Shown: positions 1-64,000 of the stretch, piece after piece
How the letters are laid out: every line of letters starts with the position of its first letter
How positions within the stretch are numbered: the first letter of the stretch is position 1
NCBI RefSeq assembly: GCF_040907265.1
Contig: NZ_JBFOHP010000002.1
Span: 5,518,001 to 5,582,000 of the forward strand
Reading direction: 5' to 3'
From: Streptomyces sclerotialus
GTDB taxonomy: Bacteria > Actinomycetota > Actinomycetes > Streptomycetales > Streptomycetaceae
DNA length: 64,000 nt
Notes under the pieces: model-generated
The model's database searches: none
What the model saw: only the letters and a program-made list of their open reading frames with translations
What the model was told of the DNA's origin: nothing
Program-made: the position numbers and the translations under genes

Positions 1-1
1 C

Positions 2-478
2 GACTGGCTGTGCGCGGTCTTCGACACCTGGTGGGACGGCGGCCCGGGACAGCCGCGCGTCCGGCTCTTCGAGGAGTGCCTGGCCCTGCTGATGGGCGCC
101 CCGGCCGGCGGCGAGTCACTGGGCCTGGCCCCGTTCACCGCCGTCGTCGTGGAGACCGACGGCAGCATCGAGCAGGTGGACTCCCTGAAGTCCGCCTACG
201 AGGGCGCCGCCGCCACCGGCCTGGACGTCTTCCGGCACTCCTTCGACGAAGCGCTCGCGCACCCCGGGATCGCCGCCCGGCACGCGGGCGCCGCGGCCCT
301 CGCCCCCGTCTGCCGCGCCTGCCCGCTGGTACGGGTGTGCGGCGGCGGCCAGTACGCGCACCGCTACCGGCACGGCAGCGGCTTCACCAACCCCTCGGTG
401 TACTGCGCCGACCTCCAGCGCCTGATCCGGCACGCCGCCGGACGGCTGGCCGGCGCGACGCGGGGGCCCGCGCGATGA
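2..478 (+). CDS. fxsB: FxsB-type radical SAM/SPASM peptide maturase, C-terminal part (5' end outside window)
   Basis: The frame is open from the first bases and ends at TGA 476-478, so only about 158 C-terminal residues are present and the radical SAM core lies upstream. The visible part carries a SPASM-type iron-sulfur motif: the cysteine cluster VCRACPLVRVCGGG is followed by a YAHRYR segment and a late Cys in PSVYCADL. This pattern is typical of FxsB, the radical SAM maturase of FxSxx-COOH peptide systems, which cross-links residues near the precursor C-terminus. The assignment is supported by the neighbours: a HEXXH protein overlapping by ATGA and two FxsT-type proteins. The precursor FxsA is not in the window. 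Family confidence is good; the exact substrate is unknown. Confidence 0.82.
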   Translation, partial: DWLCAVFDTWWDGGPGQPRVRLFEECLALLMGAPAGGESLGLAPFTAVVVETDGSIEQVDSLKSAYEGAAATGLDVFRHSFDEALAHPGIAARHAGAAALAPVCRACPLVRVCGGGQYAHRYRHGSGFTNPSVYCADLQRLIRHAAGRLAGATRGPAR

Positions 479-1866
479 GCAGCCGGATCCCCCTGGACCT
501 GCTGCGTGAGCTGGGGCGGTCCGAAGGCGGTGCCGAGGCGCTGCGGCTGCTCGTCGACGACCAGCGCGTACGGCGGCTGCTGGCGCTGCGCGCACTGCTG
601 GACGCGGTGGACACCGCCCGCGCCCCCAGCGTGCCGCGGCGCGCGGCGGCACGCGTCGCCGAGCACTGGGCGCTCCTCGAAGCCGCCGACCACGCCGCCC
701 GGGACACCACCCGCCAGGTGCTGTACTACCCGCTGCTCGGCCCCTGGGTACGGCGCGCGCTGCGCGGTCTCGCCGCCGCCGTCCCGCCGCCGCACCTCCT
801 CCCCGACCTGGAACACCTCGGGGCCGTCGCCGCCGCCGCTGCCGCCCGCGCCGGGCTGCCGTTCACGCTCCGGCTGCGCGCCCCCGACGGCACGCTCGCG
901 CTGCCCACCCTCGGCGCGTACACCCTGCCCGGCACCAGGCGCCAGGGCCCGCCGCGCGACGTGGAGATCACCTGCCGGAACGGGGCGCTGACCCTCCGCC
1001 CCGCCGCGGGCCGGCCCGCCGTGCTGCTCCACCGGCCGGACGGTACCTGGGAGTCGGCCGACCCCGCGTGGCGGCCGCTGCGCCGGCTCACCGGCGGGCC
1101 ACGCGCCGTACTCCTGGACGACCTCGACCCCTTCCGTACCGCCGACAGCGGCCTGGAGCGGCACGGGCTCAAACCCGCCGAGCGGCTCACCACCGCCGAC
1201 CGGGCGGGCTGGCAGGCGGCCTGGGCCGGGGCCTGGCCGCTGCTGGAGCGCGGCGGCCCCACGCGCGCCCTGGAGGCGGAGATCCTGCTGGACTGCATCG
1301 TGCCGCTCGCGCCACCGCCGCAGGCCGGGCCGCACGCCGCGGGCCCCGCGCACTGCAGCGGCACCCGCCGCGAGGCGTTCGGCGCGGTGCTCAGCTCCGC
1401 GCCGCAGACCCCCGCCTTCCTCGCCGCGACGCTCGTCCACGAGCTCCAGCACGCCAAACTGTCCGCGCTCACCGAGCTGACCCCGCTGCACCACGACACC
1501 GGCACCACCCGGCACTGGGCGCCCTGGCGGCCCGACCCGCGTCCCTTCGACGGGCTGCTCCAGGGCACGTACTCGCACCTCGCGCTCGCCGACTACTGGC
1601 AGCGCTTCGCGCTGACCGCCGAGAACGCGCTGGAGCGCCACACCGCCTGGGCCGAGCACTCCCGCTGCCGGGAACAGGTCGGCGCCGCGCTGCCCACGCT
1701 GCTCGGCTCGCGCGCCCTCACCCCGGCCGGCCGCGTGCTGACCGGCGCGATGGCCGACCGGCTCACCCGATTGCGGGAACGGCCGCCCCCGGAGGGCTAC
1801 ATGGCCCGCGCGAGCGCCTACGTGGAGACCTCACGGACGATGTGGCGGCGTCAGCACGCGCGATGA
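475..1866 (+). CDS. HEXXH motif-containing putative peptide modification protein of the Fxs system
   Basis: A 463-residue protein whose ATG overlaps the stop of the upstream maturase gene (ATGA), implying translational coupling. The zinc- or iron-binding signature HELQH sits near residue 322 within LVHELQHAKLSA, the only obvious active-site motif. HEXXH proteins accompany radical SAM/SPASM maturases in several actinobacterial RiPP-like systems. Some members of this family are now described as 2-oxoglutarate-dependent peptide beta-hydroxylases rather than peptidases. Location and motif support a role in modifying the same FxS precursor. No signal peptide or membrane segment is visible, so it should act in the cytoplasm. 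Confidence 0.8.
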   Translation: MSSRIPLDLLRELGRSEGGAEALRLLVDDQRVRRLLALRALLDAVDTARAPSVPRRAAARVAEHWALLEAADHAARDTTRQVLYYPLLGPWVRRALRGLAAAVPPPHLLPDLEHLGAVAAAAAARAGLPFTLRLRAPDGTLALPTLGAYTLPGTRRQGPPRDVEITCRNGALTLRPAAGRPAVLLHRPDGTWESADPAWRPLRRLTGGPRAVLLDDLDPFRTADSGLERHGLKPAERLTTADRAGWQAAWAGAWPLLERGGPTRALEAEILLDCIVPLAPPPQAGPHAAGPAHCSGTRREAFGAVLSSAPQTPAFLAATLVHELQHAKLSALTELTPLHHDTGTTRHWAPWRPDPRPFDGLLQGTYSHLALADYWQRFALTAENALERHTAWAEHSRCREQVGAALPTLLGSRALTPAGRVLTGAMADRLTRLRERPPPEGYMARASAYVETSRTMWRRQHAR

Positions 1867-1966
1867 CCGCCGACGACCGGTTCGCCGGTGTATGTTCCCC
1901 CCAAGGGCAGCTCTGACGGTCCTTGCCCGGCCGTTCGTTCGTACGCAAGACGAGGGAGTCGTTCGA

Positions 1967-4963
1967 ATGCCCGCAGCGCGCAGGACCATCTCGCACGGAG
2001 GCCGGCCACCCGTCACGATCAGCTTCGCCGGCTTCAACCGCGCCTGGGCCGCCTGGATCGGCGACCGGCTGGAACGCCACGGCATGCGGGTCGCGTTCCA
2101 GCGCTGGGACCCCCGCGCCGGCACCCCGCTGGAGGACGCGCTGCGCGACCTCGCGCTCGCCGAGGGCACCGTCCTCATCGTGCTCAGCGACTGGTACATC
2201 CAGCTCGGCCCGCGCAGCCACGAGGAGTGGAACGCCGCGCTGCGCACGGTCGTCGCCGAGCGCCAGGACAAGTTCGCCGCGGTCTCCGTCACCACCAACG
2301 CGCTGCCCACCGCCACCGCCGTCTTCGGCGCCGCCGAACTGGCCGACGTCGGCGCGCGCGAGGCCGAGCGCCGGCTGCTGGCCCGGCTCGGCATCGAGGC
2401 CGACCCGCACGCCGACCCGGAGGAGGACGGCGAGGGCCCCCGCTACCCCCAGGAGCAGCCGCGCGTCTGGGGCGGCGTACCGCGCCGCAACACCCGCTTC
2501 ACCGGCCGCGAGAACCTCCTCGCCGACGTCTACCACCGCCTCCAGCAGGCCGAGCGCGGCGCCGCCGTCTGCACGCTGTACGGCATGTCCGGCGTCGGCA
2601 AGACCCAGCTCGCCACCGAGTACGTCTACCGCTTCGGCTCCGAGTACGACGTGGTCTGGTGGGTCTCGGCGGGCGAGCGCACCCCCATGCGGCAGCGGCT
2701 GGCCGAACTGGCCCCCGCCCTGGGCCTCACGACCGGCCAGGAGTACGGCGAGCGGCTGCGCGCCGTCCGCGACGCGCTCCGCCGCGGCGAGCCGTACCAC
2801 CGCTGGCTGCTCGTCCTGGACGGCGCCGACCAGCCCGAACACGTCGCCGACATGCTGCCCTCCGGGCCCGGCCACGTCCTGCTCACCTCGCAGAACCGCG
2901 AATGGGGCGAGCACAACAGCATGATGTTCGAAGTCCCCGTCTACACCCGCGAGGAGTCCATCGCCTTCGTCCGCCGCCGCGCCCCGCGCCTGGACCGCGA
3001 GGAGGCCGGCCGGCTGGCCGACGCGCTGGAGGACCTGCCGCTGCTGCTCGACCAGACCGCCGGCTGGCTCAGCGACTCCACGATGTCCGTCGACGAGTAC
3101 ATCGACCTGCTGGGCAGCGGCGTCGACGCCGAGGTCGTCCGGGTCGCCCACGACTTCCCGATGACCTACCAGACCTCCTGGTCGATACTGCAGAACCGCC
3201 TCAGCGAGGCCGTGCCCGCCTCCGTCGACCTGCTGCGGCTGTGCTCCTTCTTCCAGCCCGCCGCCATCCCCGTACGCCTCCTCCGCGAGCTCCCGCCCGG
3301 CGACCTGCCCGAAGAGCTCACCGGGCTGATGAACGACCCCCTGCTGTGGAACCAGGCCATCAGCAAGCTCCTCCAGTACTCCGTCGTCCGCATCGAGTCC
3401 CACGACGTCACCGCCGACGACGCCTCACCCGGCGGCGAGATCCTCTACATGCACCGCATGGTCCACCAGACCGTCCGCGCCCTGATGCCGGACCGGCAGC
3501 GGGAGGAGTACAGCCGGGTCGCCCAGCGCGCGCTGGCCGCCGCCGACCCGCTGCGCCCCACCGACACCCGGCTCTGGCCGCGCTTCGCCGAACTCGCCCA
3601 GCACCTCAAGGCCGCCGACGTCCTGGTGAGCCAGGACCCCGACGTCCAGAACCTGGTCCTGAACGTCCTGCGCTACATGTACCTCTCCGGCGAGTACCGC
3701 GCCGGGCTCAAGCTCGCCGAACGGGCCCTCGCCGCCTGGCGGGAGATGCTCGGCGACACCCACCCGCGGATCTGGGACCTCAGCTACCACTACGCCAACC
3801 TGCTCCGCGCCACCGGCGACTACGCCGCCTGCGAAGCGCTGGACCGCATCGTCCTGGACCACCTGCGCGACACCCAGGGGCCACGCGACCTGGACACCCT
3901 GCGCGCCGCCAACGGGCTCGCCGCCGACCTGCGCGGCCTCGCCCGCTACGAAGAGGCACTGGAGCTGTCCACCCAGGTCCTCCAGGGCTACACCGAACTG
4001 GTCGGCGAACAGGACTCGCGCACCCTCAACGCACAGAACAACCTCGCCGTCTCGCTCCGCCTCCTCGGCCGCTACACCGAGTCCCTGGCGCTGAACCGCC
4101 GCACCCTGGAGGCCCGCCGCGAGCTGCTGCGCCCGCGCCACAACTGGTCCCTCTTCTCCGAGATCCACGTCGCCACCGACCTGCGGCTGCTCGGCCGGTA
4201 CGCCGAGGCGACCTCGGTGCAGGAGCACAGCGCCCGGGTGCACCGCATCGTGATGGGCAACGACAACCCCCAGACGCTGCGCGCCGAGCACAACCTCGGG
4301 CTCTGTTACTACCGTTCCGGCGACCGCGGCAAGGCCGGCCGGCTGCTGGGCCGGGTCCTGGAGCGCTGCGAACGGGTGCTGGGCGAGGCCGACCCGCTCA
4401 CCCTGATGGTCGGCGTCAGCTACTCCTGCTTCGCCCGCGAGCACGGCAGCCTGGACCAGGCCCGGGACATCGGCGAGCAGGTCACCGAGCGGTACCGCTT
4501 CCAGCTGGGCGCGGCCCACCCGTACGCGATCGGCGCGCAGGCCAACCACGCGCTGGTGCTGCGCGCCGCGGGCGAGCGGCAGCAGGCCCTGCTGCTGACG
4601 GAGGAGGCGCTGGACGGGATGCGCCGGGCCGTCGGCCCCGACCACCCCTGGACGCTGGGGTGCGCGCTGAACGCCGCCGCAGCGCGCAACTTCGCCGGCG
4701 ACCCGGAGAGCGCGGCGGAGCTCGGCCGGGACACCGTCGCCCGGGCCACCGCCACCCTCGGCCTGCGCCACCCGCTGACCCTCTCCAGCCAGGTCGCGCT
4801 CGCCGCGGACCTGCGCGGCCTGCGCAAACGCCAGGAGGCCGACAAGCTGGAGGACGAGGCGCTGACCGCCCTGAGCACGGTACTGGGCCCGCAGCACGTC
4901 CACACCGTCTCCGCCCGCGCCCGCACCCGGCCCTACTGGGACTTCGAACCGCAGACCACCTGA
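1967..4963 (+). CDS. fxsT: TIR-like/NB-ARC/TPR protein of the FxSxx-COOH system (first copy)
   Basis: A 998-residue STAND-type protein. Residues about 14-130 form a TIR-like domain (ISFAGFNRAWA start, RWDPRAG, VLSDWYI). The NB-ARC ATPase follows, with P-loop GMSGVGKTQ near residue 206 and a Walker B stretch RWLLVLDGAD near 280. The C-terminal half, from about 560, is a series of tetratricopeptide repeats rich in AxNLA and GxHPxT segments. The start at ATG 1967 is chosen because a GAGGGAG ribosome site lies 6-7 bases upstream; an earlier in-frame ATG at 1892 has no such site. It follows the HEXXH gene by 100 bases and is 45-50 percent or more similar by eye to the next gene. FxsT-class proteins are standard members of Fxs loci; their trigger is unknown. 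Confidence 0.85.
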   Translation: MPAARRTISHGGRPPVTISFAGFNRAWAAWIGDRLERHGMRVAFQRWDPRAGTPLEDALRDLALAEGTVLIVLSDWYIQLGPRSHEEWNAALRTVVAERQDKFAAVSVTTNALPTATAVFGAAELADVGAREAERRLLARLGIEADPHADPEEDGEGPRYPQEQPRVWGGVPRRNTRFTGRENLLADVYHRLQQAERGAAVCTLYGMSGVGKTQLATEYVYRFGSEYDVVWWVSAGERTPMRQRLAELAPALGLTTGQEYGERLRAVRDALRRGEPYHRWLLVLDGADQPEHVADMLPSGPGHVLLTSQNREWGEHNSMMFEVPVYTREESIAFVRRRAPRLDREEAGRLADALEDLPLLLDQTAGWLSDSTMSVDEYIDLLGSGVDAEVVRVAHDFPMTYQTSWSILQNRLSEAVPASVDLLRLCSFFQPAAIPVRLLRELPPGDLPEELTGLMNDPLLWNQAISKLLQYSVVRIESHDVTADDASPGGEILYMHRMVHQTVRALMPDRQREEYSRVAQRALAAADPLRPTDTRLWPRFAELAQHLKAADVLVSQDPDVQNLVLNVLRYMYLSGEYRAGLKLAERALAAWREMLGDTHPRIWDLSYHYANLLRATGDYAACEALDRIVLDHLRDTQGPRDLDTLRAANGLAADLRGLARYEEALELSTQVLQGYTELVGEQDSRTLNAQNNLAVSLRLLGRYTESLALNRRTLEARRELLRPRHNWSLFSEIHVATDLRLLGRYAEATSVQEHSARVHRIVMGNDNPQTLRAEHNLGLCYYRSGDRGKAGRLLGRVLERCERVLGEADPLTLMVGVSYSCFAREHGSLDQARDIGEQVTERYRFQLGAAHPYAIGAQANHALVLRAAGERQQALLLTEEALDGMRRAVGPDHPWTLGCALNAAAARNFAGDPESAAELGRDTVARATATLGLRHPLTLSSQVALAADLRGLRKRQEADKLEDEALTALSTVLGPQHVHTVSARARTRPYWDFEPQTT

Positions 4964-5091
4964 GAGCCCGCGTCCTCACCCCGGCCGGGCGCCCGCGCAC
5001 TCGGCCGGAATCCGCTCGCGGCGGCCGGGCACTGTGGGATACGGAAGAACCGGGCCGTACCGACGGTCCCTTCACAGGAGAGCAGGACCGT

Positions 5092-7881
5092 ATGGGGCAG
5101 CCGGCGGAGTCGACGTTCCCGCAGCGGCCGACGGGCGCCACCGCCCGGGTCCCGCGGCCCGCCCGGCCGGTGCGCCCGGGGCCGCCGCCCGGCCCGCGGA
5201 TCACCGTCAGCGTCGCCGGGGACAGCCGTGCCTGGGGCGACTGGATCGCCGACCGCCTCGAACGCCACGGGCTGCGCGCCCCGCTGCACCATTGGGACCC
5301 GCCCGCCGCCATGGAACTGCGGTCCGCGCTCGCCGGCCTCACCCTCTCCGGCGGCCGGATACTCCTCGTCTTCAGCGCCGGCTACTTCCAGCCGGGCGTC
5401 CGCACCGGCCAGGAATGGGACACCGCGCTCGCCGCCGTCACCGCGGCCCACCCCGGCCGCTTCACCGCCGTCTCCGTCACCGACCCCGGCAACCTCCCGG
5501 CCGGCGCCGCTGCGCTCGGCCCCGCCCAGCTCACCGAGGCCGGCGCGCACCACGCCGAACGCCTCCTGCTGCGCCGCCTCGGCCTCCCGGACACCCCGGC
5601 ACCCGGCACCGGCGGCCCGCGCTTCCCGCTGGACGCCCCCGCCGTCTGGGGCGGCGTGCCGCGCCGCAACCCGCGCTTCACCGGCCGCGCCGCGCTCCTC
5701 GCCCTCATCCACCGCCGCCTGGAGCGCTCCGTACGCGGCGCCGCCGTCTGCACCCTGCTGGGCATGGCGGGCGTCGGCAAGACCCAGCTGGCCGCCGAGT
5801 ACGTGCACCGTTTCGCGACCGAGTACGACGTGGTGTGGTGGGTCAACGCGAGCGACGGCGACCGGGCCCGGCGCAAGATGGCGGCGCTCGCCCCCGAACT
5901 GGGGCTGCGCACCCGCCCGGAGGAGCGGCTGGGCGCCGTCGTCGACGCGCTGCGCCGCGGCGAGCCGTACCGCCGCTGGCTGCTCGTCCTGGACGGCGCC
6001 GACGACCCGGCGGACGTGGCGGCGCTGCTGCCCAGCGGCTCGGGCCACGTCGTGATCACCTCCCGCAACCGCTCCTGGGACACCTACAACACCCTCCTCC
6101 TCCCGGTCCCCGTCTTCGACCGCCCGGAGAGCGTCGCCTTCGTACGCCGCCGCGCCCCGCGCCTGGACGCGGCCGACGCCGGCCGGCTGGCCGCCGCGCT
6201 GGAGGATTTGCCGCTCCTCCTCGACCAGACGGCGGGCTGGCTCAACGACTCCGACATGAGCGTCGGCCACTACCTGCGCCTGCTGGAGGGCGGCATCGGG
6301 GACGCCCGTACGGTCGTCGCCGACGACTTCCCGATGACCTTCGCAGCGGCCTGGACCGCCCTGCTGGACCGCATCGCCGAGACCGCGCCGGACGCCGCCG
6401 AGCTGCTGCGGCTGTGCGCCGTCCTCGCGCCCGGCACCGTACCGGTCGCCCTGCTCGGCCGGATCCGCGGCGACTTCGCCCCGGTGACCGGCGAACCGCG
6501 GCGGCTCCAGGACGCCCTGCGGCTGCTCGCCCGCTACTCCGTCGTGGACGCGACGGAGACCGCGGACGGCACCGAGGTGGAGAGCGTCCACCTGCACCGC
6601 ATGGTCCGCCTCCTGGTCCGCGAGGGCATCCCGGCCCAGGAGCGGGAGCGGTACGCCCGTGCCGTACGCGCCGGGCTCGCCGCCGCCGACCCCGGCCGCC
6701 CCGACGAACCCGCCCACTGGCCCGCGTACGCCACGCTGCTGCCGCATCTGCTGCCCGCCGGCGCGCTGGACGCCGACCCCGCGGAGACCGCGGGACCGGT
6801 ACTGAACTGCCTGCGCTACGCCTACCTCACCGGCGCCCAGGACACCGGCCTGGCCCTCGCCCGGCGCGCGGACCACACCTGGCGGCAGCTGCTGCCCGAG
6901 GACCACCCACGCCGGCTGGACCTGCTCCACGAGCACGCCAACCTGCTGCGCGCCACCGGGCAGTACGCGGCCTGCGAGACGCTGGACCGGCCCGCGCTGG
7001 AGCGGCTGCTGGGCCGGCGCGGCACCCCGGACGCCGAGATCCTGCGGACCGCCGCCGGGCTCGCCGCCGACCTCCGCGGCCTCGCCCGCTTCCAGGAGGC
7101 GCTGGAACTCTCCCGGTACGTCCTGGACGGCAGCCGGCAGACCTTCGGCGAACGCGAGGCCCGCACCCTCGCCGCGCAGAACAACCTCGCGGTCTCCCTG
7201 CGGCTGCTCGGCGCCTACGACCAGGCCCTGGAACTGGACCTGCTCACCCTGCGGGCGCGCCGCCAGATCCTCCCGCCGGACCATCCCTGGACGCTCTACT
7301 CCGAGCTGCACTACGCCACGGGGCTGCGGCTCACCGGCCGCGTCGACATGGCGCTGGAGGTCCAGGAACGGAACGCGCGCGCTCACCACCGGCTCCTCGG
7401 CGCCGACCACCCCCAGACGCTGCGCGCCGCGCACGGCCTCGCCCTGTGCCGCCGGGGTGCGGGCCAGGGGGAGCGGGCCCGGCAGGGCATGGAGGCGCTG
7501 CTGGAGCGGTCGGTGCGGCTGCTGGGCCGCCGGGACCCGCTCACCTTGATGATCGCGGCCGGGTTCGGCTGCCTGGAGCGTGAGTCCGGCGATCCGGAAC
7601 GGGCCCTGGCCTCGGCCGAGCGTACCTACGCCGGCTACCGCGACCTGCTCGGTCCCACCCACCCGTACACCGTCGGCAGCGACGCCAACCACGCCCTGGC
7701 GCTGCTCGCGGCCGGCGACCGCGAGGCGGCCCTGGGCGCCCTCTCCCGCGCCCTGCCCGCCATGGAGATCGCCGTGGGCCCCGGCCACCCGTGGACCCTG
7801 GACCTGGCGCACAACACCCGTTCCACCGAGGCGGACCTGCCGCCGTACCAGCTGCGCGACTTCGAACCGCTGACGATCTGA
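5092..7881 (+). CDS. fxsT: TIR-like/NB-ARC/TPR protein of the FxSxx-COOH system (second copy)
   Basis: A 929-residue paralogue of the preceding gene with the same order: TIR-like domain (residues about 35-150), NB-ARC with P-loop GMAGVGKTQ near residue 224 and RWLLVLDGAD near 292, then TPRs to the C-terminus. The linker sequence between TIR and NB-ARC (VWGGVPRRNxRFTGR) is nearly identical in both copies, which indicates tandem duplication. The start at ATG 5092 follows an AGGAG site. The TIR segment has diverged: the first copy reads RAGTPLEDAL where this one reads PAAMELRSAL, so the two TIR domains may not have the same activity. The two genes are separated by 128 bases and are probably cotranscribed. 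A strong hairpin ends the unit. Confidence 0.85.
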   Translation: MGQPAESTFPQRPTGATARVPRPARPVRPGPPPGPRITVSVAGDSRAWGDWIADRLERHGLRAPLHHWDPPAAMELRSALAGLTLSGGRILLVFSAGYFQPGVRTGQEWDTALAAVTAAHPGRFTAVSVTDPGNLPAGAAALGPAQLTEAGAHHAERLLLRRLGLPDTPAPGTGGPRFPLDAPAVWGGVPRRNPRFTGRAALLALIHRRLERSVRGAAVCTLLGMAGVGKTQLAAEYVHRFATEYDVVWWVNASDGDRARRKMAALAPELGLRTRPEERLGAVVDALRRGEPYRRWLLVLDGADDPADVAALLPSGSGHVVITSRNRSWDTYNTLLLPVPVFDRPESVAFVRRRAPRLDAADAGRLAAALEDLPLLLDQTAGWLNDSDMSVGHYLRLLEGGIGDARTVVADDFPMTFAAAWTALLDRIAETAPDAAELLRLCAVLAPGTVPVALLGRIRGDFAPVTGEPRRLQDALRLLARYSVVDATETADGTEVESVHLHRMVRLLVREGIPAQERERYARAVRAGLAAADPGRPDEPAHWPAYATLLPHLLPAGALDADPAETAGPVLNCLRYAYLTGAQDTGLALARRADHTWRQLLPEDHPRRLDLLHEHANLLRATGQYAACETLDRPALERLLGRRGTPDAEILRTAAGLAADLRGLARFQEALELSRYVLDGSRQTFGEREARTLAAQNNLAVSLRLLGAYDQALELDLLTLRARRQILPPDHPWTLYSELHYATGLRLTGRVDMALEVQERNARAHHRLLGADHPQTLRAAHGLALCRRGAGQGERARQGMEALLERSVRLLGRRDPLTLMIAAGFGCLERESGDPERALASAERTYAGYRDLLGPTHPYTVGSDANHALALLAAGDREAALGALSRALPAMEIAVGPGHPWTLDLAHNTRSTEADLPPYQLRDFEPLTI

Positions 7882-7894
7882 CAGCTCGCACACG

Positions 7895-7938
7895 AAGGGC
7901 GGGGCCCCACCGAATCGCTTCGGTGGGGCCCCGCCCTT
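7895..7938. terminator. Strong bidirectional hairpin terminator
   Basis: A perfect 20-bp inverted repeat (7895-7914 and 7919-7938) with the tetraloop TCGC is flanked by A and T residues. It lies between the convergent ends of the Fxs operon and kgd, so it can stop transcription from both sides. Confidence 0.93.
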
Positions 7939-7961
7939 TCAGGTGCCGGGGAGCCGGTGGC

Positions 7962-10900
7962 TCAGGCGTCGAACGCCTCGGCGATGAGCTGGGCCTGCTC
8001 CGCCTGGTGGCGCTTGGCGGAGCCGACGGCCGGCGACGAGGAGTGCGGCCGCGAGATGCGGCGCAGCCGCTCGCCGTGCGGGATGTCGGCACCGACCGCC
8101 AGGTCCAGGTGGTCGATCAGGTTCAGGCCGAGGAACGGCCAGGCGCCCTGGTTGGCGGGCTCCTCCTGGACCCACAGGTACTTGCCGGCGTTCGGGAACT
8201 TGGCGATCTCCGCCTGGAGCTCCTTGCCGGGCAGCGGGTACAGCCGCTCGATGCGGAGGAGGGCGACGTCGTCGGCGCCGCGCTTCTCCCGCTCCGCCTC
8301 CAGGTCGTAGTAGACCTTGCCGGAGCAGAACATGACCTTCCGCACGGCGTTCGGGTCGACCGTGCTGTCGCCGATCACCGGGCGGAAGCCGCCGGTGGTG
8401 AACTCCTCCGTCTTCGACGCCGCGGCCTTCAGACGCAGCATCGACTTCGGGGTGAAGACGACCAGCGGCTTGTGGTGCGGGTTGTGCACCTGCCAGCGCA
8501 GCAGGTGGAAGTAGTTGGAGGGGAGCGTCGGCATCGCGACGGTCATGTTGTTCTGCGCGCACAGCTGCAGGAACCGCTCGATGCGGGCCGAGGAGTGGTC
8601 CGGGCCCTGGCCCTCGTAGCCGTGCGGCAGGAGCAGGGTGACGCCGGAGGTCTGGCCCCACTTCTGCTCGGCGGAGGAGATGAACTCGTCCACGACGGTC
8701 TGCGCGCCGTTGACGAAGTCACCGAACTGCGCCTCCCACATGACCAGCGCTTCCGGCCGGGCGAGGGAGTAGCCGTACTCGAAGCCCATCGCCGCGTACT
8801 CGCTGAGCAGCGAGTCGTAGACGTTGAAGCGGGCCTGGTCCTCGGAGAGGTACAGCAGCGGCGTGTAGTCGTTGCCGGTCTCGCGGTCGATGAGGACCGC
8901 GTGGCGCTGGCCGAAGGTGCCGCGGCGGGAGTCCTGGCCGGCGAGCCGGACCGGGGTGCCCTCCATGAGCAGCGAACCGATGGCCAGGGTCTCGCCCATG
9001 CCCCAGTCGATCGTGCCGTCCTCGACCATGGCCGCGCGGCGCTGCAGCTGGGGCAGCAGACGCGGGTGGACGGTGACCCGCTCGGGGATGTTGACCTGGG
9101 ACTCGGCGATCCGCTTGACGACCTCCTGGGAGACCGCGGTGTCCACGTGGACCGGGAACTCGGCCTGCGGCTGCGGCACCTCGGGCGCCGCCGGGGTCGT
9201 GGTGGCCTCGCGGACCTCCGTGAAGACCTTCTCCAGCTGGCCCTGGAAGTCCTGCAGCGCCTGCTCGGCCTCCTCCAGCGTGATGTCGCCGCGACCGATG
9301 AGGGACTCGGTGTAGAGCTTGCGCACCGAGCGCTTCTTGTCGATCAGGTCGTACATCAGCGGCTGGGTGAAGGCCGGGTTGTCCGACTCGTTGTGGCCGC
9401 GGCGGCGGTAGCAGATCAGGTCGATGACGACGTCCTTGTTGAACGCCTGGCGGAACTCGAAGGCCAGACGCGCGACGCGCACCACGGCCTCCGGGTCGTC
9501 ACCGTTCACGTGGAAGATCGGCGCCTCGATCATGCGGGCCACGTCGGTGGCGTACATGGAGGAGCGGGCCGACTCCGGCGCGGCGGTGAAGCCGACCTGG
9601 TTGTTGATGACGATGTGGACCGTGCCGCCGGTGCGGTAGCCGCGCAGCTGCGACATGTTCAGCGTCTCGGCGACCACGCCCTGGCCGGCGAACGCGGCGT
9701 CACCGTGCAGCTGGACGGGGAGGACGGTGAAGTCCGTGCCGCCCTTGCCGATGATGTCCTGCTTGGCGCGGGCGACACCCTCGACGACCGGGTCGACGGC
9801 CTCCAGGTGGGAGGGGTTGGCGGTGAGCGAGACCTTGATCTGCTCGCCGTCCAGGCCGGTGAAGGTGCCCTCGGCGCCCAGGTGGTACTTCACGTCGCCG
9901 GAGCCGTGCATCGACTTCGGGTCGAGGTTGCCCTCGAACTCCCGGAAGATCTGCGCGTAGGACTTGCCGACGATGTTGGCGAGGACGTTCAGCCGGCCGC
10001 GGTGGGCCATGCCGATGACGACCTCGTCCAGCCGGGACTCGGCGGCGGAGTCGATGACCGCGTCCAGCATCGGGATGACGGACTCGCCGCCCTCCAGCGA
10101 GAAGCGCTTCTGGCCGACGTACTTCGTCTGCAGGAAGGTCTCGAAGGCCTCGGCGGAGTTCAGGCGGCGCAGGATGCGCAGCTGCTCGTCGCGCTCCGGC
10201 GGGGTGTGCGGGCGCTCCAGGCGGTCCTGCAGCCACTTGCGCTGCTTGGGGTCCTGGATGTGCATGTACTCGATGCCGGTGGTGCGGCAGTACGAGTCGC
10301 GCAGCACGCCGAGGATGTCGCGGAGCTTCATCATCGACTTGCCGGAGAAGCCGCCGACCGCGAACTCCCGCTCCAGGTCCCACAGGGTGAGGCCGTGCTC
10401 GGTGATGTCCAGGTCGGCGTGCTTGCGCTGCTTGTACTCCAGCGGGTCGGTGTCGGCCATGACGTGGCCGCGCACCCGGTACGCGTGGATCAGGTCGAAG
10501 ACCCGGGCCGCCTTGGACACGTCGTCGTCGTGGCTGACGTCGATGTCCTTCAGCCAGCGGACCGGCTCGTACGGAATCCGCAGCGACTTGAAGATGTCGT
10601 CGAAGAAGTCGTTCTCGCCGAGCAGCAGCTGGCTCATGATGCGCAGGAACTCGCCGGAGGCGGCACCCTGGATCACGCGGTGGTCGTACGTGCTGGTCAG
10701 CGTCATGACCTTGGAGATGCCCAGCTTGTTCAGGGTGTCCTGGGAGGTGCCCTGGAACTCGGCCGGGTAGTCCATCGCGCCGACGCCGACGATGAGGCCC
10801 TGGCCGGGCATCAGGCGCGGCACGGAGTGCACGGTGCCGATGCCGCCGGGGTTGGTCAGCGACGCGGTGACGCCGGTGAAGTCCTCCATCGTCAGCTTGC

Positions 10901-11750
10901 CGACCCGGGCGCGGCGGACGATGTCCTCGTACGCCTGCCAGAACTCGAAGAAGCTGAGCGTCTCGGCCTTCTTGATGGCCGCGACGACGAGCTGGCGGTC
11001 GCCGTTCGGCTTCACCAGGTCGATGGCCAGACCGAGGTTCACGTGGTCCGGCTTGACCAGGGTGGGCTTGCCGTCCTTCTCGGCGAACGAGTAGTTCATC
11101 GAGGGCATCGCCTTGAGCGCCTGCACCATGGCGTACCCGATGAGGTGGGTGAAGGAGACCTTCCCCCCGCGGGCGCGCTTGAGGTGGTTGTTCATGACGA
11201 TGCGGTTGTCGAACAGCAGCTTCACGGGGACCGCGCGCACGGACGTGGCCGTGGGCAGCTCCAGCGAGGCGTTCATGTTCTTCGCCACGGCGGCGGAGGG
11301 GCCACGCAGGGTGACGTACTCCGGGCCCTCAGGCGCCTCGGCGGCCGGCTTGGCGTCCGCCTTCGGGGCGGGCTTGGCCGCCGCGGGCTTGGCTTCAGCC
11401 TTCGCCGGCGCGGGCTGCGCGGCGGCGGGCTTGGCCTCGGCGGGCTTCGCTGCGGGGGCCGCCGAGGGCTTCGCCGGGGCGGCGGCCGCGGGCTTGGCCT
11501 CGGCCTTCGCCGGGGCGGGGGCCGCGGGCTCGGCCTCGTCGGCCGGGGTGCCCGACGTGACCGGGGCGCCCGGCTTGTAGTCGGCGAAGAAGTCCCACCA
11601 GGCTCGGTCTACCGAGTTCGGGTCCTGGAGGTACTGCTGGTAGATCTCGTCGACGAGCCACTCGTTCGCACCGAATCCGGCTGCAGGGTTCTTACCCTGC
11701 CCGTCTTGGTCGGTCGAGGCACTCGAAGTGTTGGGGGACTGTGGCGACAC
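7962..11750 (-). CDS. kgd: Multifunctional 2-oxoglutarate metabolism enzyme (E2-E1 fusion, Kgd)
   Basis: A 1262-residue thiamine-diphosphate enzyme of the actinobacterial Kgd/OdhA type. The N-terminus has the E1-specific segment ([19 protein letters not shown]). An Ala/Pro/Lys-rich linker of EAKPAAA-like repeats follows (residues about 55-125). Next comes an E2-like acyltransferase domain with the DHRVIQG catalytic motif near residue 356, and then the full E1 2-oxoglutarate dehydrogenase domain to the C-terminus ([29 protein letters not shown]). As in other Actinobacteria there is no lipoyl domain, so lipoyl groups must come from another E2. The start is GTG at 11750 with an AGAGGG site upstream. 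It feeds the TCA cycle by making succinyl-CoA with E2/E3 partners. Confidence 0.97.
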
Positions 11751-12010
11751 GGCGGCAACCGCCCTCTTCCGCTTCCTAAAGGTGGTGGACAGCGGGAATA
11801 AAGGCTACGCCTCTGTCGACCGATGCTGCAGTCCGGGAGGGGTACTCGTCGCGCACGTCACATTTGGCGGCGGGTTTCGGGGAACGAGTTGGCGGGAAAC
11901 ATGCGTAGTTCGCTCGCGCCTGGGTAGGAGGTATCGCCATCGCGCCCCCGGCGGGACCACGGGGAACACCCGAAGGAGTGGTTCCGCCACCGACCCTACG
12001 TCACCGGGCG

Positions 12011-13126
12011 TCAAATTCCGGGCTGACCGGTCCCCGGAAGGGTGACGCGGATACGGCAGCCACGCGGGGATTCGGCCACTCCTATGCGCCCGCCGTGCAG
12101 ATCCACCGCCCAGCGCGCGATCGCCAGGCCCAGCCCCGTACCGCCGTCGCTGCCCGGACCGGACGGTGCAGGGCCGCCGCGGTTGAACCGCTCGAACACC
12201 CGGTGCCGCTCGGACTCCGGGATGCCGGGCCCCTCGTCCTGGACCTCCAGGACCAGGCTGCCCGCGCCCTCGCCGCGGCGCGCCCGTACGGTCACCCGGC
12301 CGTGCGGCGGGCTGTGCTTGATGCCGTTGTCGATCAGGTTGGCGACGACCTGGTGCAGCCGCTCGGCGTCCGCGTGCGCGGTCAGCTCCGGCGGCGAGAC
12401 GTCCAGATGGAGGTGGACGTCCGTACGGCTGTGGTGGGTGGAGCCGATGGCCAGGGTGGAGGCGCTGCGGCTCATGTTGGCCTCCTTCAGCACCCCGGAG
12501 AGGTACGGCCAGACCTCGAAGCGACGGGCGTGCAGCGGGATGACGCCGTTGTCCAGCCGCGAGAGGTCCAGCAGGTGCTCGACCAGCCGGCCCAGCCGCT
12601 CGGTCTGCCGCAGTGCGGTGCGCATCGTCTCCGGATCGGCCTCGGAGACCCCGTCGACGACGTTCTCCAGCACGGCGCGCAGCGCGGCGATCGGGGTGCG
12701 CAGCTCGTGCGAGACGTTGGCGACCAGCTCTTTGCGATGGGTGTCCACCGCTTCGAGGTCGGCGGCCATCCGGTTGAAGGCCTCGGCCAGCTCGCCGAAC
12801 TCGTCCCGCCGGCTGCCGCGCACCCGCCGGGTGTAGTCACCGGCGGCCATCGCCCGGGTCACGTCCGTCATCTCGTCCAGCGGGGCCGTCAGGCCCTGCG
12901 CGACGAACTGGGTGATCAACAGCGAGGCGATGATCGAGAAGACCGTGATGACCCGCAGCTCCGTCGCCGAGTGGAACGCGACGAGCACCAGCAGGGTCGT
13001 GATGATCACCGAAACGGTGACCAGCGCGCCGAGCGCCGCCTTGACCGACCGGTACGGATCGAGCGGGCGCATGGCCTCCCAGGCGCGCTGCCAGAGCTCA
13101 CGTGCCAGGGGTCGGAGCGACCTCAT
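12011..13126 (-). CDS. Membrane sensor histidine kinase
   Basis: A 371-residue kinase. Residues about 29-51 and 57-77 are hydrophobic and form two closely spaced membrane segments, leaving almost no extracellular loop. A HAMP domain follows (about 78-130). The H-box VSHELRTP has the phosphorylated His at about 140. The C-terminal ATPase domain shows N-box NLIDNGIKHS, DEGPGIP and GTGLGLAI. The start codon overlaps the stop of the response regulator (ATGA), so the two are translationally coupled. The short sensory region suggests that it senses membrane state or works with a partner; the signal cannot be read from sequence. It lies 260 bases upstream of kgd on the same strand. Confidence 0.93.
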   Translation of the reverse strand: MRSLRPLARELWQRAWEAMRPLDPYRSVKAALGALVTVSVIITTLLVLVAFHSATELRVITVFSIIASLLITQFVAQGLTAPLDEMTDVTRAMAAGDYTRRVRGSRRDEFGELAEAFNRMAADLEAVDTHRKELVANVSHELRTPIAALRAVLENVVDGVSEADPETMRTALRQTERLGRLVEHLLDLSRLDNGVIPLHARRFEVWPYLSGVLKEANMSRSASTLAIGSTHHSRTDVHLHLDVSPPELTAHADAERLHQVVANLIDNGIKHSPPHGRVTVRARRGEGAGSLVLEVQDEGPGIPESERHRVFERFNRGGPAPSGPGSDGGTGLGLAIARWAVDLHGGRIGVAESPRGCRIRVTLPGTGQPGI

Positions 13127-13863
13127 GCCGGCGGGGTCTCCAGCGCGTACCCGACGCCGTGGACCGTGCGGATGCGCTCGGCGCCGATCTTCCGGCGCAG
13201 CGCCTTGATGTGGCTGTCGACCGTACGGGTGCCGGAGGCGTCCGCCCAGTCCCAGACCTCGGCGAGCAGCTGCTCACGGGAGAGGACGGCGCGCGGGGTG
13301 TTGGCGAGGCAGACCAGCAGGTCGAACTCGGTGGGGGTGAGGTGCACGTCGGCGCCGCGTACCCGGACCCGCCGCTGCGCGTGGTCGATCTCCAGTTCAC
13401 CCAGGCGCAGGATGCCGCTGCGCGGGGTGTGCGCGGCGAGCGCGGCCCGCTCGACCCGGCGCAGCAGGACGTGCACCCGGGCGGCCAGCTCCCGCATGGA
13501 GAACGGTTTGGTCATGTAGTCGTCGGCGCCGACGCCGAGACCGACCAGCATGTCCGTCTCGTCGTCCCGCGCGGTGAGCATCATCACCGGGACCGGCCGC
13601 TGGGCCTGCACCCGGCGGCACACCTCCAGGCCGTCGAAGCCCGGCAGCATGATGTCGAGGACGAGCAGGTCGGGCTGCCAGGCCTCGGCGGTGTCCACGG
13701 CGGACGGGCCGTCGCCGGCCGTCTGCACCTGGAAGCCCTCGGCGCGCAGCCGGGCCGCGATGGCGTCCACGATCGTCGGGTCGTCCTCGACGACGAGCAC
13801 CCGCCGCTGCGCGCCCGGAGTGGCCGCCGCCGCGGCGCCCTGGGTGGTCTGAGTCTGGTCCAT
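13123..13863 (-). CDS. OmpR/PhoB-family response regulator
   Basis: A 246-residue response regulator. The receiver domain has the acidic pair in VVEDDPT, phospho-acceptor Asp near 70 (LLVLDIMLPG), Thr in MLTARD and Lys near 119 (MTKPF). The C-terminal winged helix shows LTPTEFDLLVCL, SREQLLAEVW and the HIKALRRKIG recognition region ending VHGVGY. The start at ATG 13863 is favoured because a CAGGGG site lies just upstream and it removes a non-conserved 71-residue extension. It is the first gene of the two-component operon with the kinase. About 20 residues precede the receiver domain and are Ala/Thr/Gln-rich. Confidence 0.93.
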   Translation of the reverse strand: MDQTQTTQGAAAAATPGAQRRVLVVEDDPTIVDAIAARLRAEGFQVQTAGDGPSAVDTAEAWQPDLLVLDIMLPGFDGLEVCRRVQAQRPVPVMMLTARDDETDMLVGLGVGADDYMTKPFSMRELAARVHVLLRRVERAALAAHTPRSGILRLGELEIDHAQRRVRVRGADVHLTPTEFDLLVCLANTPRAVLSREQLLAEVWDWADASGTRTVDSHIKALRRKIGAERIRTVHGVGYALETPPA

Positions 13864-13987
13864 CGCCCGCCCCTGAATTTCCCCGTGCGTGGTCGCGTTC
13901 TGACTGGCTGTGCCGACCCGCTGACCGGTTGTACCGGCTGGTCGCACAGTGCTTGGCAGCAGCGTAAAGGCACGATGTGACCCGCGG

Positions 13988-14683
13988 CTACGCGCGTTTC
14001 CTCGCGAGGTGGACCACGTCGGGGACGCCTCGGACAACGGGGATCTCTTCGGTGCGAACCTCGCTGAACCCGGCATTCCGGAGAGCGGATTCGAAGGCCG
14101 GGGAGGGCTGCGCCGACCATACGGCGAGCACTCCGCCCGGCGTCAGCCGGTCCCGGCAGGCGGCCAGGCCGGCCGGCGAGTAGAGCCCGCCGTTGTCCTC
14201 GGTGACGGTCCAGCCGGGGCCGTTGTCGATGTCCAGGCAGAGCGCGTCGTAGGTCTCCGTGCCCGCCCCCTCGTGGACGTACGCCACCAGGTCGGCCTGG
14301 ACGATCTCGGTGCGCGGGTCGGCCAGCGCCGGGCCCGAGACCGCGTCCAGCGGTCCGTCGCGGTGCCAGCCGACGACCGCGCCCTCGCGCTCGACGACCG
14401 TGATCCGGCCCCAGCGCGGCTCCTCGGCGGCGCGCACCAGCGAGAAGCCGACGCCGAGCCCGCCGATCAGTACGGACGGCCGCGTGCGGTCACCGGGCAG
14501 GGCGGCGAGCGCGGCGTCGACCAGCAGCCGCTCCGACCGGCCGTCCGAGGTGTCCATCAGGAAGCAGCCGTTGGCGATGATCTCGAAGTGCGGGCCCCGC
14601 CGCCGCAGCACCACCTCCCCGTACGGCCCGTCCCGGCGCTCCACCGTGACGGGCGCCTCGTCGGTTGCGTAGGGGGCTGGCAT
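13988..14683 (-). CDS. Spermidine synthase-like (SpeE-fold) protein
   Basis: A 231-residue protein with a Rossmann SAM- or dcSAM-binding fold: glycine motif IGGLGVGFSL, acidic strand end VVEREGAVVGWH, then VQADLVAYV and CLDIDNGPGW. These are the landmarks of the spermidine synthase family. Polyamine-binding residues cannot be verified, and many actinobacterial members of this size are probably not true spermidine synthases. The start at ATG 14683 has a GGAGGA site eight bases upstream. It is transcribed divergently from lon. The 3' end is 125 bases from the start of the response regulator on the same strand. Polyamine aminopropyltransferase or generic methyltransferase are both possible. Confidence 0.8.
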   Translation of the reverse strand: MPAPYATDEAPVTVERRDGPYGEVVLRRRGPHFEIIANGCFLMDTSDGRSERLLVDAALAALPGDRTRPSVLIGGLGVGFSLVRAAEEPRWGRITVVEREGAVVGWHRDGPLDAVSGPALADPRTEIVQADLVAYVHEGAGTETYDALCLDIDNGPGWTVTEDNGGLYSPAGLAACRDRLTPGGVLAVWSAQPSPAFESALRNAGFSEVRTEEIPVVRGVPDVVHLARKRA

Positions 14684-14838
14684 GGGTGCGGTCCTCCGGG
14701 GCCGGGGGCTGCAGGGCGCCCCCACCTTACGAGCCCGCCCACCCTGGCCGCCGGACCTCGGAGAGGCCTGGGCGGCCCCGCCCGCGTCTGATCGCTCACA
14801 GCGAACAAGGCCCGGGGAACAATCTTCGGCTCATGAGC

Positions 14839-14859
14839 ATTGAGTGAGTACAGCTCAAC
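14839..14859 (+). promoter_or_regulatory. HAIR-type HspR operator upstream of lon
   Basis: The half-sites ATTGAGT and GCTCAAC are separated by seven bases. This closely matches the HspR-associated inverted repeat (CTTGAGT-N7-ACTCAAG). HspR is known to repress dnaK, clpB and lon in Streptomyces. The site ends about 20 bases before the lon start codon, where bound repressor would block transcription. Confidence 0.83.
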
Positions 14860-14880
14860 TTGCCTGCCGAAGGGGAGATC

Positions 14881-17289
<2,409 letters not shown>

Positions 17290-17309
17290 CGGCCGCGGAC
17301 CGGTGACGC

Positions 17310-17344
17310 CGGCCCGGAACCCCGCCACGCGGGGTTCCGGGCCG
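17310..17344 (+). terminator. Hairpin terminator after lon
   Basis: A perfect 15-bp stem (17310-17324 with 17330-17344) and 5-base loop begin 20 bases after the lon stop codon. No U-tract follows, as is usual in Streptomyces. Confidence 0.85.
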
Positions 17345-17423
17345 TGCGTGTGTCCTGGTCACCGTGCGTATCGTTGTACTGCGCGGCTGCTCGCAATCCG
17401 CGGCAGCGGGGAGGAGCGGCACG

Positions 17424-18011
17424 GTGACCATCGCACCGATCGACAGGACCGACATGGCCGACATCGACAAGCAGTACTTGGACGAGGTGTTCGAGTTTCT
17501 GTACGGCGGCATCCCCGAGGGGTTCAGGGCAGAGGTCGTCGAGGGGGCCGTCCAGATGTCGCCGCAGAGGGATACGCACTCGAACATCATCAAGCATGTG
17601 CTGTTGCAGATGGGGGCTCGCTTCGGTCCGGACAGCGAGATCATGATGGATGTCCGCCTGGATCTGCCGGGATACCGCAACGGTTTCTGCCCCGACATCT
17701 TCAAGCTCTCGGACGACGCGAAGAAGGATGAGAAGGGACGCTGGCGCTACCAGGATGTCGAGTTCGTCCTCGAAGTGATCTCACGCGAGACAGCCCGCAA
17801 CGACTACGGCAAGAAGAAGGACGCCTACGCCGCCGGTGAGGTGCCCGTTTACCTGATCGCGGACCCGTACACCGGCAAGTGCCATCTCTTCACCAGGCCG
17901 GAGGACGGTGCGTATCAGAGCAAGTCGTCCTCGGCCTTCGGCGAGCCGGTCGACCTGACCGACACGGTCCTCGGCATGACCCTGGCAACGGACAGGTTCC
18001 CCCGCGACTGA
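17424..18011 (+). CDS. Uma2-family (DUF820) putative endonuclease
   Basis: A 195-residue protein of the Uma2 family, which has a PD-(D/E)XK-like restriction-endonuclease fold. Landmarks are RAEVVEGAVQMSP near the N-terminus, the acidic site segment NGFCPDIF, then VEFVLEVISRETARNDYGKKKDAYA, in which Glu, Arg and the lysines match the expected catalytic and core positions, and VPVYLIADP. The start at GTG 17424 is chosen for its GAGGAG site seven bases upstream. Streptomyces genomes carry many scattered single-gene copies of unknown role. It stands alone after the lon terminator. Confidence 0.85.
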   Translation: MTIAPIDRTDMADIDKQYLDEVFEFLYGGIPEGFRAEVVEGAVQMSPQRDTHSNIIKHVLLQMGARFGPDSEIMMDVRLDLPGYRNGFCPDIFKLSDDAKKDEKGRWRYQDVEFVLEVISRETARNDYGKKKDAYAAGEVPVYLIADPYTGKCHLFTRPEDGAYQSKSSSAFGEPVDLTDTVLGMTLATDRFPRD

Positions 18012-18015
18012 CGCG

Positions 18016-18828
18016 CTACCCCGTAGCCAGCTTCCGCAGCTGCGCCGCCGAGCCGTTGAAGACGTTCTGGTCGCCGGGGAAGCGGCCGGCGTCGTCGTAC
18101 TGCCAGATGGTGTGCGCCGCCCAGCCGGCCGGGAGGGGGCCGGGGGCGGACGAGTAGCGGGCGATCCACAGCGGGTGCTTCATGCCGAAGGACGCGTTGT
18201 CGCCGACGCACTGCTTCCACCAGTTGGTGGAGGTGTAGATCATCGGGTGCCGCCCGGTACGCGCGTGCACCGTCCTGCTGAAGTCGTCGATCCACGCGGC
18301 CATGGCCGCCCGGCTCAGGCCGTAACAAATGGATCCGTACGGGTTGTACTCGATGTCCAGCGCGGGCGGCAGGGTCCGGCCGTCCGCCTTCCAGCCGCCG
18401 CCGTTGTCGACGAAGTAGTCGGCCTGCGCGGCGCCGGAGGAGGAGCTGGGGATCGCGAAGTGGTACGCGCCGCGGATCATCCCGGCGTTGTAGGACCCGT
18501 TGTACTGCTGCCCGTACCTGGGGTTGCGGTAGCTCGTGCCCTCGGTGGCCTTGACGATGGCGAAGCGGGCACCGGCGCGCCAGGCGGCCGGCCAGTTCAC
18601 GTTGCCCTGGTGGCTGCTGACGTCCATGCCCGCCACCCCGCCGCGCGGCTGCGGCACCGTGCCCGGCGCGGCGCCGCCCTCGTGGGCGCGGAGCGTGGAC
18701 CCGGCATGGCCGAGTCCGTGGCGGCGGTCGTCGGACGGAGCGGAAGCGGTGGATGCGGCGGCGGGCACGGTCACCGCGAGGGCCGCACCGAGCGTGGAGA
18801 GCAGCGTGATGCACCGGCGTATGCGCAT
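18016..18828 (-). CDS. Secreted GH25 muramidase (lysozyme), copy 1
   Basis: A 270-residue glycoside hydrolase family 25 enzyme cleaving N-acetylmuramic-N-acetylglucosamine bonds in peptidoglycan. An Arg-rich start followed by a hydrophobic stretch and Ala-rich cleavage region (residues 1-30) forms a signal peptide. The catalytic domain begins GMDVSSHQGN, with acidic residues in ALDIEYNPYG forming the DxE site, and ends at WQYDDAGRFPGDQNVFNG. The start is ATG 18828. Its stop is only four bases from the convergent Uma2-type gene. It is closely related to the next gene upstream, so the pair is a tandem duplication. Confidence 0.93.
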   Translation of the reverse strand: MRIRRCITLLSTLGAALAVTVPAAASTASAPSDDRRHGLGHAGSTLRAHEGGAAPGTVPQPRGGVAGMDVSSHQGNVNWPAAWRAGARFAIVKATEGTSYRNPRYGQQYNGSYNAGMIRGAYHFAIPSSSSGAAQADYFVDNGGGWKADGRTLPPALDIEYNPYGSICYGLSRAAMAAWIDDFSRTVHARTGRHPMIYTSTNWWKQCVGDNASFGMKHPLWIARYSSAPGPLPAGWAAHTIWQYDDAGRFPGDQNVFNGSAAQLRKLATG

Positions 18829-18951
18829 AGGGGGGAGCCTCTTTCGAAGACGCGCAAGGGGAGAGGGAGACAGGGCGCCGTGCGGCGAGGACCCGCGGGG
18901 AGATCCCGGCGCGGGTCCTCGCAAGCACGGTGGGGGAGCCCTGTCGGCCTC

Positions 18952-19821
18952 TTACCCGTTCGCGAGCGCCTGGAGACGGTCGTACGCGCCGTTGAAGAGG
19001 TTGTGGTCGCCCACGGTCGGCCCGGTGGACGTGTACTGCCAGATGGTGTGGAAGCCCCAGCCGGCCGGGAGTTCCCCGACCGAGGAGCCGTACCGCGGGA
19101 TCCACAGCGGGTTGATGGCGCCGAAGCCCGCATAGTTGCCGGTGCACTGCTTCCACCAGCTGGTGGAGGTGTAGATCACCGCGTCCCGTCCGGTCCGTGC
19201 CTTGTACGTCGCGAACCAGTCCTTCATCCAGTTGACCAGCGCCGATGCGCTCATGCCGTAGCAGACCTGGCCGTACGGGTTGTACTCCATGTCGAGCGCG
19301 CCGGGCAGGGTCTTGCCGTCCTTGGACCAGCCGCCTCCGTGATCCACGAAGTAATTGGCCTGGGCGGCGCCGGACGAGGTGTTCGGGAGCGCGAAGTGGT
19401 AGGCGCCGCGGATCATGCCGACGTTGTAGGACCCGTTGTACTGCTGAGCGAAATACGGGTTGATGTAGCTGGTGGATTCCGTCGCCTTGACGTAGGCGAA
19501 CTTCACCCCGCTGTTCCACAGCGTCGACCAGGCGACGTTGCCCTGATGGCCGCTGACGTCCACACCCTCGACGGACGCCGCGAGCGACGGCGGCGCCGGC
19601 AGGCCCGTTCCGCCCTCATGCTTGGCGATCTGCGAACCGGCCCAGTCCTGACCGGGGTGGGTGGGCTCGGGCGCGTCCTTGGCGGGGGTGGCCGCGGGCT
19701 CCGTGGCGGACGCGGTGCCCGTCGTGCCGCAGAGCAGGGCGAGCAGGGTGAGGAGGATCCCGGCCACCGTGGCGAGGGAACGCCGGTGGTGGCGGGCCGG
19801 GCCGGATCTGTGCACGTCCAT
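18952..19821 (-). CDS. Secreted GH25 muramidase (lysozyme), copy 2
   Basis: A 289-residue paralogue of the adjacent gene. It has a twin-Arg-like basic N-terminus (HHRRSLATVAG), a long hydrophobic segment and an Ala-X-Ala cleavage region, then the GH25 domain from GVDVSGHQGN through ALDMEYNPYG to WQYTSTGPTVGDHNLFNG. The start at ATG 19821 has a GGAG site; another in-frame ATG at 19875 lies inside a large inverted repeat and is less likely. Both lysozymes run in the same direction, 124 bases apart, and probably act in wall turnover or lysis of other bacteria. Confidence 0.92.
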   Translation of the reverse strand: MDVHRSGPARHHRRSLATVAGILLTLLALLCGTTGTASATEPAATPAKDAPEPTHPGQDWAGSQIAKHEGGTGLPAPPSLAASVEGVDVSGHQGNVAWSTLWNSGVKFAYVKATESTSYINPYFAQQYNGSYNVGMIRGAYHFALPNTSSGAAQANYFVDHGGGWSKDGKTLPGALDMEYNPYGQVCYGMSASALVNWMKDWFATYKARTGRDAVIYTSTSWWKQCTGNYAGFGAINPLWIPRYGSSVGELPAGWGFHTIWQYTSTGPTVGDHNLFNGAYDRLQALANG

Positions 19822-19863
19822 ACGTGACTCCGAAGATCTCGGTGGGATCTGAGGGGGAGGCCG

Positions 19864-19906
19864 ACCGTCCTTCATGACTTGGTGTGGTCATGCCATAAAG
19901 GACGGT
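19864..19906. promoter_or_regulatory. Nested inverted repeat between GH25 and MarR genes
   Basis: An outer repeat ACCGTCCTT/AAGGACGGT (19864-19872, 19898-19906) encloses an inner repeat CATGAC/GTCATG (19873-19878, 19887-19892). It sits in the 221-base divergent region between the GH25 gene and the MarR-family gene. The inner element is the size of a MarR operator and the whole could fold as a leader hairpin. No binding protein is known. Confidence 0.5.
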
Positions 19907-20042
19907 ACGCGCGTAGACCGGGAGCGGAAAGAGGGACCAGGTGATTCCGTTGGTCTAATCCTGCGAAATACTGGCTCAGCTGCGGAATCGGCCGCCGCTG
20001 AAAAATTCTTCCATCGTCCGGAAAACGGGAAAGGGCGCTGAC

Positions 20043-20576
20043 GTGCACAACACCGGAACCGACGGGGCGGCGGCCCGACGGCCCGACGGCATGGACGACC
20101 TGTTCCTCTCGCTGGAGCACGAGTTGGCGGTGTTCCTGCGCCGCGCCCGCGCCTCCTCCGGCGAGATGGCCCGTGAGGTGCACCCGGACCTGGAGCCTTC
20201 GGCGTACGGGCTGCTGGTCCGGCTCGCCGACGCGGGCGAGCAGCGGGCCACCGAACTCGCCTGCTACTTCGGCGTCGGGAAGGCGACCATCAGCCGTCAG
20301 CTGCGGGCGCTGGACGACCTCGGCCTGGTGGCCCGCGAGAAGGACCCGGCCGACGGCCGTGCCGTCCTGGTCCGGCTCACCGACGAGGGACTGGCCCGCT
20401 TCACCCGGGTACGCAGCGCCCGGCGTGACCGTTACGCCCGTCGGCTCGCCGCCTGGGACCGCGGGGAGATCGCCGAACTGGCACGGCTGCTCCACCGGTT
20501 GAACGATGAACAGGAACAGGACGCGGAACCCAGCGGGGAGGCGGCGGAATCCGGCCGGGAGACGGCGGAGGGCTGA
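20043..20576 (+). CDS. MarR-family transcriptional regulator
   Basis: A 177-residue winged-helix regulator. The HTH shows RATELACYFGVGKATISRQLRALDDLGLV, followed by the wing AREKDPADGRAVLVRLT with the family Asp-Arg/Asp-Gly-Arg pattern. The start is GTG 20043 with AAAGGG upstream; an ATG 48 bases later is an alternative. The C-terminal 25 residues are acidic and Glu-rich. MarR proteins usually repress themselves and a divergent gene, and the nested inverted repeat upstream is a candidate site, which would put the GH25 genes under its control. That link is inferred. Confidence 0.9.
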   Translation: MHNTGTDGAAARRPDGMDDLFLSLEHELAVFLRRARASSGEMAREVHPDLEPSAYGLLVRLADAGEQRATELACYFGVGKATISRQLRALDDLGLVAREKDPADGRAVLVRLTDEGLARFTRVRSARRDRYARRLAAWDRGEIAELARLLHRLNDEQEQDAEPSGEAAESGRETAEG

Positions 20577-20594
20577 CGCCCGGCCGCCGCGCGC

Positions 20595-21440
20595 TCACAG
20601 TTCCGCGTACACCACCGCCGCGTCGTCGTGCAGCTTCCCGCGCCCGAAGGCCGACCCGTCGGCGTTGGCGTTCTCCGCGGCCCGCACGCGGTCGATGAGC
20701 GCCTGCGGCCCCTCCTTGCGCACCACGCCCAGGCAGTCGGTCCAGGACCCCTCGCGGAACACCTCCACCCAGCGCCCGGCCCCGTCGCTGAGCGCGGTGA
20801 GCGAGCGGACCCGGTCGCGCGGCACGGTGCCGGTGACCGCCCGCTCCGCCACGGACGGGTCGGCGGCGGCCGTCCAGAAGCCGCCCTCGGCGTTGCGCAG
20901 CGCCTCGACCGCCGCGACGTACTCGCGGGCCGCCGCCGCCCGTTCGGCCGAGCCCTCCGGCAGGGCCCGTACGGCGGCGCGCAGCTCGCCGACCGCGGCC
21001 GGCAGCTGTGCGAGCCGCCGGTCCAGCACCGCCTCGACCGTCCCGTCCGGCGCCTCCACGAGCAGCGCCGAGTCCGACAGCACCAGGTACTCCACGGCGT
21101 ACGGGGACCAGCGTGCGGCGATGGCCGTTGCCTGCGGAGTCCTGCTGTGAGAAAGGTCACAGGTGTCGCGGTGGGCGGCGGCGGTGCGGCGGATGGCTTC
21201 GGCGAGCGCCTCGGTCAGCGTCATGTCGCGGAGCGAACCGGACAGTTCGAGCATCGCGCCCCCGAGGCGCGCGGTGAACCACGGCACGTCGTGGCGGCAC
21301 CCGAAGTCCTCCGGCGGCGGAGTGACCCCGTCGAGCAGGACGAGGACGCCGCCCTGCCCGGAGGCGGGCAGGGATACCGACGCGTAGTCCTCGTTGGGGC
21401 GTTGGGGGTCGCCGGGCTCGGTGGCGAGTTCGATGCGCAT
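20595..21440 (-). CDS. PP2C-like protein phosphatase domain protein
   Basis: A 281-residue protein with a degenerate PP2C fold: acidic NEDYASV near residue 17, VLVLLDGVTPP, the ALAEAIRR helix, ATAIAARW, EYLVLSDSALLVE, a long central insertion, SDGAGRWVEVF and a C-terminal KLHDDAAVVYAEL with the metal-binding Asp pair. This is a known actinobacterial family of uncharacterised serine/threonine phosphatase-like proteins. The start at ATG 21440 is the first residue of the conserved domain; a Met 12 bases upstream is possible. The gene converges on the MarR gene with an 18-base gap. No membrane segment is visible. Confidence 0.75.
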   Translation of the reverse strand: MRIELATEPGDPQRPNEDYASVSLPASGQGGVLVLLDGVTPPPEDFGCRHDVPWFTARLGGAMLELSGSLRDMTLTEALAEAIRRTAAAHRDTCDLSHSRTPQATAIAARWSPYAVEYLVLSDSALLVEAPDGTVEAVLDRRLAQLPAAVGELRAAVRALPEGSAERAAAAREYVAAVEALRNAEGGFWTAAADPSVAERAVTGTVPRDRVRSLTALSDGAGRWVEVFREGSWTDCLGVVRKEGPQALIDRVRAAENANADGSAFGRGKLHDDAAVVYAEL

Positions 21441-21900
21441 GCGGGCAAGCATGCCGGAGCGGCGGCGGAAGCCGGCCGGAATGCGCGGGGTGCGGTGCAC
21501 GGCGCGTGCACGGCGTCCGGACCGGCCGCCGGGCCGGGAAGCGGCGGCCGCGGAAAATGCGGGCGGGCATCCTGCCAGGAGGGGGACGGTTCTCCAAACC
21601 CGCCCGGCGATGGCCTACTGTTACGCGTCACAACGGAAGTTGATGGTCAACTTCCGATTGATGTTCACTCATTCAGGTGGCCGGGCAAGTGTTGCCGGGC
21701 CACCGCGCGGCGCCGGTGAAATGGTCGTATTCCGGATCATGGGGTGGGCCACTCGCTCACCGGGACGCGCACAGCCGGACTGTTCACCCGGCGGGGGCGT
21801 GAGGTGCTGCGGACGCGTCGCAGGTCCGCCCTCCGGGGGAGAACGGCCGGGTCCGCAAGGCCACACGGCGTGGGCAGGCGAGACAGGATTGCGAGCAGCG
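21441..21900. other. 460-base intergenic region upstream of the conservon
   Basis: No convincing gene is visible here. The cvnA frame stays open back to 21721, but codon usage and composition there do not look coding. The region holds the promoter area for cvnA and the phosphatase-like gene, and one clear inverted repeat listed separately. Confidence 0.6.
21634..21656. promoter_or_regulatory. Perfect 10-bp inverted repeat upstream of the conservon
   Basis: CGGAAGTTGA and TCAACTTCCG flank a 3-base spacer (TGG), giving a perfect 23-base dyad. It is AT-richer than its surroundings and lies about 245 bases upstream of the chosen cvnA start. Size and symmetry fit a dimeric regulator operator; no family is assigned. 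Confidence 0.6.
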
Positions 21901-24900
21901 GTGCGGAAGAAGCGGCTTCGGGGTGACGTGGTGGAGCCGGGACCACCGGCCGGCCCGGCCAGGTCCGGTACGGACGGTGACCGCGCGGGCGGGCGTCCCG
22001 CGCGGGTGCGCAACAGGCTCGTGGGGGCCGTGGCGGTGGTCGCCGTCGCCGTCCTCGCGGTCGGCACGCCCGTCATCGCCTCGGCGACACAGGACGTGGA
22101 CGGCTCCCAGGAGCTGGTCGACCTCGGCGAGCTGAACGCCCGCGCGGTGACCCTGTCCCACTCCCTCGCCGACGAGCGCGACGCCATGACGGTCTACGTC
22201 GCGACGGGCCGGACGACGCAGAACGGCGGCGGTGTCTCGGAGGCTCAGCGGGCCCGCGTGGACCGCCAGATCAAGGACCTGCGCGCCGAGGCGGCCGAGA
22301 GCTCCGCCGAGACCGCGGCGTTCGCCGAAGCGGGCAAGCTGCTCAAGGGGCTGCCCAAGGTCCGCCAGCAGGGACTGGCCGGCCCGGGCACGGCACTGGA
22401 CACCTTCAAGTCCTACAGTGCCACCATCCAGGCGCTGGACGCCATTTCCGCAGGCATCGCCCGTAAGGTGCCGCCCCGCGCGCTCGCCGCCGGCTCCCAC
22501 GCCCAGGGGCTGCCGCTCCTCGCCCGCGCCACCGAACAGGCCTCCGCGACCCGCGGACTGCTGCTCGCCGCGCTGGCGAGCGGCGGCCGGGAGCCGGACC
22601 TGTCGGCCGCCGCGCAGCAGTCGCACGTCCGCGCGCAGGCCGCGGTCGCCGACTTCCGGCAGTCGGCGGACGCGCACTCCCGGGACAGCTACGACCGGAC
22701 CGTCAACGGCACCGACGTCGACACCGCCGAGCGTTACCTCACCCGGCTCACCGACCAGTCGCGGCTGTCCCCCCTCGACCTCCGGCTGAACCGCGAGCGC
22801 ATCCAGTCCACGCTCACCACCCGCATCGGCCTGATGCGCAGCGTGGAGTCCTCGCTGTCCACCGCCGACGTGAAGTCCATGGGCACGCTCCGGGACGACG
22901 ACGTCACCTCGCTGGAGATCCGTATCGGGCTGGTCGGTCTCTGCCTGCTGCTCGCCGTCGGCATCAGCATCTGGGCCGCGCGCACGATGACCCAGCCGCT
23001 GTCCGCGCTGCGCCGCGGGGCCGCGCGGGTCGCCAAGGACCCCGCCGACGAGCAGCCGATCGAGTACAAGGGCCGCAACGACGAGTACGCGCAGACCGTC
23101 CGCTCGGTCAACGCGCTGCACGCGCAGGTCGCCGAGCTGGCGAAGAAGGCCGCCGAGGCCGAGGGCGAGCGCGCCCGGATGGCGAGCGGCCGCAAGCGGC
23201 TGGCCGCCGAGCGCGACGTGCTGCTGGAGGAGCGCGCCGACCTCACCGAGCGGCTGGCCACACTGCGTTCCGGCGTCAACAATCGTTTCGTCAGCCTGGC
23301 GATGCGTACGGTCGGCCTGGTCGAGCGTCAGCTCGCGGTCATCGAGAGCCTGGAGGAGAAGGAGCAGGATCCCGAGCGCCTGGAGACCCTCTACAAGCTC
23401 GACCACTTCGCCGCCCGGGTCCGCCGCAACAGCGAGAACCTCCTCGTCCTGTCCGGCTCCGAGCACAGCAACCACAACGCCGTGCCGGTGCCGCTGCTGG
23501 ACGTGCTGCGCGCCTCGATCAGCGAGATCGAGCGGTACGAGCGGGTGCGCATCCAGTCGCTGCCGCCGCACTCCCAGGTCGCCGGCTTCGCCGCCGACGA
23601 CGTCAGCCACCTGATCTCCGAGCTGCTGGACAACGCCACGGCGTTCTCCCCGCCGGACGCCCACGTCGAGCTGTCCGGCTGGCTGCTGGAGAGCGGCGAG
23701 CTGATGCTCTCGGTCCAGGACCAGGGCATAGGGATGACCGCCGAGCGGATGGCGGAGCTGAACCAGCGGCTGGCGGACCCGGAGACGGCGACGTCCTCGG
23801 AGACCGTGGACGAGGCGCTCGGCCTCGGCCTGTACGTCGTCGTACGGCTCGCCTCGCGGCACGGCGTCCGCGTCCAGCTGCGCGACCAGCAGCAGGGCGG
23901 GGTCACCGCCGTCGTGGTGCTGCCGAAGTCCATCCTGCCGACCCGTCCGACGCCGGCCGCGACCGCGCAGCCCGGTGCGGTGCACACCGCGCCCACCCTC
24001 CCGGGCTCGGTCGCCGAGGCCAACTCCAACGCGCTGCCCGCCCGCGGCCAGCGCAGCCTGCCGCCGCAGCAGGACCAGCAGCCGCAGCAGGACCAGCAGC
24101 CCCAGCAGGACCAGCAGCCCCAGCAGCCGCAGCAGGGCCGGCCGGCACCGGCTCCCGTCGGCGACCCCCTCACGGACCCCCTGCCGGATCCCCTCACGGA
24201 CCCGCTGCCGGACCCCCTCACGGACCCGCTGCCCGACTCCCTGACGGGTCCCCGGCCCGGCGCGCCCGCCGACCCGCTGATCCAGGCGGCGGAGCGGACG
24301 ATCGACGCGGCAGGCCTGGGGCCGGACCAGCGGACACCGGGTACGGGCAGGCCGGACGCCCAGGCGCCGGCCGGTCCGGCGGCACAGGCCCCGGCCGGTC
24401 CCGCCCATGCCGCTCCGGCCGCTCCGGCCGCCCCGGCTGGTCCCGCAGGGCCCGCCGGCCCCGGGCGTTCCGGTGTGCCGGACTTCTCCGGTGACCCGGA
24501 CGCCGAGCCGGACACCGGTGCGGTGCCCGCCGCCCGGTCGCCGTACGTCGCCGACGACGCCCCGGCCGCGCCGTCCCCGTACGACGGCGGCGCTGAGCAC
24601 AGCCGGGCCGAGTCGCAGGAGGAGCCGCCCGCGCGGAAGCTCACCGACATGGGGCTGCCCAAGCGCACGCCCCGGGTCGTGGCACAGCGGCCGCCGAGCG
24701 CACCGCGGCAGGGCGGCGGGGTGAACGCGGAAGCGCTGCGGCGCCGCCTCGGCGGCTTCCAGCAGGGCGCGCGCGAAGGCCGGCGGGACGTGGAGGCCGA
24801 GATCGCGGAGCGCACGGCCGAACAGACCATCCCACAAACGGACACCGACGGAGCGGGGGCCCCGGGAGAGAGTCACGTTGTCGAGGAGGCACGCGATTGA
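21901..24900 (+). CDS. cvnA: Conservon histidine-kinase-like sensor (CvnA)
   Basis: A 999-residue membrane sensor. It has an N-terminal membrane segment (about residues 35-60), a nitrate/nitrite-sensing-type extracellular domain (about 65-330), a second membrane segment (GLVGLCLLLAVGISIWAA), a HAMP region, a coiled coil, and a histidine-kinase-like ATPase domain with LLDNATAFSPP, DQGIGM and GLGLYVVVRLA. The usual H-box is replaced by a LDHFAARVRRNSENLL segment, as in other CvnA proteins. The last 320 residues are a Pro/Gln/Asp-rich tail. The start at GTG 21901 avoids an unconserved N-terminus. It is the first gene of a four-gene conservon with overlapping reading frames. Confidence 0.9.
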   Translation: MRKKRLRGDVVEPGPPAGPARSGTDGDRAGGRPARVRNRLVGAVAVVAVAVLAVGTPVIASATQDVDGSQELVDLGELNARAVTLSHSLADERDAMTVYVATGRTTQNGGGVSEAQRARVDRQIKDLRAEAAESSAETAAFAEAGKLLKGLPKVRQQGLAGPGTALDTFKSYSATIQALDAISAGIARKVPPRALAAGSHAQGLPLLARATEQASATRGLLLAALASGGREPDLSAAAQQSHVRAQAAVADFRQSADAHSRDSYDRTVNGTDVDTAERYLTRLTDQSRLSPLDLRLNRERIQSTLTTRIGLMRSVESSLSTADVKSMGTLRDDDVTSLEIRIGLVGLCLLLAVGISIWAARTMTQPLSALRRGAARVAKDPADEQPIEYKGRNDEYAQTVRSVNALHAQVAELAKKAAEAEGERARMASGRKRLAAERDVLLEERADLTERLATLRSGVNNRFVSLAMRTVGLVERQLAVIESLEEKEQDPERLETLYKLDHFAARVRRNSENLLVLSGSEHSNHNAVPVPLLDVLRASISEIERYERVRIQSLPPHSQVAGFAADDVSHLISELLDNATAFSPPDAHVELSGWLLESGELMLSVQDQGIGMTAERMAELNQRLADPETATSSETVDEALGLGLYVVVRLASRHGVRVQLRDQQQGGVTAVVVLPKSILPTRPTPAATAQPGAVHTAPTLPGSVAEANSNALPARGQRSLPPQQDQQPQQDQQPQQDQQPQQPQQGRPAPAPVGDPLTDPLPDPLTDPLPDPLTDPLPDSLTGPRPGAPADPLIQAAERTIDAAGLGPDQRTPGTGRPDAQAPAGPAAQAPAGPAHAAPAAPAAPAGPAGPAGPGRSGVPDFSGDPDAEPDTGAVPAARSPYVADDAPAAPSPYDGGAEHSRAESQEEPPARKLTDMGLPKRTPRVVAQRPPSAPRQGGGVNAEALRRRLGGFQQGAREGRRDVEAEIAERTAEQTIPQTDTDGAGAPGESHVVEEARD
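24063..24243 (+). repeat. Two short tandem repeat tracts inside the cvnA tail
   Basis: First a Gln/Pro tract, with a QQDQQPQ unit repeated about three times (24063-24140), then a DPLTDPLP-type tract with a 24-base period (24164-24243). Both are in frame and encode low-complexity linker sequence. The DNA-level periodicity makes length variation between strains likely. Confidence 0.75.
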
Positions 24901-25382
24901 AGGCGCAAGCGCCCACTGCTTACGGACTGAGCAGCCAGGCACGGAATCTGCAGTGGCTGTTGTCCAATCTGGTCGACGAGGTGCCGGGCATCCGCTCGGT
25001 GGCCGTGGTGTCGTCGGACGGACTGCTGCTGCTGGCTTCCGACCCGGTGCTGGCGGAGGGGGCCGCTGACGCCGGACCGCGCGGCCCGCGGGGCTCCAGC
25101 GCCGACCTGGCGACCATCGTCTCCGGCGTCGGCAGCCTCACCAACGGCGCGGCGAAGCTGATGGACGGCGGCACGGTCAAGCAGACGATGATCGCCATGG
25201 ACGAGGGCAGCCTGTTCGTCAGCTACATCAGTGACGGCTCGCTGCTCGGCGTGCACGCGACCCCCGACTGCGACATGAGCGTCATCGCGTACCACATGGC
25301 GCTCTTCGTCGGCCGGGCCGGCCATGTCCTCACCCCCGAACTCCGCAGCGAACTGCGCAAGTCGATGGAGAGCGTCCAGTGA
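24897..25382 (+). CDS. cvnB: Conservon roadblock/LC7 protein (CvnB)
   Basis: A 161-residue roadblock/LC7-domain protein (LQWLLSNLVDEVPGIRSVAVVSSDGLLLL, then GVGSLTNGAAKLM and LLGVHATPDCDMSVIAYHMALFVGRAG). It starts at TTG 24897, overlapping the cvnA stop (TTGA). A perfect AGGAGG lies seven bases upstream and decides this start. In conservons CvnB binds the GTPase CvnD and the membrane sensor, in a G-protein-like module at the membrane. An inserted Gly/Pro-rich loop near residues 58-70 is unusual in length. Confidence 0.94.
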   Translation: MKAQAPTAYGLSSQARNLQWLLSNLVDEVPGIRSVAVVSSDGLLLLASDPVLAEGAADAGPRGPRGSSADLATIVSGVGSLTNGAAKLMDGGTVKQTMIAMDEGSLFVSYISDGSLLGVHATPDCDMSVIAYHMALFVGRAGHVLTPELRSELRKSMESVQ

Positions 25383-25780
25383 GTACCGCACCCAAACTCC
25401 CCACGCGAGGCGGGGACAGGAAACCCGCACGCGTGCGGCCGTATTCGCTCACGGGCGGCCGCACCCGCTTCGGTCACGTCCTGCTCGTGGAGACCTTCGT
25501 GGCCGCGCTGGACGCGCCGGAGGAGCGCCGCGAGCTGACCTCGGGCGGCTGGGCCGACCGGGTCATGCCCGAGATGCGCGCCATCGTCGAACTGTGCCGC
25601 CGGATGCGGTCCGTCGCGGAGATCTCCGCGCTGCTCAAAATGCCGCTGGGCGTGGTCCGCGTCCTGCTCAGCGACCTCGCCGACCAGGGAAAGATCCGCG
25701 TCTACGGCTCCGGTCACGGCACCGGCAAGCCCGACCGCGCGCTGCTTGAGAGGGTGCTGGGTGGACTTCGCAGGCTCTGA
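25379..25780 (+). CDS. cvnC: Conservon DUF742 protein (CvnC)
   Basis: A 133-residue DUF742 protein starting at GTG 25379 and overlapping the cvnB stop (GTGA). It carries the family pattern RPYSLTGGRTRFG near the N-terminus and a winged-helix-like C-terminal half (CRRMRSVAEISALLKMPLGVVRVLLSDLADQGKIRVY). Its end overlaps the start of the GTPase gene, which indicates strict coupling. DUF742 proteins are conservon members whose biochemical role is not established. Confidence 0.93.
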   Translation: MSTAPKLPTRGGDRKPARVRPYSLTGGRTRFGHVLLVETFVAALDAPEERRELTSGGWADRVMPEMRAIVELCRRMRSVAEISALLKMPLGVVRVLLSDLADQGKIRVYGSGHGTGKPDRALLERVLGGLRRL

Positions 25781-26399
25781 GACGATGACGGCGAGCGCCG
25801 GGACGCCTGCCGCCGACGAAGGGGTCCAGGCCTGGCAGACGGACCGTACGCAGGCCCCCATCGCCACCAAGATCGTGGTGGCGGGCGGGTTCGGCGTCGG
25901 TAAGACGACCTTCGTCGGGTCGGTCTCCGAGATCACGCCGCTGCAGACCGAAGCGGTGATGACGCAGGCCAGTGAGGACACCGACGACCTGACGGCCACC
26001 CCGGAGAAGACCACGACCACGGTCGCGATGGACTTCGGCCGCATCACGCTCGACCAGGACCTCGTCCTGTACCTCTTCGGTACGCCAGGTCAGCAGCGGT
26101 TCTGGTTCATGTGGGACGACCTGGTCCGGGGTGCCATCGGCGCGATAGTGATGGCGGACACCCGACGGCTGGAGGACTGCTTCCCCGCTCTGGACTACTT
26201 CGAGAGCTGCGGACTTCCGTACGTCGTCGCCGTCAACCACTTCGAGGGGACCGCCGAATACGCGGTCGAGGATGTGCGTGAGGCTCTGTCCGTGCCGCTT
26301 GACGTGCCCGTGGTGATCATGGACGCGCGCAAGCGGATCACGGTGGTGGAGTCTCTGCTCACCCTCGTCGCGCATGCCCTGGAGTTGACCCCCGAATAG
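25761..26399 (+). CDS. cvnD: Conservon small GTP/ATP-binding protein (CvnD)
   Basis: A 212-residue Ras-like GTPase with P-loop GGFGVGKTT near residue 42, switch/G2 region TTTTVAMDFGRI and G3-like LFGTPGQQRFWFMWDDL. The G4 NKxD motif is replaced by VNHFEG, so guanine specificity is relaxed or provided differently; this substitution is common in CvnD proteins. The start at GTG 25761 is chosen for the AGAGGG site and overlap with cvnC; an ATG at 25785 is an alternative. It should cycle with CvnB and CvnA at the membrane. Confidence 0.92.
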   Translation: MDFAGSETMTASAGTPAADEGVQAWQTDRTQAPIATKIVVAGGFGVGKTTFVGSVSEITPLQTEAVMTQASEDTDDLTATPEKTTTTVAMDFGRITLDQDLVLYLFGTPGQQRFWFMWDDLVRGAIGAIVMADTRRLEDCFPALDYFESCGLPYVVAVNHFEGTAEYAVEDVREALSVPLDVPVVIMDARKRITVVESLLTLVAHALELTPE

Positions 26400-26440
26400 G
26401 TTCGCACCGCTCGCGAGCCCAACCAGAGAAGAGCACAACC

Positions 26441-27694
26441 ATGCGGAAGATACTCATCATCGGAGCCGGCCAGTCCGGGCTCCAGCTGGCCCTTGGCCTC
26501 CAGTCCAAGGGCTATGAGGTCACCCTCATGTCCAACCGCACCGCCGACGAGATCCGTTCCGGGCGGGTCATGTCGACGCAGTGCATGTTCCACACCGCTC
26601 TGCAGTACGAGCGGGACCTGCAGATCAACTTCTGGGAGAGCCAGGCCCCGCGCATCGAGGGCCTGGGCGTCTCGGTCGCCGCACCGGGCAGCCACGCTTC
26701 GCCCGAGGGCACGCAGCGCGCCATCGACTGGGTCGGCAAGCTGGACGGCTACGCCCAGTCCGTCGACCAGCGCGTGAAGATGGCCGGCTGGATGGAGACC
26801 TTCGCGCAGCGCGGCGGCCAGCTCGTCATCCACGGCGCCGCCGTCTCCGACCTCGACTTCTTCGCCTCCCGCTACGACCTGACGCTGGTCTCCGCCGGCA
26901 AGGGCGAGCTGGTGTCCATGTTCGGCCGGGACGCCGCGCGTTCCCCGTACGACACCCCGCAGCGCGCGCTGGCCGTCGCGTACGTGCACGGCATGGGCCC
27001 CCGCCCGGAGCACCCCGAGTTCGACGCGGTGCGCTGCAACCTCGTGCCCGGCGTCGGCGAGCTCTTCGTCATGCCGACCTACACCACGTCAGGGCGCGCC
27101 GACATCCTCTTCTGGGAAGGCATCCCCGGCGGCCCGCTGGACGCCTTCCAGGGCGTGAAGGACCCCAACGAGCACCTGGCGCTGACGCTGGAGCTGCTGG
27201 AGAAGTTCGTGCCGTGGGAGTACGCGCGCTCCACCAAGGTCGAACTGACCGACGCCAACGGCACGCTGTCCGGCCGGTACGCGCCGACCGTCCGCAACCC
27301 CATCGGCAAGCTGCCTTCGGGCGGCCTGGTGCTGGGCGTCGCCGACGTTGTCGTGGCCAACGACCCGATCACGGGCCAGGGATCGAACTCCGCCTCCAAG
27401 TGCGCCAAGGCGTACCTCGACTCGATCATCGAGCACGGTGACAAGCCGTTCGACGCGGACTGGATGCAGGCCACCTTCGACCGCTACTGGGCCACCGCGC
27501 AGCACGTCACCAAGTGGACCAACGCCATGCTGGCCCCGCCGCCGGAGCACGTGCTGAACTACATCGGCGCGGCCGGCCAGCTCCAGCCGGCGGCCGATCG
27601 TTTCGCCAATGGCTTCAACGACCCCTCCGACTTCGAGAACTTCTTCTACGAGCCGGAGAAGACCAACGCGTACCTGGCGTCGCTGGGCGCCTAG
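26441..27694 (+). CDS. Styrene/indole monooxygenase-type flavoprotein
   Basis: A 417-residue FAD-dependent monooxygenase of the StyA class. The N-terminal dinucleotide fold is MRKILIIGAGQSGLQLALGLQ. A central region (YTTSGRADILFWEGIPGG) matches the styrene monooxygenase substrate domain. The C-terminal FAD segment reads GVADVVVANDPITGQGSN, followed by a helical end. Enzymes of this class need a separate flavin reductase, and none is adjacent. It starts 41 bases after cvnD and is probably part of the conservon transcript. Some conservons carry a P450 at this position, so an oxygenase as fifth gene fits. The substrate is unknown. Confidence 0.87.
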   Translation: MRKILIIGAGQSGLQLALGLQSKGYEVTLMSNRTADEIRSGRVMSTQCMFHTALQYERDLQINFWESQAPRIEGLGVSVAAPGSHASPEGTQRAIDWVGKLDGYAQSVDQRVKMAGWMETFAQRGGQLVIHGAAVSDLDFFASRYDLTLVSAGKGELVSMFGRDAARSPYDTPQRALAVAYVHGMGPRPEHPEFDAVRCNLVPGVGELFVMPTYTTSGRADILFWEGIPGGPLDAFQGVKDPNEHLALTLELLEKFVPWEYARSTKVELTDANGTLSGRYAPTVRNPIGKLPSGGLVLGVADVVVANDPITGQGSNSASKCAKAYLDSIIEHGDKPFDADWMQATFDRYWATAQHVTKWTNAMLAPPPEHVLNYIGAAGQLQPAADRFANGFNDPSDFENFFYEPEKTNAYLASLGA

Positions 27695-27714
27695 GCACAC
27701 GCCGGTGACCTGCA

Positions 27715-27739
27715 GCCGGGCCGTTTCCTTCGGTCCGGC
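27715..27739 (+). terminator. Hairpin after the conservon operon
   Basis: A 9-bp stem (27715-27723 with 27731-27739, one G-T pair) and 7-base loop lie 21 bases beyond the monooxygenase stop codon. The position suits the end of the conservon transcript. Confidence 0.6.
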
Positions 27740-27774
27740 GCAAGGTCTTCCAGGGGTTCTGGCCCCCGGGCCGC

Positions 27775-28443
27775 TCAGAGGCTGCGGACCATCGTCAGCT
27801 GGTGCACCCGGCGGCCGTCGACCCGCATTCCGGGGACCGCGGGCGTGGCGCCGTGCGGGGTGAATCCCATGCGGGTGAAGAAGCGCACCGCGCGGGTGTT
27901 CTCGACGACGGTCTGGAGGTGGCAGCCGGGCGATCCGGTGGCCCGCAGGCGGTCGAGCCAGGTGGTCATCAGAGCCTCGGCGGTGCCGTTGCTGCGGGCC
28001 CGGGGCTCGACGTTGATGTGCAGGTGGGCGGGGTACCGGGGGTCTTCGAAGTCGCCCGGCGCCGGCTGCCGGCGGAGCGTCATCAGTGCCGTGTCGGCCA
28101 TGGCGCGTACGAAGAAGCCCATACAGGCGCGGCGGGCGAAGAGCCGGTACTCCCTGATGGCCCGGTCGATCCGCTCGCTCTCGGCCGGGAAGCGTGTGCT
28201 GTCCCGGCAGCCGGTCAGATAGCCGACGAGGTTCCCGTCGGCGACGGCCACGAGGAGCGACTCCGGCTCGCGGTCCATGTAGGGCTCCAGATAGACGGCG
28301 GCCTCGGACTCCTGGTGTCCCCACAGCGTCTCCGTCGGCGCCCCCTCACCGGCCCGTGCGGCGAGCCGGCGCAGCGCGTCGCGGTCGGACTCCCGGAAGG
28401 GACGGATCTCGCGGAAGGGACGGATCTCGCTCGTGGGCGGCAT
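27775..28443 (-). CDS. GNAT-family N-acetyltransferase
   Basis: A 222-residue acetyltransferase. The fold begins IRPFRESDRDALRRLAARAG and includes LLVAVADGNLVGYLTG, a long insertion, LHINVEPRARSNGTAEALMTTWLDRLRA (acetyl-CoA loop with Arg-x-x-Gly/Ala pattern) and NTRAVRFFTRMGFTPHG near the end. The start at ATG 28443 has AGGGGA eight bases upstream. The N-terminus carries a perfect 18-base DNA duplication that doubles IRPFRE. The substrate cannot be inferred. It converges with the conservon operon. Confidence 0.85.
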   Translation of the reverse strand: MPPTSEIRPFREIRPFRESDRDALRRLAARAGEGAPTETLWGHQESEAAVYLEPYMDREPESLLVAVADGNLVGYLTGCRDSTRFPAESERIDRAIREYRLFARRACMGFFVRAMADTALMTLRRQPAPGDFEDPRYPAHLHINVEPRARSNGTAEALMTTWLDRLRATGSPGCHLQTVVENTRAVRFFTRMGFTPHGATPAVPGMRVDGRRVHQLTMVRSL

Positions 28444-28485
28444 GCCGATGTCCCCTGTCGACGTGTGGGCGCGGCGGGGAGGGGG

Positions 28486-29640
28486 CTACCGGCTGCCCGG
28501 TGCGGAGGCGTCGCCGTATCCGGTGTCGTCCCCGTCCGTGGCGCCGTCCGGCAGCTCCGGCGGGGTGTAGTTCTTCAGGCCGGGTGCGTCCTCGTCGGGG
28601 CGGACGGCGCCCAGCAGGGGATTGGCCGCGATCGGGGAGACCTTGACGTCGGCACCGGGGCGGGGGGCCTGGACGACCAGGCCGTCACCGATGTACATCG
28701 CCACGTGGGTCGCCCCGGGGAAGTAGATCACCAGGTCGCCGGGGCGGAGCTTGCGCAGGCTGACGTGGGGCAGCTGCTTCCACTGCTCCTGGCTCGTCCG
28801 CGGGATCGGCTTGCCCGCGTGCGCCCAGGCCTGGGAGGTGAGGCCGGAGCAGTCGAAGGAGTCCGGGCCCTCGGCGCCCCAGACGTACGGCTTGCCGACC
28901 TGCGTCAGGGCGTACGCCATCGCCCGCTGTCCGCCCTTCGACGGGGCCTGCGGGCCGCCGAGCCGCCCCGAGCCGAGGAATGCTTTCTGCGCGTCCTCCA
29001 TGCCGGCCCGCTCCAGCCGGCTCAGCTCCGCCAGCTGCTCGGCCGAGAGCGAGGCGAGCATCGCCTCGACCTCCCGCAGCCGGCTCTCGACCTGTGCCTT
29101 CTGCTTCTTCCGCCGCTCGGCCAGGGACTTCTGCTTGTCCAGGGCCTTCTTCGCGTCGGTCGCCAGCTTGTCCGCCTTGCGGGCGCTGCCGGTGAGCCGG
29201 GTGACCGTGTCGGCCTGGTGGCCCGCCGCCTCCTTCAGCAGATGGCCGCGGTCCAGCGCCTGCTCGGGGTTGTCGGAGAGCAGGAACTGCACGTACGGGG
29301 AGAGGCCGCCGGGGCCGGAGCCGGTGTACTGCTCCCGCGCCAGCCGGCCCGCGTCCGCGCGGCCCTGCGCGAGGTCCGCGCGCGCGTCCTCCAGCCGGCC
29401 GTCGAGCTTCCTGGACACCTTGATCTGCGCCTTGAGGTCCTCCTCCGTGGCGTTGTACGCCTCGGAGGCCGCCTCGGTCTGCTGGTACAGCTTCTGCAGC
29501 CGGGTCAGCAGCTCGCTCACGGGAATGTCGGGCGGCGCGGCGGGCCGGGCCGCCGCGTACCCGGGAGCCGCAGGCAGTGCCACGGCGGCGGCGCTCAGCA
29601 ACGCCACCGTCCCCGCCGTCCGCCGGAACCGTCCCCGCAC
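28486..29640 (-). CDS. Secreted C40 (NlpC/P60) peptidoglycan endopeptidase with coiled coil
   Basis: A 384-residue wall hydrolase of the RipA/SWP class. A signal peptide lies at residues about 1-32 (VRGRFRRTAGTVALLS to GYAA). A long coiled coil follows (about 40-240, LTRLQKLYQQTEAASEAYN and KKALDKQKSLAERRKKQKAQ). The NlpC/P60 domain has catalytic Cys in DSFDCSGL and His in GATHVAMYIGDG. The start at GTG 29640 is chosen because GGAGG lies six bases upstream and the signal peptide follows directly. The coiled coil probably controls access to the active site, as in related cell-separation hydrolases. Confidence 0.93.
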   Translation of the reverse strand: MRGRFRRTAGTVALLSAAAVALPAAPGYAAARPAAPPDIPVSELLTRLQKLYQQTEAASEAYNATEEDLKAQIKVSRKLDGRLEDARADLAQGRADAGRLAREQYTGSGPGGLSPYVQFLLSDNPEQALDRGHLLKEAAGHQADTVTRLTGSARKADKLATDAKKALDKQKSLAERRKKQKAQVESRLREVEAMLASLSAEQLAELSRLERAGMEDAQKAFLGSGRLGGPQAPSKGGQRAMAYALTQVGKPYVWGAEGPDSFDCSGLTSQAWAHAGKPIPRTSQEQWKQLPHVSLRKLRPGDLVIYFPGATHVAMYIGDGLVVQAPRPGADVKVSPIAANPLLGAVRPDEDAPGLKNYTPPELPDGATDGDDTGYGDASAPGSR

Positions 29641-29798
29641 CGCGCACCTCCGCTCTGGACCTACCATCCGACTGGTTCGGATGGTGCCACGGGGCTCGCC
29701 TGCCCGCCGGGGGAGCGGGCGAACCGGGGGAACGGGCGTCACCCGATCGGCGGCCGTCGTGCGGGGGAAGAACGTCCGGGCGTGCCCCGGGAGTTCCC

Positions 29799-30065
29799 TC
29801 AACGCCGCCGGGACCACGGCCACTTCGGACGGCCGGCGCCGGGCTCCGCGTCCGCGTCGTAGGCGTACACCCAGCCGCGCGGCAGCCCCAGCCGGCCGGC
29901 CGGGCCCGGCTCCCGCCGGTAGACGTGCACCGTCGGCGGCGCGCCGGCCTCGCCGGGGACCGGGATCTCGTACCGGGCGGGCGGCCGGCCGGTCGCGCCG
30001 ACCAGGACCGGGAGCACCCGTCCGTCCATGGGGCCGCCGACGAAGGGCGTGTTCTCGCTTCTCAC
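29799..30065 (-). CDS. Small conserved hypothetical protein
   Basis: An 88-residue protein starting at GTG 30065. It has a short conserved-looking N-terminus ([21 protein letters not shown]), a middle [21 protein letters not shown] and a C-terminal [11 protein letters not shown]. No known domain or membrane segment is recognised. Codon usage is typical of the surrounding genes, which supports it being real. It lies between the NlpC/P60 gene and the TetR gene, on the same strand as both. Confidence 0.6.
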
Positions 30066-30114
30066 GCGGTCAGTGTCACATCAGGGCCGGGCCCCGTGGA
30101 GCGGGTGCCGGGCC

Positions 30115-30855
30115 TCAGAGCAGATGGGAGGCGTCCGCGAGGACCGGCGTCAGCCGCCGGACGAGGGTGCCGACCGGGCCGTCGCGGGTCTCGGCCGCGA
30201 GCGCGGCGGCCGCGATCCGCGCGGTCTCCTCGTCCGTCGCCGAGGTGACCACGATCAGCGCGACGAAGTGGTCGACGAGCCAGTCGCGCAGCTCGGCCAG
30301 CGGCGGCTGCTTCTCCTCGTCCACCCAGATCAGCGAGGCCGCCTCGACGGCCGTGAGCCACGTACGGACCGTCATCCGCAGCCGGGGGCCCGGCTCCGGC
30401 GCGCCCAGGTGGTGCAGGATCTGCTCGGCGGCGGTCCGCCGCACCTCGTCGACGATGGCGTCGGTACGGGCCGTCTCCACGACGCTGCCGCCCTGCAGCA
30501 GGGCGCTGAAGCCGGCGTCGTGCTCGTCGACGAAGGCGAGGTACCGGTCCAGGGCGCGGCCCAGCCGCTGGGTGAGCGGGCCGGTCTCGGCCTCGGCGAA
30601 GCAGCCTTCGAGGTCGTCGGCCGCGCTGCGCAGCGCGGCTTCGTACAACTGCTGCTTGCCGCCGGGGAAGTAGCGGTAGACCAGCGGCCGGGAGACCTGC
30701 GCGGCATTCGCCACGTCGTCCAGCGACACGTCCTCCGGCGCCCGTTGGGCGAAGAGCCCCAGGGCCGCGGTCAGCAGCTGGGCGCGCCGCTCCGCCACGC
30801 TCAGCCGCCGGTACGCGGGGCGGGGTACTGCTGGGGCGGTGCCGCTGCCGTTCAT
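30115..30855 (-). CDS. TetR-family transcriptional regulator
   Basis: A 246-residue TetR regulator. The HTH begins RRAQLLTAALGLFAQRAPEDVSLDDVANAAQVSRPLVYRYFPGGKQQLYEAAL, and a helical ligand domain follows. The start at ATG 30855 (MNGSGTA) is used because the longer frame overlaps the upstream gene. It lies 59 bases downstream of the AurF-like gene on the same strand. The divergent promoter between the two diiron genes is the most likely target, though self-regulation cannot be excluded. Confidence 0.92.
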   Translation of the reverse strand: MNGSGTAPAVPRPAYRRLSVAERRAQLLTAALGLFAQRAPEDVSLDDVANAAQVSRPLVYRYFPGGKQQLYEAALRSAADDLEGCFAEAETGPLTQRLGRALDRYLAFVDEHDAGFSALLQGGSVVETARTDAIVDEVRRTAAEQILHHLGAPEPGPRLRMTVRTWLTAVEAASLIWVDEEKQPPLAELRDWLVDHFVALIVVTSATDEETARIAAAALAAETRDGPVGTLVRRLTPVLADASHLL

Positions 30856-30913
30856 GGACAGCAGCGTAACCGCCCCAAGCCTCCCGCCGCGGGGCCGGTT
30901 CGTCTCCTCCGCC

Positions 30914-31858
30914 TCAGGCCAGCAGGCCGGAGCTCTGCCAGAGCTTGCGGCCCGCGCCACGCAGTACGCCGATCTCGTCCAGGAAGTCGGTCAGCCGCTT
31001 GGCGCCGGTCTGCATGACCTCGCGCCGGTGTGCGCTGGCCTTCACCTGGGCGACGGCCTCCGCGCGGTTCAGCCCGACGTTCGTGTAGACCATCGGGTTG
31101 ATGAACGCCTGGGAGAAGACGCGGGCGAACTCACCGGAGGTGAGCCGGGTGAACTCGCAGCTCCAGCGGGGCGCCGAGGTCATCTGGCGGCGCAGTTCCT
31201 CGCGGGCGTACCGGACGTGCCGTGCCTCCTCCACGACGTGGATCCGCGTGACGCCGCGGACCAGCGGCTGGATGCGCTCGTCGGGGAAGGTGAGCCGCTG
31301 CATCCAGTCCAGGATCTCCTCCCCGAGGAGGGTCGCGGTGAACGAACCGGGCGTCGTGGAGACCGTCTTGAAGAGCCGGCCGAGGTTGTGGTGGACCTTG
31401 GAGACCGGGTAGACGGGGGCGCCGCTGCGGGTGATCAGCTTGGCGAACATGTTGGAGTGCCGGCACTCGTCGGCTATCTCGGTGAGCGCGTAGCGGACGT
31501 GCGAGCTGGTCGGCGACTTGTCGTAGATGTGCCGGGTCAGCAGCTGCATCAGGATGATCTCGAACCAGATGCCGAGGGACGCCAGGGACGCCGCCTCGTG
31601 CTTGGAGAGTTCGATGCGCTGCTCCTCGGGCATGCGATGCCACAGCGGGGTGTCGTAGAGGGAGACCAGCTCCGGAGGCCAGAACCACTTCCCCTCCTCC
31701 AGCGGGGCGTCCCAGTCCAGCTCGGTGTCCGGGTCGAACGAGTGCTTCGCGGAGGAGTCCAGGAGGCGCTCGGCCACCTGCTCGCGGTCCTTGAGCAGCC
31801 CGAGGGCGTCCCGCAGGACCTCGGCCTCCGCCGTACTGATGTCAGGAGCTGTCGTCAT
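30914..31858 (-). CDS. AurF-like diiron oxygenase
   Basis: A 314-residue helical diiron protein of the p-aminobenzoate N-oxygenase (AurF) family. The carboxylate/His metal ligands appear in HEAASLASLGIWFEIILMQ, EIADECRHSNMF, GEEILDWMQRL and RIHVVEEARHVRYAREEL, giving the repeated ExxxH pattern. The start at ATG 31858 is chosen over GTG 31897 because the earlier codon has no ribosome site. AurF itself oxidises an aryl amine, but many genomic members have unknown substrates. It faces a second, unrelated diiron gene across a 169-base shared promoter region, with a TetR gene behind it. Confidence 0.85.
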   Translation of the reverse strand: MTTAPDISTAEAEVLRDALGLLKDREQVAERLLDSSAKHSFDPDTELDWDAPLEEGKWFWPPELVSLYDTPLWHRMPEEQRIELSKHEAASLASLGIWFEIILMQLLTRHIYDKSPTSSHVRYALTEIADECRHSNMFAKLITRSGAPVYPVSKVHHNLGRLFKTVSTTPGSFTATLLGEEILDWMQRLTFPDERIQPLVRGVTRIHVVEEARHVRYAREELRRQMTSAPRWSCEFTRLTSGEFARVFSQAFINPMVYTNVGLNRAEAVAQVKASAHRREVMQTGAKRLTDFLDEIGVLRGAGRKLWQSSGLLA

Positions 31859-31914
31859 GGCTGTGGGTACCTCGCTCGTGGGGTTACCGGCGGTCACGTC
31901 TTATGAGACTGCGT

Positions 31915-31954
31915 GTCAGTAAGGGCGTCAATCCCCTGTGCGCGACTTATTGAC
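31915..31954. promoter_or_regulatory. Candidate operator in the divergent diiron-gene promoter
   Basis: GTCAGTAAG (31915-31923) and CTTATTGAC (31946-31954) form a 9-bp inverted repeat with one mismatch and a 22-base gap. It lies centrally between the AurF-like and ferritin-like genes, where the adjacent TetR protein might act. The spacing is wide for one TetR dimer, so two half-operators or a promoter hairpin are also possible. Confidence 0.4.
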
Positions 31955-32027
31955 CCGTCGGTAAGGTGCGTGTGAGCCTGCCAACTACCGGGCGCACCGC
32001 GGCGTTCGGTACCCGAGGAGGCTGCCC

Positions 32028-33134
32028 ATGTCCACACATGACCTCTACGCCACCGGCCCGGGCGAGCAGCTGTGGCAGGTGCCCGCCACCGGCGCGGCCC
32101 GCTTCACCTGGGAGTACGACGACGGCCGCGACCGCCTCCTCGCCCTCTACAAGAAGGGCAAGGACAAGCAGTGGGACGCGGACCTGCGCATCGACTGGGA
32201 CCTGGAGGTGGACCCGTACGACCCGCTCGGCACCCCCGACGAATCCATGTCGCTGTACGGCACCAGGTACTGGGACAGGATGTCGGCGAAGGAGCGCGGA
32301 GAGCTGCGGCAGCACTACACCTCCTGGCAGTTCAGCCAGTTCCTCCACGGTGAGCAGGGCGCGATGGTCTGCGCGGCCCGGATCGTCGAGTCGGTGCCCG
32401 ACCTGGACGCGAAGTTCTACTCCGCGACCCAGACCATGGACGAGGCGCGGCACGCCGAGATCTACAGCCGCTTCCTCCAGGAGAAGATCGGGATGCTCTA
32501 CCCGATCAACGACAACCTCCGGTCGCTGCTGAACGACACCCTGAAGGACTCCCGCTGGGACATGCCCTACCTCGGCATGCAGGTCCTCATCGAGGGCCTC
32601 GCGCTGGCCGCCTTCGGCATGATCCGCGACACCACGGACAAGCCCCTCCCGAAGCAGATACTCGCGTACGTCATGCAGGACGAGGCCCGCCACGTCGCCT
32701 TCGGGCGGATGGCCCTGCGGGACTACTACAAGCAGCTCACCGAGGCCGAACTGCGCGAGCGTGAGGACTTCGTCATCGAGGGCTGCTACCTGATGCGCGA
32801 CCGGCTGCGCGGCCTCGAAGTGCTGGAGAACTGGGGCATACCGAAGGCGGAGGCCGAGGAGTTCACCGAGCAGTCCGAGTTCCTGCACCTCTTCCGGAAG
32901 CTGCTCTTCAGCCGCATCGTCCCGTGCGTGAAGGACATCGGCCTGTGGGGCAAGCGCCTCCAGCGGGCCTACCTCGACATGGGCGTCTTCGACCTCGGCG
33001 ACTCCAACCTGGACCTGCTGATGGCCCAGGACGAGGAGCTGGCGGAGAAGCTGGACGCGGAACGCTTCGCGGCCGAGGAGGCGGCCCGTACCGCCGAGGT
33101 GGCCGAGGCGATCGCGCGCGGCGGCGCCGCGTAG
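32028..33134 (+). CDS. Ferritin-like/R2-like diiron protein
   Basis: A 368-residue helical protein with two metal-ligand helices of the ribonucleotide-reductase-R2/ferritin type: HGEQGAMVCAARIVE, TQTMDEARHAEIYSRF, VLIEGLALAAFGMIRD and VMQDEARHVAFGRMALRDYY. The paired DEARH motifs strongly indicate a diiron centre. The reaction is unknown; oxygenase, oxidase or desaturase roles are all possible. The start is ATG 32028, preceded by GAGGAG. It is the first gene of a two-gene unit with the small membrane protein, whose start overlaps its stop by one base. Confidence 0.85.
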   Translation: MSTHDLYATGPGEQLWQVPATGAARFTWEYDDGRDRLLALYKKGKDKQWDADLRIDWDLEVDPYDPLGTPDESMSLYGTRYWDRMSAKERGELRQHYTSWQFSQFLHGEQGAMVCAARIVESVPDLDAKFYSATQTMDEARHAEIYSRFLQEKIGMLYPINDNLRSLLNDTLKDSRWDMPYLGMQVLIEGLALAAFGMIRDTTDKPLPKQILAYVMQDEARHVAFGRMALRDYYKQLTEAELREREDFVIEGCYLMRDRLRGLEVLENWGIPKAEAEEFTEQSEFLHLFRKLLFSRIVPCVKDIGLWGKRLQRAYLDMGVFDLGDSNLDLLMAQDEELAEKLDAERFAAEEAARTAEVAEAIARGGAA

Positions 33135-33583
33135 TGTCCGGCAGACCCCGGCGGCCCGGCCTGCCCCGGTCGGCGGCCGGCTGGACGATGGCCGTCTTCG
33201 GCGCCTGCGCGCTGATCATGGGGGTGACCGGGCTGGTGGCGCCCGGCGCGCTGCTCGGCGCGCTCGGTTTCGCCGACCCGGCCGTCCGCGCCCCCGCCGA
33301 CCACACCCGGACCTTCCTCACCGCGTCCTCGACGGCGTCCCTGAACATGGGCGCCTACTACCTGCTCGCCGCCGCGGCCGACTGGCGTGCCTTCTTCCGC
33401 TGGACCGTGCCGTTCCGCCTGCTGACCTGCGCCGTCTTCACGGTGGCGGTGGCCGGCGGCGCGGCGCCCGCGGGCTTCCTCGGCGTCGGCCTGTGGGAGG
33501 GCGCGGGCGCGGCGGCGACGGGGTACGCGCTGTTCAGGGAGCGGCGGATCAGAGAGCGGCGGGGAACGTCGTCCGGAGGCTGA
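33134..33583 (+). CDS. Small four-helix membrane protein
   Basis: A 149-residue protein starting at GTG 33134, sharing its first G with the upstream TAG stop. About four hydrophobic segments are visible (TMAVFGACALIMGVTGLVAPG, NMGAYYLLAAAADW, FRLLTCAVFTVAVAGGAA, GVGLWEGAGAAATGYALF), with a basic C-terminus. No named family is recognised with confidence. Its coupling to the diiron gene suggests a membrane partner or electron-transfer context. Its last 35 bases overlap the end of the convergent DUF3291 gene. Confidence 0.75.
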   Translation: MSGRPRRPGLPRSAAGWTMAVFGACALIMGVTGLVAPGALLGALGFADPAVRAPADHTRTFLTASSTASLNMGAYYLLAAAADWRAFFRWTVPFRLLTCAVFTVAVAGGAAPAGFLGVGLWEGAGAAATGYALFRERRIRERRGTSSGG

Positions 33584-34025
33584 AGGCGTGCTGGGTCGGG
33601 CCGTGTTCGCGCAGGTGGAGCAGGCGTTCCTCGGCCTCGGCGACGGTCGGCTCGTGGCCGGCCGGGACCCACCACAGGGCGGCCATCGCCTCGTCGGCCT
33701 TCTCGAACCACTCGCGGCGGCGGGCCAGGAGCTCCCGGTGGAGACCGGTGTACATGAACGAGGTGAGGGACGGGAGGTCCCGCCACACCGACATATTGAT
33801 GATCAGCCACTTGTCCCCGAAGACGCTGATGTCGGTGGCGTCCCCGCCGTCCGACTTCAGCCGCCAGACGAACCCGTCGGCGGCGTCGGCGACCGCGTTC
33901 ACCGGGTCCAGCCCGTCGACGAAGTCCTTGAGCAGAGGGGAGTCCAGCGGTGCCTTGAGGCGGGCGATGTTGACCTGGGCGAGCGCTGAGGACGCGGGCG
34001 GCTCGGTCTCGGATGACGTGATCAC
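33549..34025 (-). CDS. DUF3291 domain-containing protein
   Basis: A 158-residue protein matching DUF3291, a dimeric ferredoxin-like barrel related to antibiotic biosynthesis monooxygenase folds. Landmarks are LAQVNIARLKAPLDSPLLKDFVDGLDPVNAVADAADGFVWRL, then INMSVWRDLPSLTSFMYTGLHRELL and WFEKADEAMAALWWVPAGHEPTVAEAEERL. The start is GTG 34025. Its ribosome site is the AGGG inside the right arm of a 12-bp hairpin that ends directly before the start codon on the coding strand. The 3' end overlaps the convergent membrane gene by 35 bases. Confidence 0.85.
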   Translation of the reverse strand: MITSSETEPPASSALAQVNIARLKAPLDSPLLKDFVDGLDPVNAVADAADGFVWRLKSDGGDATDISVFGDKWLIINMSVWRDLPSLTSFMYTGLHRELLARRREWFEKADEAMAALWWVPAGHEPTVAEAEERLLHLREHGPTQHAFSLRTTFPAAL

Positions 34026-34053
34026 GCCCGCACCCTGGTCACAGGGTGCGGGC
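34026..34053 (-). terminator. 12-bp hairpin abutting the DUF3291 start codon
   Basis: The arms 34026-34037 and 34042-34053 pair perfectly with a 4-base loop. On the minus strand it lies between the end of the ABC ATPase gene and the GTG of the DUF3291 gene. It could terminate the ABC transcript, or hide the DUF3291 ribosome site in a leader structure. Confidence 0.7.
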
Positions 34054-34080
34054 CGGGGCACCGGGGCGACCGCATCGTGG

Positions 34081-34920
34081 TCAGTGGCGGCCCGAGCGGG
34101 CCAGCCAGCGGCCCTCGTGCCGGGTGACCTCGATCGGGCGGCCGAAGCAGGCGGTCATGCCGGCGTCCGTCAGCACCTCGTCCACCGGCCCCTTCGCCTG
34201 GAGGCGGCCCTCGCGCAGCAGCACCGCGTGACCGATGGCCGGCGACAGCTCCTCCAGGTGGTGGGTCACCGTGATCGTCGCCAGCTCCGGCCGGTTCAGG
34301 GCCAGTTGGTGCATGGTGTCGATCAGGTCCTCGCGGGACGGCAGGTCGAGCGCGTTGAACGGCTCGTCGAGCAGCAGCAGCGAGGGGTCGGCCATCAGCG
34401 CGCGGGCGATCAGCAGCCGGGCCCGCTGCCCGCCCGAGCACACCCCGTACGGCCGGTCCGCCAGGTCCTTGCACTCCAGCTCGGTCAGCAGCGCGTGCGC
34501 GCGCTCCCGCGTGGCCTCGTCGTACTGCTTCCACAGCGGCTGCACGGTGCCGCTGGCGCCGGTGAGGACGACGGTGTGCCCCGGAAGGTCCTGCGGTACC
34601 TTCTGCGCGCTGGAGACCAGGCCGATCGCGGCCCGCAGCTCCCGTACGTCGACCGTGCCGAGCCGGTGCCCGAGCACCTCGACGGTGCCGGTGGTGGGGA
34701 ACATCAGCGCGCCGACGAGGCGGAGGATCGTGGTCTTCCCGGCACCGTTGGCGCCGAGCAGCGCCCAGTGCTCCCCGTTGCGTACGGACCAGTCGATGCC
34801 GTCGAGGATGACCTGGCCGGTGGTGATGCGGCGGACGCTCGCCCCCGAAAGGGCAGCGATCACGCGCGCCTGGGTGTCGTCCGATGGGCTCATGCGCGGC
34901 AGGTTAGCTGCATTGGGCAT
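34081..34920 (-). CDS. ABC transporter ATP-binding protein
   Basis: A 279-residue ABC ATPase. Walker A is GANGAGKTTI and the Q-loop region is GLVSSAQKVPQ. The signature CSGGQRARLLIARALM precedes Walker B LLLLDEPFNAL and the switch His in TVTHHLEEL. No permease gene is adjacent, so it either pairs with a distant membrane protein or belongs to the ModF/YlmA-like soluble group. The start is uncertain: ATG 34920 (used here) or ATG 34893; neither has a strong ribosome site. The gene stands alone between two hairpin-bounded units. Confidence 0.9.
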   Translation of the reverse strand: MPNAANLPRMSPSDDTQARVIAALSGASVRRITTGQVILDGIDWSVRNGEHWALLGANGAGKTTILRLVGALMFPTTGTVEVLGHRLGTVDVRELRAAIGLVSSAQKVPQDLPGHTVVLTGASGTVQPLWKQYDEATRERAHALLTELECKDLADRPYGVCSGGQRARLLIARALMADPSLLLLDEPFNALDLPSREDLIDTMHQLALNRPELATITVTHHLEELSPAIGHAVLLREGRLQAKGPVDEVLTDAGMTACFGRPIEVTRHEGRWLARSGRH

Positions 34921-35014
34921 GTTTGTGCGGGGAGTGTCCGGCGGGTGGACGCGCGGGCACGCGGCACCCGGCCGGTCCCGCCGGCGCCCGCTCGCGCACC
35001 TCGCCGCCGGCCGC

Positions 35015-35482
35015 TCAGCCGGACGCCAGACCCAGCAGCGCCCGCATCCGCGCGTACTTCGCCGTCAGCCGCTCCCGGGTCGCCGGATCCAGTACCGCCA
35101 GCCGCTCCGGATCGGCGTTGTGCGCGAGGTCGGCCTCCTTGACCAGCAGCGCCCCGGGGGTGGCCAGGATGCGCGCCGCGTACTCCTCCGGCGGCTCACC
35201 GGCCCGCTTCGTGACGGCCAGGACCATGTCCTTCGTGGCCGGTGCCAGCGCCGCCTCCGCCAGCCACTCCGCCGACAGCGCGTCGTCCTCCACCGCGTCG
35301 TGCAGCCACGCCGCCGCGATCTGCTCCGCACTCCCGCCGCGCGCCCGCACCCCGGCCGCCACCGCCGCCAGATGCTCGGCGTACGGCCGCCCGGCCTTGT
35401 CGGTCTGCCCCTCGTGCGCCCGGCGCGCCAGCGCCTCGACCTCGGCCAGGGTCAGCGGCACCGTTCCCCGTGTGTCATCCAT
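35015..35482 (-). CDS. Small HD-domain phosphohydrolase-like protein
   Basis: A 155-residue HD-superfamily protein. The metal-binding pattern is His in RPYAEHLAAVA, then AAAWLHDAVEDDAL (HD pair with acidic follow-up) and Asp in KEADLAHNADPERL. This order resembles the hydrolase domain of RelA/SpoT and of small alarmone hydrolases such as Mesh1. It could therefore hydrolyse (p)ppGpp or another nucleotide, but substrate cannot be settled from sequence. The start at ATG 35482 follows an AAGGAG site 11 bases upstream. It is the last housekeeping-type gene before the secretion-like locus. Confidence 0.82.
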   Translation of the reverse strand: MDDTRGTVPLTLAEVEALARRAHEGQTDKAGRPYAEHLAAVAAGVRARGGSAEQIAAAWLHDAVEDDALSAEWLAEAALAPATKDMVLAVTKRAGEPPEEYAARILATPGALLVKEADLAHNADPERLAVLDPATRERLTAKYARMRALLGLASG

Positions 35483-35581
35483 GAGGCCATTGTCTCCTTG
35501 TAGAAGCGGGCGTAGGACGGCAGAAGTGGCTGCAGTGAACCCCCAGAGGGGTGAGCCTCTTGCGTTCTGCTGACACACGGC

Positions 35582-37321
35582 TCATCGCGTTCCCGGGCCG
35601 TACTTCGACAGGGAGTCATTCACCTGGGCGGCGTGCGGTCCCTCCCACCAAGGGACGGTCTCGACGAGGGCCGGCCTGCTGCCCGAGGCCAGAACCAGAA
35701 CCCGGCCGAGAGGCATGGAGCTCAGGTCGGAGAAGTGCAGGGCGCGCTCTTGGTGGGCGGATGGACCGATGGCGCGGGCGCGCTTGCCTGAGCGGCCGCC
35801 GAACTTGGGCCTACGCCTCGTCCCGTGGCCGGTGAGGCCGGGCTCGCCCGTGAGCCGGGAAAGATCACCGAGGAATTTGCCGGTCGGGGTGCCACCGCCG
35901 TAGACCCGTATGTTCGCCGCGGACCACAGCTTCTCCATGCCGCGTTCGCCCCAGACTGCGACGCCTTGTGACCAGGATTGCAGTAGCGCCATCAGAATGA
36001 TGCCGCGCGCACCGTAGTGGGGGAACAGGTCGGGGAGGGCGCGCCAGCGGCAGATGTTGGCGACCTCGTCCAGGACGCCGATCAGCGGGACCGGGAGCCG
36101 GCCGTCGCGCTGCTCGGCCGCGTACTCCTCGGCAGCCTCGACCACCGCCACGGTCAGCGCGGTCACCAGCGGACCCGCGGAGGCCTGGCCTTCCCGGGAG
36201 AGCGCATACAGGACGCCGCCGGACCGTACGAAGTCATGCGGGTCGAACTCCGGCAGCGGAGTCCCGTCCGCCGGTGTCACCCACCTGCTGACATCGGTGC
36301 TGACCAGGAAGGAGACGATCTGCTGTGCCGTGCCGTAGATGCCACCACGTTGGTCGTCTGGAGCGGTTGTCACCCCCCGCACCTCATGCGCCGGCAGGAT
36401 GTGGCCTGCGGAGCGCAGGATGCGCTCGGGCGTGTCGTCCTTGGGGTCGGACAGCCAGGTGCAGACCTGTGTGATGGGCAGCTCACCGGTGGCTGCCGCC
36501 AGCAGCAGATTGGACAACAGGGTCTGGGCCGCAGGCCCGAAGAAACCGTCGGTGTACGCGTTCGTGTCCCGCGAGCCGGACACGAAGTGGTCGGCCAGCT
36601 TGCGGGCCTTGACGATGTCGGTGACGTACGAGAGCGGGTTCCACCACCAGCCGGGCGGCTCCTGCACGACGTGCTGCGGATCGAAGACCCACACGGGACC
36701 GCGGGCGGCCCGTGGACCGCGCGTCGCATCCACGATGTCCCGTTTGTTGGAGGTGACCAGCACCGCGCCTGGCGCGTCCAAGACTGCAGGGATCGCACGC
36801 CGCGTCGTCTTGCCCCTGCGCGGTCCCCAGATGTCGATGTGCATGTCCTCGAACGATCCGTACAGCGGCTGCCCGGCGTGTACGGACCGGCCGATGGGAA
36901 CACCGGGCACATCGGTCGACGTGACCGGCTGCTGGGCCGTGGTGACCGGGCTCAGGAGCGCGGGCTCGCCCGGTTCCTTGTTCTCGCCCTCGGCCGTGCC
37001 GCGTGCCACCTCATCGGTCTTCGTCCGGTCACGGGACCGCCGACGCAGGCGGTACCACAGCCCCACGGCGGCGCACGGCACCAGCAGCTCGCCGACCGCG
37101 ATCGCGGTGGCCGCGTCACCGGGCCACGCGTAGTCGCCCTTCGCCAGATCGATGACGAACATCAACGGATTGCCGTCGGGGGCCGGCCCACCCGTGACAG
37201 CCGCGCCACCCTTCGCGGCCAGCCAGGCGAGGCACGAACCCATCAGGAGGCTGACGACGGCAAAGATGATCTCGGCCGTCCAGTCGTCCTCGCCCCCGGA
37301 GTTCTTCTTGTCCTCGGTCAC
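35582..37321 (-). CDS. VirD4/TraG-family type IV coupling ATPase
   Basis: A 579-residue membrane ATPase. The N-terminus carries two hydrophobic segments (TAEIIFAVVSLLMGSCLAWLA and a second near residues 65-88), the usual VirD4 anchor. The ATPase core has Walker A GPRRGKTTR near residue 167, Walker B PLIGVLDEVANIC and a conserved ILMALLQSWSQGVAVWG helix. Coupling proteins select and pump DNA or protein substrates into a type IV channel. It is the last gene of the minus arm, 52 bases or so behind the lipoprotein gene. A relaxase, its normal DNA-processing partner, is not seen in the window. Confidence 0.9.
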   Translation of the reverse strand: MTEDKKNSGGEDDWTAEIIFAVVSLLMGSCLAWLAAKGGAAVTGGPAPDGNPLMFVIDLAKGDYAWPGDAATAIAVGELLVPCAAVGLWYRLRRRSRDRTKTDEVARGTAEGENKEPGEPALLSPVTTAQQPVTSTDVPGVPIGRSVHAGQPLYGSFEDMHIDIWGPRRGKTTRRAIPAVLDAPGAVLVTSNKRDIVDATRGPRAARGPVWVFDPQHVVQEPPGWWWNPLSYVTDIVKARKLADHFVSGSRDTNAYTDGFFGPAAQTLLSNLLLAAATGELPITQVCTWLSDPKDDTPERILRSAGHILPAHEVRGVTTAPDDQRGGIYGTAQQIVSFLVSTDVSRWVTPADGTPLPEFDPHDFVRSGGVLYALSREGQASAGPLVTALTVAVVEAAEEYAAEQRDGRLPVPLIGVLDEVANICRWRALPDLFPHYGARGIILMALLQSWSQGVAVWGERGMEKLWSAANIRVYGGGTPTGKFLGDLSRLTGEPGLTGHGTRRRPKFGGRSGKRARAIGPSAHQERALHFSDLSSMPLGRVLVLASGSRPALVETVPWWEGPHAAQVNDSLSKYGPGTR

Positions 37322-37373
37322 CCGTGTGGTGTCCCTTCTTGCCTGTCGGTGTGGGAGTCAGCGGGTATCCGGG

Positions 37374-38783
37374 TCAGACGGTCCGGGTGGCGAGGACGAA
37401 AAACCCGCCGTCGGAACGCAGCACGGCGTATCGGCCGTCGGTCGAGAACTCGGGCAATTCTTCGATCCCGGACCGCAGGATCTTCTTGTCACGCATGTCC
37501 AGGGCGACCGACGCGCCTTCGCTCAGGTCTGCGTACAGCACGCCATTGCCGGGAAGCGCTCGCGGAGTGATGCTTTGCTCGTCCTCCGCCTGCCGCCAGA
37601 GCTCTTCGCCGGACTCGGTGTCCCAGCCCACGGCACCCTCTCCGAACTGGGTCACGGTGATCTTGCCGTCGGGGGTGGTGGCGAATGCATCGTCGTCGGT
37701 GACCGAGTTGTACTCGATGGCGGGCCCCTGGGTGATCCGATGCCCGGTTCGCGCGTCGATGAGGGTCAGAACGGAATCCGTCTTGCCGTAGGCCGACCAC
37801 GCGAGGAGGGCCTTGTCCTTGTCGCCGTCCTCGAAGGCGGAGACCAAGGCACTGGTTCCCCGGTCCGCGGACAACTGCTCGCGTACCGCGGCCGGCGGCT
37901 CCAGGTCCTCCGTGCTCCACAGCATCTTGCCGGTGACGGCGTCGGTGGCCACCTGCCACTCGGAAGAGGGCTGGTAGGAACTGTCCACGGAGATGTCAAT
38001 GCCCGAGCCCTGATCGAGCCGCTCGCCACCCCCGGCGAGCGGCCGGGTGTGGACCGTTCTGCCCCCGCCGATGGGGATGTGCTCGCCCCCCTCGACGACA
38101 TCCCCTTCGTCGACGAGCGAGCCGCGCCGGACCGGCAGGCCCGCGTACTCCGTGTCGTCGAAGGACGAGCTGCCCAGCTGCACGCCCCGTGGGTCGTACA
38201 TGGTGAAGACGGACTTCAGCGAGCTCTTCTGGAGGCCGTCGGCCGGAGTGCGGACGCGGCTGCGTACCAGCAGTGCGGGAGAACCGTCCTTCCACTCGCC
38301 GACCTGCACCACGTCCGCGGCGGCGGAGCGCTGCTCGTCCGGGCCGCCGGCAGGGTCCTCCGCGACCTTCACCTCCAGCTTCTTGCGCAGTGCCCCGGTC
38401 TTCAGGTCACGCAGGCGGACGATGAACCGACTGTCGGCGGAGTCCTCCTGCGCCGCCTCCTCGACCAGCACCGCAGAATCACCGACCGTGCAGCGCTCCT
38501 CGTCGGAGTGACCGTCGCGCACTGTCCCCGCGTACCCCGCGCACTTCCCGGCTTTCTTCGACGCCAGGCTCCAGGACGGCTTCTCGGCGAGACCGGGTAT
38601 GGCCGGGCCGGTGAGTGCGGGGCCCGCCTTCCCGGTCCCGTCCCGGGGGGACGCGGCAGCGGACGGACGTGCGCCCCCCGTCCCGGTCTTCGGGCCGCCC
38701 TTCGCCTCGCCGACATCGCATCCGGTCACCAGTGTCAAGGACAGTACGAGACCGGTAATGGCCGCGCGGTGAGTCCTCTGCAA
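37374..38783 (-). CDS. PQQ-repeat-like beta-propeller lipoprotein
   Basis: About 469 residues. The N-terminus is a lipoprotein signal (ITGLVLSLTLVTGC, lipobox LVTGC) followed by a Gly/Ala/Pro-rich spacer. The rest shows repeated strands with Trp and DxxTG elements (SEWQVATDAVTGKMLWSTEDL, GWDTESGEELWRQAEDEQ), a pattern of PQQ-like beta-propellers. The start is taken as TTG 38783 because GGAG lies eight bases upstream; GTG 38789 is in frame but too close to that site. Surface propellers of this type serve as scaffolds. Its position between the coupling ATPase and wall hydrolase suggests an envelope part of the same machine. Confidence 0.78.
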   Translation of the reverse strand: MQRTHRAAITGLVLSLTLVTGCDVGEAKGGPKTGTGGARPSAAASPRDGTGKAGPALTGPAIPGLAEKPSWSLASKKAGKCAGYAGTVRDGHSDEERCTVGDSAVLVEEAAQEDSADSRFIVRLRDLKTGALRKKLEVKVAEDPAGGPDEQRSAAADVVQVGEWKDGSPALLVRSRVRTPADGLQKSSLKSVFTMYDPRGVQLGSSSFDDTEYAGLPVRRGSLVDEGDVVEGGEHIPIGGGRTVHTRPLAGGGERLDQGSGIDISVDSSYQPSSEWQVATDAVTGKMLWSTEDLEPPAAVREQLSADRGTSALVSAFEDGDKDKALLAWSAYGKTDSVLTLIDARTGHRITQGPAIEYNSVTDDDAFATTPDGKITVTQFGEGAVGWDTESGEELWRQAEDEQSITPRALPGNGVLYADLSEGASVALDMRDKKILRSGIEELPEFSTDGRYAVLRSDGGFFVLATRTV

Positions 38784-38824
38784 GACCACATCTCCGTTTC
38801 CTGTTGCTGGACGAGCCTGAGCGT

Positions 38825-41002
38825 TCAGGCTTCCTTGTGCTGGTCACCGCCGTCGGCCTCGACGGGGTCCGTCCCCTTCGGGATGGGAACGCGGTAAACG
38901 TTGGTGATCTTGTCCTGGACGTCCCAGGTGCTGAACTCCACGTTTTTGCCCGGGCGCGGCGCGTGAATGATCTTGTGGTCCTTGGGGTCCCAGACCATGG
39001 CGACATGCTCGGAGCCGCGACCGCTCGGATTGAAATAGATCAGGTCACCGGGCTGCGCCTCACTCAGTGAGATCTTGTACTTCCTGAGATGCGGCTCCTG
39101 GGAGTACGTCGTCCCGGTGATGTCGATCTTCTTGCCGCTGGCTTGGTAATACGCCCACTGGACGAAGCTGGAGCAGTCGAAGCTGGATGGGTCGTCGCCC
39201 GCCAACCGCGGCGCACCTAGGACGTACGGTGTCCCGATGCCGCGCTGGGCCCAGCCCAGCGCAGCGCGCACGACCGGATTGTCGGCGGAGGGCATCACGC
39301 CGGTCTCGCCGGCGCCGTCCGGCTCGACCTTGGGTCCCTTGGCCTGGGTAGCGCACTGCTGGTACGCCTCGTCGGTGGAGACCTGTTCCTGCTTGCCGCC
39401 CTGCCCGTCCGGCACGCTGCCGTAGTCGGGTGAAGCGGTGATCTTGCCCTGCATCCAGTCCTCCGGGTCGACCATGCCCGGTCCCGCGTCGTGACCGGCC
39501 ACGAAGGGGTTGTCGACACCCGGCATCCTGACCTCCCAGTGAAGGTGCGGGCCGGTGACATTGCCGGTCGCGCCGACCTTGCCGATCAGCTGTCCGCGCT
39601 TCACCCGGTCACCCGCAGAGACGAGGATCTGGGACTGGTGCGCGTAAAGCGTCACGACGCCGTTGGCATGCTTGATATCGGTCTCGTTGCCGTATGAACC
39701 GCCGGCGCCCGCTTTGGTGACCGTGCCGTCGGCCGGTGCGTAGATCGGAGTGCCGGTACCGGCCTTGAAGTCGAGTCCGGTGTGGTAACCGAGGGACCAG
39801 TTGTTGCCCGTCTCGCGGTACTTCGTGCCGATCTGGTAGGTGCCCTTCTTCAGGGGCCACTGCCAGTTCTTTCCTGCCTCGCCCTTCGGCTCGGCGGGGG
39901 CGCGCGGGGCCATGGGAGCGGCCACCGGACGGCTGTGAGCCACGGTGGCCATCGAGAGCGACGTTGCGGAGCGTGAGCCGAACGGTGTGGTGCTCGTCGC
40001 CGCTTCGTTGCCCGCGTCACTGTCCGGGGCGGCCGCCCGGACCTGCTCCTCGTCCTCCAGCGGGGGAGTCGACCACTTCTTCCTGGGTGACGCCTTGATG
40101 GTGCTCGCGTCCGAGATCTGGACGTTGTTGTTCACCGGCTCGGGGATGTCCGACTGCTGACCCAGCGTGGGGAAGCTGGGGTTCCTCTTGACCGTCTCGG
40201 CGAGGTGCTCGTACCAGCGCTTGATGAGTTTCTTGTCGCTGAGCAGTTCACCGCGGTAGCGCTCCGCCTGGGTCAGTACCACGCGCATGTAAATGGTGTT
40301 GGTCCGCTGCGAGCCGGAGTAGTGGCGCAGAGCTTCGTACGCGTCAGACTCGGCATGCTTGGCGTGCAGGTAGTTGGCCGTGGCGAAGGCCGCGTCATCG
40401 ACGTTGTAACGGTCCTTCTTGCCGTCGCCGTTGCCGTCGGCTCCATAATCCTTCCAGGCGGCGTCGCCGAACTGGAGGATGCCGCTGTAGCCATGGCCGT
40501 TGTCACCGCCCGGCGCGGCCGACTTGTCCTGGCCGAACTTGGTCTCCTGGTACATCTGTCCGGCGATGATCGTCCAGTCCAGGGACTTGTAGCGGGCCGC
40601 AGCGCGCATGGAAGCCAGGATCATGCGCGGTGGTACCTCGTAGCGGGCCGCCATGCTGGGGGCGTACATGCTGCCGGAGGGCATGATCGGCTTCGTGGCG
40701 GCAGCGGGCGATGTGTTGCCGTTGTTGGCGTTCTCCGCGTAGTCGCCGCACGCGGCGGTGGCGGCGCCGCCCACGTTGCCGAACAGTGAGGCCAGGAGGA
40801 TCACGATGACGAGACCGCCGACAGCCCAGGGCCATGCACTGCCGCTACTCAATGCCGCGATGATGATCAGGAGGCGGCGCCGCCTCTTCTTCTTCTCCTC
40901 CTCGTCATTGCCGTTTCCTCCGGCCGACCGGCCGGCTTGCTTGGCAGCCTTGGCGACCTTCGCCGCCTTGGCGGCCGCGGAGAGGACCGCGGGGGCTACC
41001 AC
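38825..41002 (-). CDS. Membrane-anchored triple wall hydrolase: lytic transglycosylase, M23, NlpC/P60
   Basis: A 725-residue protein with a Lys/Ala-rich and Arg-rich cytoplasmic start, one membrane segment (about residues 58-74) and three extracytoplasmic peptidoglycan-cleaving domains. The lysozyme/SLT-like domain has catalytic Glu near 153 (GQMYQETKFGQ) and GILQFGDAAW. The M23 endopeptidase domain has HTGLDF near 407 and HLHWEV near 488. The C-terminal NlpC/P60 domain has Cys near 607 (FDCSSF) and His in GSEHVAMVWD. Conjugation systems of Gram-positive bacteria often carry two-domain versions (VirB1/TcpG/TcpI type); three activities in one chain is unusual. The start is GTG 41002. Confidence 0.93.
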   Translation of the reverse strand: MVAPAVLSAAAKAAKVAKAAKQAGRSAGGNGNDEEEKKKRRRRLLIIIAALSSGSAWPWAVGGLVIVILLASLFGNVGGAATAACGDYAENANNGNTSPAAATKPIMPSGSMYAPSMAARYEVPPRMILASMRAAARYKSLDWTIIAGQMYQETKFGQDKSAAPGGDNGHGYSGILQFGDAAWKDYGADGNGDGKKDRYNVDDAAFATANYLHAKHAESDAYEALRHYSGSQRTNTIYMRVVLTQAERYRGELLSDKKLIKRWYEHLAETVKRNPSFPTLGQQSDIPEPVNNNVQISDASTIKASPRKKWSTPPLEDEEQVRAAAPDSDAGNEAATSTTPFGSRSATSLSMATVAHSRPVAAPMAPRAPAEPKGEAGKNWQWPLKKGTYQIGTKYRETGNNWSLGYHTGLDFKAGTGTPIYAPADGTVTKAGAGGSYGNETDIKHANGVVTLYAHQSQILVSAGDRVKRGQLIGKVGATGNVTGPHLHWEVRMPGVDNPFVAGHDAGPGMVDPEDWMQGKITASPDYGSVPDGQGGKQEQVSTDEAYQQCATQAKGPKVEPDGAGETGVMPSADNPVVRAALGWAQRGIGTPYVLGAPRLAGDDPSSFDCSSFVQWAYYQASGKKIDITGTTYSQEPHLRKYKISLSEAQPGDLIYFNPSGRGSEHVAMVWDPKDHKIIHAPRPGKNVEFSTWDVQDKITNVYRVPIPKGTDPVEADGGDQHKEA

Positions 41003-41009
41003 CGAATGC

Positions 41010-41699
41010 TCACTCCCCGCTCTCGTCGGAGGAACCGACGTTGCCCAGTCCGTAGAGATCGAAGCCGGTGACCCGCCATTCGCCGTAGCGGTAACGGGCG
41101 GTCACCAGCCAGGCATTGCTCTCCGTCTCGGTCTGTCCGTCCGCCTCGCGTTTGATGTCGACCCGCACCACAGTGGAGAGCATCTGGCCGCTGCCCTTGT
41201 TCAGGTCGTCCGACACCATGGCGTCCCGCTCGGCCACGGCCTTCGCGGTCGAGGAGCACTTGGTGTCCAGGCAGGTGTCCCACGCCTTGCCAGTGGGCAG
41301 GGAGGTGTCACGCTTCATCCGGCCGTCACCGGTGGTCAGCTGCAAAAGGGGCGGCGTCCACCGCGCCGGTGTGCTGGTGTGGTCGTACGTGTTGATACCG
41401 GCCATGTACTGGGCCATCACCTGGTGTGCCCGGCCCACTTCGGCCAGGGAGACGATGGGTGTGGGCTTGGGCTGGGCGCCCGGGTCCCCGTTCGATGCCC
41501 CGCCGTCCGTGGAGCCCGAGCCGCCGCTGGTGCTGCCCGTGGAGCCGGACGCCGCGGGACGCGGATCGCCGGATCCGGACTGCTCCGGCTCCCCGTCTCC
41601 GTCGAAGACCGTCAACACCACCAGCACGGCGATCAGGAGGAAGCCGAGCAATCCCAGGGCCAGTAGCCCTGTGCGCTTCTGCTTCTCATCCATCTCCAT
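41010..41699 (-). CDS. Single-pass membrane protein of the secretion locus
   Basis: A 229-residue protein. It has a short charged cytoplasmic start (MEMDEKQKRT), one membrane segment (GLLALGLLGFLLIAVLVVLTVF), a Gly/Ser-rich spacer, and an extracytoplasmic domain ending NAWLVTARYRYGEWRVTGFDLYGLG. That end has the feel of an NTF2-like or VirB8-like fold, but the match is weak. The start at ATG 41699 has a GGGAGG site. Its stop lies eight bases from the start of the wall hydrolase, so they are coupled. It is probably the first gene of the minus-arm operon. Confidence 0.75.
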   Translation of the reverse strand: MEMDEKQKRTGLLALGLLGFLLIAVLVVLTVFDGDGEPEQSGSGDPRPAASGSTGSTSGGSGSTDGGASNGDPGAQPKPTPIVSLAEVGRAHQVMAQYMAGINTYDHTSTPARWTPPLLQLTTGDGRMKRDTSLPTGKAWDTCLDTKCSSTAKAVAERDAMVSDDLNKGSGQMLSTVVRVDIKREADGQTETESNAWLVTARYRYGEWRVTGFDLYGLGNVGSSDESGE

Positions 41700-41812
41700 G
41701 GCCCCGGGCCTCCCTTGTCGTCTGCCGGTCCGGCGGTACGGGTGAGGTAACCGGGACACGGTAGGCAGGACGTGTAGCAGGAGCGCCGGAGCGTTTCCCC
41801 GGAACGGGCCGA

Positions 41813-41854
41813 CGAGGAAACCCACGCACCCGCTGGTGACTTCGGTGAGGAAAA
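41813..41854 (-). promoter_or_regulatory. Direct repeats upstream of the minus-arm operon
   Basis: On the minus strand, TTTTCCTCA (41846-41854) and TTTCCTCG (41813-41820) lie in the 224-base region upstream of the operon's first gene. The same heptamer TTTCCTC occurs three times upstream of the plus arm. They are candidate binding sites for a shared regulator. The rest of 41700-41923 shows no gene. Confidence 0.42.
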
Positions 41855-41923
41855 CGGGCGGCAGGCGCGTGCCGGCAAGGGAACGGGCGGGGCCCACGGT
41901 GTCGTGGTCCCCGCCTGGGCTGC

Positions 41924-42589
41924 TCAGTCGACGTAATCGGTGAGGGTGCAGCCCTTGACGAGCGCCTTCTCGTTGCGGGCGCCGTTCGGCGGAGTGAAGT
42001 TCGGGAGGCAGTTCAGTTCCAGGGTGCCGAGCTCCACCAGGGCCTGCTTGTCACGGTCGCTCGCGTTGAGCTTCACCGCGAAGTTCTGGCCGACGAGGTA
42101 CCGGGCGGTCGAGTTGCCCTTACCCGCACGGACATCGGCCTCCTGGCGGGCCTTGTACGCGGCCTGGAAGCGTGTCATGTCGTCGATGAGGATCAGCCGG
42201 TGGATGTCGTCCGCGTAGGACTCGCCGTAACAGACCGCGCGGTCCTTGATGGACCATGCCTTGTTCGACTTGGCGAGGGCTGCCGCAGGGTCGCCCGTAC
42301 TGTCGCCGTCGATGAACTGGATATGGGTGGAGTCCGGGCCCTGGTCGACGTCCTGGCATTGGGTGGCCGTGGCAACGAGCTGCACCAGTGCGTCCATACT
42401 CGACACCTTGGTGAGACCGAGGTCCTTGCCGGGGTCGTTGCCGCTGTCCGCCTTTCCCTGCGCGCCGCCGTTCTTGCCTGCGGATGCGTCCCCGCCCTTG
42501 TTGCCCGGGTCGCTGTCCGATCCGCAGGCGGCAAGTGTGGTGAGAGAAAGCAGGGTGGCAGCAGTGGCGAGGATTCGCTTCGTACGCAT
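41924..42589 (-). CDS. Secretion-locus lipoprotein
   Basis: A 221-residue lipoprotein. The signal peptide ends in a lipobox (SLTTLAACGS), with the lipidated Cys near residue 22, followed by a Gly/Asp/Lys-rich spacer. The mature domain has two Cys pairs (TQCQDVDQG, AVCYGES, LNCLPNF, KGCTLTDYVD) that probably form disulfides. No named family is recognised. The start at ATG 42589 has AAGGAG eight bases upstream. It lies in the minus arm between the tail-anchored protein and the single-pass protein. Confidence 0.8.
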   Translation of the reverse strand: MRTKRILATAATLLSLTTLAACGSDSDPGNKGGDASAGKNGGAQGKADSGNDPGKDLGLTKVSSMDALVQLVATATQCQDVDQGPDSTHIQFIDGDSTGDPAAALAKSNKAWSIKDRAVCYGESYADDIHRLILIDDMTRFQAAYKARQEADVRAGKGNSTARYLVGQNFAVKLNASDRDKQALVELGTLELNCLPNFTPPNGARNEKALVKGCTLTDYVD

Positions 42590-42691
42590 GGAACAGGCTC
42601 CTTGCACAAGATGAACACAACGGGTCGTGTGGGATCACGGGTGGCGGCCCGGAAGAACGCAATGTCCGTCCCGCCGGGCCGTGATGGCGCG

Positions 42692-43285
42692 TCAGGCGAT
42701 GAACACCCCCACCAGCAGCAGCACGACCACAACAGCGCCCATGGCGATCCGTATGGTGGGGTCCTCGCGTTCCCACAGATCGTTGACCACGGCCCAGCCC
42801 GTCATCCGGGAGACCTTGCCGCCCTTCAGCTGACCCTCGTCCTCGTCCGGGTCCTCGGTACCACTCCCGTCCGACTGGCCGCCCGGTACGGTCTCGCCGG
42901 CGTCGAGGCCGACCGGTAGGCCCTGTTGCTCCTGCGCGACGAGGACCATCTGCTCGAGCAACTCGGGAATGGTGTGCGGCGTCAAGGGATAGGTCACGGT
43001 GCCCTGCGGTGTGTCCATGCACAGCCTGGCCTGCCAAGGGTTGCCCGGCACATAACCGACCACCCGTGCGTGCTGCGCTTCAACGGTCGGCAACTGCGGC
43101 GCTTGCTGCTGGGGCACGGCGCTCTGCTGGGATGTCTGCGGCTGCGGCGCATGCTGCTGAGGAGCTTGCGGTACGTGCTGCTGCGGCGGCACGGGCTGAT
43201 GCGGCCCCGGCTGCTGCGGAGCGGACTGGTCCCGACCCCATGCGCGAGGATCGGTCGGCTCGGGAGGCACGTACTGGTCGCTCAA
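42692..43285 (-). CDS. Pro/Gln-rich tail-anchored membrane protein
   Basis: A 197-residue protein with a Pro/Gln-rich N-terminal third (PQQPGPHQPVPPQQHVPQ), a small folded segment (HARVVGYVPGNPWQARLCMDTPQGTVTYPL) and a single C-terminal membrane segment (TIRIAMGAVVVVLLLVGVFIA). The topology is therefore cytoplasmic with a tail anchor. The start at TTG 43285 is chosen for the AAGGA site six bases upstream; upstream residues look non-coding. It is the first minus-strand gene at the divergent centre of the locus. Its function is unknown. Confidence 0.72.
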   Translation of the reverse strand: MSDQYVPPEPTDPRAWGRDQSAPQQPGPHQPVPPQQHVPQAPQQHAPQPQTSQQSAVPQQQAPQLPTVEAQHARVVGYVPGNPWQARLCMDTPQGTVTYPLTPHTIPELLEQMVLVAQEQQGLPVGLDAGETVPGGQSDGSGTEDPDEDEGQLKGGKVSRMTGWAVVNDLWEREDPTIRIAMGAVVVVLLLVGVFIA

Positions 43286-43416
43286 CTCTTGTCCTTCGGC
43301 ACGCTCGAGGGGTCTACAGGGGCGCCGGGTGGGCACAAGCCCCCGCGCATAGTGACTGAAGGTTGTGTCAGGCGCATCGTCCGAGGACCTGCGCAACGTG
43401 CTGCGGAGGCAGCAAC

Positions 43417-43457
43417 TTTCCTCGGAGCTTTCCTCGCGGCTGCGCGCGGTTTCCTCT
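43417..43457 (+). promoter_or_regulatory. Three TTTCCTC direct repeats in the divergent centre of the secretion locus
   Basis: TTTCCTCG at 43417-43424 and 43429-43436, then TTTCCTCT at 43450-43457. They lie in the 299-base region between the two arms (43286-43584), which otherwise shows no gene. Start-to-start spacings of 12 and 21 bases put the boxes roughly on one helix face. The same heptamer recurs upstream of the minus-arm operon. Confidence 0.48.
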
Positions 43458-43584
43458 CCGTTCCTGCGTGAGGACAGCTCATCGAACCTTGCGGCAGGTG
43501 TTTGTCAGACTGCTCGGGCACCTGGCTGAACCGGGGCCCGCCACAGGGCGGCTGGCGACCGAATGCGTGGGAGACATCGACTCG

Positions 43585-45201
43585 ATGACGGACCAGAACC
43601 GCCCCGATGGCGGGTTCGGCGGAGGTCAGTACGCCGGGCAGCCCGCATCCTTCGGCAATCAGCAGCAGATGCCGCAGCAGGGGCAGCAGAATGCCCAACA
43701 GGGCGGTCAGGGTTACCCCCAGCAGCTCCAGCAGCCCTCCGACGCCGCCCGGGCCCAGGTCGCCGCAGCATGGGTGCGTAGCGCGCCGAAGGTCGGGCAG
43801 GCCGCAGTGCCGGACCTGCCGCCTCGTCAGACACAGCAGAGCGGCGGAAAAAAGAGCGACAAGGAGCGGGCCCGGGCGGCACGCAAGGCGGAATACGAGC
43901 GCAAGAAGGCCGCCCGCGAGGAAAAGAAGGCCCGGAAGAAGGGAATCACACCCGCCGCCCCCGTGACCGGTCGGTCGGCCGGAGCTCCCCATGCTGCGAG
44001 TGGGCACGCCGGCTCGAAACCTTCGGCAACCGGTGCGGCTTCGAAGTCCTTCCAGGATGCCGGAGCGGCGGCGGACGCCAGGGGGTCCGCGTTCGACGTG
44101 CCCAAGCCCGGCGGCAGGATTCCCCCCGGGCGGCGGACCCATGTCGCGTTGCGGGCCACGGCGCTGGCGACCACCTGCCTCTTCGCCCTGGGCTCCTGCG
44201 GCGTGATGGGACTGGTGGTGGGCAAGTCGGGTCAGCGGGTCGCCGAGCTGTCCAGCGGCGATGTGAAGCGGTACGGGCTGACCGAGTTCCCCACCGCCGA
44301 GGCTGCCGCCTTCGCCGAGCGGTACGCCATCGAGTGCCTGACGTTCAGCCCCCGGACCTCCGACCAGAGGCGGGCGACGCTCGCCCGGTTCCAGTCCTCC
44401 GGCGTGGACCCCGACTGCGGATGGAGCGGCGCGGGGAGCCAGAAAGCGGTCTCGGCGACCTGGGACGGCTCGGTGGAACCGCTGAAGGAATACGGCGAGC
44501 ACGGCCGTTATTTCGGTGTTCAGGTCAGGCTGAGCACGGGCCAGGTCACGGCGCTGACCGTACCCGTCTACGTCAAGGACCTGAAGTCCGGTCAGGGCCT
44601 TCGCATCGCCGGCGACGCCGGCCAGATGCCGCTCCCCACCGAGGGCACACCGCCCGCCGTCGCCGAGGAGGCAGAGATCGACGAGGGACTCTCGGCGCAG
44701 CTGCAGAGCAAAGTCTTCCCCGGCTACTTCGAGGCGTGGGGTGCATCCGACGCCACCGCGATGACCAGGTTCACCACACCGGACGCCTCCGAGGCAGCGA
44801 CGAGCGGTCTCCAGGGCGCACTGGAGAAGCCGTCCGTCGAGACCGTCGAGGCTGTCGTACCGCCGAGCGCGAAGGGCGACGACACCTACCACTACACGAC
44901 GGACCAAGAGGTCCAGGCCCGCGCACGAGTCGTCTGGACCGACGCGCAGGGCGGCAAGGTGACCCGGGCGTACCGGGTGATCGTGGTGAACACCGAACAG
45001 GGCTGGTTCATCAAGGACGTCCGTGGTGGTGTGCTCGACCCGGAGGGCGGTCGCGCCGACGAGGACGCACCGTCCGGCGGAGCCGAGCAACCGGCCACGG
45101 GCGATTCCCAGACCGATCCGAGCGCCGATCCGGAAACGCAGTCGGGCAAGAACTCCCGGCCGCCCGCCCATTCCAAGGCCAAGGGCGACAAGAAGTCCTG
45201 A
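43585..45201 (+). CDS. TcpC/VirB8-like conjugal transfer protein
   Basis: A 538-residue protein. The Gln-rich cytoplasmic N-terminus is followed by a basic helical stretch (DKERARAARKAEYERKKAAREEKKARKKG), one membrane segment near residues 185-212 (VALRATALATTCLFALGSC), and an extracytoplasmic region with two NTF2-like halves. The second half ends ARARVVWTDAQGGKVTRAYRVIVVNTEQGWFIKDV, which is the TcpC pattern. TcpC is the VirB8-like core component of Gram-positive conjugation systems. The start at ATG 43585 has GGGAG upstream. It opens the plus-arm operon. Confidence 0.83.
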   Translation: MTDQNRPDGGFGGGQYAGQPASFGNQQQMPQQGQQNAQQGGQGYPQQLQQPSDAARAQVAAAWVRSAPKVGQAAVPDLPPRQTQQSGGKKSDKERARAARKAEYERKKAAREEKKARKKGITPAAPVTGRSAGAPHAASGHAGSKPSATGAASKSFQDAGAAADARGSAFDVPKPGGRIPPGRRTHVALRATALATTCLFALGSCGVMGLVVGKSGQRVAELSSGDVKRYGLTEFPTAEAAAFAERYAIECLTFSPRTSDQRRATLARFQSSGVDPDCGWSGAGSQKAVSATWDGSVEPLKEYGEHGRYFGVQVRLSTGQVTALTVPVYVKDLKSGQGLRIAGDAGQMPLPTEGTPPAVAEEAEIDEGLSAQLQSKVFPGYFEAWGASDATAMTRFTTPDASEAATSGLQGALEKPSVETVEAVVPPSAKGDDTYHYTTDQEVQARARVVWTDAQGGKVTRAYRVIVVNTEQGWFIKDVRGGVLDPEGGRADEDAPSGGAEQPATGDSQTDPSADPETQSGKNSRPPAHSKAKGDKKS

Positions 45202-45269
45202 CTTACGGGTGGCTGGGCCCGTGAGCAGGCCACCCGATCCACCCCAAGACGTCATGCGAGAGGACAAAC

Positions 45270-45530
45270 ATGATCATTGCTGCGCAGACCATGGACGGTT
45301 TTTTCAACAGCATCGAATCGCAGCTGCGGGCCATCGGCAGCATGGTCGCCGTCATCGCCCTGCTGATTCTCGGTATCCGGATGCTGATGTCGATGAAGAA
45401 GGGTGATGGAATGCGCGAGGCATTCCAGGGCTTCGGTCTGATCGCGGTGGCCGCTCTGATCATCGGCAGCGCCACCGGTGTCGCGCCCATGCTGATCGAC
45501 ATGGGTACGAAGATCGGCGGCAAGGGCTGA
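45270..45530 (+). CDS. Two-helix pilin-like membrane protein (VirB2/TrbC-like topology)
   Basis: An 86-residue protein with two hydrophobic helices (IGSMVAVIALLILGIRMLM and GFGLIAVAALIIGSATGVAPMLI) separated by a short charged loop (SMKKGDGMREA). The size and position, between the VirB8-like and VirB3-like genes, resemble VirB2/TrbC pilin subunits. There is no obvious long signal peptide. AGAGGAC precedes ATG 45270. A hairpin follows the gene, as often found after abundantly made subunits. The VirB2 assignment rests on topology and context rather than sequence. Confidence 0.72.
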   Translation: MIIAAQTMDGFFNSIESQLRAIGSMVAVIALLILGIRMLMSMKKGDGMREAFQGFGLIAVAALIIGSATGVAPMLIDMGTKIGGKG

Positions 45531-45533
45531 GCA

Positions 45534-45562
45534 CCGGGTGGGCGCCATCCGCGTCCACCCGG
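45534..45562 (+). terminator. Intra-operon hairpin after the pilin-like gene
   Basis: An 8-bp stem (45534-45541 with 45555-45562) and 13-base loop lie directly after the pilin-like stop codon. It is weak for a full terminator. It could attenuate downstream transcription or protect the 5' mRNA so that the small protein is made in excess. Confidence 0.42.
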
Positions 45563-45604
45563 CTCGTGGCACTTTCTACAGCGCATTGATGAGGGGAACA
45601 GCTA

Positions 45605-46129
45605 ATGGCAGGGGAAGCCCCTGAGGGGATGGTCGCTTATGACCATACGGATCTGCTGAACCGCCCCAAAAAGATCTGGAACTGGGGGAACATCCCCCTC
45701 CCCGGGCTGCTGCTGCCCGCGCTGGGTGCGTCCCTGGCTTTTGGTGTGCTGTGGTTCGTACTCCTGCTCTCGCTGTCCGCAGCCCTGCCGTTCCTCGGCT
45801 TCGGAGTGGTGACCTCGATTCTGTACTTCGGTCCGCCGATCGCCGTCTATTTCGTCTGGGGCCGCCCGCTGCCGTCGGCGCTGACCCTCAGCCAGGAGCT
45901 GGTGGTCTGGGTCGACTACTGGTTGCAGCCCAAACGCCTGCAGGGTCTGAGCGCGGACCGTGAGCCGGAGGAAATGCACTGGCAGGTCATCCTCTGGAAT
46001 CCCGGTTCGGCTCGCTGGCAGTCGCGGTACGCCGCTGCCCGCGCGGCAGCGTCCGCACGCGGTACCTCCTTCTCCGCAGGAACCCCTGGTCCCCGACCAG
46101 ACGGCCTGCCCGACACATCCGCGGGATGA
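45605..46129 (+). CDS. TcpE/VirB3-like (PrgI-type) membrane protein
   Basis: A 174-residue protein. The N-terminal HTDLLNRPKKIWNWGNIPLPG is followed by two closely spaced membrane helices (LLLPALGASLAFGVLWFVLLL and LPFLGFGVVTSILYFGPPIAVYFVW). A cytoplasmic tail with VDYWLQPKRLQGL completes the TcpE/PrgI pattern. TcpE/VirB3 proteins sit with VirB4 at the inner face of the channel. The ATG at 45605 has GGGGAA upstream. The next gene, VirB4, begins six bases after its stop. Confidence 0.82.
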   Translation: MAGEAPEGMVAYDHTDLLNRPKKIWNWGNIPLPGLLLPALGASLAFGVLWFVLLLSLSAALPFLGFGVVTSILYFGPPIAVYFVWGRPLPSALTLSQELVVWVDYWLQPKRLQGLSADREPEEMHWQVILWNPGSARWQSRYAAARAAASARGTSFSAGTPGPRPDGLPDTSAG

Positions 46130-46135
46130 CGTCCG

Positions 46136-49126
46136 ATGTTCTTGATGATCCTTCTGCTTGCAGCGGTGGCGTTCTTCGTCATCACGCTCATCATGGCCGC
46201 TACATCCAAGGGCAAGGGGCAAGGCGGTCAGGGCAAGCGCGCGCGCACCTCTTCGTCCCGCTCCCACACCCAGGCGAAGCGCGAGGACCTGCGGCTGCCG
46301 TACCGGTACGCCGACGACATGATCTTTGTGCACGGCGATTCGGTGTGGACCGGTGTGGTGCTGCCGACTGCCATTGACGAGTACCTCAACGCCGCGGAGC
46401 TCCAGGCCATGGCGGAGAACCCGGCACGCGGCCTGCTGAACCTCGCGCGCGGCGACCGGAACGTCGAATGCCACTACCGCAAGGTCTACCAGCCGATCAC
46501 CGCGCTCACCTGGGCCGAGGACCTCAACGCGGTGGCCTGGGACCCGACGGAGAACTACAAGGCGTACAACCTCCGCAAGGCTAACTACCAGGAGCGCATC
46601 GGCGCGTTGCGAGAGCGGAACATCCTGCTCATCAAGCTCGGCGCACTCAAGCGCGGCAGCAACGGTGTGATGCTCGAGAAGGACGAGCCGAAGGAGGACC
46701 TCTCCGTCCTGCGCAGTGTGCGCGGAGTGGGTGACAAGGCCGCGTCCGCAGCGACCGGAGTGTCCGAGGAGTACCTCGATCCGGCCGTTCTCGCAGAATG
46801 GACGCAGGTCGCCACCGAGGTGCACGAAAGCCTGGAGAGCATGGGCGGCGCGCCGCTCTCCCGCGAAGAGCTGGTCTGGCTCATCCGCAAGCCGCTGCAC
46901 GGTGACCTGCCGGTGCCGCCCGAGCCGGTGCTCGGCAGCCGGTCCTGGGGGCCCGATCAGTTCGACCTGGTCGTGGACTTCTCCGGTGAGAACCGCAAGA
47001 CGCACATTGTGCTGCACCAATATGACGAGGAGTCCGGCGAGCGGCAGACCAGCTACACCACCACGTTGGTCGCGGCGAGCTGGCCCGCCGAAACGCGCTT
47101 CCGGCAGAGCACCGCGTGGGCGCGCTATGCGGCCCAGCATGTCGACTTCCCGGTCGAGATCGACATGCGGTTCACCTTGATCCCGCACCTGAAGTTCAAG
47201 AGCCAGGCCGACAAGATCCGCGGGAACCTCGTCGACGAGATGAACGACATGGCCAACTCGGGCCGCACCCCGGACACCAAGCTCGCCCAGCAGGTAACCC
47301 GGGCACAGCATCTCTGCGAGGACATCGACGAGCACAAGATGCCCGGCATGGAGGCGCAGATCCGCTTCACGATCTCAGCGCCCGACCTGAAGGAGCTGGA
47401 GCGCCGGCGCCGCGTCCTGGAACTTCAGTTCAAGCAGGACCTCAGGGTGACGCTGCTGCGTCCGACCCGGCAGCAGTGGCGCCTGCTCCAGTCGCAACTG
47501 CCCGGGGACGCGCCGAAGCTGCCCATCGCCCCGTACCTGCGCCTGCAGGAGGTCGAGCAGCTGGGCGCGGGACTGCCGACCGCTGGCACCGAGATCGGTG
47601 ACAACCCGGAGCACCGTTCGGGCAGGCGTCTGGGCTGGGTCGGCAATCTCGTCGGCTGGGCTGGGAAGATGCCCGTCCACTACTCACTGCACGTCGGGCC
47701 TGCCCGCAATGACGGTGGTGGGCTGGCGATCGTGGGTGCCTCCGGCGGTGGCAAGTCGTCGCTCGCCCTGCAGAAGTTCTACGAGGAGTCCGAGTCCGGC
47801 GTCCGCTGCCTGGTCATCGACCCCAAGACGGACTTTGCGCAGATGTGCTACTATCTCGCCTTCGGGGCGCAGGTGAACGACCCGGGTTTCACGGCCGATG
47901 CCGAAGCCGGCATCCTCGGCACCCCGCAGAGCCGCTTCCAGCCCATTAACCGGGAGTTCTGGGACGAGACGGAGGTCGTCGACCTCCTCAAGGGCCAAGC
48001 CGGCGTGCTCGACCCCTGGGTCATCGCGCGCGATGTGGCCTCGGGACGGTTGCTCGCCGAGAGCATGCTGCGTGGATTCCTGGGTGACGAGGACTACCAG
48101 CGCGTGCGGCTCCCGGTCATCGAGGCGATGGCCACGGTGGTCGGCTGGTACAACTCCGCTGTCCGGCAGGCCGTGGAGCAGGGCTACAACCCTCGCGACG
48201 CGGAGCGGCAGGTGCCCCGGCCCACACTGTGGCAAGTCGTCGACGAGGTGGTCCGCGCCTACGAGCGTGCCGTTGCGGCCGACGACCGAGAGGCGATCAA
48301 GGACCTCAAGCTCGCGCAGATGCTGCTCACCGAGCTGCGGACGCTGCCCTACGCCCGGCTGGCCTTTGCCGAGAAGCCGATGCCGCTGTCCAACATGCGC
48401 AAGCGCCGTACGGTCATCACGCTGCGTGGCTACCAGTCTCCTGCGGCCTCCGACCCGCGGAACTGGAACCCGGCGGAGCGGTTGGCGGCGACCGCACTAA
48501 TGGGCGTCGTGGAACTGGGCAGCCAGATGCTGGACGTCGGTTACGAGAAGAACCCGGTGACCGGCGAGGTGGGCCTGCGACCGAAGTCGCTGTTCGTGGA
48601 CGAGGCCTATGTCGTCACGGCCACCGATAGCGGCCGAGACCTCATCCGCCGGGCGCTGAAGCAGGGCCGTTCGTATCTGGCGGTCATCGTCCTGATCACA
48701 CAGCAGGCCATCGACCTGGTGCAGATCGAGGACTCCGAGGCACGCAGTGGTGGCGCCAACCAGATCCACACCGTGTTCGCGTTCAAGCAGAAGTCCGCTC
48801 AGGAGGCCGCGCTGGTGGCTCCGCTGCTGGGGCGGTCCGAGGAAGACCCGAAGGTCATCGGTGCCCTTCAGGAGCTGCGGACAGGCGTCTGTCTTCAGCG
48901 GGACGTCGACAAGCGTGTCGGCACGGTCGCGGTGGACCTGGTCTTCAAGGAGATCCTCGCGGCGACCGACACCAACGGCACGACCCGGCCCACCCGGCAG
49001 AGTGTCGATCCGCCACTGAGTGTGTGGGACTGGACGTTCATGCAGGAAGCCGCGGAGCCGAAGGAAGCCGCGGCGGAAGCCGCCTCTACGGAGGCGGAAA
49101 CGGCCTGGGCCGGCGCGGTGGGGTGA
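46136..49126 (+). CDS. VirB4-family type IV secretion ATPase
   Basis: A 996-residue ATPase. An N-terminal membrane segment (MILLLAAVAFFVITLIMAA) is followed by a basic stretch, the long N-terminal VirB4 domain, then the RecA-like core with Walker A VGASGGGKSSL near residue 533 and Walker B KSLFVDEAYVV near 817, and the late ILITQQAIDLVQIEDSEARSGG segment. VirB4 is the universal assembly ATPase of type IV systems and is the best single marker that this locus is a T4SS relative. An N-terminal membrane helix on VirB4 is typical of Gram-positive systems. It is coupled to the VirB3-like gene. Confidence 0.92.
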   Translation: MFLMILLLAAVAFFVITLIMAATSKGKGQGGQGKRARTSSSRSHTQAKREDLRLPYRYADDMIFVHGDSVWTGVVLPTAIDEYLNAAELQAMAENPARGLLNLARGDRNVECHYRKVYQPITALTWAEDLNAVAWDPTENYKAYNLRKANYQERIGALRERNILLIKLGALKRGSNGVMLEKDEPKEDLSVLRSVRGVGDKAASAATGVSEEYLDPAVLAEWTQVATEVHESLESMGGAPLSREELVWLIRKPLHGDLPVPPEPVLGSRSWGPDQFDLVVDFSGENRKTHIVLHQYDEESGERQTSYTTTLVAASWPAETRFRQSTAWARYAAQHVDFPVEIDMRFTLIPHLKFKSQADKIRGNLVDEMNDMANSGRTPDTKLAQQVTRAQHLCEDIDEHKMPGMEAQIRFTISAPDLKELERRRRVLELQFKQDLRVTLLRPTRQQWRLLQSQLPGDAPKLPIAPYLRLQEVEQLGAGLPTAGTEIGDNPEHRSGRRLGWVGNLVGWAGKMPVHYSLHVGPARNDGGGLAIVGASGGGKSSLALQKFYEESESGVRCLVIDPKTDFAQMCYYLAFGAQVNDPGFTADAEAGILGTPQSRFQPINREFWDETEVVDLLKGQAGVLDPWVIARDVASGRLLAESMLRGFLGDEDYQRVRLPVIEAMATVVGWYNSAVRQAVEQGYNPRDAERQVPRPTLWQVVDEVVRAYERAVAADDREAIKDLKLAQMLLTELRTLPYARLAFAEKPMPLSNMRKRRTVITLRGYQSPAASDPRNWNPAERLAATALMGVVELGSQMLDVGYEKNPVTGEVGLRPKSLFVDEAYVVTATDSGRDLIRRALKQGRSYLAVIVLITQQAIDLVQIEDSEARSGGANQIHTVFAFKQKSAQEAALVAPLLGRSEEDPKVIGALQELRTGVCLQRDVDKRVGTVAVDLVFKEILAATDTNGTTRPTRQSVDPPLSVWDWTFMQEAAEPKEAAAEAASTEAETAWAGAVG

Positions 49127-49219
49127 TGCGCGGCGGTGCGGCGGCCATGCCCGCTCCACCGTGCTCCTCTCGCTGCCCGCACCGTCCGTGTACTTGAAGC
49201 TTCTTCCGAAGGAACATTC

Positions 49220-51372
49220 ATGGGAATCCGCCGCCGGAGCGGTGCCGATCGCCTTCAGGGGCGCTGGACATGGCAATCCATGTGCAAAAAGCTGACCAGC
49301 GCTGGAGTGGCGGCCCGCGCCGCGCTGTTCGTCGTCCTCTCGATCGTGGCGCTTTCGCTCTCCGTGCCGCAGCCGGCTCATGCGCTTCTGGATTCGTGCG
49401 ACTGGGTGGACCAGAGCACCAACCAGAAGGCCGACTTCCCGGGTGCCAGCGCGGAGAACATCTTCCCGATGGTCAAGCAGTGGGACTCCAAGGGCGGCCA
49501 GGTCGCCGGTGCGACACGGCTGCAAGGTGATGCCTCCGGGTACACGATGTACGAGCTGGACGCCATGCGCGGGCTCAACTGGGCGTCGACCCAGGTGAGC
49601 AAGGAGCAGGCCAAGCCCGAGGACCAGGAGTCCGCCGAGGACGACGACTGCAGCATCCAGAACGACATGTACAACGGCATTGCCCAGATGATCTTCGATC
49701 TGAGCAAGATCGTCAGCCGGGCTGCCATCAGCGTCAAGGAGCTCTCCTCGAACCCCAGCCCCCTGGCACCGCTGTACGAGCAGACGACGGAGGGCAAGGA
49801 CAGCGTCGTCGACCGCCTGAACGATCGTGTCTTCAAGTTCGCCGTCCCCACCATGATCATGCTCACCGGCCTGTGGGTGTTCGGTAAGTATCGAAAAGGG
49901 GACATGCGGGAAGTCTGGTCCGGTGTGGGTTGGGCCGTATTCGTCGTGGTGGCGGTATCAGCCTTCCTGGTCAACGGGAATTACCGCGCGGTCATCGAGA
50001 AAGCGGACTCAGGAATCGCCCAGGGTAATGCGGTGCTGACCGAGGCCGTCCTGGGCAGCGCGACCGGCCTCATAGACCCGCCGTGCGACTTGGGGAAGGG
50101 TGCCTACAACCGCGGCATGCGGGTTTCCAGCTGTGCGATGTATGACACGCTGGCGTTCCGTCCCTGGGCGATCGGCCAGTTCGGAGACCCCGGGAAGAAC
50201 CCGATTCCGTACAAGGGGGACACCAAGTGTGACTTCGGCGCGCCGAAGCGCTGCAAGGACATGCGCGTCAAGCAGGTCGTTGTGCAATCGGTCACCAACA
50301 AGGACTATTACGGCGACCGGGACGACATCTCCAAGAAGAAGGAGAATCAGTACGGTGAGCTGAGGAATTACATCGCCAACAACAACGGCGGCATGTACGA
50401 CCAGTGGAGCGGCCGCAAGCCGGCCACCCGGATCACCATCGGCATTTATGCGCTGGTCGCTTCCTTCATCGTCGGTGTCATGGTGATCGTGCTGAGCATA
50501 CTGACCCTGCTCTGGCACGCGGTCACGCTCATCTTGGTGATTCTGTTGCCGCTGATCGCGTCGATATCCATTCATCCGAGTCAGCAGAAACTGCTGCGCG
50601 GATGGTGGGAGACCTTCGTGCACAGCTTCGTACTGCGCGCCGGATTCGGCGTCATCCTCACCATTCTGCTGCTCTTCTACCAGCTAATCCTGCCGCTCAA
50701 CGTGTCACTGGGCATGCAACTGCTCCTGCTACTGCTGGTCACGGTCGCCGTGGTGATGATGTTGAAGAATCTGCTCTCCGGAAAGTTCAGCCCGCAGGTC
50801 GCCGGTGCTCAGGACCCGACCGGCATCAAGGAGGTCGCGACCGGAGGCAGTAACACGGTCATGGCGAAGGGCGAGGCGTTCACCAGGGCCACGCCGGGCG
50901 GGGTCGGCCGGGTGGCGGCGAAGCCAGCACGGAAGCTCGGCCTCAAGATGGGCGACAAGATCGGCTCGGTCATACCCATCACTCCCAAGCAGAACGCGAA
51001 GTTCGAGGAGCGCGTGGCGGCGCGGGAGAAGGCGGCTGCGCAGCAGCGAGCGGCGCAGGCGGCGGCGCAGGAGGAGCAGCAGGAGAAGGCCAGGGAAGAG
51101 ATGTGGCGTCACGAGGTGCTGAACAGGATCAGCGCTTCCCAGGCGCCGCAGGGCGATCCGCAGAATCCGCCGGCCCCGGCCCGGCCTCGGGTGTCCAGGG
51201 GGAGCAGCGGCAGCAGCAGTCGTCCCCACAGCCACAGCCGCAGCCGCAGGGCCAGCAGACACCGCAGCGGCCGCAGCAGATACAGCAGCCGCAGCAGCGT
51301 CAGCCGCAACAGGGGCAGCAGTCTCCGCCTCCGTCGCTTCCGCTGCGTCCGAACGACGGCCGCACCCGCTAG
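49220..51372 (+). CDS. VirB6/TrbL-like polytopic membrane protein with apparent frameshift near the 3' end
   Basis: It has an N-terminal signal-like segment (ARAALFVVLSIVALSLSVPQPAHA), an extracytoplasmic domain, then at least five membrane helices (VPTMIMLTGLWVFG; WAVFVVVAVSAFLV; IGIYALVASFIVGVMVIVLS; LILVILLPLIASI; FGVILTILLLFYQLILPL), then a cytoplasmic coiled tail. This is the VirB6/TrbL-like channel subunit of the locus. As given, the frame runs on to 51697 as a Ser/Arg/Pro-rich tail overlapping the next gene. Restoring one G in the G5 run at 51198-51202 instead gives a Gln/Pro-rich tail ending RPNDGRTR at 51372. The start is ATG 49220 with AAGGA upstream. Confidence 0.82.
51198..51202 (+). 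other. Putative frameshift site (G5 homopolymer)
   Basis: Downstream of this run the reading frame with natural composition (Gln/Pro-rich, proper stop at 51372) is minus one relative to the upstream frame. One extra G joins the two. The causes to separate are an assembly error, a real single-base deletion, or programmed slippage. Confidence 0.7.
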
Positions 51373-51606
51373 TCGGCCGCCGTTCCGCACTCCGCCGTAC
51401 CACCCGAGGAGCCGTCCTGTGCCAGGCCCGATCGCACGCCGCTGCCCGCAGGAGTCGGGCGCGACGCCGTGCGTGTCGGCCGGCCCGGGCCGGGGCGGCC
51501 TTGGACCAGGGAAGCAGGAGAGGCGGGGGCGCCGGGTGGCGGGTCCGCCCGGGGCACGGAACGGAGGACGACGATTTCGAAGACAGCCGAGAAGGACGGG
51601 AAGATT

Positions 51607-52236
51607 ATGGCGGCAGGCGTATTCGGAGGCCGTTCCAGCATCACCGGGATCCTGCGCAGGGTGGTGCGTCAGGACCGAAGCGACCACTTCGCGGTGAAAC
51701 TGCTGCCGCGCGTCGTCTTCGGGTTGGCGGCCGCGTACACGCTCTTCTACATCGCGTCCTCGAGCGCTTCCGCCTTCGTCGGCGTGTGCGTGGTGAGCGT
51801 GCTCGGTCTCATCTGCTGGCTGCTGCGCATCCGCAGGCAGCTGCTGCTCGCGCTCGTCTCCACGCCCGTGACCATCGCTGTCACCGGTTACATGGCCGTG
51901 ATGGGCGATGCAGCCCGAGGGCTGACCGGCAGCCTGGTCAGTGGTCAGGCCGCCTTCGGCTACTGGGCTTTGGCCGGTATTGCCATGCTCGGTGCGTGGA
52001 TGGTCAAAGATCACCCCGGCCGACGCGGGGTGACCGTCGTCATCGCCGATGCGGTGCTCATCGTCACGTCATTCGTCGGTGCGCTGGTACCGGAGCTGTC
52101 CGTGGCGATCGGCTTCCTGGGAGTGGTGGCCGTGCTGGCGGCACGCGGCAGGGGCATCGCAGCGGTGCGACGTCGGACGGGGGCCCTGGTGCTCAGACTT
52201 CGAGGCGCCAGGAATCGTTCTTCTCCGGGCGAATGA
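51607..52236 (+). CDS. Multi-pass membrane protein of the secretion locus
   Basis: A 209-residue protein with about five to six hydrophobic helices (LLPRVVFGLAAAYTLFYIASS, AFVGVCVVSVLGLICWLL, LLLALVSTPVTIAVTGYMAVM, GYWALAGIAMLGAWMV, VTVVIADAVLIVTSFVGALV, VAIGFLGVVAVLAARG) and a basic C-terminus. No named family is recognised. The start at ATG 51607 is chosen over upstream Met because the hydrophobic core follows directly and a GGGAAG site is close. It ends the membrane-protein part of the plus arm. Confidence 0.75.
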   Translation: MAAGVFGGRSSITGILRRVVRQDRSDHFAVKLLPRVVFGLAAAYTLFYIASSSASAFVGVCVVSVLGLICWLLRIRRQLLLALVSTPVTIAVTGYMAVMGDAARGLTGSLVSGQAAFGYWALAGIAMLGAWMVKDHPGRRGVTVVIADAVLIVTSFVGALVPELSVAIGFLGVVAVLAARGRGIAAVRRRTGALVLRLRGARNRSSPGE

Positions 52237-52285
52237 CTGTGCCGTGAAGATCTTGAGTCGACTCTGTGTGCGCGGTCACGAGTTC

Positions 52286-54130
52286 ATGAAACCGCTTTGT
52301 AAGGCGGAAGGTTCATGTCCTAGAGTCCAGCCGAACGTTAGATCGTTTCGGGGGACTCACATCATACGTACGGTAAGCCGTGCGGCGCTGCATGAGCCGT
52401 ATCAGGCATCTTCAGAATCTTCGTCTTTCACGTCGTCTTCGCTGTCGTCGGCAGCCGACACCGCGTCCGCGCTTCCTTGCCAACGCCGGGCCGGCCTTTT
52501 CCAGCATCCATTGCTGGAAAACCCTCCTCTGCGGGCAAAAAGTTCGCAAGTGCAGATGCGCGAATTCAATGCGCTCGCGAGCGCGGCGCGGGAAATGTGC
52601 GCTTCCTGTCCGCTCTGGGCCGAGTGTCTGCGGGACGCCGTCGTGCACGCCGATCCGTACGGTTACGCCGCAGCGACCACGGCCGATGACCGTCGCTGGA
52701 TCCGACGGGAACTGGGCATCGGCGACGCGGAGGGGCGCCTGCCGTCAGGAGACGGTGACCATGGCTCGCTCAACGAGCTGGTGGTGGAGCAGCGTCGACA
52801 CCCGGGTGCCAGTCAGCGTGAAATGGCAGTTCGGCTCGGATGCAGCCGCAGCACCGTCTCCCGTCGGCTGGCGCGGGTGCGGTCCCGAATGGAGGACGAC
52901 GCCCTGGGCCGGTGTCATCCCGATGCCGACGTTCCTGAGCTCGAGGCGATTCTCGACGCCTTCGACGCGCTGCAGGACCACCTGGCGAAGGGGCAGGGGA
53001 TCGCGGTGCGGGTCGGGAGGGGGAGCGGCAGGGCGAAGCGGACCGCGCCCGGGAGCGGAGCCGCCGGCCGGTCGGCACCCGGACGGCCCACTGGCGGGCA
53101 GGCCGCAGCCGAGCGGCCGACATCGCCACTGCAATTACATGATGTGAACGGGGGAGCCATGGCGGACGGGGACGAGCAGCGGATCCTGTTCTCCTACGCC
53201 GATCCGGCGGCAGCCGTGCGCAAGGCCATGCTGTGGCCCTTGGTACGCGCCGCGGCACCCGCACTGGCCGGGGCGGAGCAGTTGGTCGCCATGCTCATCG
53301 CCGTGCCGGGCAGCGGTGTGACACCCGAGACGCTGGCAGGTATCCGGCAGGCACGCCCGGCCGTCGAGTCGTTGCTGTCCGACGCGGACGAATCCGCTCC
53401 CCGCGCGGAGGACGTGCTGCAAGGGTCGGTTTCGGTGGAGCTTGCCATGCAGAATCCGGTGGCGGCGCTGCAGAAGGCCTTCCTGGAACCGCTGCTGCAT
53501 AGCGTTGTGGACTCGCTCACGAACATCGAGACGGTCGGACTGATGCTCGCGGCGGTACCCGGGGCCAAGGCCGTCCCGGTGGATTTCGAGGCGATCCGCA
53601 GTGCCCGGCGGGCTCTGAAGGCTCAGCTCGCCGAGAACGGTACTGAGGGCGTGGGTACGGCCGAGAACGCGGCCCGGCCGGCGGCGCACGACGACGCAGT
53701 GTCGCCCACCGTCCCGGAGAATCGTTCCGGTCGGCCGGTGCTGGGCAGGGTGCCGAGGCAGCAACGGTCGACGAGCGGTCCGATGATCGGCCACGGGGTA
53801 CCCGCCGGTCCGGACTCTCCTGCTGTTCCACGACGTCCTCGGTCCGTTCCCACGAGCAGACCGATCAGCATTCGTGCCGCTGTCGAGCAAGCCGTGTCGA
53901 CCATCGCGGAACCGTTCACCGGCAAGGACGTGGCCGATGAGGTTGCCGCCCGGCGCGCTTCGGGCTCGCCGGCGACGGCCCGTGATTCGGGGAAGGCAGT
54001 AAGCAATGTACTCTCCGCCATGGTCAAGTCGGGGCGGCTGCGGCGGCTTTCCCGGGGTACGTACGTGCGGGCTCAGGGTGCTGCCGAAGGTTCCGGGGCC
54101 GCCGGGGTTCCGGACACCCCTGAGACCTGA
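52286..54130 (+). CDS. WhiB-like protein fused to HTH and C-terminal winged-helix regions
   Basis: A WhiB-type iron-sulfur module has four Cys (LPCQRR, then EMCASCPLWAEC with Cx2Cx5C) and a turn DPYGYAAATTADDRRWIRR in place of the usual G-V/I-W-G-G. It is followed by an HTH (SQREMAVRLGCSRSTVSRRLARVR), a low-complexity linker, two similar helical repeats (PAAAVRKAMLWPLVRA and PVAALQKAFLEPLLHS) and a C-terminal winged helix (VAEEVAARR-like, VLSAMVKSGRLRRLSRGTYVRA). The start is uncertain: no good codon lies between 52286 and the first Cys, and the first 30 codons look non-coding. A TTA codon at 53135 and a ribosome-site-preceded ATG at 53159 mean the second half may be a separate gene. Confidence 0.72.
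   Translation: MKPLCKAEGSCPRVQPNVRSFRGTHIIRTVSRAALHEPYQASSESSSFTSSSLSSAADTASALPCQRRAGLFQHPLLENPPLRAKSSQVQMREFNALASAAREMCASCPLWAECLRDAVVHADPYGYAAATTADDRRWIRRELGIGDAEGRLPSGDGDHGSLNELVVEQRRHPGASQREMAVRLGCSRSTVSRRLARVRSRMEDDALGRCHPDADVPELEAILDAFDALQDHLAKGQGIAVRVGRGSGRAKRTAPGSGAAGRSAPGRPTGGQAAAERPTSPLQLHDVNGGAMADGDEQRILFSYADPAAAVRKAMLWPLVRAAAPALAGAEQLVAMLIAVPGSGVTPETLAGIRQARPAVESLLSDADESAPRAEDVLQGSVSVELAMQNPVAALQKAFLEPLLHSVVDSLTNIETVGLMLAAVPGAKAVPVDFEAIRSARRALKAQLAENGTEGVGTAENAARPAAHDDAVSPTVPENRSGRPVLGRVPRQQRSTSGPMIGHGVPAGPDSPAVPRRPRSVPTSRPISIRAAVEQAVSTIAEPFTGKDVADEVAARRASGSPATARDSGKAVSNVLSAMVKSGRLRRLSRGTYVRAQGAAEGSGAAGVPDTPET
52297..52326 (+). promoter_or_regulatory. Candidate promoter for the WhiB-like gene
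   Basis: TTGTAA (52297-52302), an 18-base spacer and TAGAGT (52321-52326) match a vegetative Streptomyces promoter. If used, transcription starts near 52333, which would place the true start codon downstream of 52286 and require a non-standard codon or a frame correction. Confidence 0.5.
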
Positions 54131-54178
54131 TCCGCGAGGTGGCCCGCGATCCGGCCGGCCTGGAAGGACGACTGCACC

Positions 54179-54442
54179 ATGAGCGAGATGGCCCAGCCCT
54201 CGGTCCCCGCCTACTCGGGTGACGCACAAGTACGTGTGTTCTCGCCCAACGCCGGGCTGATCGACGGGGTGCCGATCACCGCGCCGCCGTACGGCGACAT
54301 CCAGGAGGTCGTCATCTCGATACTCCAGCAGCGCGCGCAGCAGCTGGGCGGGCCGACGCCGGCGCTGATCGTGGACGACCGGTTCGGCAGCCAGATCCGG
54401 CTCCTCGTCCACCCCGACGGGGCCACGGAGCCGCTGGAGTGA
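54179..54442 (+). CDS. Small conserved hypothetical protein
   Basis: An 87-residue acidic protein (VRVFSPNAGLIDGVPITAPPYGDIQEVVISILQQRAQQLGGPTPALIVDDRFGSQIRLLVHPDG). It is soluble, with a predicted alpha/beta character and no known domain. AAGGAC precedes ATG 54179. It follows the WhiB-like gene by 48 bases and converges on the PBP gene. Whether it belongs to the secretion-like locus or to the flanking chromosome cannot be decided. Confidence 0.68.
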   Translation: MSEMAQPSVPAYSGDAQVRVFSPNAGLIDGVPITAPPYGDIQEVVISILQQRAQQLGGPTPALIVDDRFGSQIRLLVHPDGATEPLE

Positions 54443-54463
54443 GGCAGCGGGCCGCCCCGGCCG

Positions 54464-55921
54464 TCACCGGTCGAGGGCGGCCCGCATCACCTCGCGTGCG
54501 ATCGGTGCCGCGTTGCCGCCGCCGCTGATGTCGGCGCGGTCCGCCGACGCGTCCTCGACGACGACGGCCACCGCGACGGCGGGCTCCTCGGCGCCGTCGG
54601 CCTGCGCCCAGGAGAGGAACCAGGCGTACGGAGTGCCGGAGTTGCCGACGCCGTGCTGGGCGGTGCCGGTCTTGCCGCCGACCGTCGCGCCGGGGATCGC
54701 CGCCTTCGTGCCGGTGCCCTTGGTGACCACGTCGGTCATCAGCTCGCGCAGCTGCCGTGCGGTGTCCTCGCTCATCGCGCGGTGCAGGCGGCGCGGGCGG
54801 GTGTGCGCGAGGGTGTTGCCGCGCGCGTCGGTCAGCCGGTTCACCAGGTAAGGGCGCCGCAGGTCACCGTCGTTGGCGACCGCGGCGGCCACCATCGCCA
54901 TCTGCAGCGGGGTGGCGGCCGTGTCGTACTGGCCGATCGAGGAGAGCGCGAGCTGCGCGTCGTTCATGTCGGTGTCGAAGGTGCTCCCGGCCACCCGGGA
55001 CGGGATCATCAGCCCGTCGTCGTTGAAGCCGAACTTCTCGGCCGTGTCCGCCATTGCGTCCAGGCCGACGTCCACGCCGAGGTGCGCGAAGACGGTGTTG
55101 CAGGAGACCTCGAAGGCGTGCCGGAGGGTGGCGTCCTCGCAGCCGTCCGCCTCGTTGGTGAGCCGGGTGGACGTGCCGGGCAGGGGGTACGGGCTCGGCG
55201 TGTCCGTGGCCGCGTCCGGGTCGTCCACCACGCCGTGTTCGAGCGCGGCCGCCGCGGTGACGACCTTGAACGTCGAGCCCGGCGGATAGGTCTGCCGCAG
55301 CGCCCGGTTCAGCATCGGGCGGTCGGCGGCCGCGTTCAGCCGCGCCCAGGCGTCGGTGGTGGCGGAGCCGCTGCCGGACAGCTCGCCCGGGTCGTACGAG
55401 GGCGTGCTGACCAGGGCGAGGATCTTTCCGGTCGACGGTTCCACGGCGGCCACGGCGCCCTTCTTCCCGCCCAGGCCCTCGTACGCGGCCCGCTGCAGCG
55501 CCGGGTCGATGGTGGTCACCACATCGCCGCCGGGCTGCTGTTCGCGGGTGAGCGCGGTCCACAGCGGGAACGGCGCGAGCCGGGCGTCGGTGCCGGAGAG
55601 GATGCCGTCCTCGGCGTTCTCCAGGAGGGAGGTGCCGTAGATCTGCGAGGCGTAGCCGGTGACCGGCGCGTACAGCGGGCCCTGGGTGTACGTACGGGCG
55701 TACCGCAGCGAGCCGCCGCTCTCCCGGGAGCCGGTCACGGACCGGCCGCCGACGACGATGCCGCCCCGCGGCTGGTCGTACCGCAGGAGGTCGGCCCGGC
55801 GGTTGGCGGGGTTGTGCGCGTACTCGTCGGCGTCGAGGAGCTGTACGCGCGCGCCGTTCAGGAGCAGCAGGACCAGGAGGAGGAGACAGAACGCCGAGGT
55901 GCGGCGGATGTGGCGGATCAC
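54464..55921 (-). CDS. Class B penicillin-binding protein (PbpA/FtsI-type transpeptidase)
   Basis: A 485-residue transpeptidase. One N-terminal membrane anchor (RTSAFCLLLLVLLLLNGA) is followed by a dimerisation domain and a transpeptidase domain with SxxK STFK at residues 216-219, SxN SCN at 273-275 and KTG at 417-419. The start is GTG 55921: GGAGG lies nine bases upstream and the length then equals typical PbpA; a longer frame to 56071 would overlap the upstream gene by 116 bases. It is cotranscribed with the FtsW/RodA-type gene 34 bases upstream, the standard SEDS-bPBP pairing for septal or wall synthesis. This pair is probably an accessory copy. Confidence 0.95.
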   Translation of the reverse strand: MIRHIRRTSAFCLLLLVLLLLNGARVQLLDADEYAHNPANRRADLLRYDQPRGGIVVGGRSVTGSRESGGSLRYARTYTQGPLYAPVTGYASQIYGTSLLENAEDGILSGTDARLAPFPLWTALTREQQPGGDVVTTIDPALQRAAYEGLGGKKGAVAAVEPSTGKILALVSTPSYDPGELSGSGSATTDAWARLNAAADRPMLNRALRQTYPPGSTFKVVTAAAALEHGVVDDPDAATDTPSPYPLPGTSTRLTNEADGCEDATLRHAFEVSCNTVFAHLGVDVGLDAMADTAEKFGFNDDGLMIPSRVAGSTFDTDMNDAQLALSSIGQYDTAATPLQMAMVAAAVANDGDLRRPYLVNRLTDARGNTLAHTRPRRLHRAMSEDTARQLRELMTDVVTKGTGTKAAIPGATVGGKTGTAQHGVGNSGTPYAWFLSWAQADGAEEPAVAVAVVVEDASADRADISGGGNAAPIAREVMRAALDR

Positions 55922-55955
55922 CGTGTGCGGCCTCCGTTCCGGTGGCTGGGGAGGT

Positions 55956-57494
55956 TCACCGGGCGCCTCCGTTCCGGCGGGCGCGCCGCCTGCCGCGCCT
56001 TCGGCCGGGCCGGTTGCGGGGCCCGTCGCCGGGCCGTCCGTCACGCGCTCCGGCGTCCTCGCCGGGGGCACGGCCGTGGCCGGGCGGACCGTCGTCCCCG
56101 TCGGCCCCCGCCTCCGGTACCACCACCCGTGCGATCACTCCCGTGTCCGCGCGGGCCGGGCGGGGGCGCCGGGCGCGGTCGCTGATGCGGACCAGCAGTG
56201 CGATCATGATCCAGTTGGTGACGACGGAGGAGCCGCCCTGGGCCAGGAACGGCATCGCCATACCGGTCAGCGGGATCAGCCCCATCACCCCGCCGGCGAT
56301 CACGAACACCTGGATGGCCAGGAGCGAGGAGAGGCCGACCGCGAGCAGCCGGCCGAACGGCTCGCGGAGCGCCAGGCCCGCGCGGTAGCCGCGGGCGACC
56401 AGCAGCGTGTAGAGGAGGAAGAGCGCGGTGAGGCCGGTGTGGCCGAGCTCCTCACCCGCCGTGGCCAGGATGAAGTCCGACTTCATGGCGAAGCCGATGA
56501 GCGCGGAGTGGCCCTGGCCGAGCCCGGTGCCGAGCATGCCGCCCGCGCCGAAGGCGAACAGCGACAGGGCGAGCTGGCTCGCGCCCTCGCCCCGCTCGAT
56601 GCTCGCGAACGGGTGCAGCCAGTCCGCGACCCGGCTGTGCACGTGCGGTTCGAGGCTGCCGACGACCGCCGCGCCGACCGCGGCGAGCAGCAGCCCGACG
56701 GCGATCCAGCCGGTGCGCCCGGTGGCCGCGTACAGCAGGACGACGAAGACGCCGAAGAAGAGCAGTGAGGTGCCCAGGTCCCGTTCCAGGACCAGGACGG
56801 CCACGCTGACCAGCCAGATCGCGACGATGGGGCCGAGCACCCGGCCGGTGGGGAACTGGAGCCGCCACAGCCGGCGGCCGGTGTACGCGAGCCCGTGCCG
56901 GTTCGCGGCGAGGTAGGCCGCGAAGAAGACGCTGATCAGGATCTTCGCGAACTCGCCGGGCTGGATGGAGAACCCGGCGAACCGGATCCAGATCTTCGCG
57001 CCGTTGACCGCGGGGAAGAGGATCGGCACGACCATCAGGACGAGCGCGGCGGCGGCGCTGAGGTAGGCGTACCGCTGCAGCACCCGGTGGTCCCGCAGCA
57101 GCGCCACCACGCCGATGAAGAGCGCCACGCCGAGCGCGGACCAGATCAGCTGGGTGGGGGCCGCCTCGTCCTTCGGGGTCTCCTGGTCGAGCCGGAAGAT
57201 CAGGACCAGGCCGAGGCCGTTGAGCAGGACCGCGATCGGCAGCAGCAGCGGGTCGGCGTACGGCGCGCGGAACCGTACGGCGAGATGGCCGAGAAGCGCC
57301 AGGACGGCCAGGCCCGCGCCGTAGCTCGCGGCGCCGGCCGGGACGGTGCCGTGCCGGGCGAGGCCGACCTCGACGTAACCGTAGACGCTGATCAGAACGG
57401 CGGCGGCGAGCAGCAGCAGTTCGGTCCCGCGGCGCCTGGGCAGCCGGATACCTGGGGGAGGGGCGTCCGCCGTCGCGGCCGTGGTCGCGGTCAT
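55956..57494 (-). CDS. FtsW/RodA/SpoVE-family (SEDS) peptidoglycan polymerase
   Basis: A 512-residue polytopic protein with about 10-12 membrane helices. SEDS landmarks are AKIWIRFAGFSIQPGEFAKILISVFFAAYLA, ERDLGTSLLFFGVFVVLLY, ATAGEELGHTGLTALFLLYTLLV and GLIPLTGMAMPFLAQGGSSV. These proteins polymerise lipid II glycan strands with a class B PBP. The C-terminal 70 residues are a disordered Gly/Asp/Arg-rich tail. The start at ATG 57494 is used; a TTG nine bases upstream has no better site. It is first in the two-gene operon. Confidence 0.95.
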   Translation of the reverse strand: MTATTAATADAPPPGIRLPRRRGTELLLLAAAVLISVYGYVEVGLARHGTVPAGAASYGAGLAVLALLGHLAVRFRAPYADPLLLPIAVLLNGLGLVLIFRLDQETPKDEAAPTQLIWSALGVALFIGVVALLRDHRVLQRYAYLSAAAALVLMVVPILFPAVNGAKIWIRFAGFSIQPGEFAKILISVFFAAYLAANRHGLAYTGRRLWRLQFPTGRVLGPIVAIWLVSVAVLVLERDLGTSLLFFGVFVVLLYAATGRTGWIAVGLLLAAVGAAVVGSLEPHVHSRVADWLHPFASIERGEGASQLALSLFAFGAGGMLGTGLGQGHSALIGFAMKSDFILATAGEELGHTGLTALFLLYTLLVARGYRAGLALREPFGRLLAVGLSSLLAIQVFVIAGGVMGLIPLTGMAMPFLAQGGSSVVTNWIMIALLVRISDRARRPRPARADTGVIARVVVPEAGADGDDGPPGHGRAPGEDAGARDGRPGDGPRNRPGRRRGRRRARRNGGAR

Positions 57495-57796
57495 GTCAGG
57501 CAAAGTAGCAAGAGGCCGGGCGTATGCCGCCGAGGGTGATCATGATCAGGCCCTTGTGCCGCGGATGTGCCGATACGTGGCGGACGCGCCGCCGGCGGGG
57601 CTGCGGCGGGGGGCTGCTGTCGATGTGCTGCTGCCGATGTGCCGCGGGATTCCATCGGTGCGCGGGACGCCGGGGGCAAGCGGGGGGAAACGGTGGCCGA
57701 TGGGGGCGCACCTCACGTAACAGACGTTCATCTTGTTATCACTTCGCCACCAGGTCGCTTGGTCAGCACGGGTATCGGCCAGGCAGTATTGCGGGC
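57495..57796. other. 302-base divergent intergenic region
   Basis: No gene is visible. It must hold promoters for the SEDS-PBP operon and the P450 gene, but no clear -35/-10 pair or operator was identified. It marks the probable left edge of the metabolite gene cluster. Confidence 0.5.
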
Positions 57797-59083
57797 ATGA
57801 CCAAAATCCGCTCGGGCGTCACCGCTTGGCTGGCCCGCAGATATCTCGCGCGGACTCAGAAAAAGGGCTTCGATCTGTCTCGTATGCCCTTCTTGCCCGA
57901 GTCCACTCTCATGCCGCTGCGTCGCCACGGCCTTGACCCGGTGGCCGACTTGTCGGAATTGCGGCAGAAGTCGCCGGTGAGTGTGCTTCCCGTGCCGCTC
58001 GCCTCCAACGTGTGGCTGGTCACCGGCTACGACGAGGTGAAGGAGGTGCTGGGCAAGGCGAAGGCCTTCAGCAGCGATTACACCAACCTCGTCGGCAACG
58101 CCGGCGCCGACGCCGGGAAGAACCCCGGCGGCCTGGGCTTCGCCGACCCGCCGGACCACACCCGGCTGCGCCGGCTGCTGACCCCCGAATTCACCATGCG
58201 CCGGCTCGGCCGGCTCACTCCGCGCATCCACGAGATCGTCGAGGACCGGCTGACGGAGATGGAGCGCCTGGGGCGCTCGGGGGAGCCCGTCGACATCGTC
58301 CACACCTTCGCCCTGCCCATTCCGTCCCTCGTCATCTGCGAACTGCTGGGAGTTCCCTACGAGGACCGCGCGGACTTCGAGCGGCTGAGCGCGGCCCGCT
58401 TCGACCTTTTCGGCGGCGCGAGTGCCTCGTTCGGTGCCATATCGGAATCGCTCGCCTATTTCCAGGAGATCGTCAAGAAGGAGCGCAAGGATCCCGGTGA
58501 CGGCCTGCTCGGCCAGATCGTCCGGGACCACGGCGACACCGTCACCGACGACGAGCTGGCCGGACTGGCCGACGGCGTACTCACCGGCGGCTTCGAGACC
58601 ACCGCGAGCATGCTGGCGCTCGGCGCCCTCGTCCTGCTGCGCGACCCGGACCACTTCGCCGCGCTGAAGGACGGCGACGACGCCGCCGACCGCTACGTCG
58701 AGGAATTGCTGCGCTATCTCACCGTCGTGCAGGTCGCCTTTCCCCGGTTCGCCCGGGAGGAGGTGGAGATCGGCGGGGTCCGCATCGCCGAGGGCGACGT
58801 CGTACTGTGCTCGCTCAGCGGCGCCGACCGGGACGGAAAGCTCGGCCCGGACATGGAACAGTTCGATCCGAACCGCAAGGTCCCCTCACATCTCGCATTC
58901 GGTTACGGAATCCACCGCTGCGTCGGCGCCGAGCTGGCCCGAATGGAACTCCGCGCCGCTTATCCGGCACTGGTCCGCAGATTCCCGAACATGCGCCTCG
59001 CCGTTCCGGAACAGGAACTGGCGTTCCGCAAGCTGTCCATCGTCTACGGGGTCGAGTCACTGCCGGTACGGCTGCACGGCTGA
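57797..59083 (+). CDS. Cytochrome P450
   Basis: A 428-residue bacterial class I P450. The I-helix reads GGFETTAS (264-271) with Glu in place of the common Asp before the Thr pair. ExxR is in EELLR (Glu303, Arg306). The haem loop FGYGIHRCVGAELARMEL has the Cys ligand at 375. The helix-C region PPDHTRLRRLLTPEFT is intact. The start at ATG 57797 has only a weak ribosome site. It needs ferredoxin and reductase partners encoded elsewhere. Neighbouring ACP and KAS III genes suggest an oxidative tailoring role, and an ACP-bound substrate is possible but not shown. Confidence 0.95.
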   Translation: MTKIRSGVTAWLARRYLARTQKKGFDLSRMPFLPESTLMPLRRHGLDPVADLSELRQKSPVSVLPVPLASNVWLVTGYDEVKEVLGKAKAFSSDYTNLVGNAGADAGKNPGGLGFADPPDHTRLRRLLTPEFTMRRLGRLTPRIHEIVEDRLTEMERLGRSGEPVDIVHTFALPIPSLVICELLGVPYEDRADFERLSAARFDLFGGASASFGAISESLAYFQEIVKKERKDPGDGLLGQIVRDHGDTVTDDELAGLADGVLTGGFETTASMLALGALVLLRDPDHFAALKDGDDAADRYVEELLRYLTVVQVAFPRFAREEVEIGGVRIAEGDVVLCSLSGADRDGKLGPDMEQFDPNRKVPSHLAFGYGIHRCVGAELARMELRAAYPALVRRFPNMRLAVPEQELAFRKLSIVYGVESLPVRLHG

Positions 59084-59103
59084 CTCCCCGCCCCCTCAGC
59101 AAG

Positions 59104-59151
59104 CCCCTGAGACCGGGTGGCTCGACCGGCCGAACCACCCGGCCTCAGGGG
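59104..59151. terminator. Hairpin terminator between the P450 and ACP genes
   Basis: The arms 59104-59120 and 59135-59151 pair over 17 bases with one mismatch and a 14-base loop. It separates the convergent P450 and ACP transcripts and can serve both. Confidence 0.85.
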
Positions 59152-59252
59152 TACCTGGGGAAGCGCCCTGGGGTCGGCCGATCCATCGAAGCAACGTGAC
59201 GATGCCGGGGTCTGTCCACTTTCGCCCCGGCAGGGACTGCCGGGGCCGGGTG

Positions 59253-59483
59253 TCAGGCCTTCGCGCTTCGCTCGTCCATGAGGCGGGCGATGTCCGAGAG
59301 CGTGGCACTCTCGAGCAGCTCGTCGTCACTTATCTCAATGCCGAGTCGCTTGCTGAGCAGCATGGACAGCTCCACCATGGCCAGCGAATCCAGCCCGGCC
59401 TCCTCGCGGCCGGCTTCCGGCCGCACGTCGCCCTCCGTCAGCTGCAATTCTTCGATCAGGATGGTTTTGAGGGCCTCGTACAC
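59253..59483 (-). CDS. Acyl/peptidyl carrier protein
   Basis: A 76-residue carrier protein with the phosphopantetheine site Ser33 in EEAGLDSLAMVEL, helix I ALKTILIEELQL and helix III region ISDDELLESATLSDIARLMDERS. The start is GTG 59483 with GAGGAG five bases upstream. It is a stand-alone ACP, not a module domain. It lies 163 bases downstream of the KAS III gene on the same strand, so both may be one transcript: the KAS III would load or elongate a chain on this carrier. Confidence 0.94.
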   Translation of the reverse strand: MYEALKTILIEELQLTEGDVRPEAGREEAGLDSLAMVELSMLLSKRLGIEISDDELLESATLSDIARLMDERSAKA

Positions 59484-59646
59484 GGCTTCTCCTCGTAGGT
59501 AGGGACATGGGCATGCCATTAGTGGCGTGGCGCCCCGGCAGGGGGCCGACTCGGGTGCTCGTGTCTGGAAGGTTTGGACGGCCGGCGTCGCAGTAGGGGT
59601 GCCTGACGTCGCGCCTCCCCTCAGGGCCGGTGGACCCCGGCATGCA

Positions 59647-60681
59647 TCAGTGGTCGAAAAGCTCCAGCCCGGGCCAGAGGACCGTTGCGGCGCCCCACGT
59701 CAAACCGCCCCCGAAGGCTGTGAGCAGAACCCGGTGCCCCGGCGCCAGGGAGCCGTCGGCCGCCGCCTGCGCCAACAGGATGGGTACTGACGCGCCCGCG
59801 GTGTTGCCCACCTGCTCGATGTTCTGTGCCCGACGGTCTGCGGGAAGGCCGAGCTCGGAGGCGACAGCCGCAGTGATCCGGGCATTGGCCTGGTGCGCGA
59901 CCAGCCGGTCGACCTCGTCCATCCGCCACCCGGCGGCTTCCGTAGCGGTGATCGCTGCCGCGCTCATCCGCTCCACCGCGTGGCGGAACACCTTACGGCC
60001 CTGCATTTGGAAGTACGTCTGTTCCTCCGCGGCCGGCCGGCCCGCCGACCGTTGCCGGGAGCCGCCTGCTTCCACAGCGATCAAATCACTGTGCTCACCG
60101 TCGCTGCCCAGGACGACGCGCCCGATCGCGCCCGGTTCGGAGGCGGATCCGCGGCGCAGCACCATTGCACCGGCACCGTCACCGAAGATCGGAACGGTGG
60201 CACGGTCCTCCGGGTCGAGCAAAGTGGTGAACGTCTCAGCAGCGATGAGCAGTACCCGGTCCGCGAGGCCCGTCGCGATGAAACCGGCGGCCGTCGCCAG
60301 CCCGTACAGGAAACCGGTGCACACCGCGGAAACGTCGAAGGCGGCGATTCCGGTCAACCCCAGCCGTGATGCCACCTCCGGGGCCGTTGCGGGGCAAGGC
60401 CGGTCCGGCGTGGTCGTGGCGAGCACGAGGGCCTGCACGTCACTGCTTCCCGCGGATTTCAGCGCCCGGGCCCCCGCCTCCACCGCCAAGTCGGATGTGG
60501 CCGTACCGGGACCGGCGACATGGCGGGAAGCGATGCCGGTCCTGCTGCGGATCCACTCCTCCGAGGTGTCCAGTCGGGAGCTGAGGTCTGCGTTGGTCAC
60601 CACCTGTGGCGGCAACCAGTGCCCGATGCCGCACATGACCGCGGCGGTGTCCCGCGGGTCGGTCAGCGGTATACCGCCCAT
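59647..60681 (-). CDS. Beta-ketoacyl-ACP synthase III-like enzyme (FabH family)
   Basis: A 344-residue thiolase-fold enzyme. The catalytic triad is Cys121 (DVSAVCTGFLYG), His263 (AHQANARI) and Asn293 (QVGNTAGAS), so it is competent for decarboxylative condensation. The IPIFGDGAGAMVL-like and FGGGLTWGA motifs match FabH. The start at ATG 60681 gives a typical FabH length; GTG 60741 is in frame without a ribosome site. It is not next to the fatty acid synthase genes, so a specialised-metabolism role (starter-unit condensation or acyl transfer) is likelier than primary metabolism. Confidence 0.93.
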   Translation of the reverse strand: MGGIPLTDPRDTAAVMCGIGHWLPPQVVTNADLSSRLDTSEEWIRSRTGIASRHVAGPGTATSDLAVEAGARALKSAGSSDVQALVLATTTPDRPCPATAPEVASRLGLTGIAAFDVSAVCTGFLYGLATAAGFIATGLADRVLLIAAETFTTLLDPEDRATVPIFGDGAGAMVLRRGSASEPGAIGRVVLGSDGEHSDLIAVEAGGSRQRSAGRPAAEEQTYFQMQGRKVFRHAVERMSAAAITATEAAGWRMDEVDRLVAHQANARITAAVASELGLPADRRAQNIEQVGNTAGASVPILLAQAAADGSLAPGHRVLLTAFGGGLTWGAATVLWPGLELFDH

Positions 60682-60914
60682 CAGTGCCAACTCACCGCAG
60701 GACGGCAGGCGCTCCAGGAAATCAGTCGCAAAGTGCTTCACCCCGTTGGTCGTCAGTGATCACGAGCGGCCAGTGTAAGGGGGGAGTCTCGCGAGGTCAC
60801 CAGCCCCGCGAAGGCCGCGGAAGGCCCGTACCGCCGGTGGCGCACGTACCGATCCGGTGTGTAATGACGCCGAATCAAGTAACGGGATCAAGCAGGCTCT
60901 TGGGCGTCACCCTG

Positions 60915-60950
60915 TTGATCTTGGTACGGGTGGTCAGTACCCTCGCCCCA
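60915..60950 (+). promoter_or_regulatory. Promoter for a leaderless dioxygenase mRNA
   Basis: TTGATC (60915-60920), a 17-base spacer and TACCCT (60938-60943) sit so that transcription would begin at or next to the A of ATG 60950. No ribosome site precedes that ATG, which fits a leaderless transcript. Confidence 0.65.
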
Positions 60951-61696
60951 TGACGCTCAAGGCCCTTAGTACCAGTCAGTTCGAAAACTTCGAACGTGAT
61001 GGGTACTGCATAGTCCCGTCCTTCTTGAGTCCGGACGATCTGACCCATGTCAGGAACTACTACGAGCGCGCTGCCGAGGCGCAGTCGTCATCCCGTCCGG
61101 CCCAGGACGCCACGGCGTGGGACCGGGACGGCAGCAGCGCCAATGTCCTCCGCAAGGCTCCGGCGCCCTTGGACAATGACCCCGAATGCCGTCGAATCTT
61201 CACTTCTCCCCGGGTTCTTGATCACGTGGAGGACCTGATCGGCCCCAACATCTACCTGCATTCCTCGAAGCTACTCTTTAAGCCGGCGCGAACCGGTCGT
61301 CGCAAGCCCATGCATCAGGACCTGGCGTACTGGGATGACATGACGGCGCGTCAGGTCACGTTGTGGTGTGCGATCGACCGCGTGACGGCCGAGAGCGGCG
61401 GGATGGAGCTCATCCCGGGCTCGCACAACCGTCAGTTGCAGCAGCACGAGGAGCTGGACGACTGGCAGTTGCGGGAGGACGCGCTGGACCTCAGCCAGGT
61501 GCACGTGCCCGAAATGGAGCCCGGCGACGCGCTCTTCCTGGATGTCCTGACGATTCACGCCAGCGGGCAGAATCGTTCCGACCACGATCGCCTTGCCGCC
61601 GTTGTCAACTACTACTCGCGTCCGAAGAGTGCGGCGCAGAAGTCGCGCTATGGGTCGACCGAACCCCTTCGCGAGCCGCACCACAACATTGCTTAG
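60950..61696 (+). CDS. Phytanoyl-CoA dioxygenase-like Fe(II)/2-oxoglutarate enzyme
   Basis: A 248-residue PhyH-family oxygenase. The facial triad is His122 and Asp124 in HQDLAYW plus His203 in LTIHASGQN, with Arg214 probably holding 2-oxoglutarate. GGMELIPGSHN and the N-terminal FERDGYCIVPSFLS are family landmarks. PhyH enzymes in gene clusters hydroxylate or rearrange small molecules or carrier-bound acids. The start at ATG 60950 is supported by the leaderless promoter. Its stop is immediately followed by the carbamoyltransferase start. Confidence 0.92.
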   Translation: MTLKALSTSQFENFERDGYCIVPSFLSPDDLTHVRNYYERAAEAQSSSRPAQDATAWDRDGSSANVLRKAPAPLDNDPECRRIFTSPRVLDHVEDLIGPNIYLHSSKLLFKPARTGRRKPMHQDLAYWDDMTARQVTLWCAIDRVTAESGGMELIPGSHNRQLQQHEELDDWQLREDALDLSQVHVPEMEPGDALFLDVLTIHASGQNRSDHDRLAAVVNYYSRPKSAAQKSRYGSTEPLREPHHNIA

Positions 61697-63715
61697 GTGG
61701 TCATGTCCTCCATAGTGCCTCAGGCCGGCGAAGACGGCCCTGTCGTCCTCGGGATATCGTGCAGTCACGATGCCTCGGCCTGTTTGCTGCGCGGCGGCGA
61801 GGTCGTCGCCGCCATCCAGCTCGAGCGGCTGACCAGGGTCAAGCACGACGGTCGTCCTTACCTCAATACGCGGGTGGCTGCCGACTACTGTCTGAACGCC
61901 GCTGGAATGACCGGCGATGACGTGGACGTGTTCGCGTTCAACACGCAGAACCTCGTACCCAGTCAGGTGGGGCTCAACTTCCCGTTCGCCGACGAGAGTT
62001 TCGATCTCTTCGACCCGGTGGGTGAACGGTCGGTGTTCGTCTCCCATCACCTGGCTCATGCCTTTGCCACATACTTCTCCGCCCCCTTCGACCGCGCGGC
62101 AGTCTGGGTCGTGGACGGATCCGGCGGGAGCGTGATCGGGGCCGACGACCTTCTCCTGCGCGGTCCCGAACTGGCCGAATACGTGAACACGCCGCTGCCC
62201 ACTCCTCGGCCGCCGTACCACGTCGAGTCTGCCTACGTCTTCGACCGCTCCGGGTATCGCCTGGTGGACCGGACCGTGGCCGCTTCATTCCACCCGATGT
62301 GCGGTTCCTCCTCTCTGGGCGAGACGTACGCGTCGGTCTCCCAGTACGTGTTCGGGGACTGGCAGGAAGGCGGAAAGCTGATGGGCCTCGCACCCTATGG
62401 CGAGGCTTCGAGGTTCGGGGAGAGCCTGCTCGTACAGGACGAAACCGGTAGGTACCGGTTCAGCAGTGAATGGAAGCAGGGCTTGCGCCGTGCGAACAAG
62501 CGCGGCCGACCCATGGAGTACCGAGACCTGGCCGCACGAGTGCAGGCCGATCTCGAGGTGGCGCTGGTCGACCGGGCCTCTCGTGTCCTGGAACGCACCG
62601 GTGAGAGCAACCTCGCCTACGCCGGTGGTGTGGCGCTCAACAGCGTCGCGAATCAGCGCATCGTGTGCGAGTCCGGCGCGCAGCGGTTCTACGCCATGCC
62701 CGCCAGCCACGACGCGGGCATCTCGATCGGTGTGGCGGCAGCCGCGCATTACCTTCTGACCGGAGACGCCAAGGGCGCCCCGATCACCCATGATTTCCTC
62801 GGGAAGCCCTATGCTCCCGAAGAGGTCGATGTGGCTCTGAAGGAGCGGAATGGTTACCTCCGCACCGAGGAATTCGCCCTGGAGCAGATCGTCGACCGAC
62901 TCGAGAGCGGCCAGGTGGTCGGCTGGTTCGAGGGCGGCGCGGAGTTCGGCCCGCGGGCACTCGGCCATCGCTCGATCATGGCGGCCCCCTTTGACCGTGC
63001 CATGTGGGAACACCTCAATCGCTCGATCAAGTACCGCGAGGAATTCCGGCCCTACGCACCGATCGTTCCGATCGAGGACGCCGAGAAGTTCTTCGAGATG
63101 GGTCCGGACCCCGAGAGTCCGTACATGCTGCGGGTGGTACGGGTACGGCCGGAGTGGCGCGATCGGCTGGGCGCCGTCACGCACGTCGACGGAACGGCCC
63201 GCGTGCAGACCGTCGATCGTGTTCGCACTCCGCGGTGGCATGCCCTCCTCACCGCTTTCGGTGCCCGTACCGGTGTCCCGGTCCTGGTCAACACCAGCAT
63301 GAACGTCCGAGGTGAGCCGGTCGTCGAGACACCGGGGCAGGCGATCGACGTGCTGCTGGCCACGCAAATGGACGCGCTCGTGCTCGAGGACCGCGTCGTG
63401 TTCCCGACCGAATGGGCGTCCGATGATCTGGAGGCATACGCGCTGAGCCGTGCACCGGGCGTGGAACTTTCGGCGAGTGCGGGCGAGAGCGGTCCGGAAT
63501 GCCGGCTGACCAGCCGGGCCCGCAGCAGCCTGGTCAAGGAACTTCCGCTGTCCGTCTTCCTGCTGCTGTCGGAGGCCGACGGGGAGACGTCGCTCGGCGA
63601 CCTGCTGAAGCGGCACTGCGTCGAGTCGGTAGAGCGTGCCGAAGCCGTGCGTATCGTCCGTGAGCTGCTCACGGACCGGCTGCTGCTAACCAAGGAAGGG
63701 GGCAGCCGCTCATGA
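61697..63715 (+). CDS. NodU/CmcH-family O-carbamoyltransferase with C-terminal extension
   Basis: A 672-residue carbamoyltransferase. The N-terminal ASKHA-like domain has GISCSHDASACLLRGGEVVAA, HHLAHAFATYF and WVVDGSGGSV. The C-terminal YrdC-like half has FEGGAEFGPRALGHRSIMA, EEFRPYAPIVP and VLVNTSMNVRGEPVV. It transfers carbamoyl from carbamoyl phosphate through an adenylate to a hydroxyl group. The last 70 residues (SVFLLLSEADGETSLGDLL onward) are extra and resemble a small winged-helix or PqqD-like domain. The start is GTG 61697 or ATG 61703, directly after the PhyH gene. Confidence 0.93.
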   Translation: MVMSSIVPQAGEDGPVVLGISCSHDASACLLRGGEVVAAIQLERLTRVKHDGRPYLNTRVAADYCLNAAGMTGDDVDVFAFNTQNLVPSQVGLNFPFADESFDLFDPVGERSVFVSHHLAHAFATYFSAPFDRAAVWVVDGSGGSVIGADDLLLRGPELAEYVNTPLPTPRPPYHVESAYVFDRSGYRLVDRTVAASFHPMCGSSSLGETYASVSQYVFGDWQEGGKLMGLAPYGEASRFGESLLVQDETGRYRFSSEWKQGLRRANKRGRPMEYRDLAARVQADLEVALVDRASRVLERTGESNLAYAGGVALNSVANQRIVCESGAQRFYAMPASHDAGISIGVAAAAHYLLTGDAKGAPITHDFLGKPYAPEEVDVALKERNGYLRTEEFALEQIVDRLESGQVVGWFEGGAEFGPRALGHRSIMAAPFDRAMWEHLNRSIKYREEFRPYAPIVPIEDAEKFFEMGPDPESPYMLRVVRVRPEWRDRLGAVTHVDGTARVQTVDRVRTPRWHALLTAFGARTGVPVLVNTSMNVRGEPVVETPGQAIDVLLATQMDALVLEDRVVFPTEWASDDLEAYALSRAPGVELSASAGESGPECRLTSRARSSLVKELPLSVFLLLSEADGETSLGDLLKRHCVESVERAEAVRIVRELLTDRLLLTKEGGSRS

Positions 63716-64000
63716 CCGGGCGCACGGACCTGAACGTCGCCGTCCTGGGCGCAGGTATGATCGGGATCGACCTGGCCAGCAGGATCGGTCGATCGGCGTC
63801 CTTGAAGTGCGGACTGGTGGTGGGGCGGGACGACCAGTCCCTGGGCCTGCGGCGTGCAGCCGAACTCGGCTGGGCGACCACGGCCGGCGGGATCGACGCG
63901 CTGGTCGACGCCCCGCGCCCGTTCGATATCGTGTTCGACGCCACCAATGCGTTGTCACACGCTGAGCACTGGGCCCGACTCGAGCCGCTGGGAACGACGC
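63712..64000 (+). CDS. Acetaldehyde dehydrogenase (acylating)-like protein, N-terminal part cut by window end
   Basis: Ninety-six residues are visible from ATG 63712, which overlaps the carbamoyltransferase stop (ATGA). The sequence starts with an NAD-binding fold (NVAVLGAGMIGIDLASRIGRS), then GLVVGRDDQSLGLRRAAELGWATTAGGIDAL and FDIVFDATNALSHAEHWARL. This is the pattern of MhpF/DmpF acylating acetaldehyde dehydrogenases, including the N-terminal motif order. Such enzymes normally pair with a 4-hydroxy-2-oxovalerate aldolase, which may lie just beyond the window. The catalytic Cys region is not included. Confidence 0.82.
   Translation, partial: MTGRTDLNVAVLGAGMIGIDLASRIGRSASLKCGLVVGRDDQSLGLRRAAELGWATTAGGIDALVDAPRPFDIVFDATNALSHAEHWARLEPLGTT

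What the first reader, a model, noticed from the sequence alone, without database searches (positions are those of the whole stretch)
35582..54130. Complete type IV secretion-like locus with no relaxase, TraB or integrase in view
A coupling ATPase, VirB4, VirB3-, VirB6- and VirB8-like proteins, a pilin-like protein, wall hydrolase and lipoproteins are arranged in two divergent arms. Streptomyces conjugation normally uses the single TraB translocase, so a multi-component system here is notable. With no relaxase or att sites between HD-protein and PBP genes, it may move protein or DNA in a non-classical way, or be a domesticated element.
Basis: partly seen in the sequence, partly recalled or inferred. 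Interest (0 to 1): 0.78.

Follow-up and report, generated by a model that had tools for sequence, protein, structure and literature searches.

The report
Streptomyces secretion island that lost cargo
A Streptomyces chromosome carries a multi-part secretion machine without the genes needed to move DNA by itself; in most related copies examined the machine carries paired genes for a CD38-like, probably NAD-consuming enzyme and a partner protein, so it may have evolved to deliver protein into neighbouring cells, and this strain has lost that cargo.

Summary
The locus is real. At 35582-54442 lies a compact Gram-positive type IV secretion system (VirD4/TraG, VirB4, VirB6, TcpC/VirB8, pilin-like protein, wall hydrolase, lipoproteins; VirB3 by position) in two divergent arms, without relaxase, integrase, TraB or border repeats. 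It is not unique: the block occurs in 6 of 199 Streptomyces genomes searched, this one included, and in five chromosomal settings among 17 genomes. At the window's site it is about three times more diverged from a sister species than its neighbours, so it was exchanged horizontally. The new point is cargo. In 20 of 23 related loci a gene "beta", in 19 of them with "alpha", sits in the operons. Beta is predicted to have the CD38/ADP-ribosyl-cyclase fold with the catalytic residues of antibacterial ARC toxins, a disordered tail and a conserved C-terminal tip. One genome carries TraG-alpha-beta-DUF4913 on a different T4SS. The window keeps a relic of alpha's first codons where cargo was deleted, lacks DUF4913, and has a frame change in the VirB6 tail. 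Best reading: a Gram-positive effector-delivery T4SS family whose member here is disarmed. Delivery, toxicity and immunity are inferred, not shown.

The parts
35582..37321 (-). TraG/VirD4-like coupling ATPase
   Evidence: PF12696 E 1.2e-21, PF02534 E 1.1e-11; Walker A at residue 166
37374..38789 (-). lipoprotein with PQQ-type beta-propeller
   Evidence: PF13360 E 1.6e-6; lipobox read by eye
38825..41002 (-). membrane-anchored wall hydrolase: weak SLT, M23, NlpC/P60 (VirB1-like)
41010..41699 (-). single-TM protein conserved in the block
   Evidence: cluster 8, in 21 loci and the window; no family
41924..42607 (-). small lipoprotein; in most relatives found after VirB4, in 1-3 copies
42590..42691 (.). 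approximate place of the missing DUF4913 gene: present in 19 of 21 relatives that cover it, absent here
42692..43396 (-). Pro/Gln-rich protein with C-terminal TM segment (true start uncertain)
43567..45201 (+). TcpC/VirB8-like protein
   Evidence: PF12642 E 7.4e-25
45270..45530 (+). 86-aa pilin-like protein (VirB2-like)
   Evidence: PF04956 E 2.4e-5, 24.9 bits against a cut-off of 27.9
45605..46129 (+). VirB3-like protein (by position only)
   Evidence: no family hit; conserved place
46136..49126 (+). VirB4 ATPase, TcpF-like
   Evidence: PF12846 E 2.9e-27, NF052333 E 4.6e-21; Walker A at residue 534
49136..51697 (+). VirB6-like polytopic protein; a frame change in the disordered tail (about 51.1-51.2 kb) makes this ORF run on; the tail like that of relatives ends at 51372 in another frame
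   Evidence: NF046089 E 6e-20
51395..51463 (+). relic of the 5' end of the alpha gene (start codon 51419); the rest of alpha and all of beta are missing
   Evidence: blastn 80% over 70 nt to L008 15273-15342, E 1.4e-7, colinear
51607..52236 (+). multi-TM protein, follows the cargo slot in relatives
   Evidence: no family
52430..54130 (+). regulator-like protein: WhiB-like Cys cluster, HTH, AbiEi-like winged helix (start uncertain)
   Evidence: PF02467 E 9e-7
54179..54442 (+). 87-aa end gene, co-occurring with VirB4
   Evidence: same 6 of 199 genomes; no family

Best explanation
The locus is one member of a Streptomyces family of relaxase-free, integrase-free Gram-positive T4SS islands built to translocate protein. 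In armed members the cargo is an alpha-beta pair: beta is a CD38-like NAD(P)-consuming enzyme whose disordered tail and C-terminal tip are docked by the TraG coupling ATPase (DUF4913 perhaps helping), passed by the VirB3/B4/B6 translocon through a wall breach made by the hydrolase, and delivered into a neighbouring hypha or cell, where it drains NAD; alpha protects the producer or chaperones beta. The window's copy once carried the pair and lost it by deletion, so it has no known cargo in cis: an empty launcher, slowly decaying or serving unknown substrates in trans. Shown by sequence: gene content, no relaxase or integrase found nearby, cargo linkage, beta's predicted fold and conserved residues, alpha relic, exchange of the block. 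Inferred: secretion, docking, toxicity, immunity, target.
Confidence: 0.57

Rival explanations
1. Defective ICE: a conjugative element that lost relaxase and integrase and is decaying; alpha-beta are accessory genes.
For: Core order shared with Rhodococcus plasmids, one of them typed MOBP; a published Streptomyces screen calls elements lacking integrase, coupling protein or relaxase defective ICEs (PMC9513070 passages); the window copy has lost genes; the scabies-group members lack TraG of this kind.
Against: The same gene set recurs in 17 genomes in five settings, with no relaxase noticed by me in the flanks, which were not profile-searched; dN/dS 0.05-0.53 for the block genes tested, VirB4 0.10-0.12; independent decays would hardly keep one boundary and one gene set.
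Confidence: 0.17
2. DNA or plasmid mobilisation in trans: TraG and channel serve relaxases encoded elsewhere (e.g. those at 1.08 or 2.57 Mb).
For: This genome has a PF03432 relaxase at 2.567 Mb and a 45% identical relative of it with MobC at 1.08 Mb; the 1.06-1.08 Mb system has a TraG and a DUF4913 gene.
Against: Those relaxases lie about 3 and 4.5 Mb away, and the 1.06-1.08 Mb system has its own TraG; cargo linkage to a non-DNA enzyme is unexplained.
Confidence: 0.12
3. Alpha-beta is an intracellular toxin-antitoxin, signalling (cADPR) or phage-defence pair parked in the island, not a substrate.
For: ARC enzymes not tied to conflict systems and releasing cADPR exist (PMC12356396 passages); a tandem alpha occurs in G013 without a T4SS in the fetched 19 kb.
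Against: Beta only with T4SS/TraG in 199 genomes; it is linked to TraG on another T4SS; conserved C-terminal tip after an unconserved linker; no PADLOC family for the alpha and beta tested.
Confidence: 0.14

Closest known systems
Gram-positive conjugative T4SS (Tcp-like), e.g. clusters on Rhodococcus plasmids
   Same: TcpC, pilin-like, VirB3-like, VirB4, VirB6 in one row; membrane wall hydrolase; VirD4-like ATPase
   Different: no relaxase or integrase found in the block; VirB4 30-36% identical to those on Rhodococcus and related plasmids, 56% over 57% of its length on one Streptomyces plasmid; protein cargo in most members
Antibacterial T4SS of Xanthomonas, Stenotrophomonas and Lysobacter (search listings and starts of abstracts only)
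   Same: toxin delivery with partner genes beside toxins and a C-terminal consensus, by analogy
   Different: Gram-negative; no sequence relation was tested
ARC toxins Tac1 (T7SS) and ARCtox (T6SS)
   Same: CD38 fold and two Glu/two Trp
   Different: beta is a stand-alone protein with N-terminal helices, a long tail and a conserved tip, linked to a T4SS; PMC12605009 names T6SS, T7SS and CDI for delivery (passages)
Streptococcus suis 89K T4SS (passage of PMC12857230)
   Same: Gram-positive T4SS reported to export a protein
   Different: exports a protease to the medium; no toxin-partner cargo in the passage
Exported alarmone synthetase of cluster A, S. albireticuli (passage of PMC12691689)
   Same: Streptomyces enzyme without signal peptide co-occurring with conjugation genes, suggested there to involve a T4SS
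   Different: another enzyme and, by the names given, other T4SS genes; not compared by sequence here
AICE/TraB transfer of Streptomyces
   Same: P-loop ATPase only
   Different: single FtsK-like translocase; none found in the block

Membership tests
Type IV secretion system (Gram-positive) | VirB4 ATPase | tested here: met
   PF12846 above cut-off; NF052333 E 4.6e-21 below its cut-off
Type IV secretion system (Gram-positive) | VirD4-type coupling protein | tested here: met
   PF12696, PF02534 above cut-off
Type IV secretion system (Gram-positive) | VirB8/TcpC and VirB1-type wall hydrolase | tested here: met
   PF12642 E 7.4e-25; M23 and NlpC/P60
Type IV secretion system (Gram-positive) | VirB6 component | tested here: met
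   NF046089 E 6e-20, 71.5 bits against a cut-off of 120
Type IV secretion system (Gram-positive) | VirB3 component | tested here: inconclusive
   no family hit; position only
ICE / conjugative element | relaxase in the element | tested here: not met
   none among 50 Pfam queries of the window; the genome's only PF03432 hit is 3.0 Mb away. Pfam missed the relaxase relative at 1.08 Mb, so a divergent one could be missed
ICE / conjugative element | integrase and att repeats | tested here: not met
AICE (TraB) | FtsK/TraB translocase | tested here: not met
ARC/CD38 enzyme family (beta, in relatives) | CD38-like fold | tested here: met
ARC/CD38 enzyme family (beta, in relatives) | two catalytic Glu and two Trp | tested here: met
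   E112, W149, E181 invariant, W72 at least 90%; W149/E181 aligned to the toxins, W72/E112 by order only
ARC toxin | NAD(P) depletion and growth inhibition | not testable with these tools
   needs bench work
Antibacterial effector-immunity system | cognate immunity protein | tested here: inconclusive
   alpha coupled to beta, but no immunity family and weak fold matches
Antibacterial effector-immunity system | contact-dependent delivery | not testable with these tools
   needs bench work

The most novel reading that the evidence does not exclude
A Gram-positive T4SS family specialised for killing or taming neighbouring cells by injecting CD38-like NAD-destroying enzymes, with substrates tagged by a short C-terminal tip and handed over by an exchangeable TraG-DUF4913 docking set that can be plugged into two different T4SS chassis; Streptomyces lineages gain, multiply and lose the warhead while keeping the launcher.
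Probability: 0.48. Interest if true: 0.87.

Novelty: new variant of a known kind. Interest (0 to 1): 0.73.

Why it matters
[quoted passage not shown] This family gives a concrete, tractable candidate in soil Streptomyces: named cargo, a predicted enzyme, a candidate signal, and natural cargo-less members as controls. My searches listed no paper that, by title, start of abstract or the passages I read, describes the combination; only part of the papers found were listed, and the library holds only open-licence papers.

Tried and rejected

Rows dropped: of 75 proteins in cluster 0, 45 were counted as alpha (191-212 aa), 28 as beta (306-421 aa, two with clearly shortened starts), 2 fragments of 55 and 65 aa left out. 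A2 holds 8 of the 45 alpha, A3 20 of the 45 plus the one from L103. Of the 31 loci with VirB4 other than the window's own, L003-L007 and L019 (too short) and L031-L032 (50% VirB4 lineage) were left out of the 23.

Full report
WHAT IS THERE. The window is G000:C2:5518001-5582000 of an 8.28-Mb genome in two contigs; its genus mates reached by other tools are Streptomyces. From 35582 to 54442 run two divergent arms. The minus arm codes for a TraG/VirD4 ATPase, a beta-propeller lipoprotein, a wall hydrolase with weak SLT, M23 and NlpC/P60 domains, two small membrane or lipoproteins and a tail-anchored protein. The plus arm codes for a TcpC/VirB8 protein (PF12642 E 7.4e-25), an 86-aa pilin-like protein (PF04956 E 2.4e-5), a VirB3-like protein, VirB4, a large VirB6, a multi-TM protein, a WhiB/HTH regulator and an 87-aa protein. 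VirB3 is assigned by position. GC in 2-kb windows is 63-71% inside the block and 65-77% elsewhere. Flanks are ordinary chromosome: Lon protease, 2-oxoglutarate dehydrogenase, AurF-like oxygenases, HD protein, PBP and FtsW/RodA.

NO MOBILITY GENES FOUND. 50 Pfam queries of the window gave no relaxase, integrase, transposase or FtsK/TraB. The genome's only PF03432 hit is 3.0 Mb away, in a stretch that also holds a phage-type integrase. A second T4SS of another type at 1.06-1.08 Mb has TraG, DUF4913, MobC and a relative (45% identity over 576 columns) of that relaxase which Pfam missed, so the Pfam search is not fully sensitive. Across the two borders the longest shared word is an inverted 12-mer, the median length of 200 control pairs.

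DISTRIBUTION AND SITES. VirB4 (E<=1e-20) occurs in 6 of 199 genus genomes, the window's own included, at 84-87% identity in the other five, and (E<=1e-100) in 4 of 394 genomes of the class, own included, all in one of 137 genera. 26 named loci were fetched. The 87-aa end gene occurs in the same six genomes. In 17 genomes with flanks read, the block lies near hspR-dnaJ-grpE-dnaK in 11, between HD protein and PBP in 2 (window and G199), and in three further settings (G204/G205, G206, G210); the five settings are my grouping from gene clusters, and G202 shares only the right side. In five genomes with the block elsewhere, the PBP region holds AurF- or DUF3291-type genes nearby and no T4SS. At the shared HD/PBP site the window and G199 differ by dS 0.13-0.45 (median 0.24, 11 genes) in flanking genes but 0.47-0.93 (median 0.73, 12 genes) in the block and 0.31 in the end gene. 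In the VirB4 tree the window pairs with L008 (other site, 100/99), not with L009/L010 (same site). Hence the block was replaced or acquired independently of its neighbours; by what means is not known.

CARGO IN RELATIVES. Of 23 loci that cover a cargo slot, 20 hold one to three copies of beta (306-421 aa), 19 of them with alpha (191-212 aa); L028 shows beta only. 23 of 28 beta have alpha directly upstream, 20 with a 4-nt overlap; the 5 without include gene-calling gaps and true absences that I did not separate. Missing cargo: L018, L025, L027. In the genus sample beta is in 6 of 199 genomes (five of six VirB4 genomes and G042, one beta as query), alpha in 7 of 199 (also G013). G042 has TraG (75% identical to that of L009), alpha, beta and DUF4913 beside T4SS genes whose VirB4-like ORF (528 aa read, cut by the edge of the stretch) is 29.6% identical over 206 residues and whose other parts do not match the block at E 1e-6. 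G013 has two alpha domains in one frame and no T4SS in the 19 kb read.

THE WINDOW'S COPY. Between VirB6 and the multi-TM gene, where L008 has alpha and beta, the window keeps about 70 nt colinear with alpha's upstream region and first codons (80% identity, E 1.4e-7) and then resumes at the next gene. The rest of the short gap is not above shuffles. DUF4913 is missing from an otherwise colinear stretch. The VirB6 tail changes frame at about 51.1-51.2 kb, a true mutation or a sequencing error. Other genes are open; dN/dS of the block genes tested is 0.05-0.53. Alpha and beta were not found elsewhere in this genome. So this member has no known cargo in cis.

COMPARISON. By core genes it is a Gram-positive T4SS; it fails the ICE tests of relaxase and integrase. 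Its relatives' cargo points to effector delivery, by analogy with Gram-negative antibacterial T4SS. The two scabies-group members lack TraG of this kind (they have others at 37-39%), the beta-propeller lipoprotein, DUF4913 and cargo; their place in the tree leaves open whether that is loss or the older state.

VERDICT. The window alone is a disarmed member; its family is a strong, testable candidate for Gram-positive T4SS toxin delivery.

Noticed in passing
window 1967-4963 + and 5092-7881 +: Two neighbouring TIR + NB-ARC + TPR proteins (998 and 929 aa), the build of STAND-type defence proteins.
   Followed up: no
window 18016-19821 -: Two tandem GH25 lysozyme-like genes.
   Followed up: no
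window 57992-63715: P450, acyl carrier protein, KAS III, PhyH and carbamoyltransferase genes: edge of a likely biosynthetic cluster.
   Followed up: no
L139/L140 (G000:C2:1055000-1085000): Second T4SS of another type in the same genome, with a weak EccE-like hit, TraG, DUF4913, MobC and a relaxase relative.
   Followed up: partly
L103 (G042:C10:238000-257000): TraG-alpha-beta-DUF4913 set attached to a different T4SS backbone.
   Followed up: partly
L104 9655-11001 -: Two alpha-like domains in one gene without beta or T4SS nearby; perhaps an orphan immunity gene.
   Followed up: no
L031, L032: S. diastatochromogenes loci with 50% identical VirB4; in L031 beside genes that look FtsK-, ParA- and primase-like by eye: a distinct element lineage.
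   Followed up: partly
L006, L011, L013, L015, L016, L019, L024, L026, L029: Small lipoprotein gene in two or three copies after VirB4; reason unknown.
   Followed up: no
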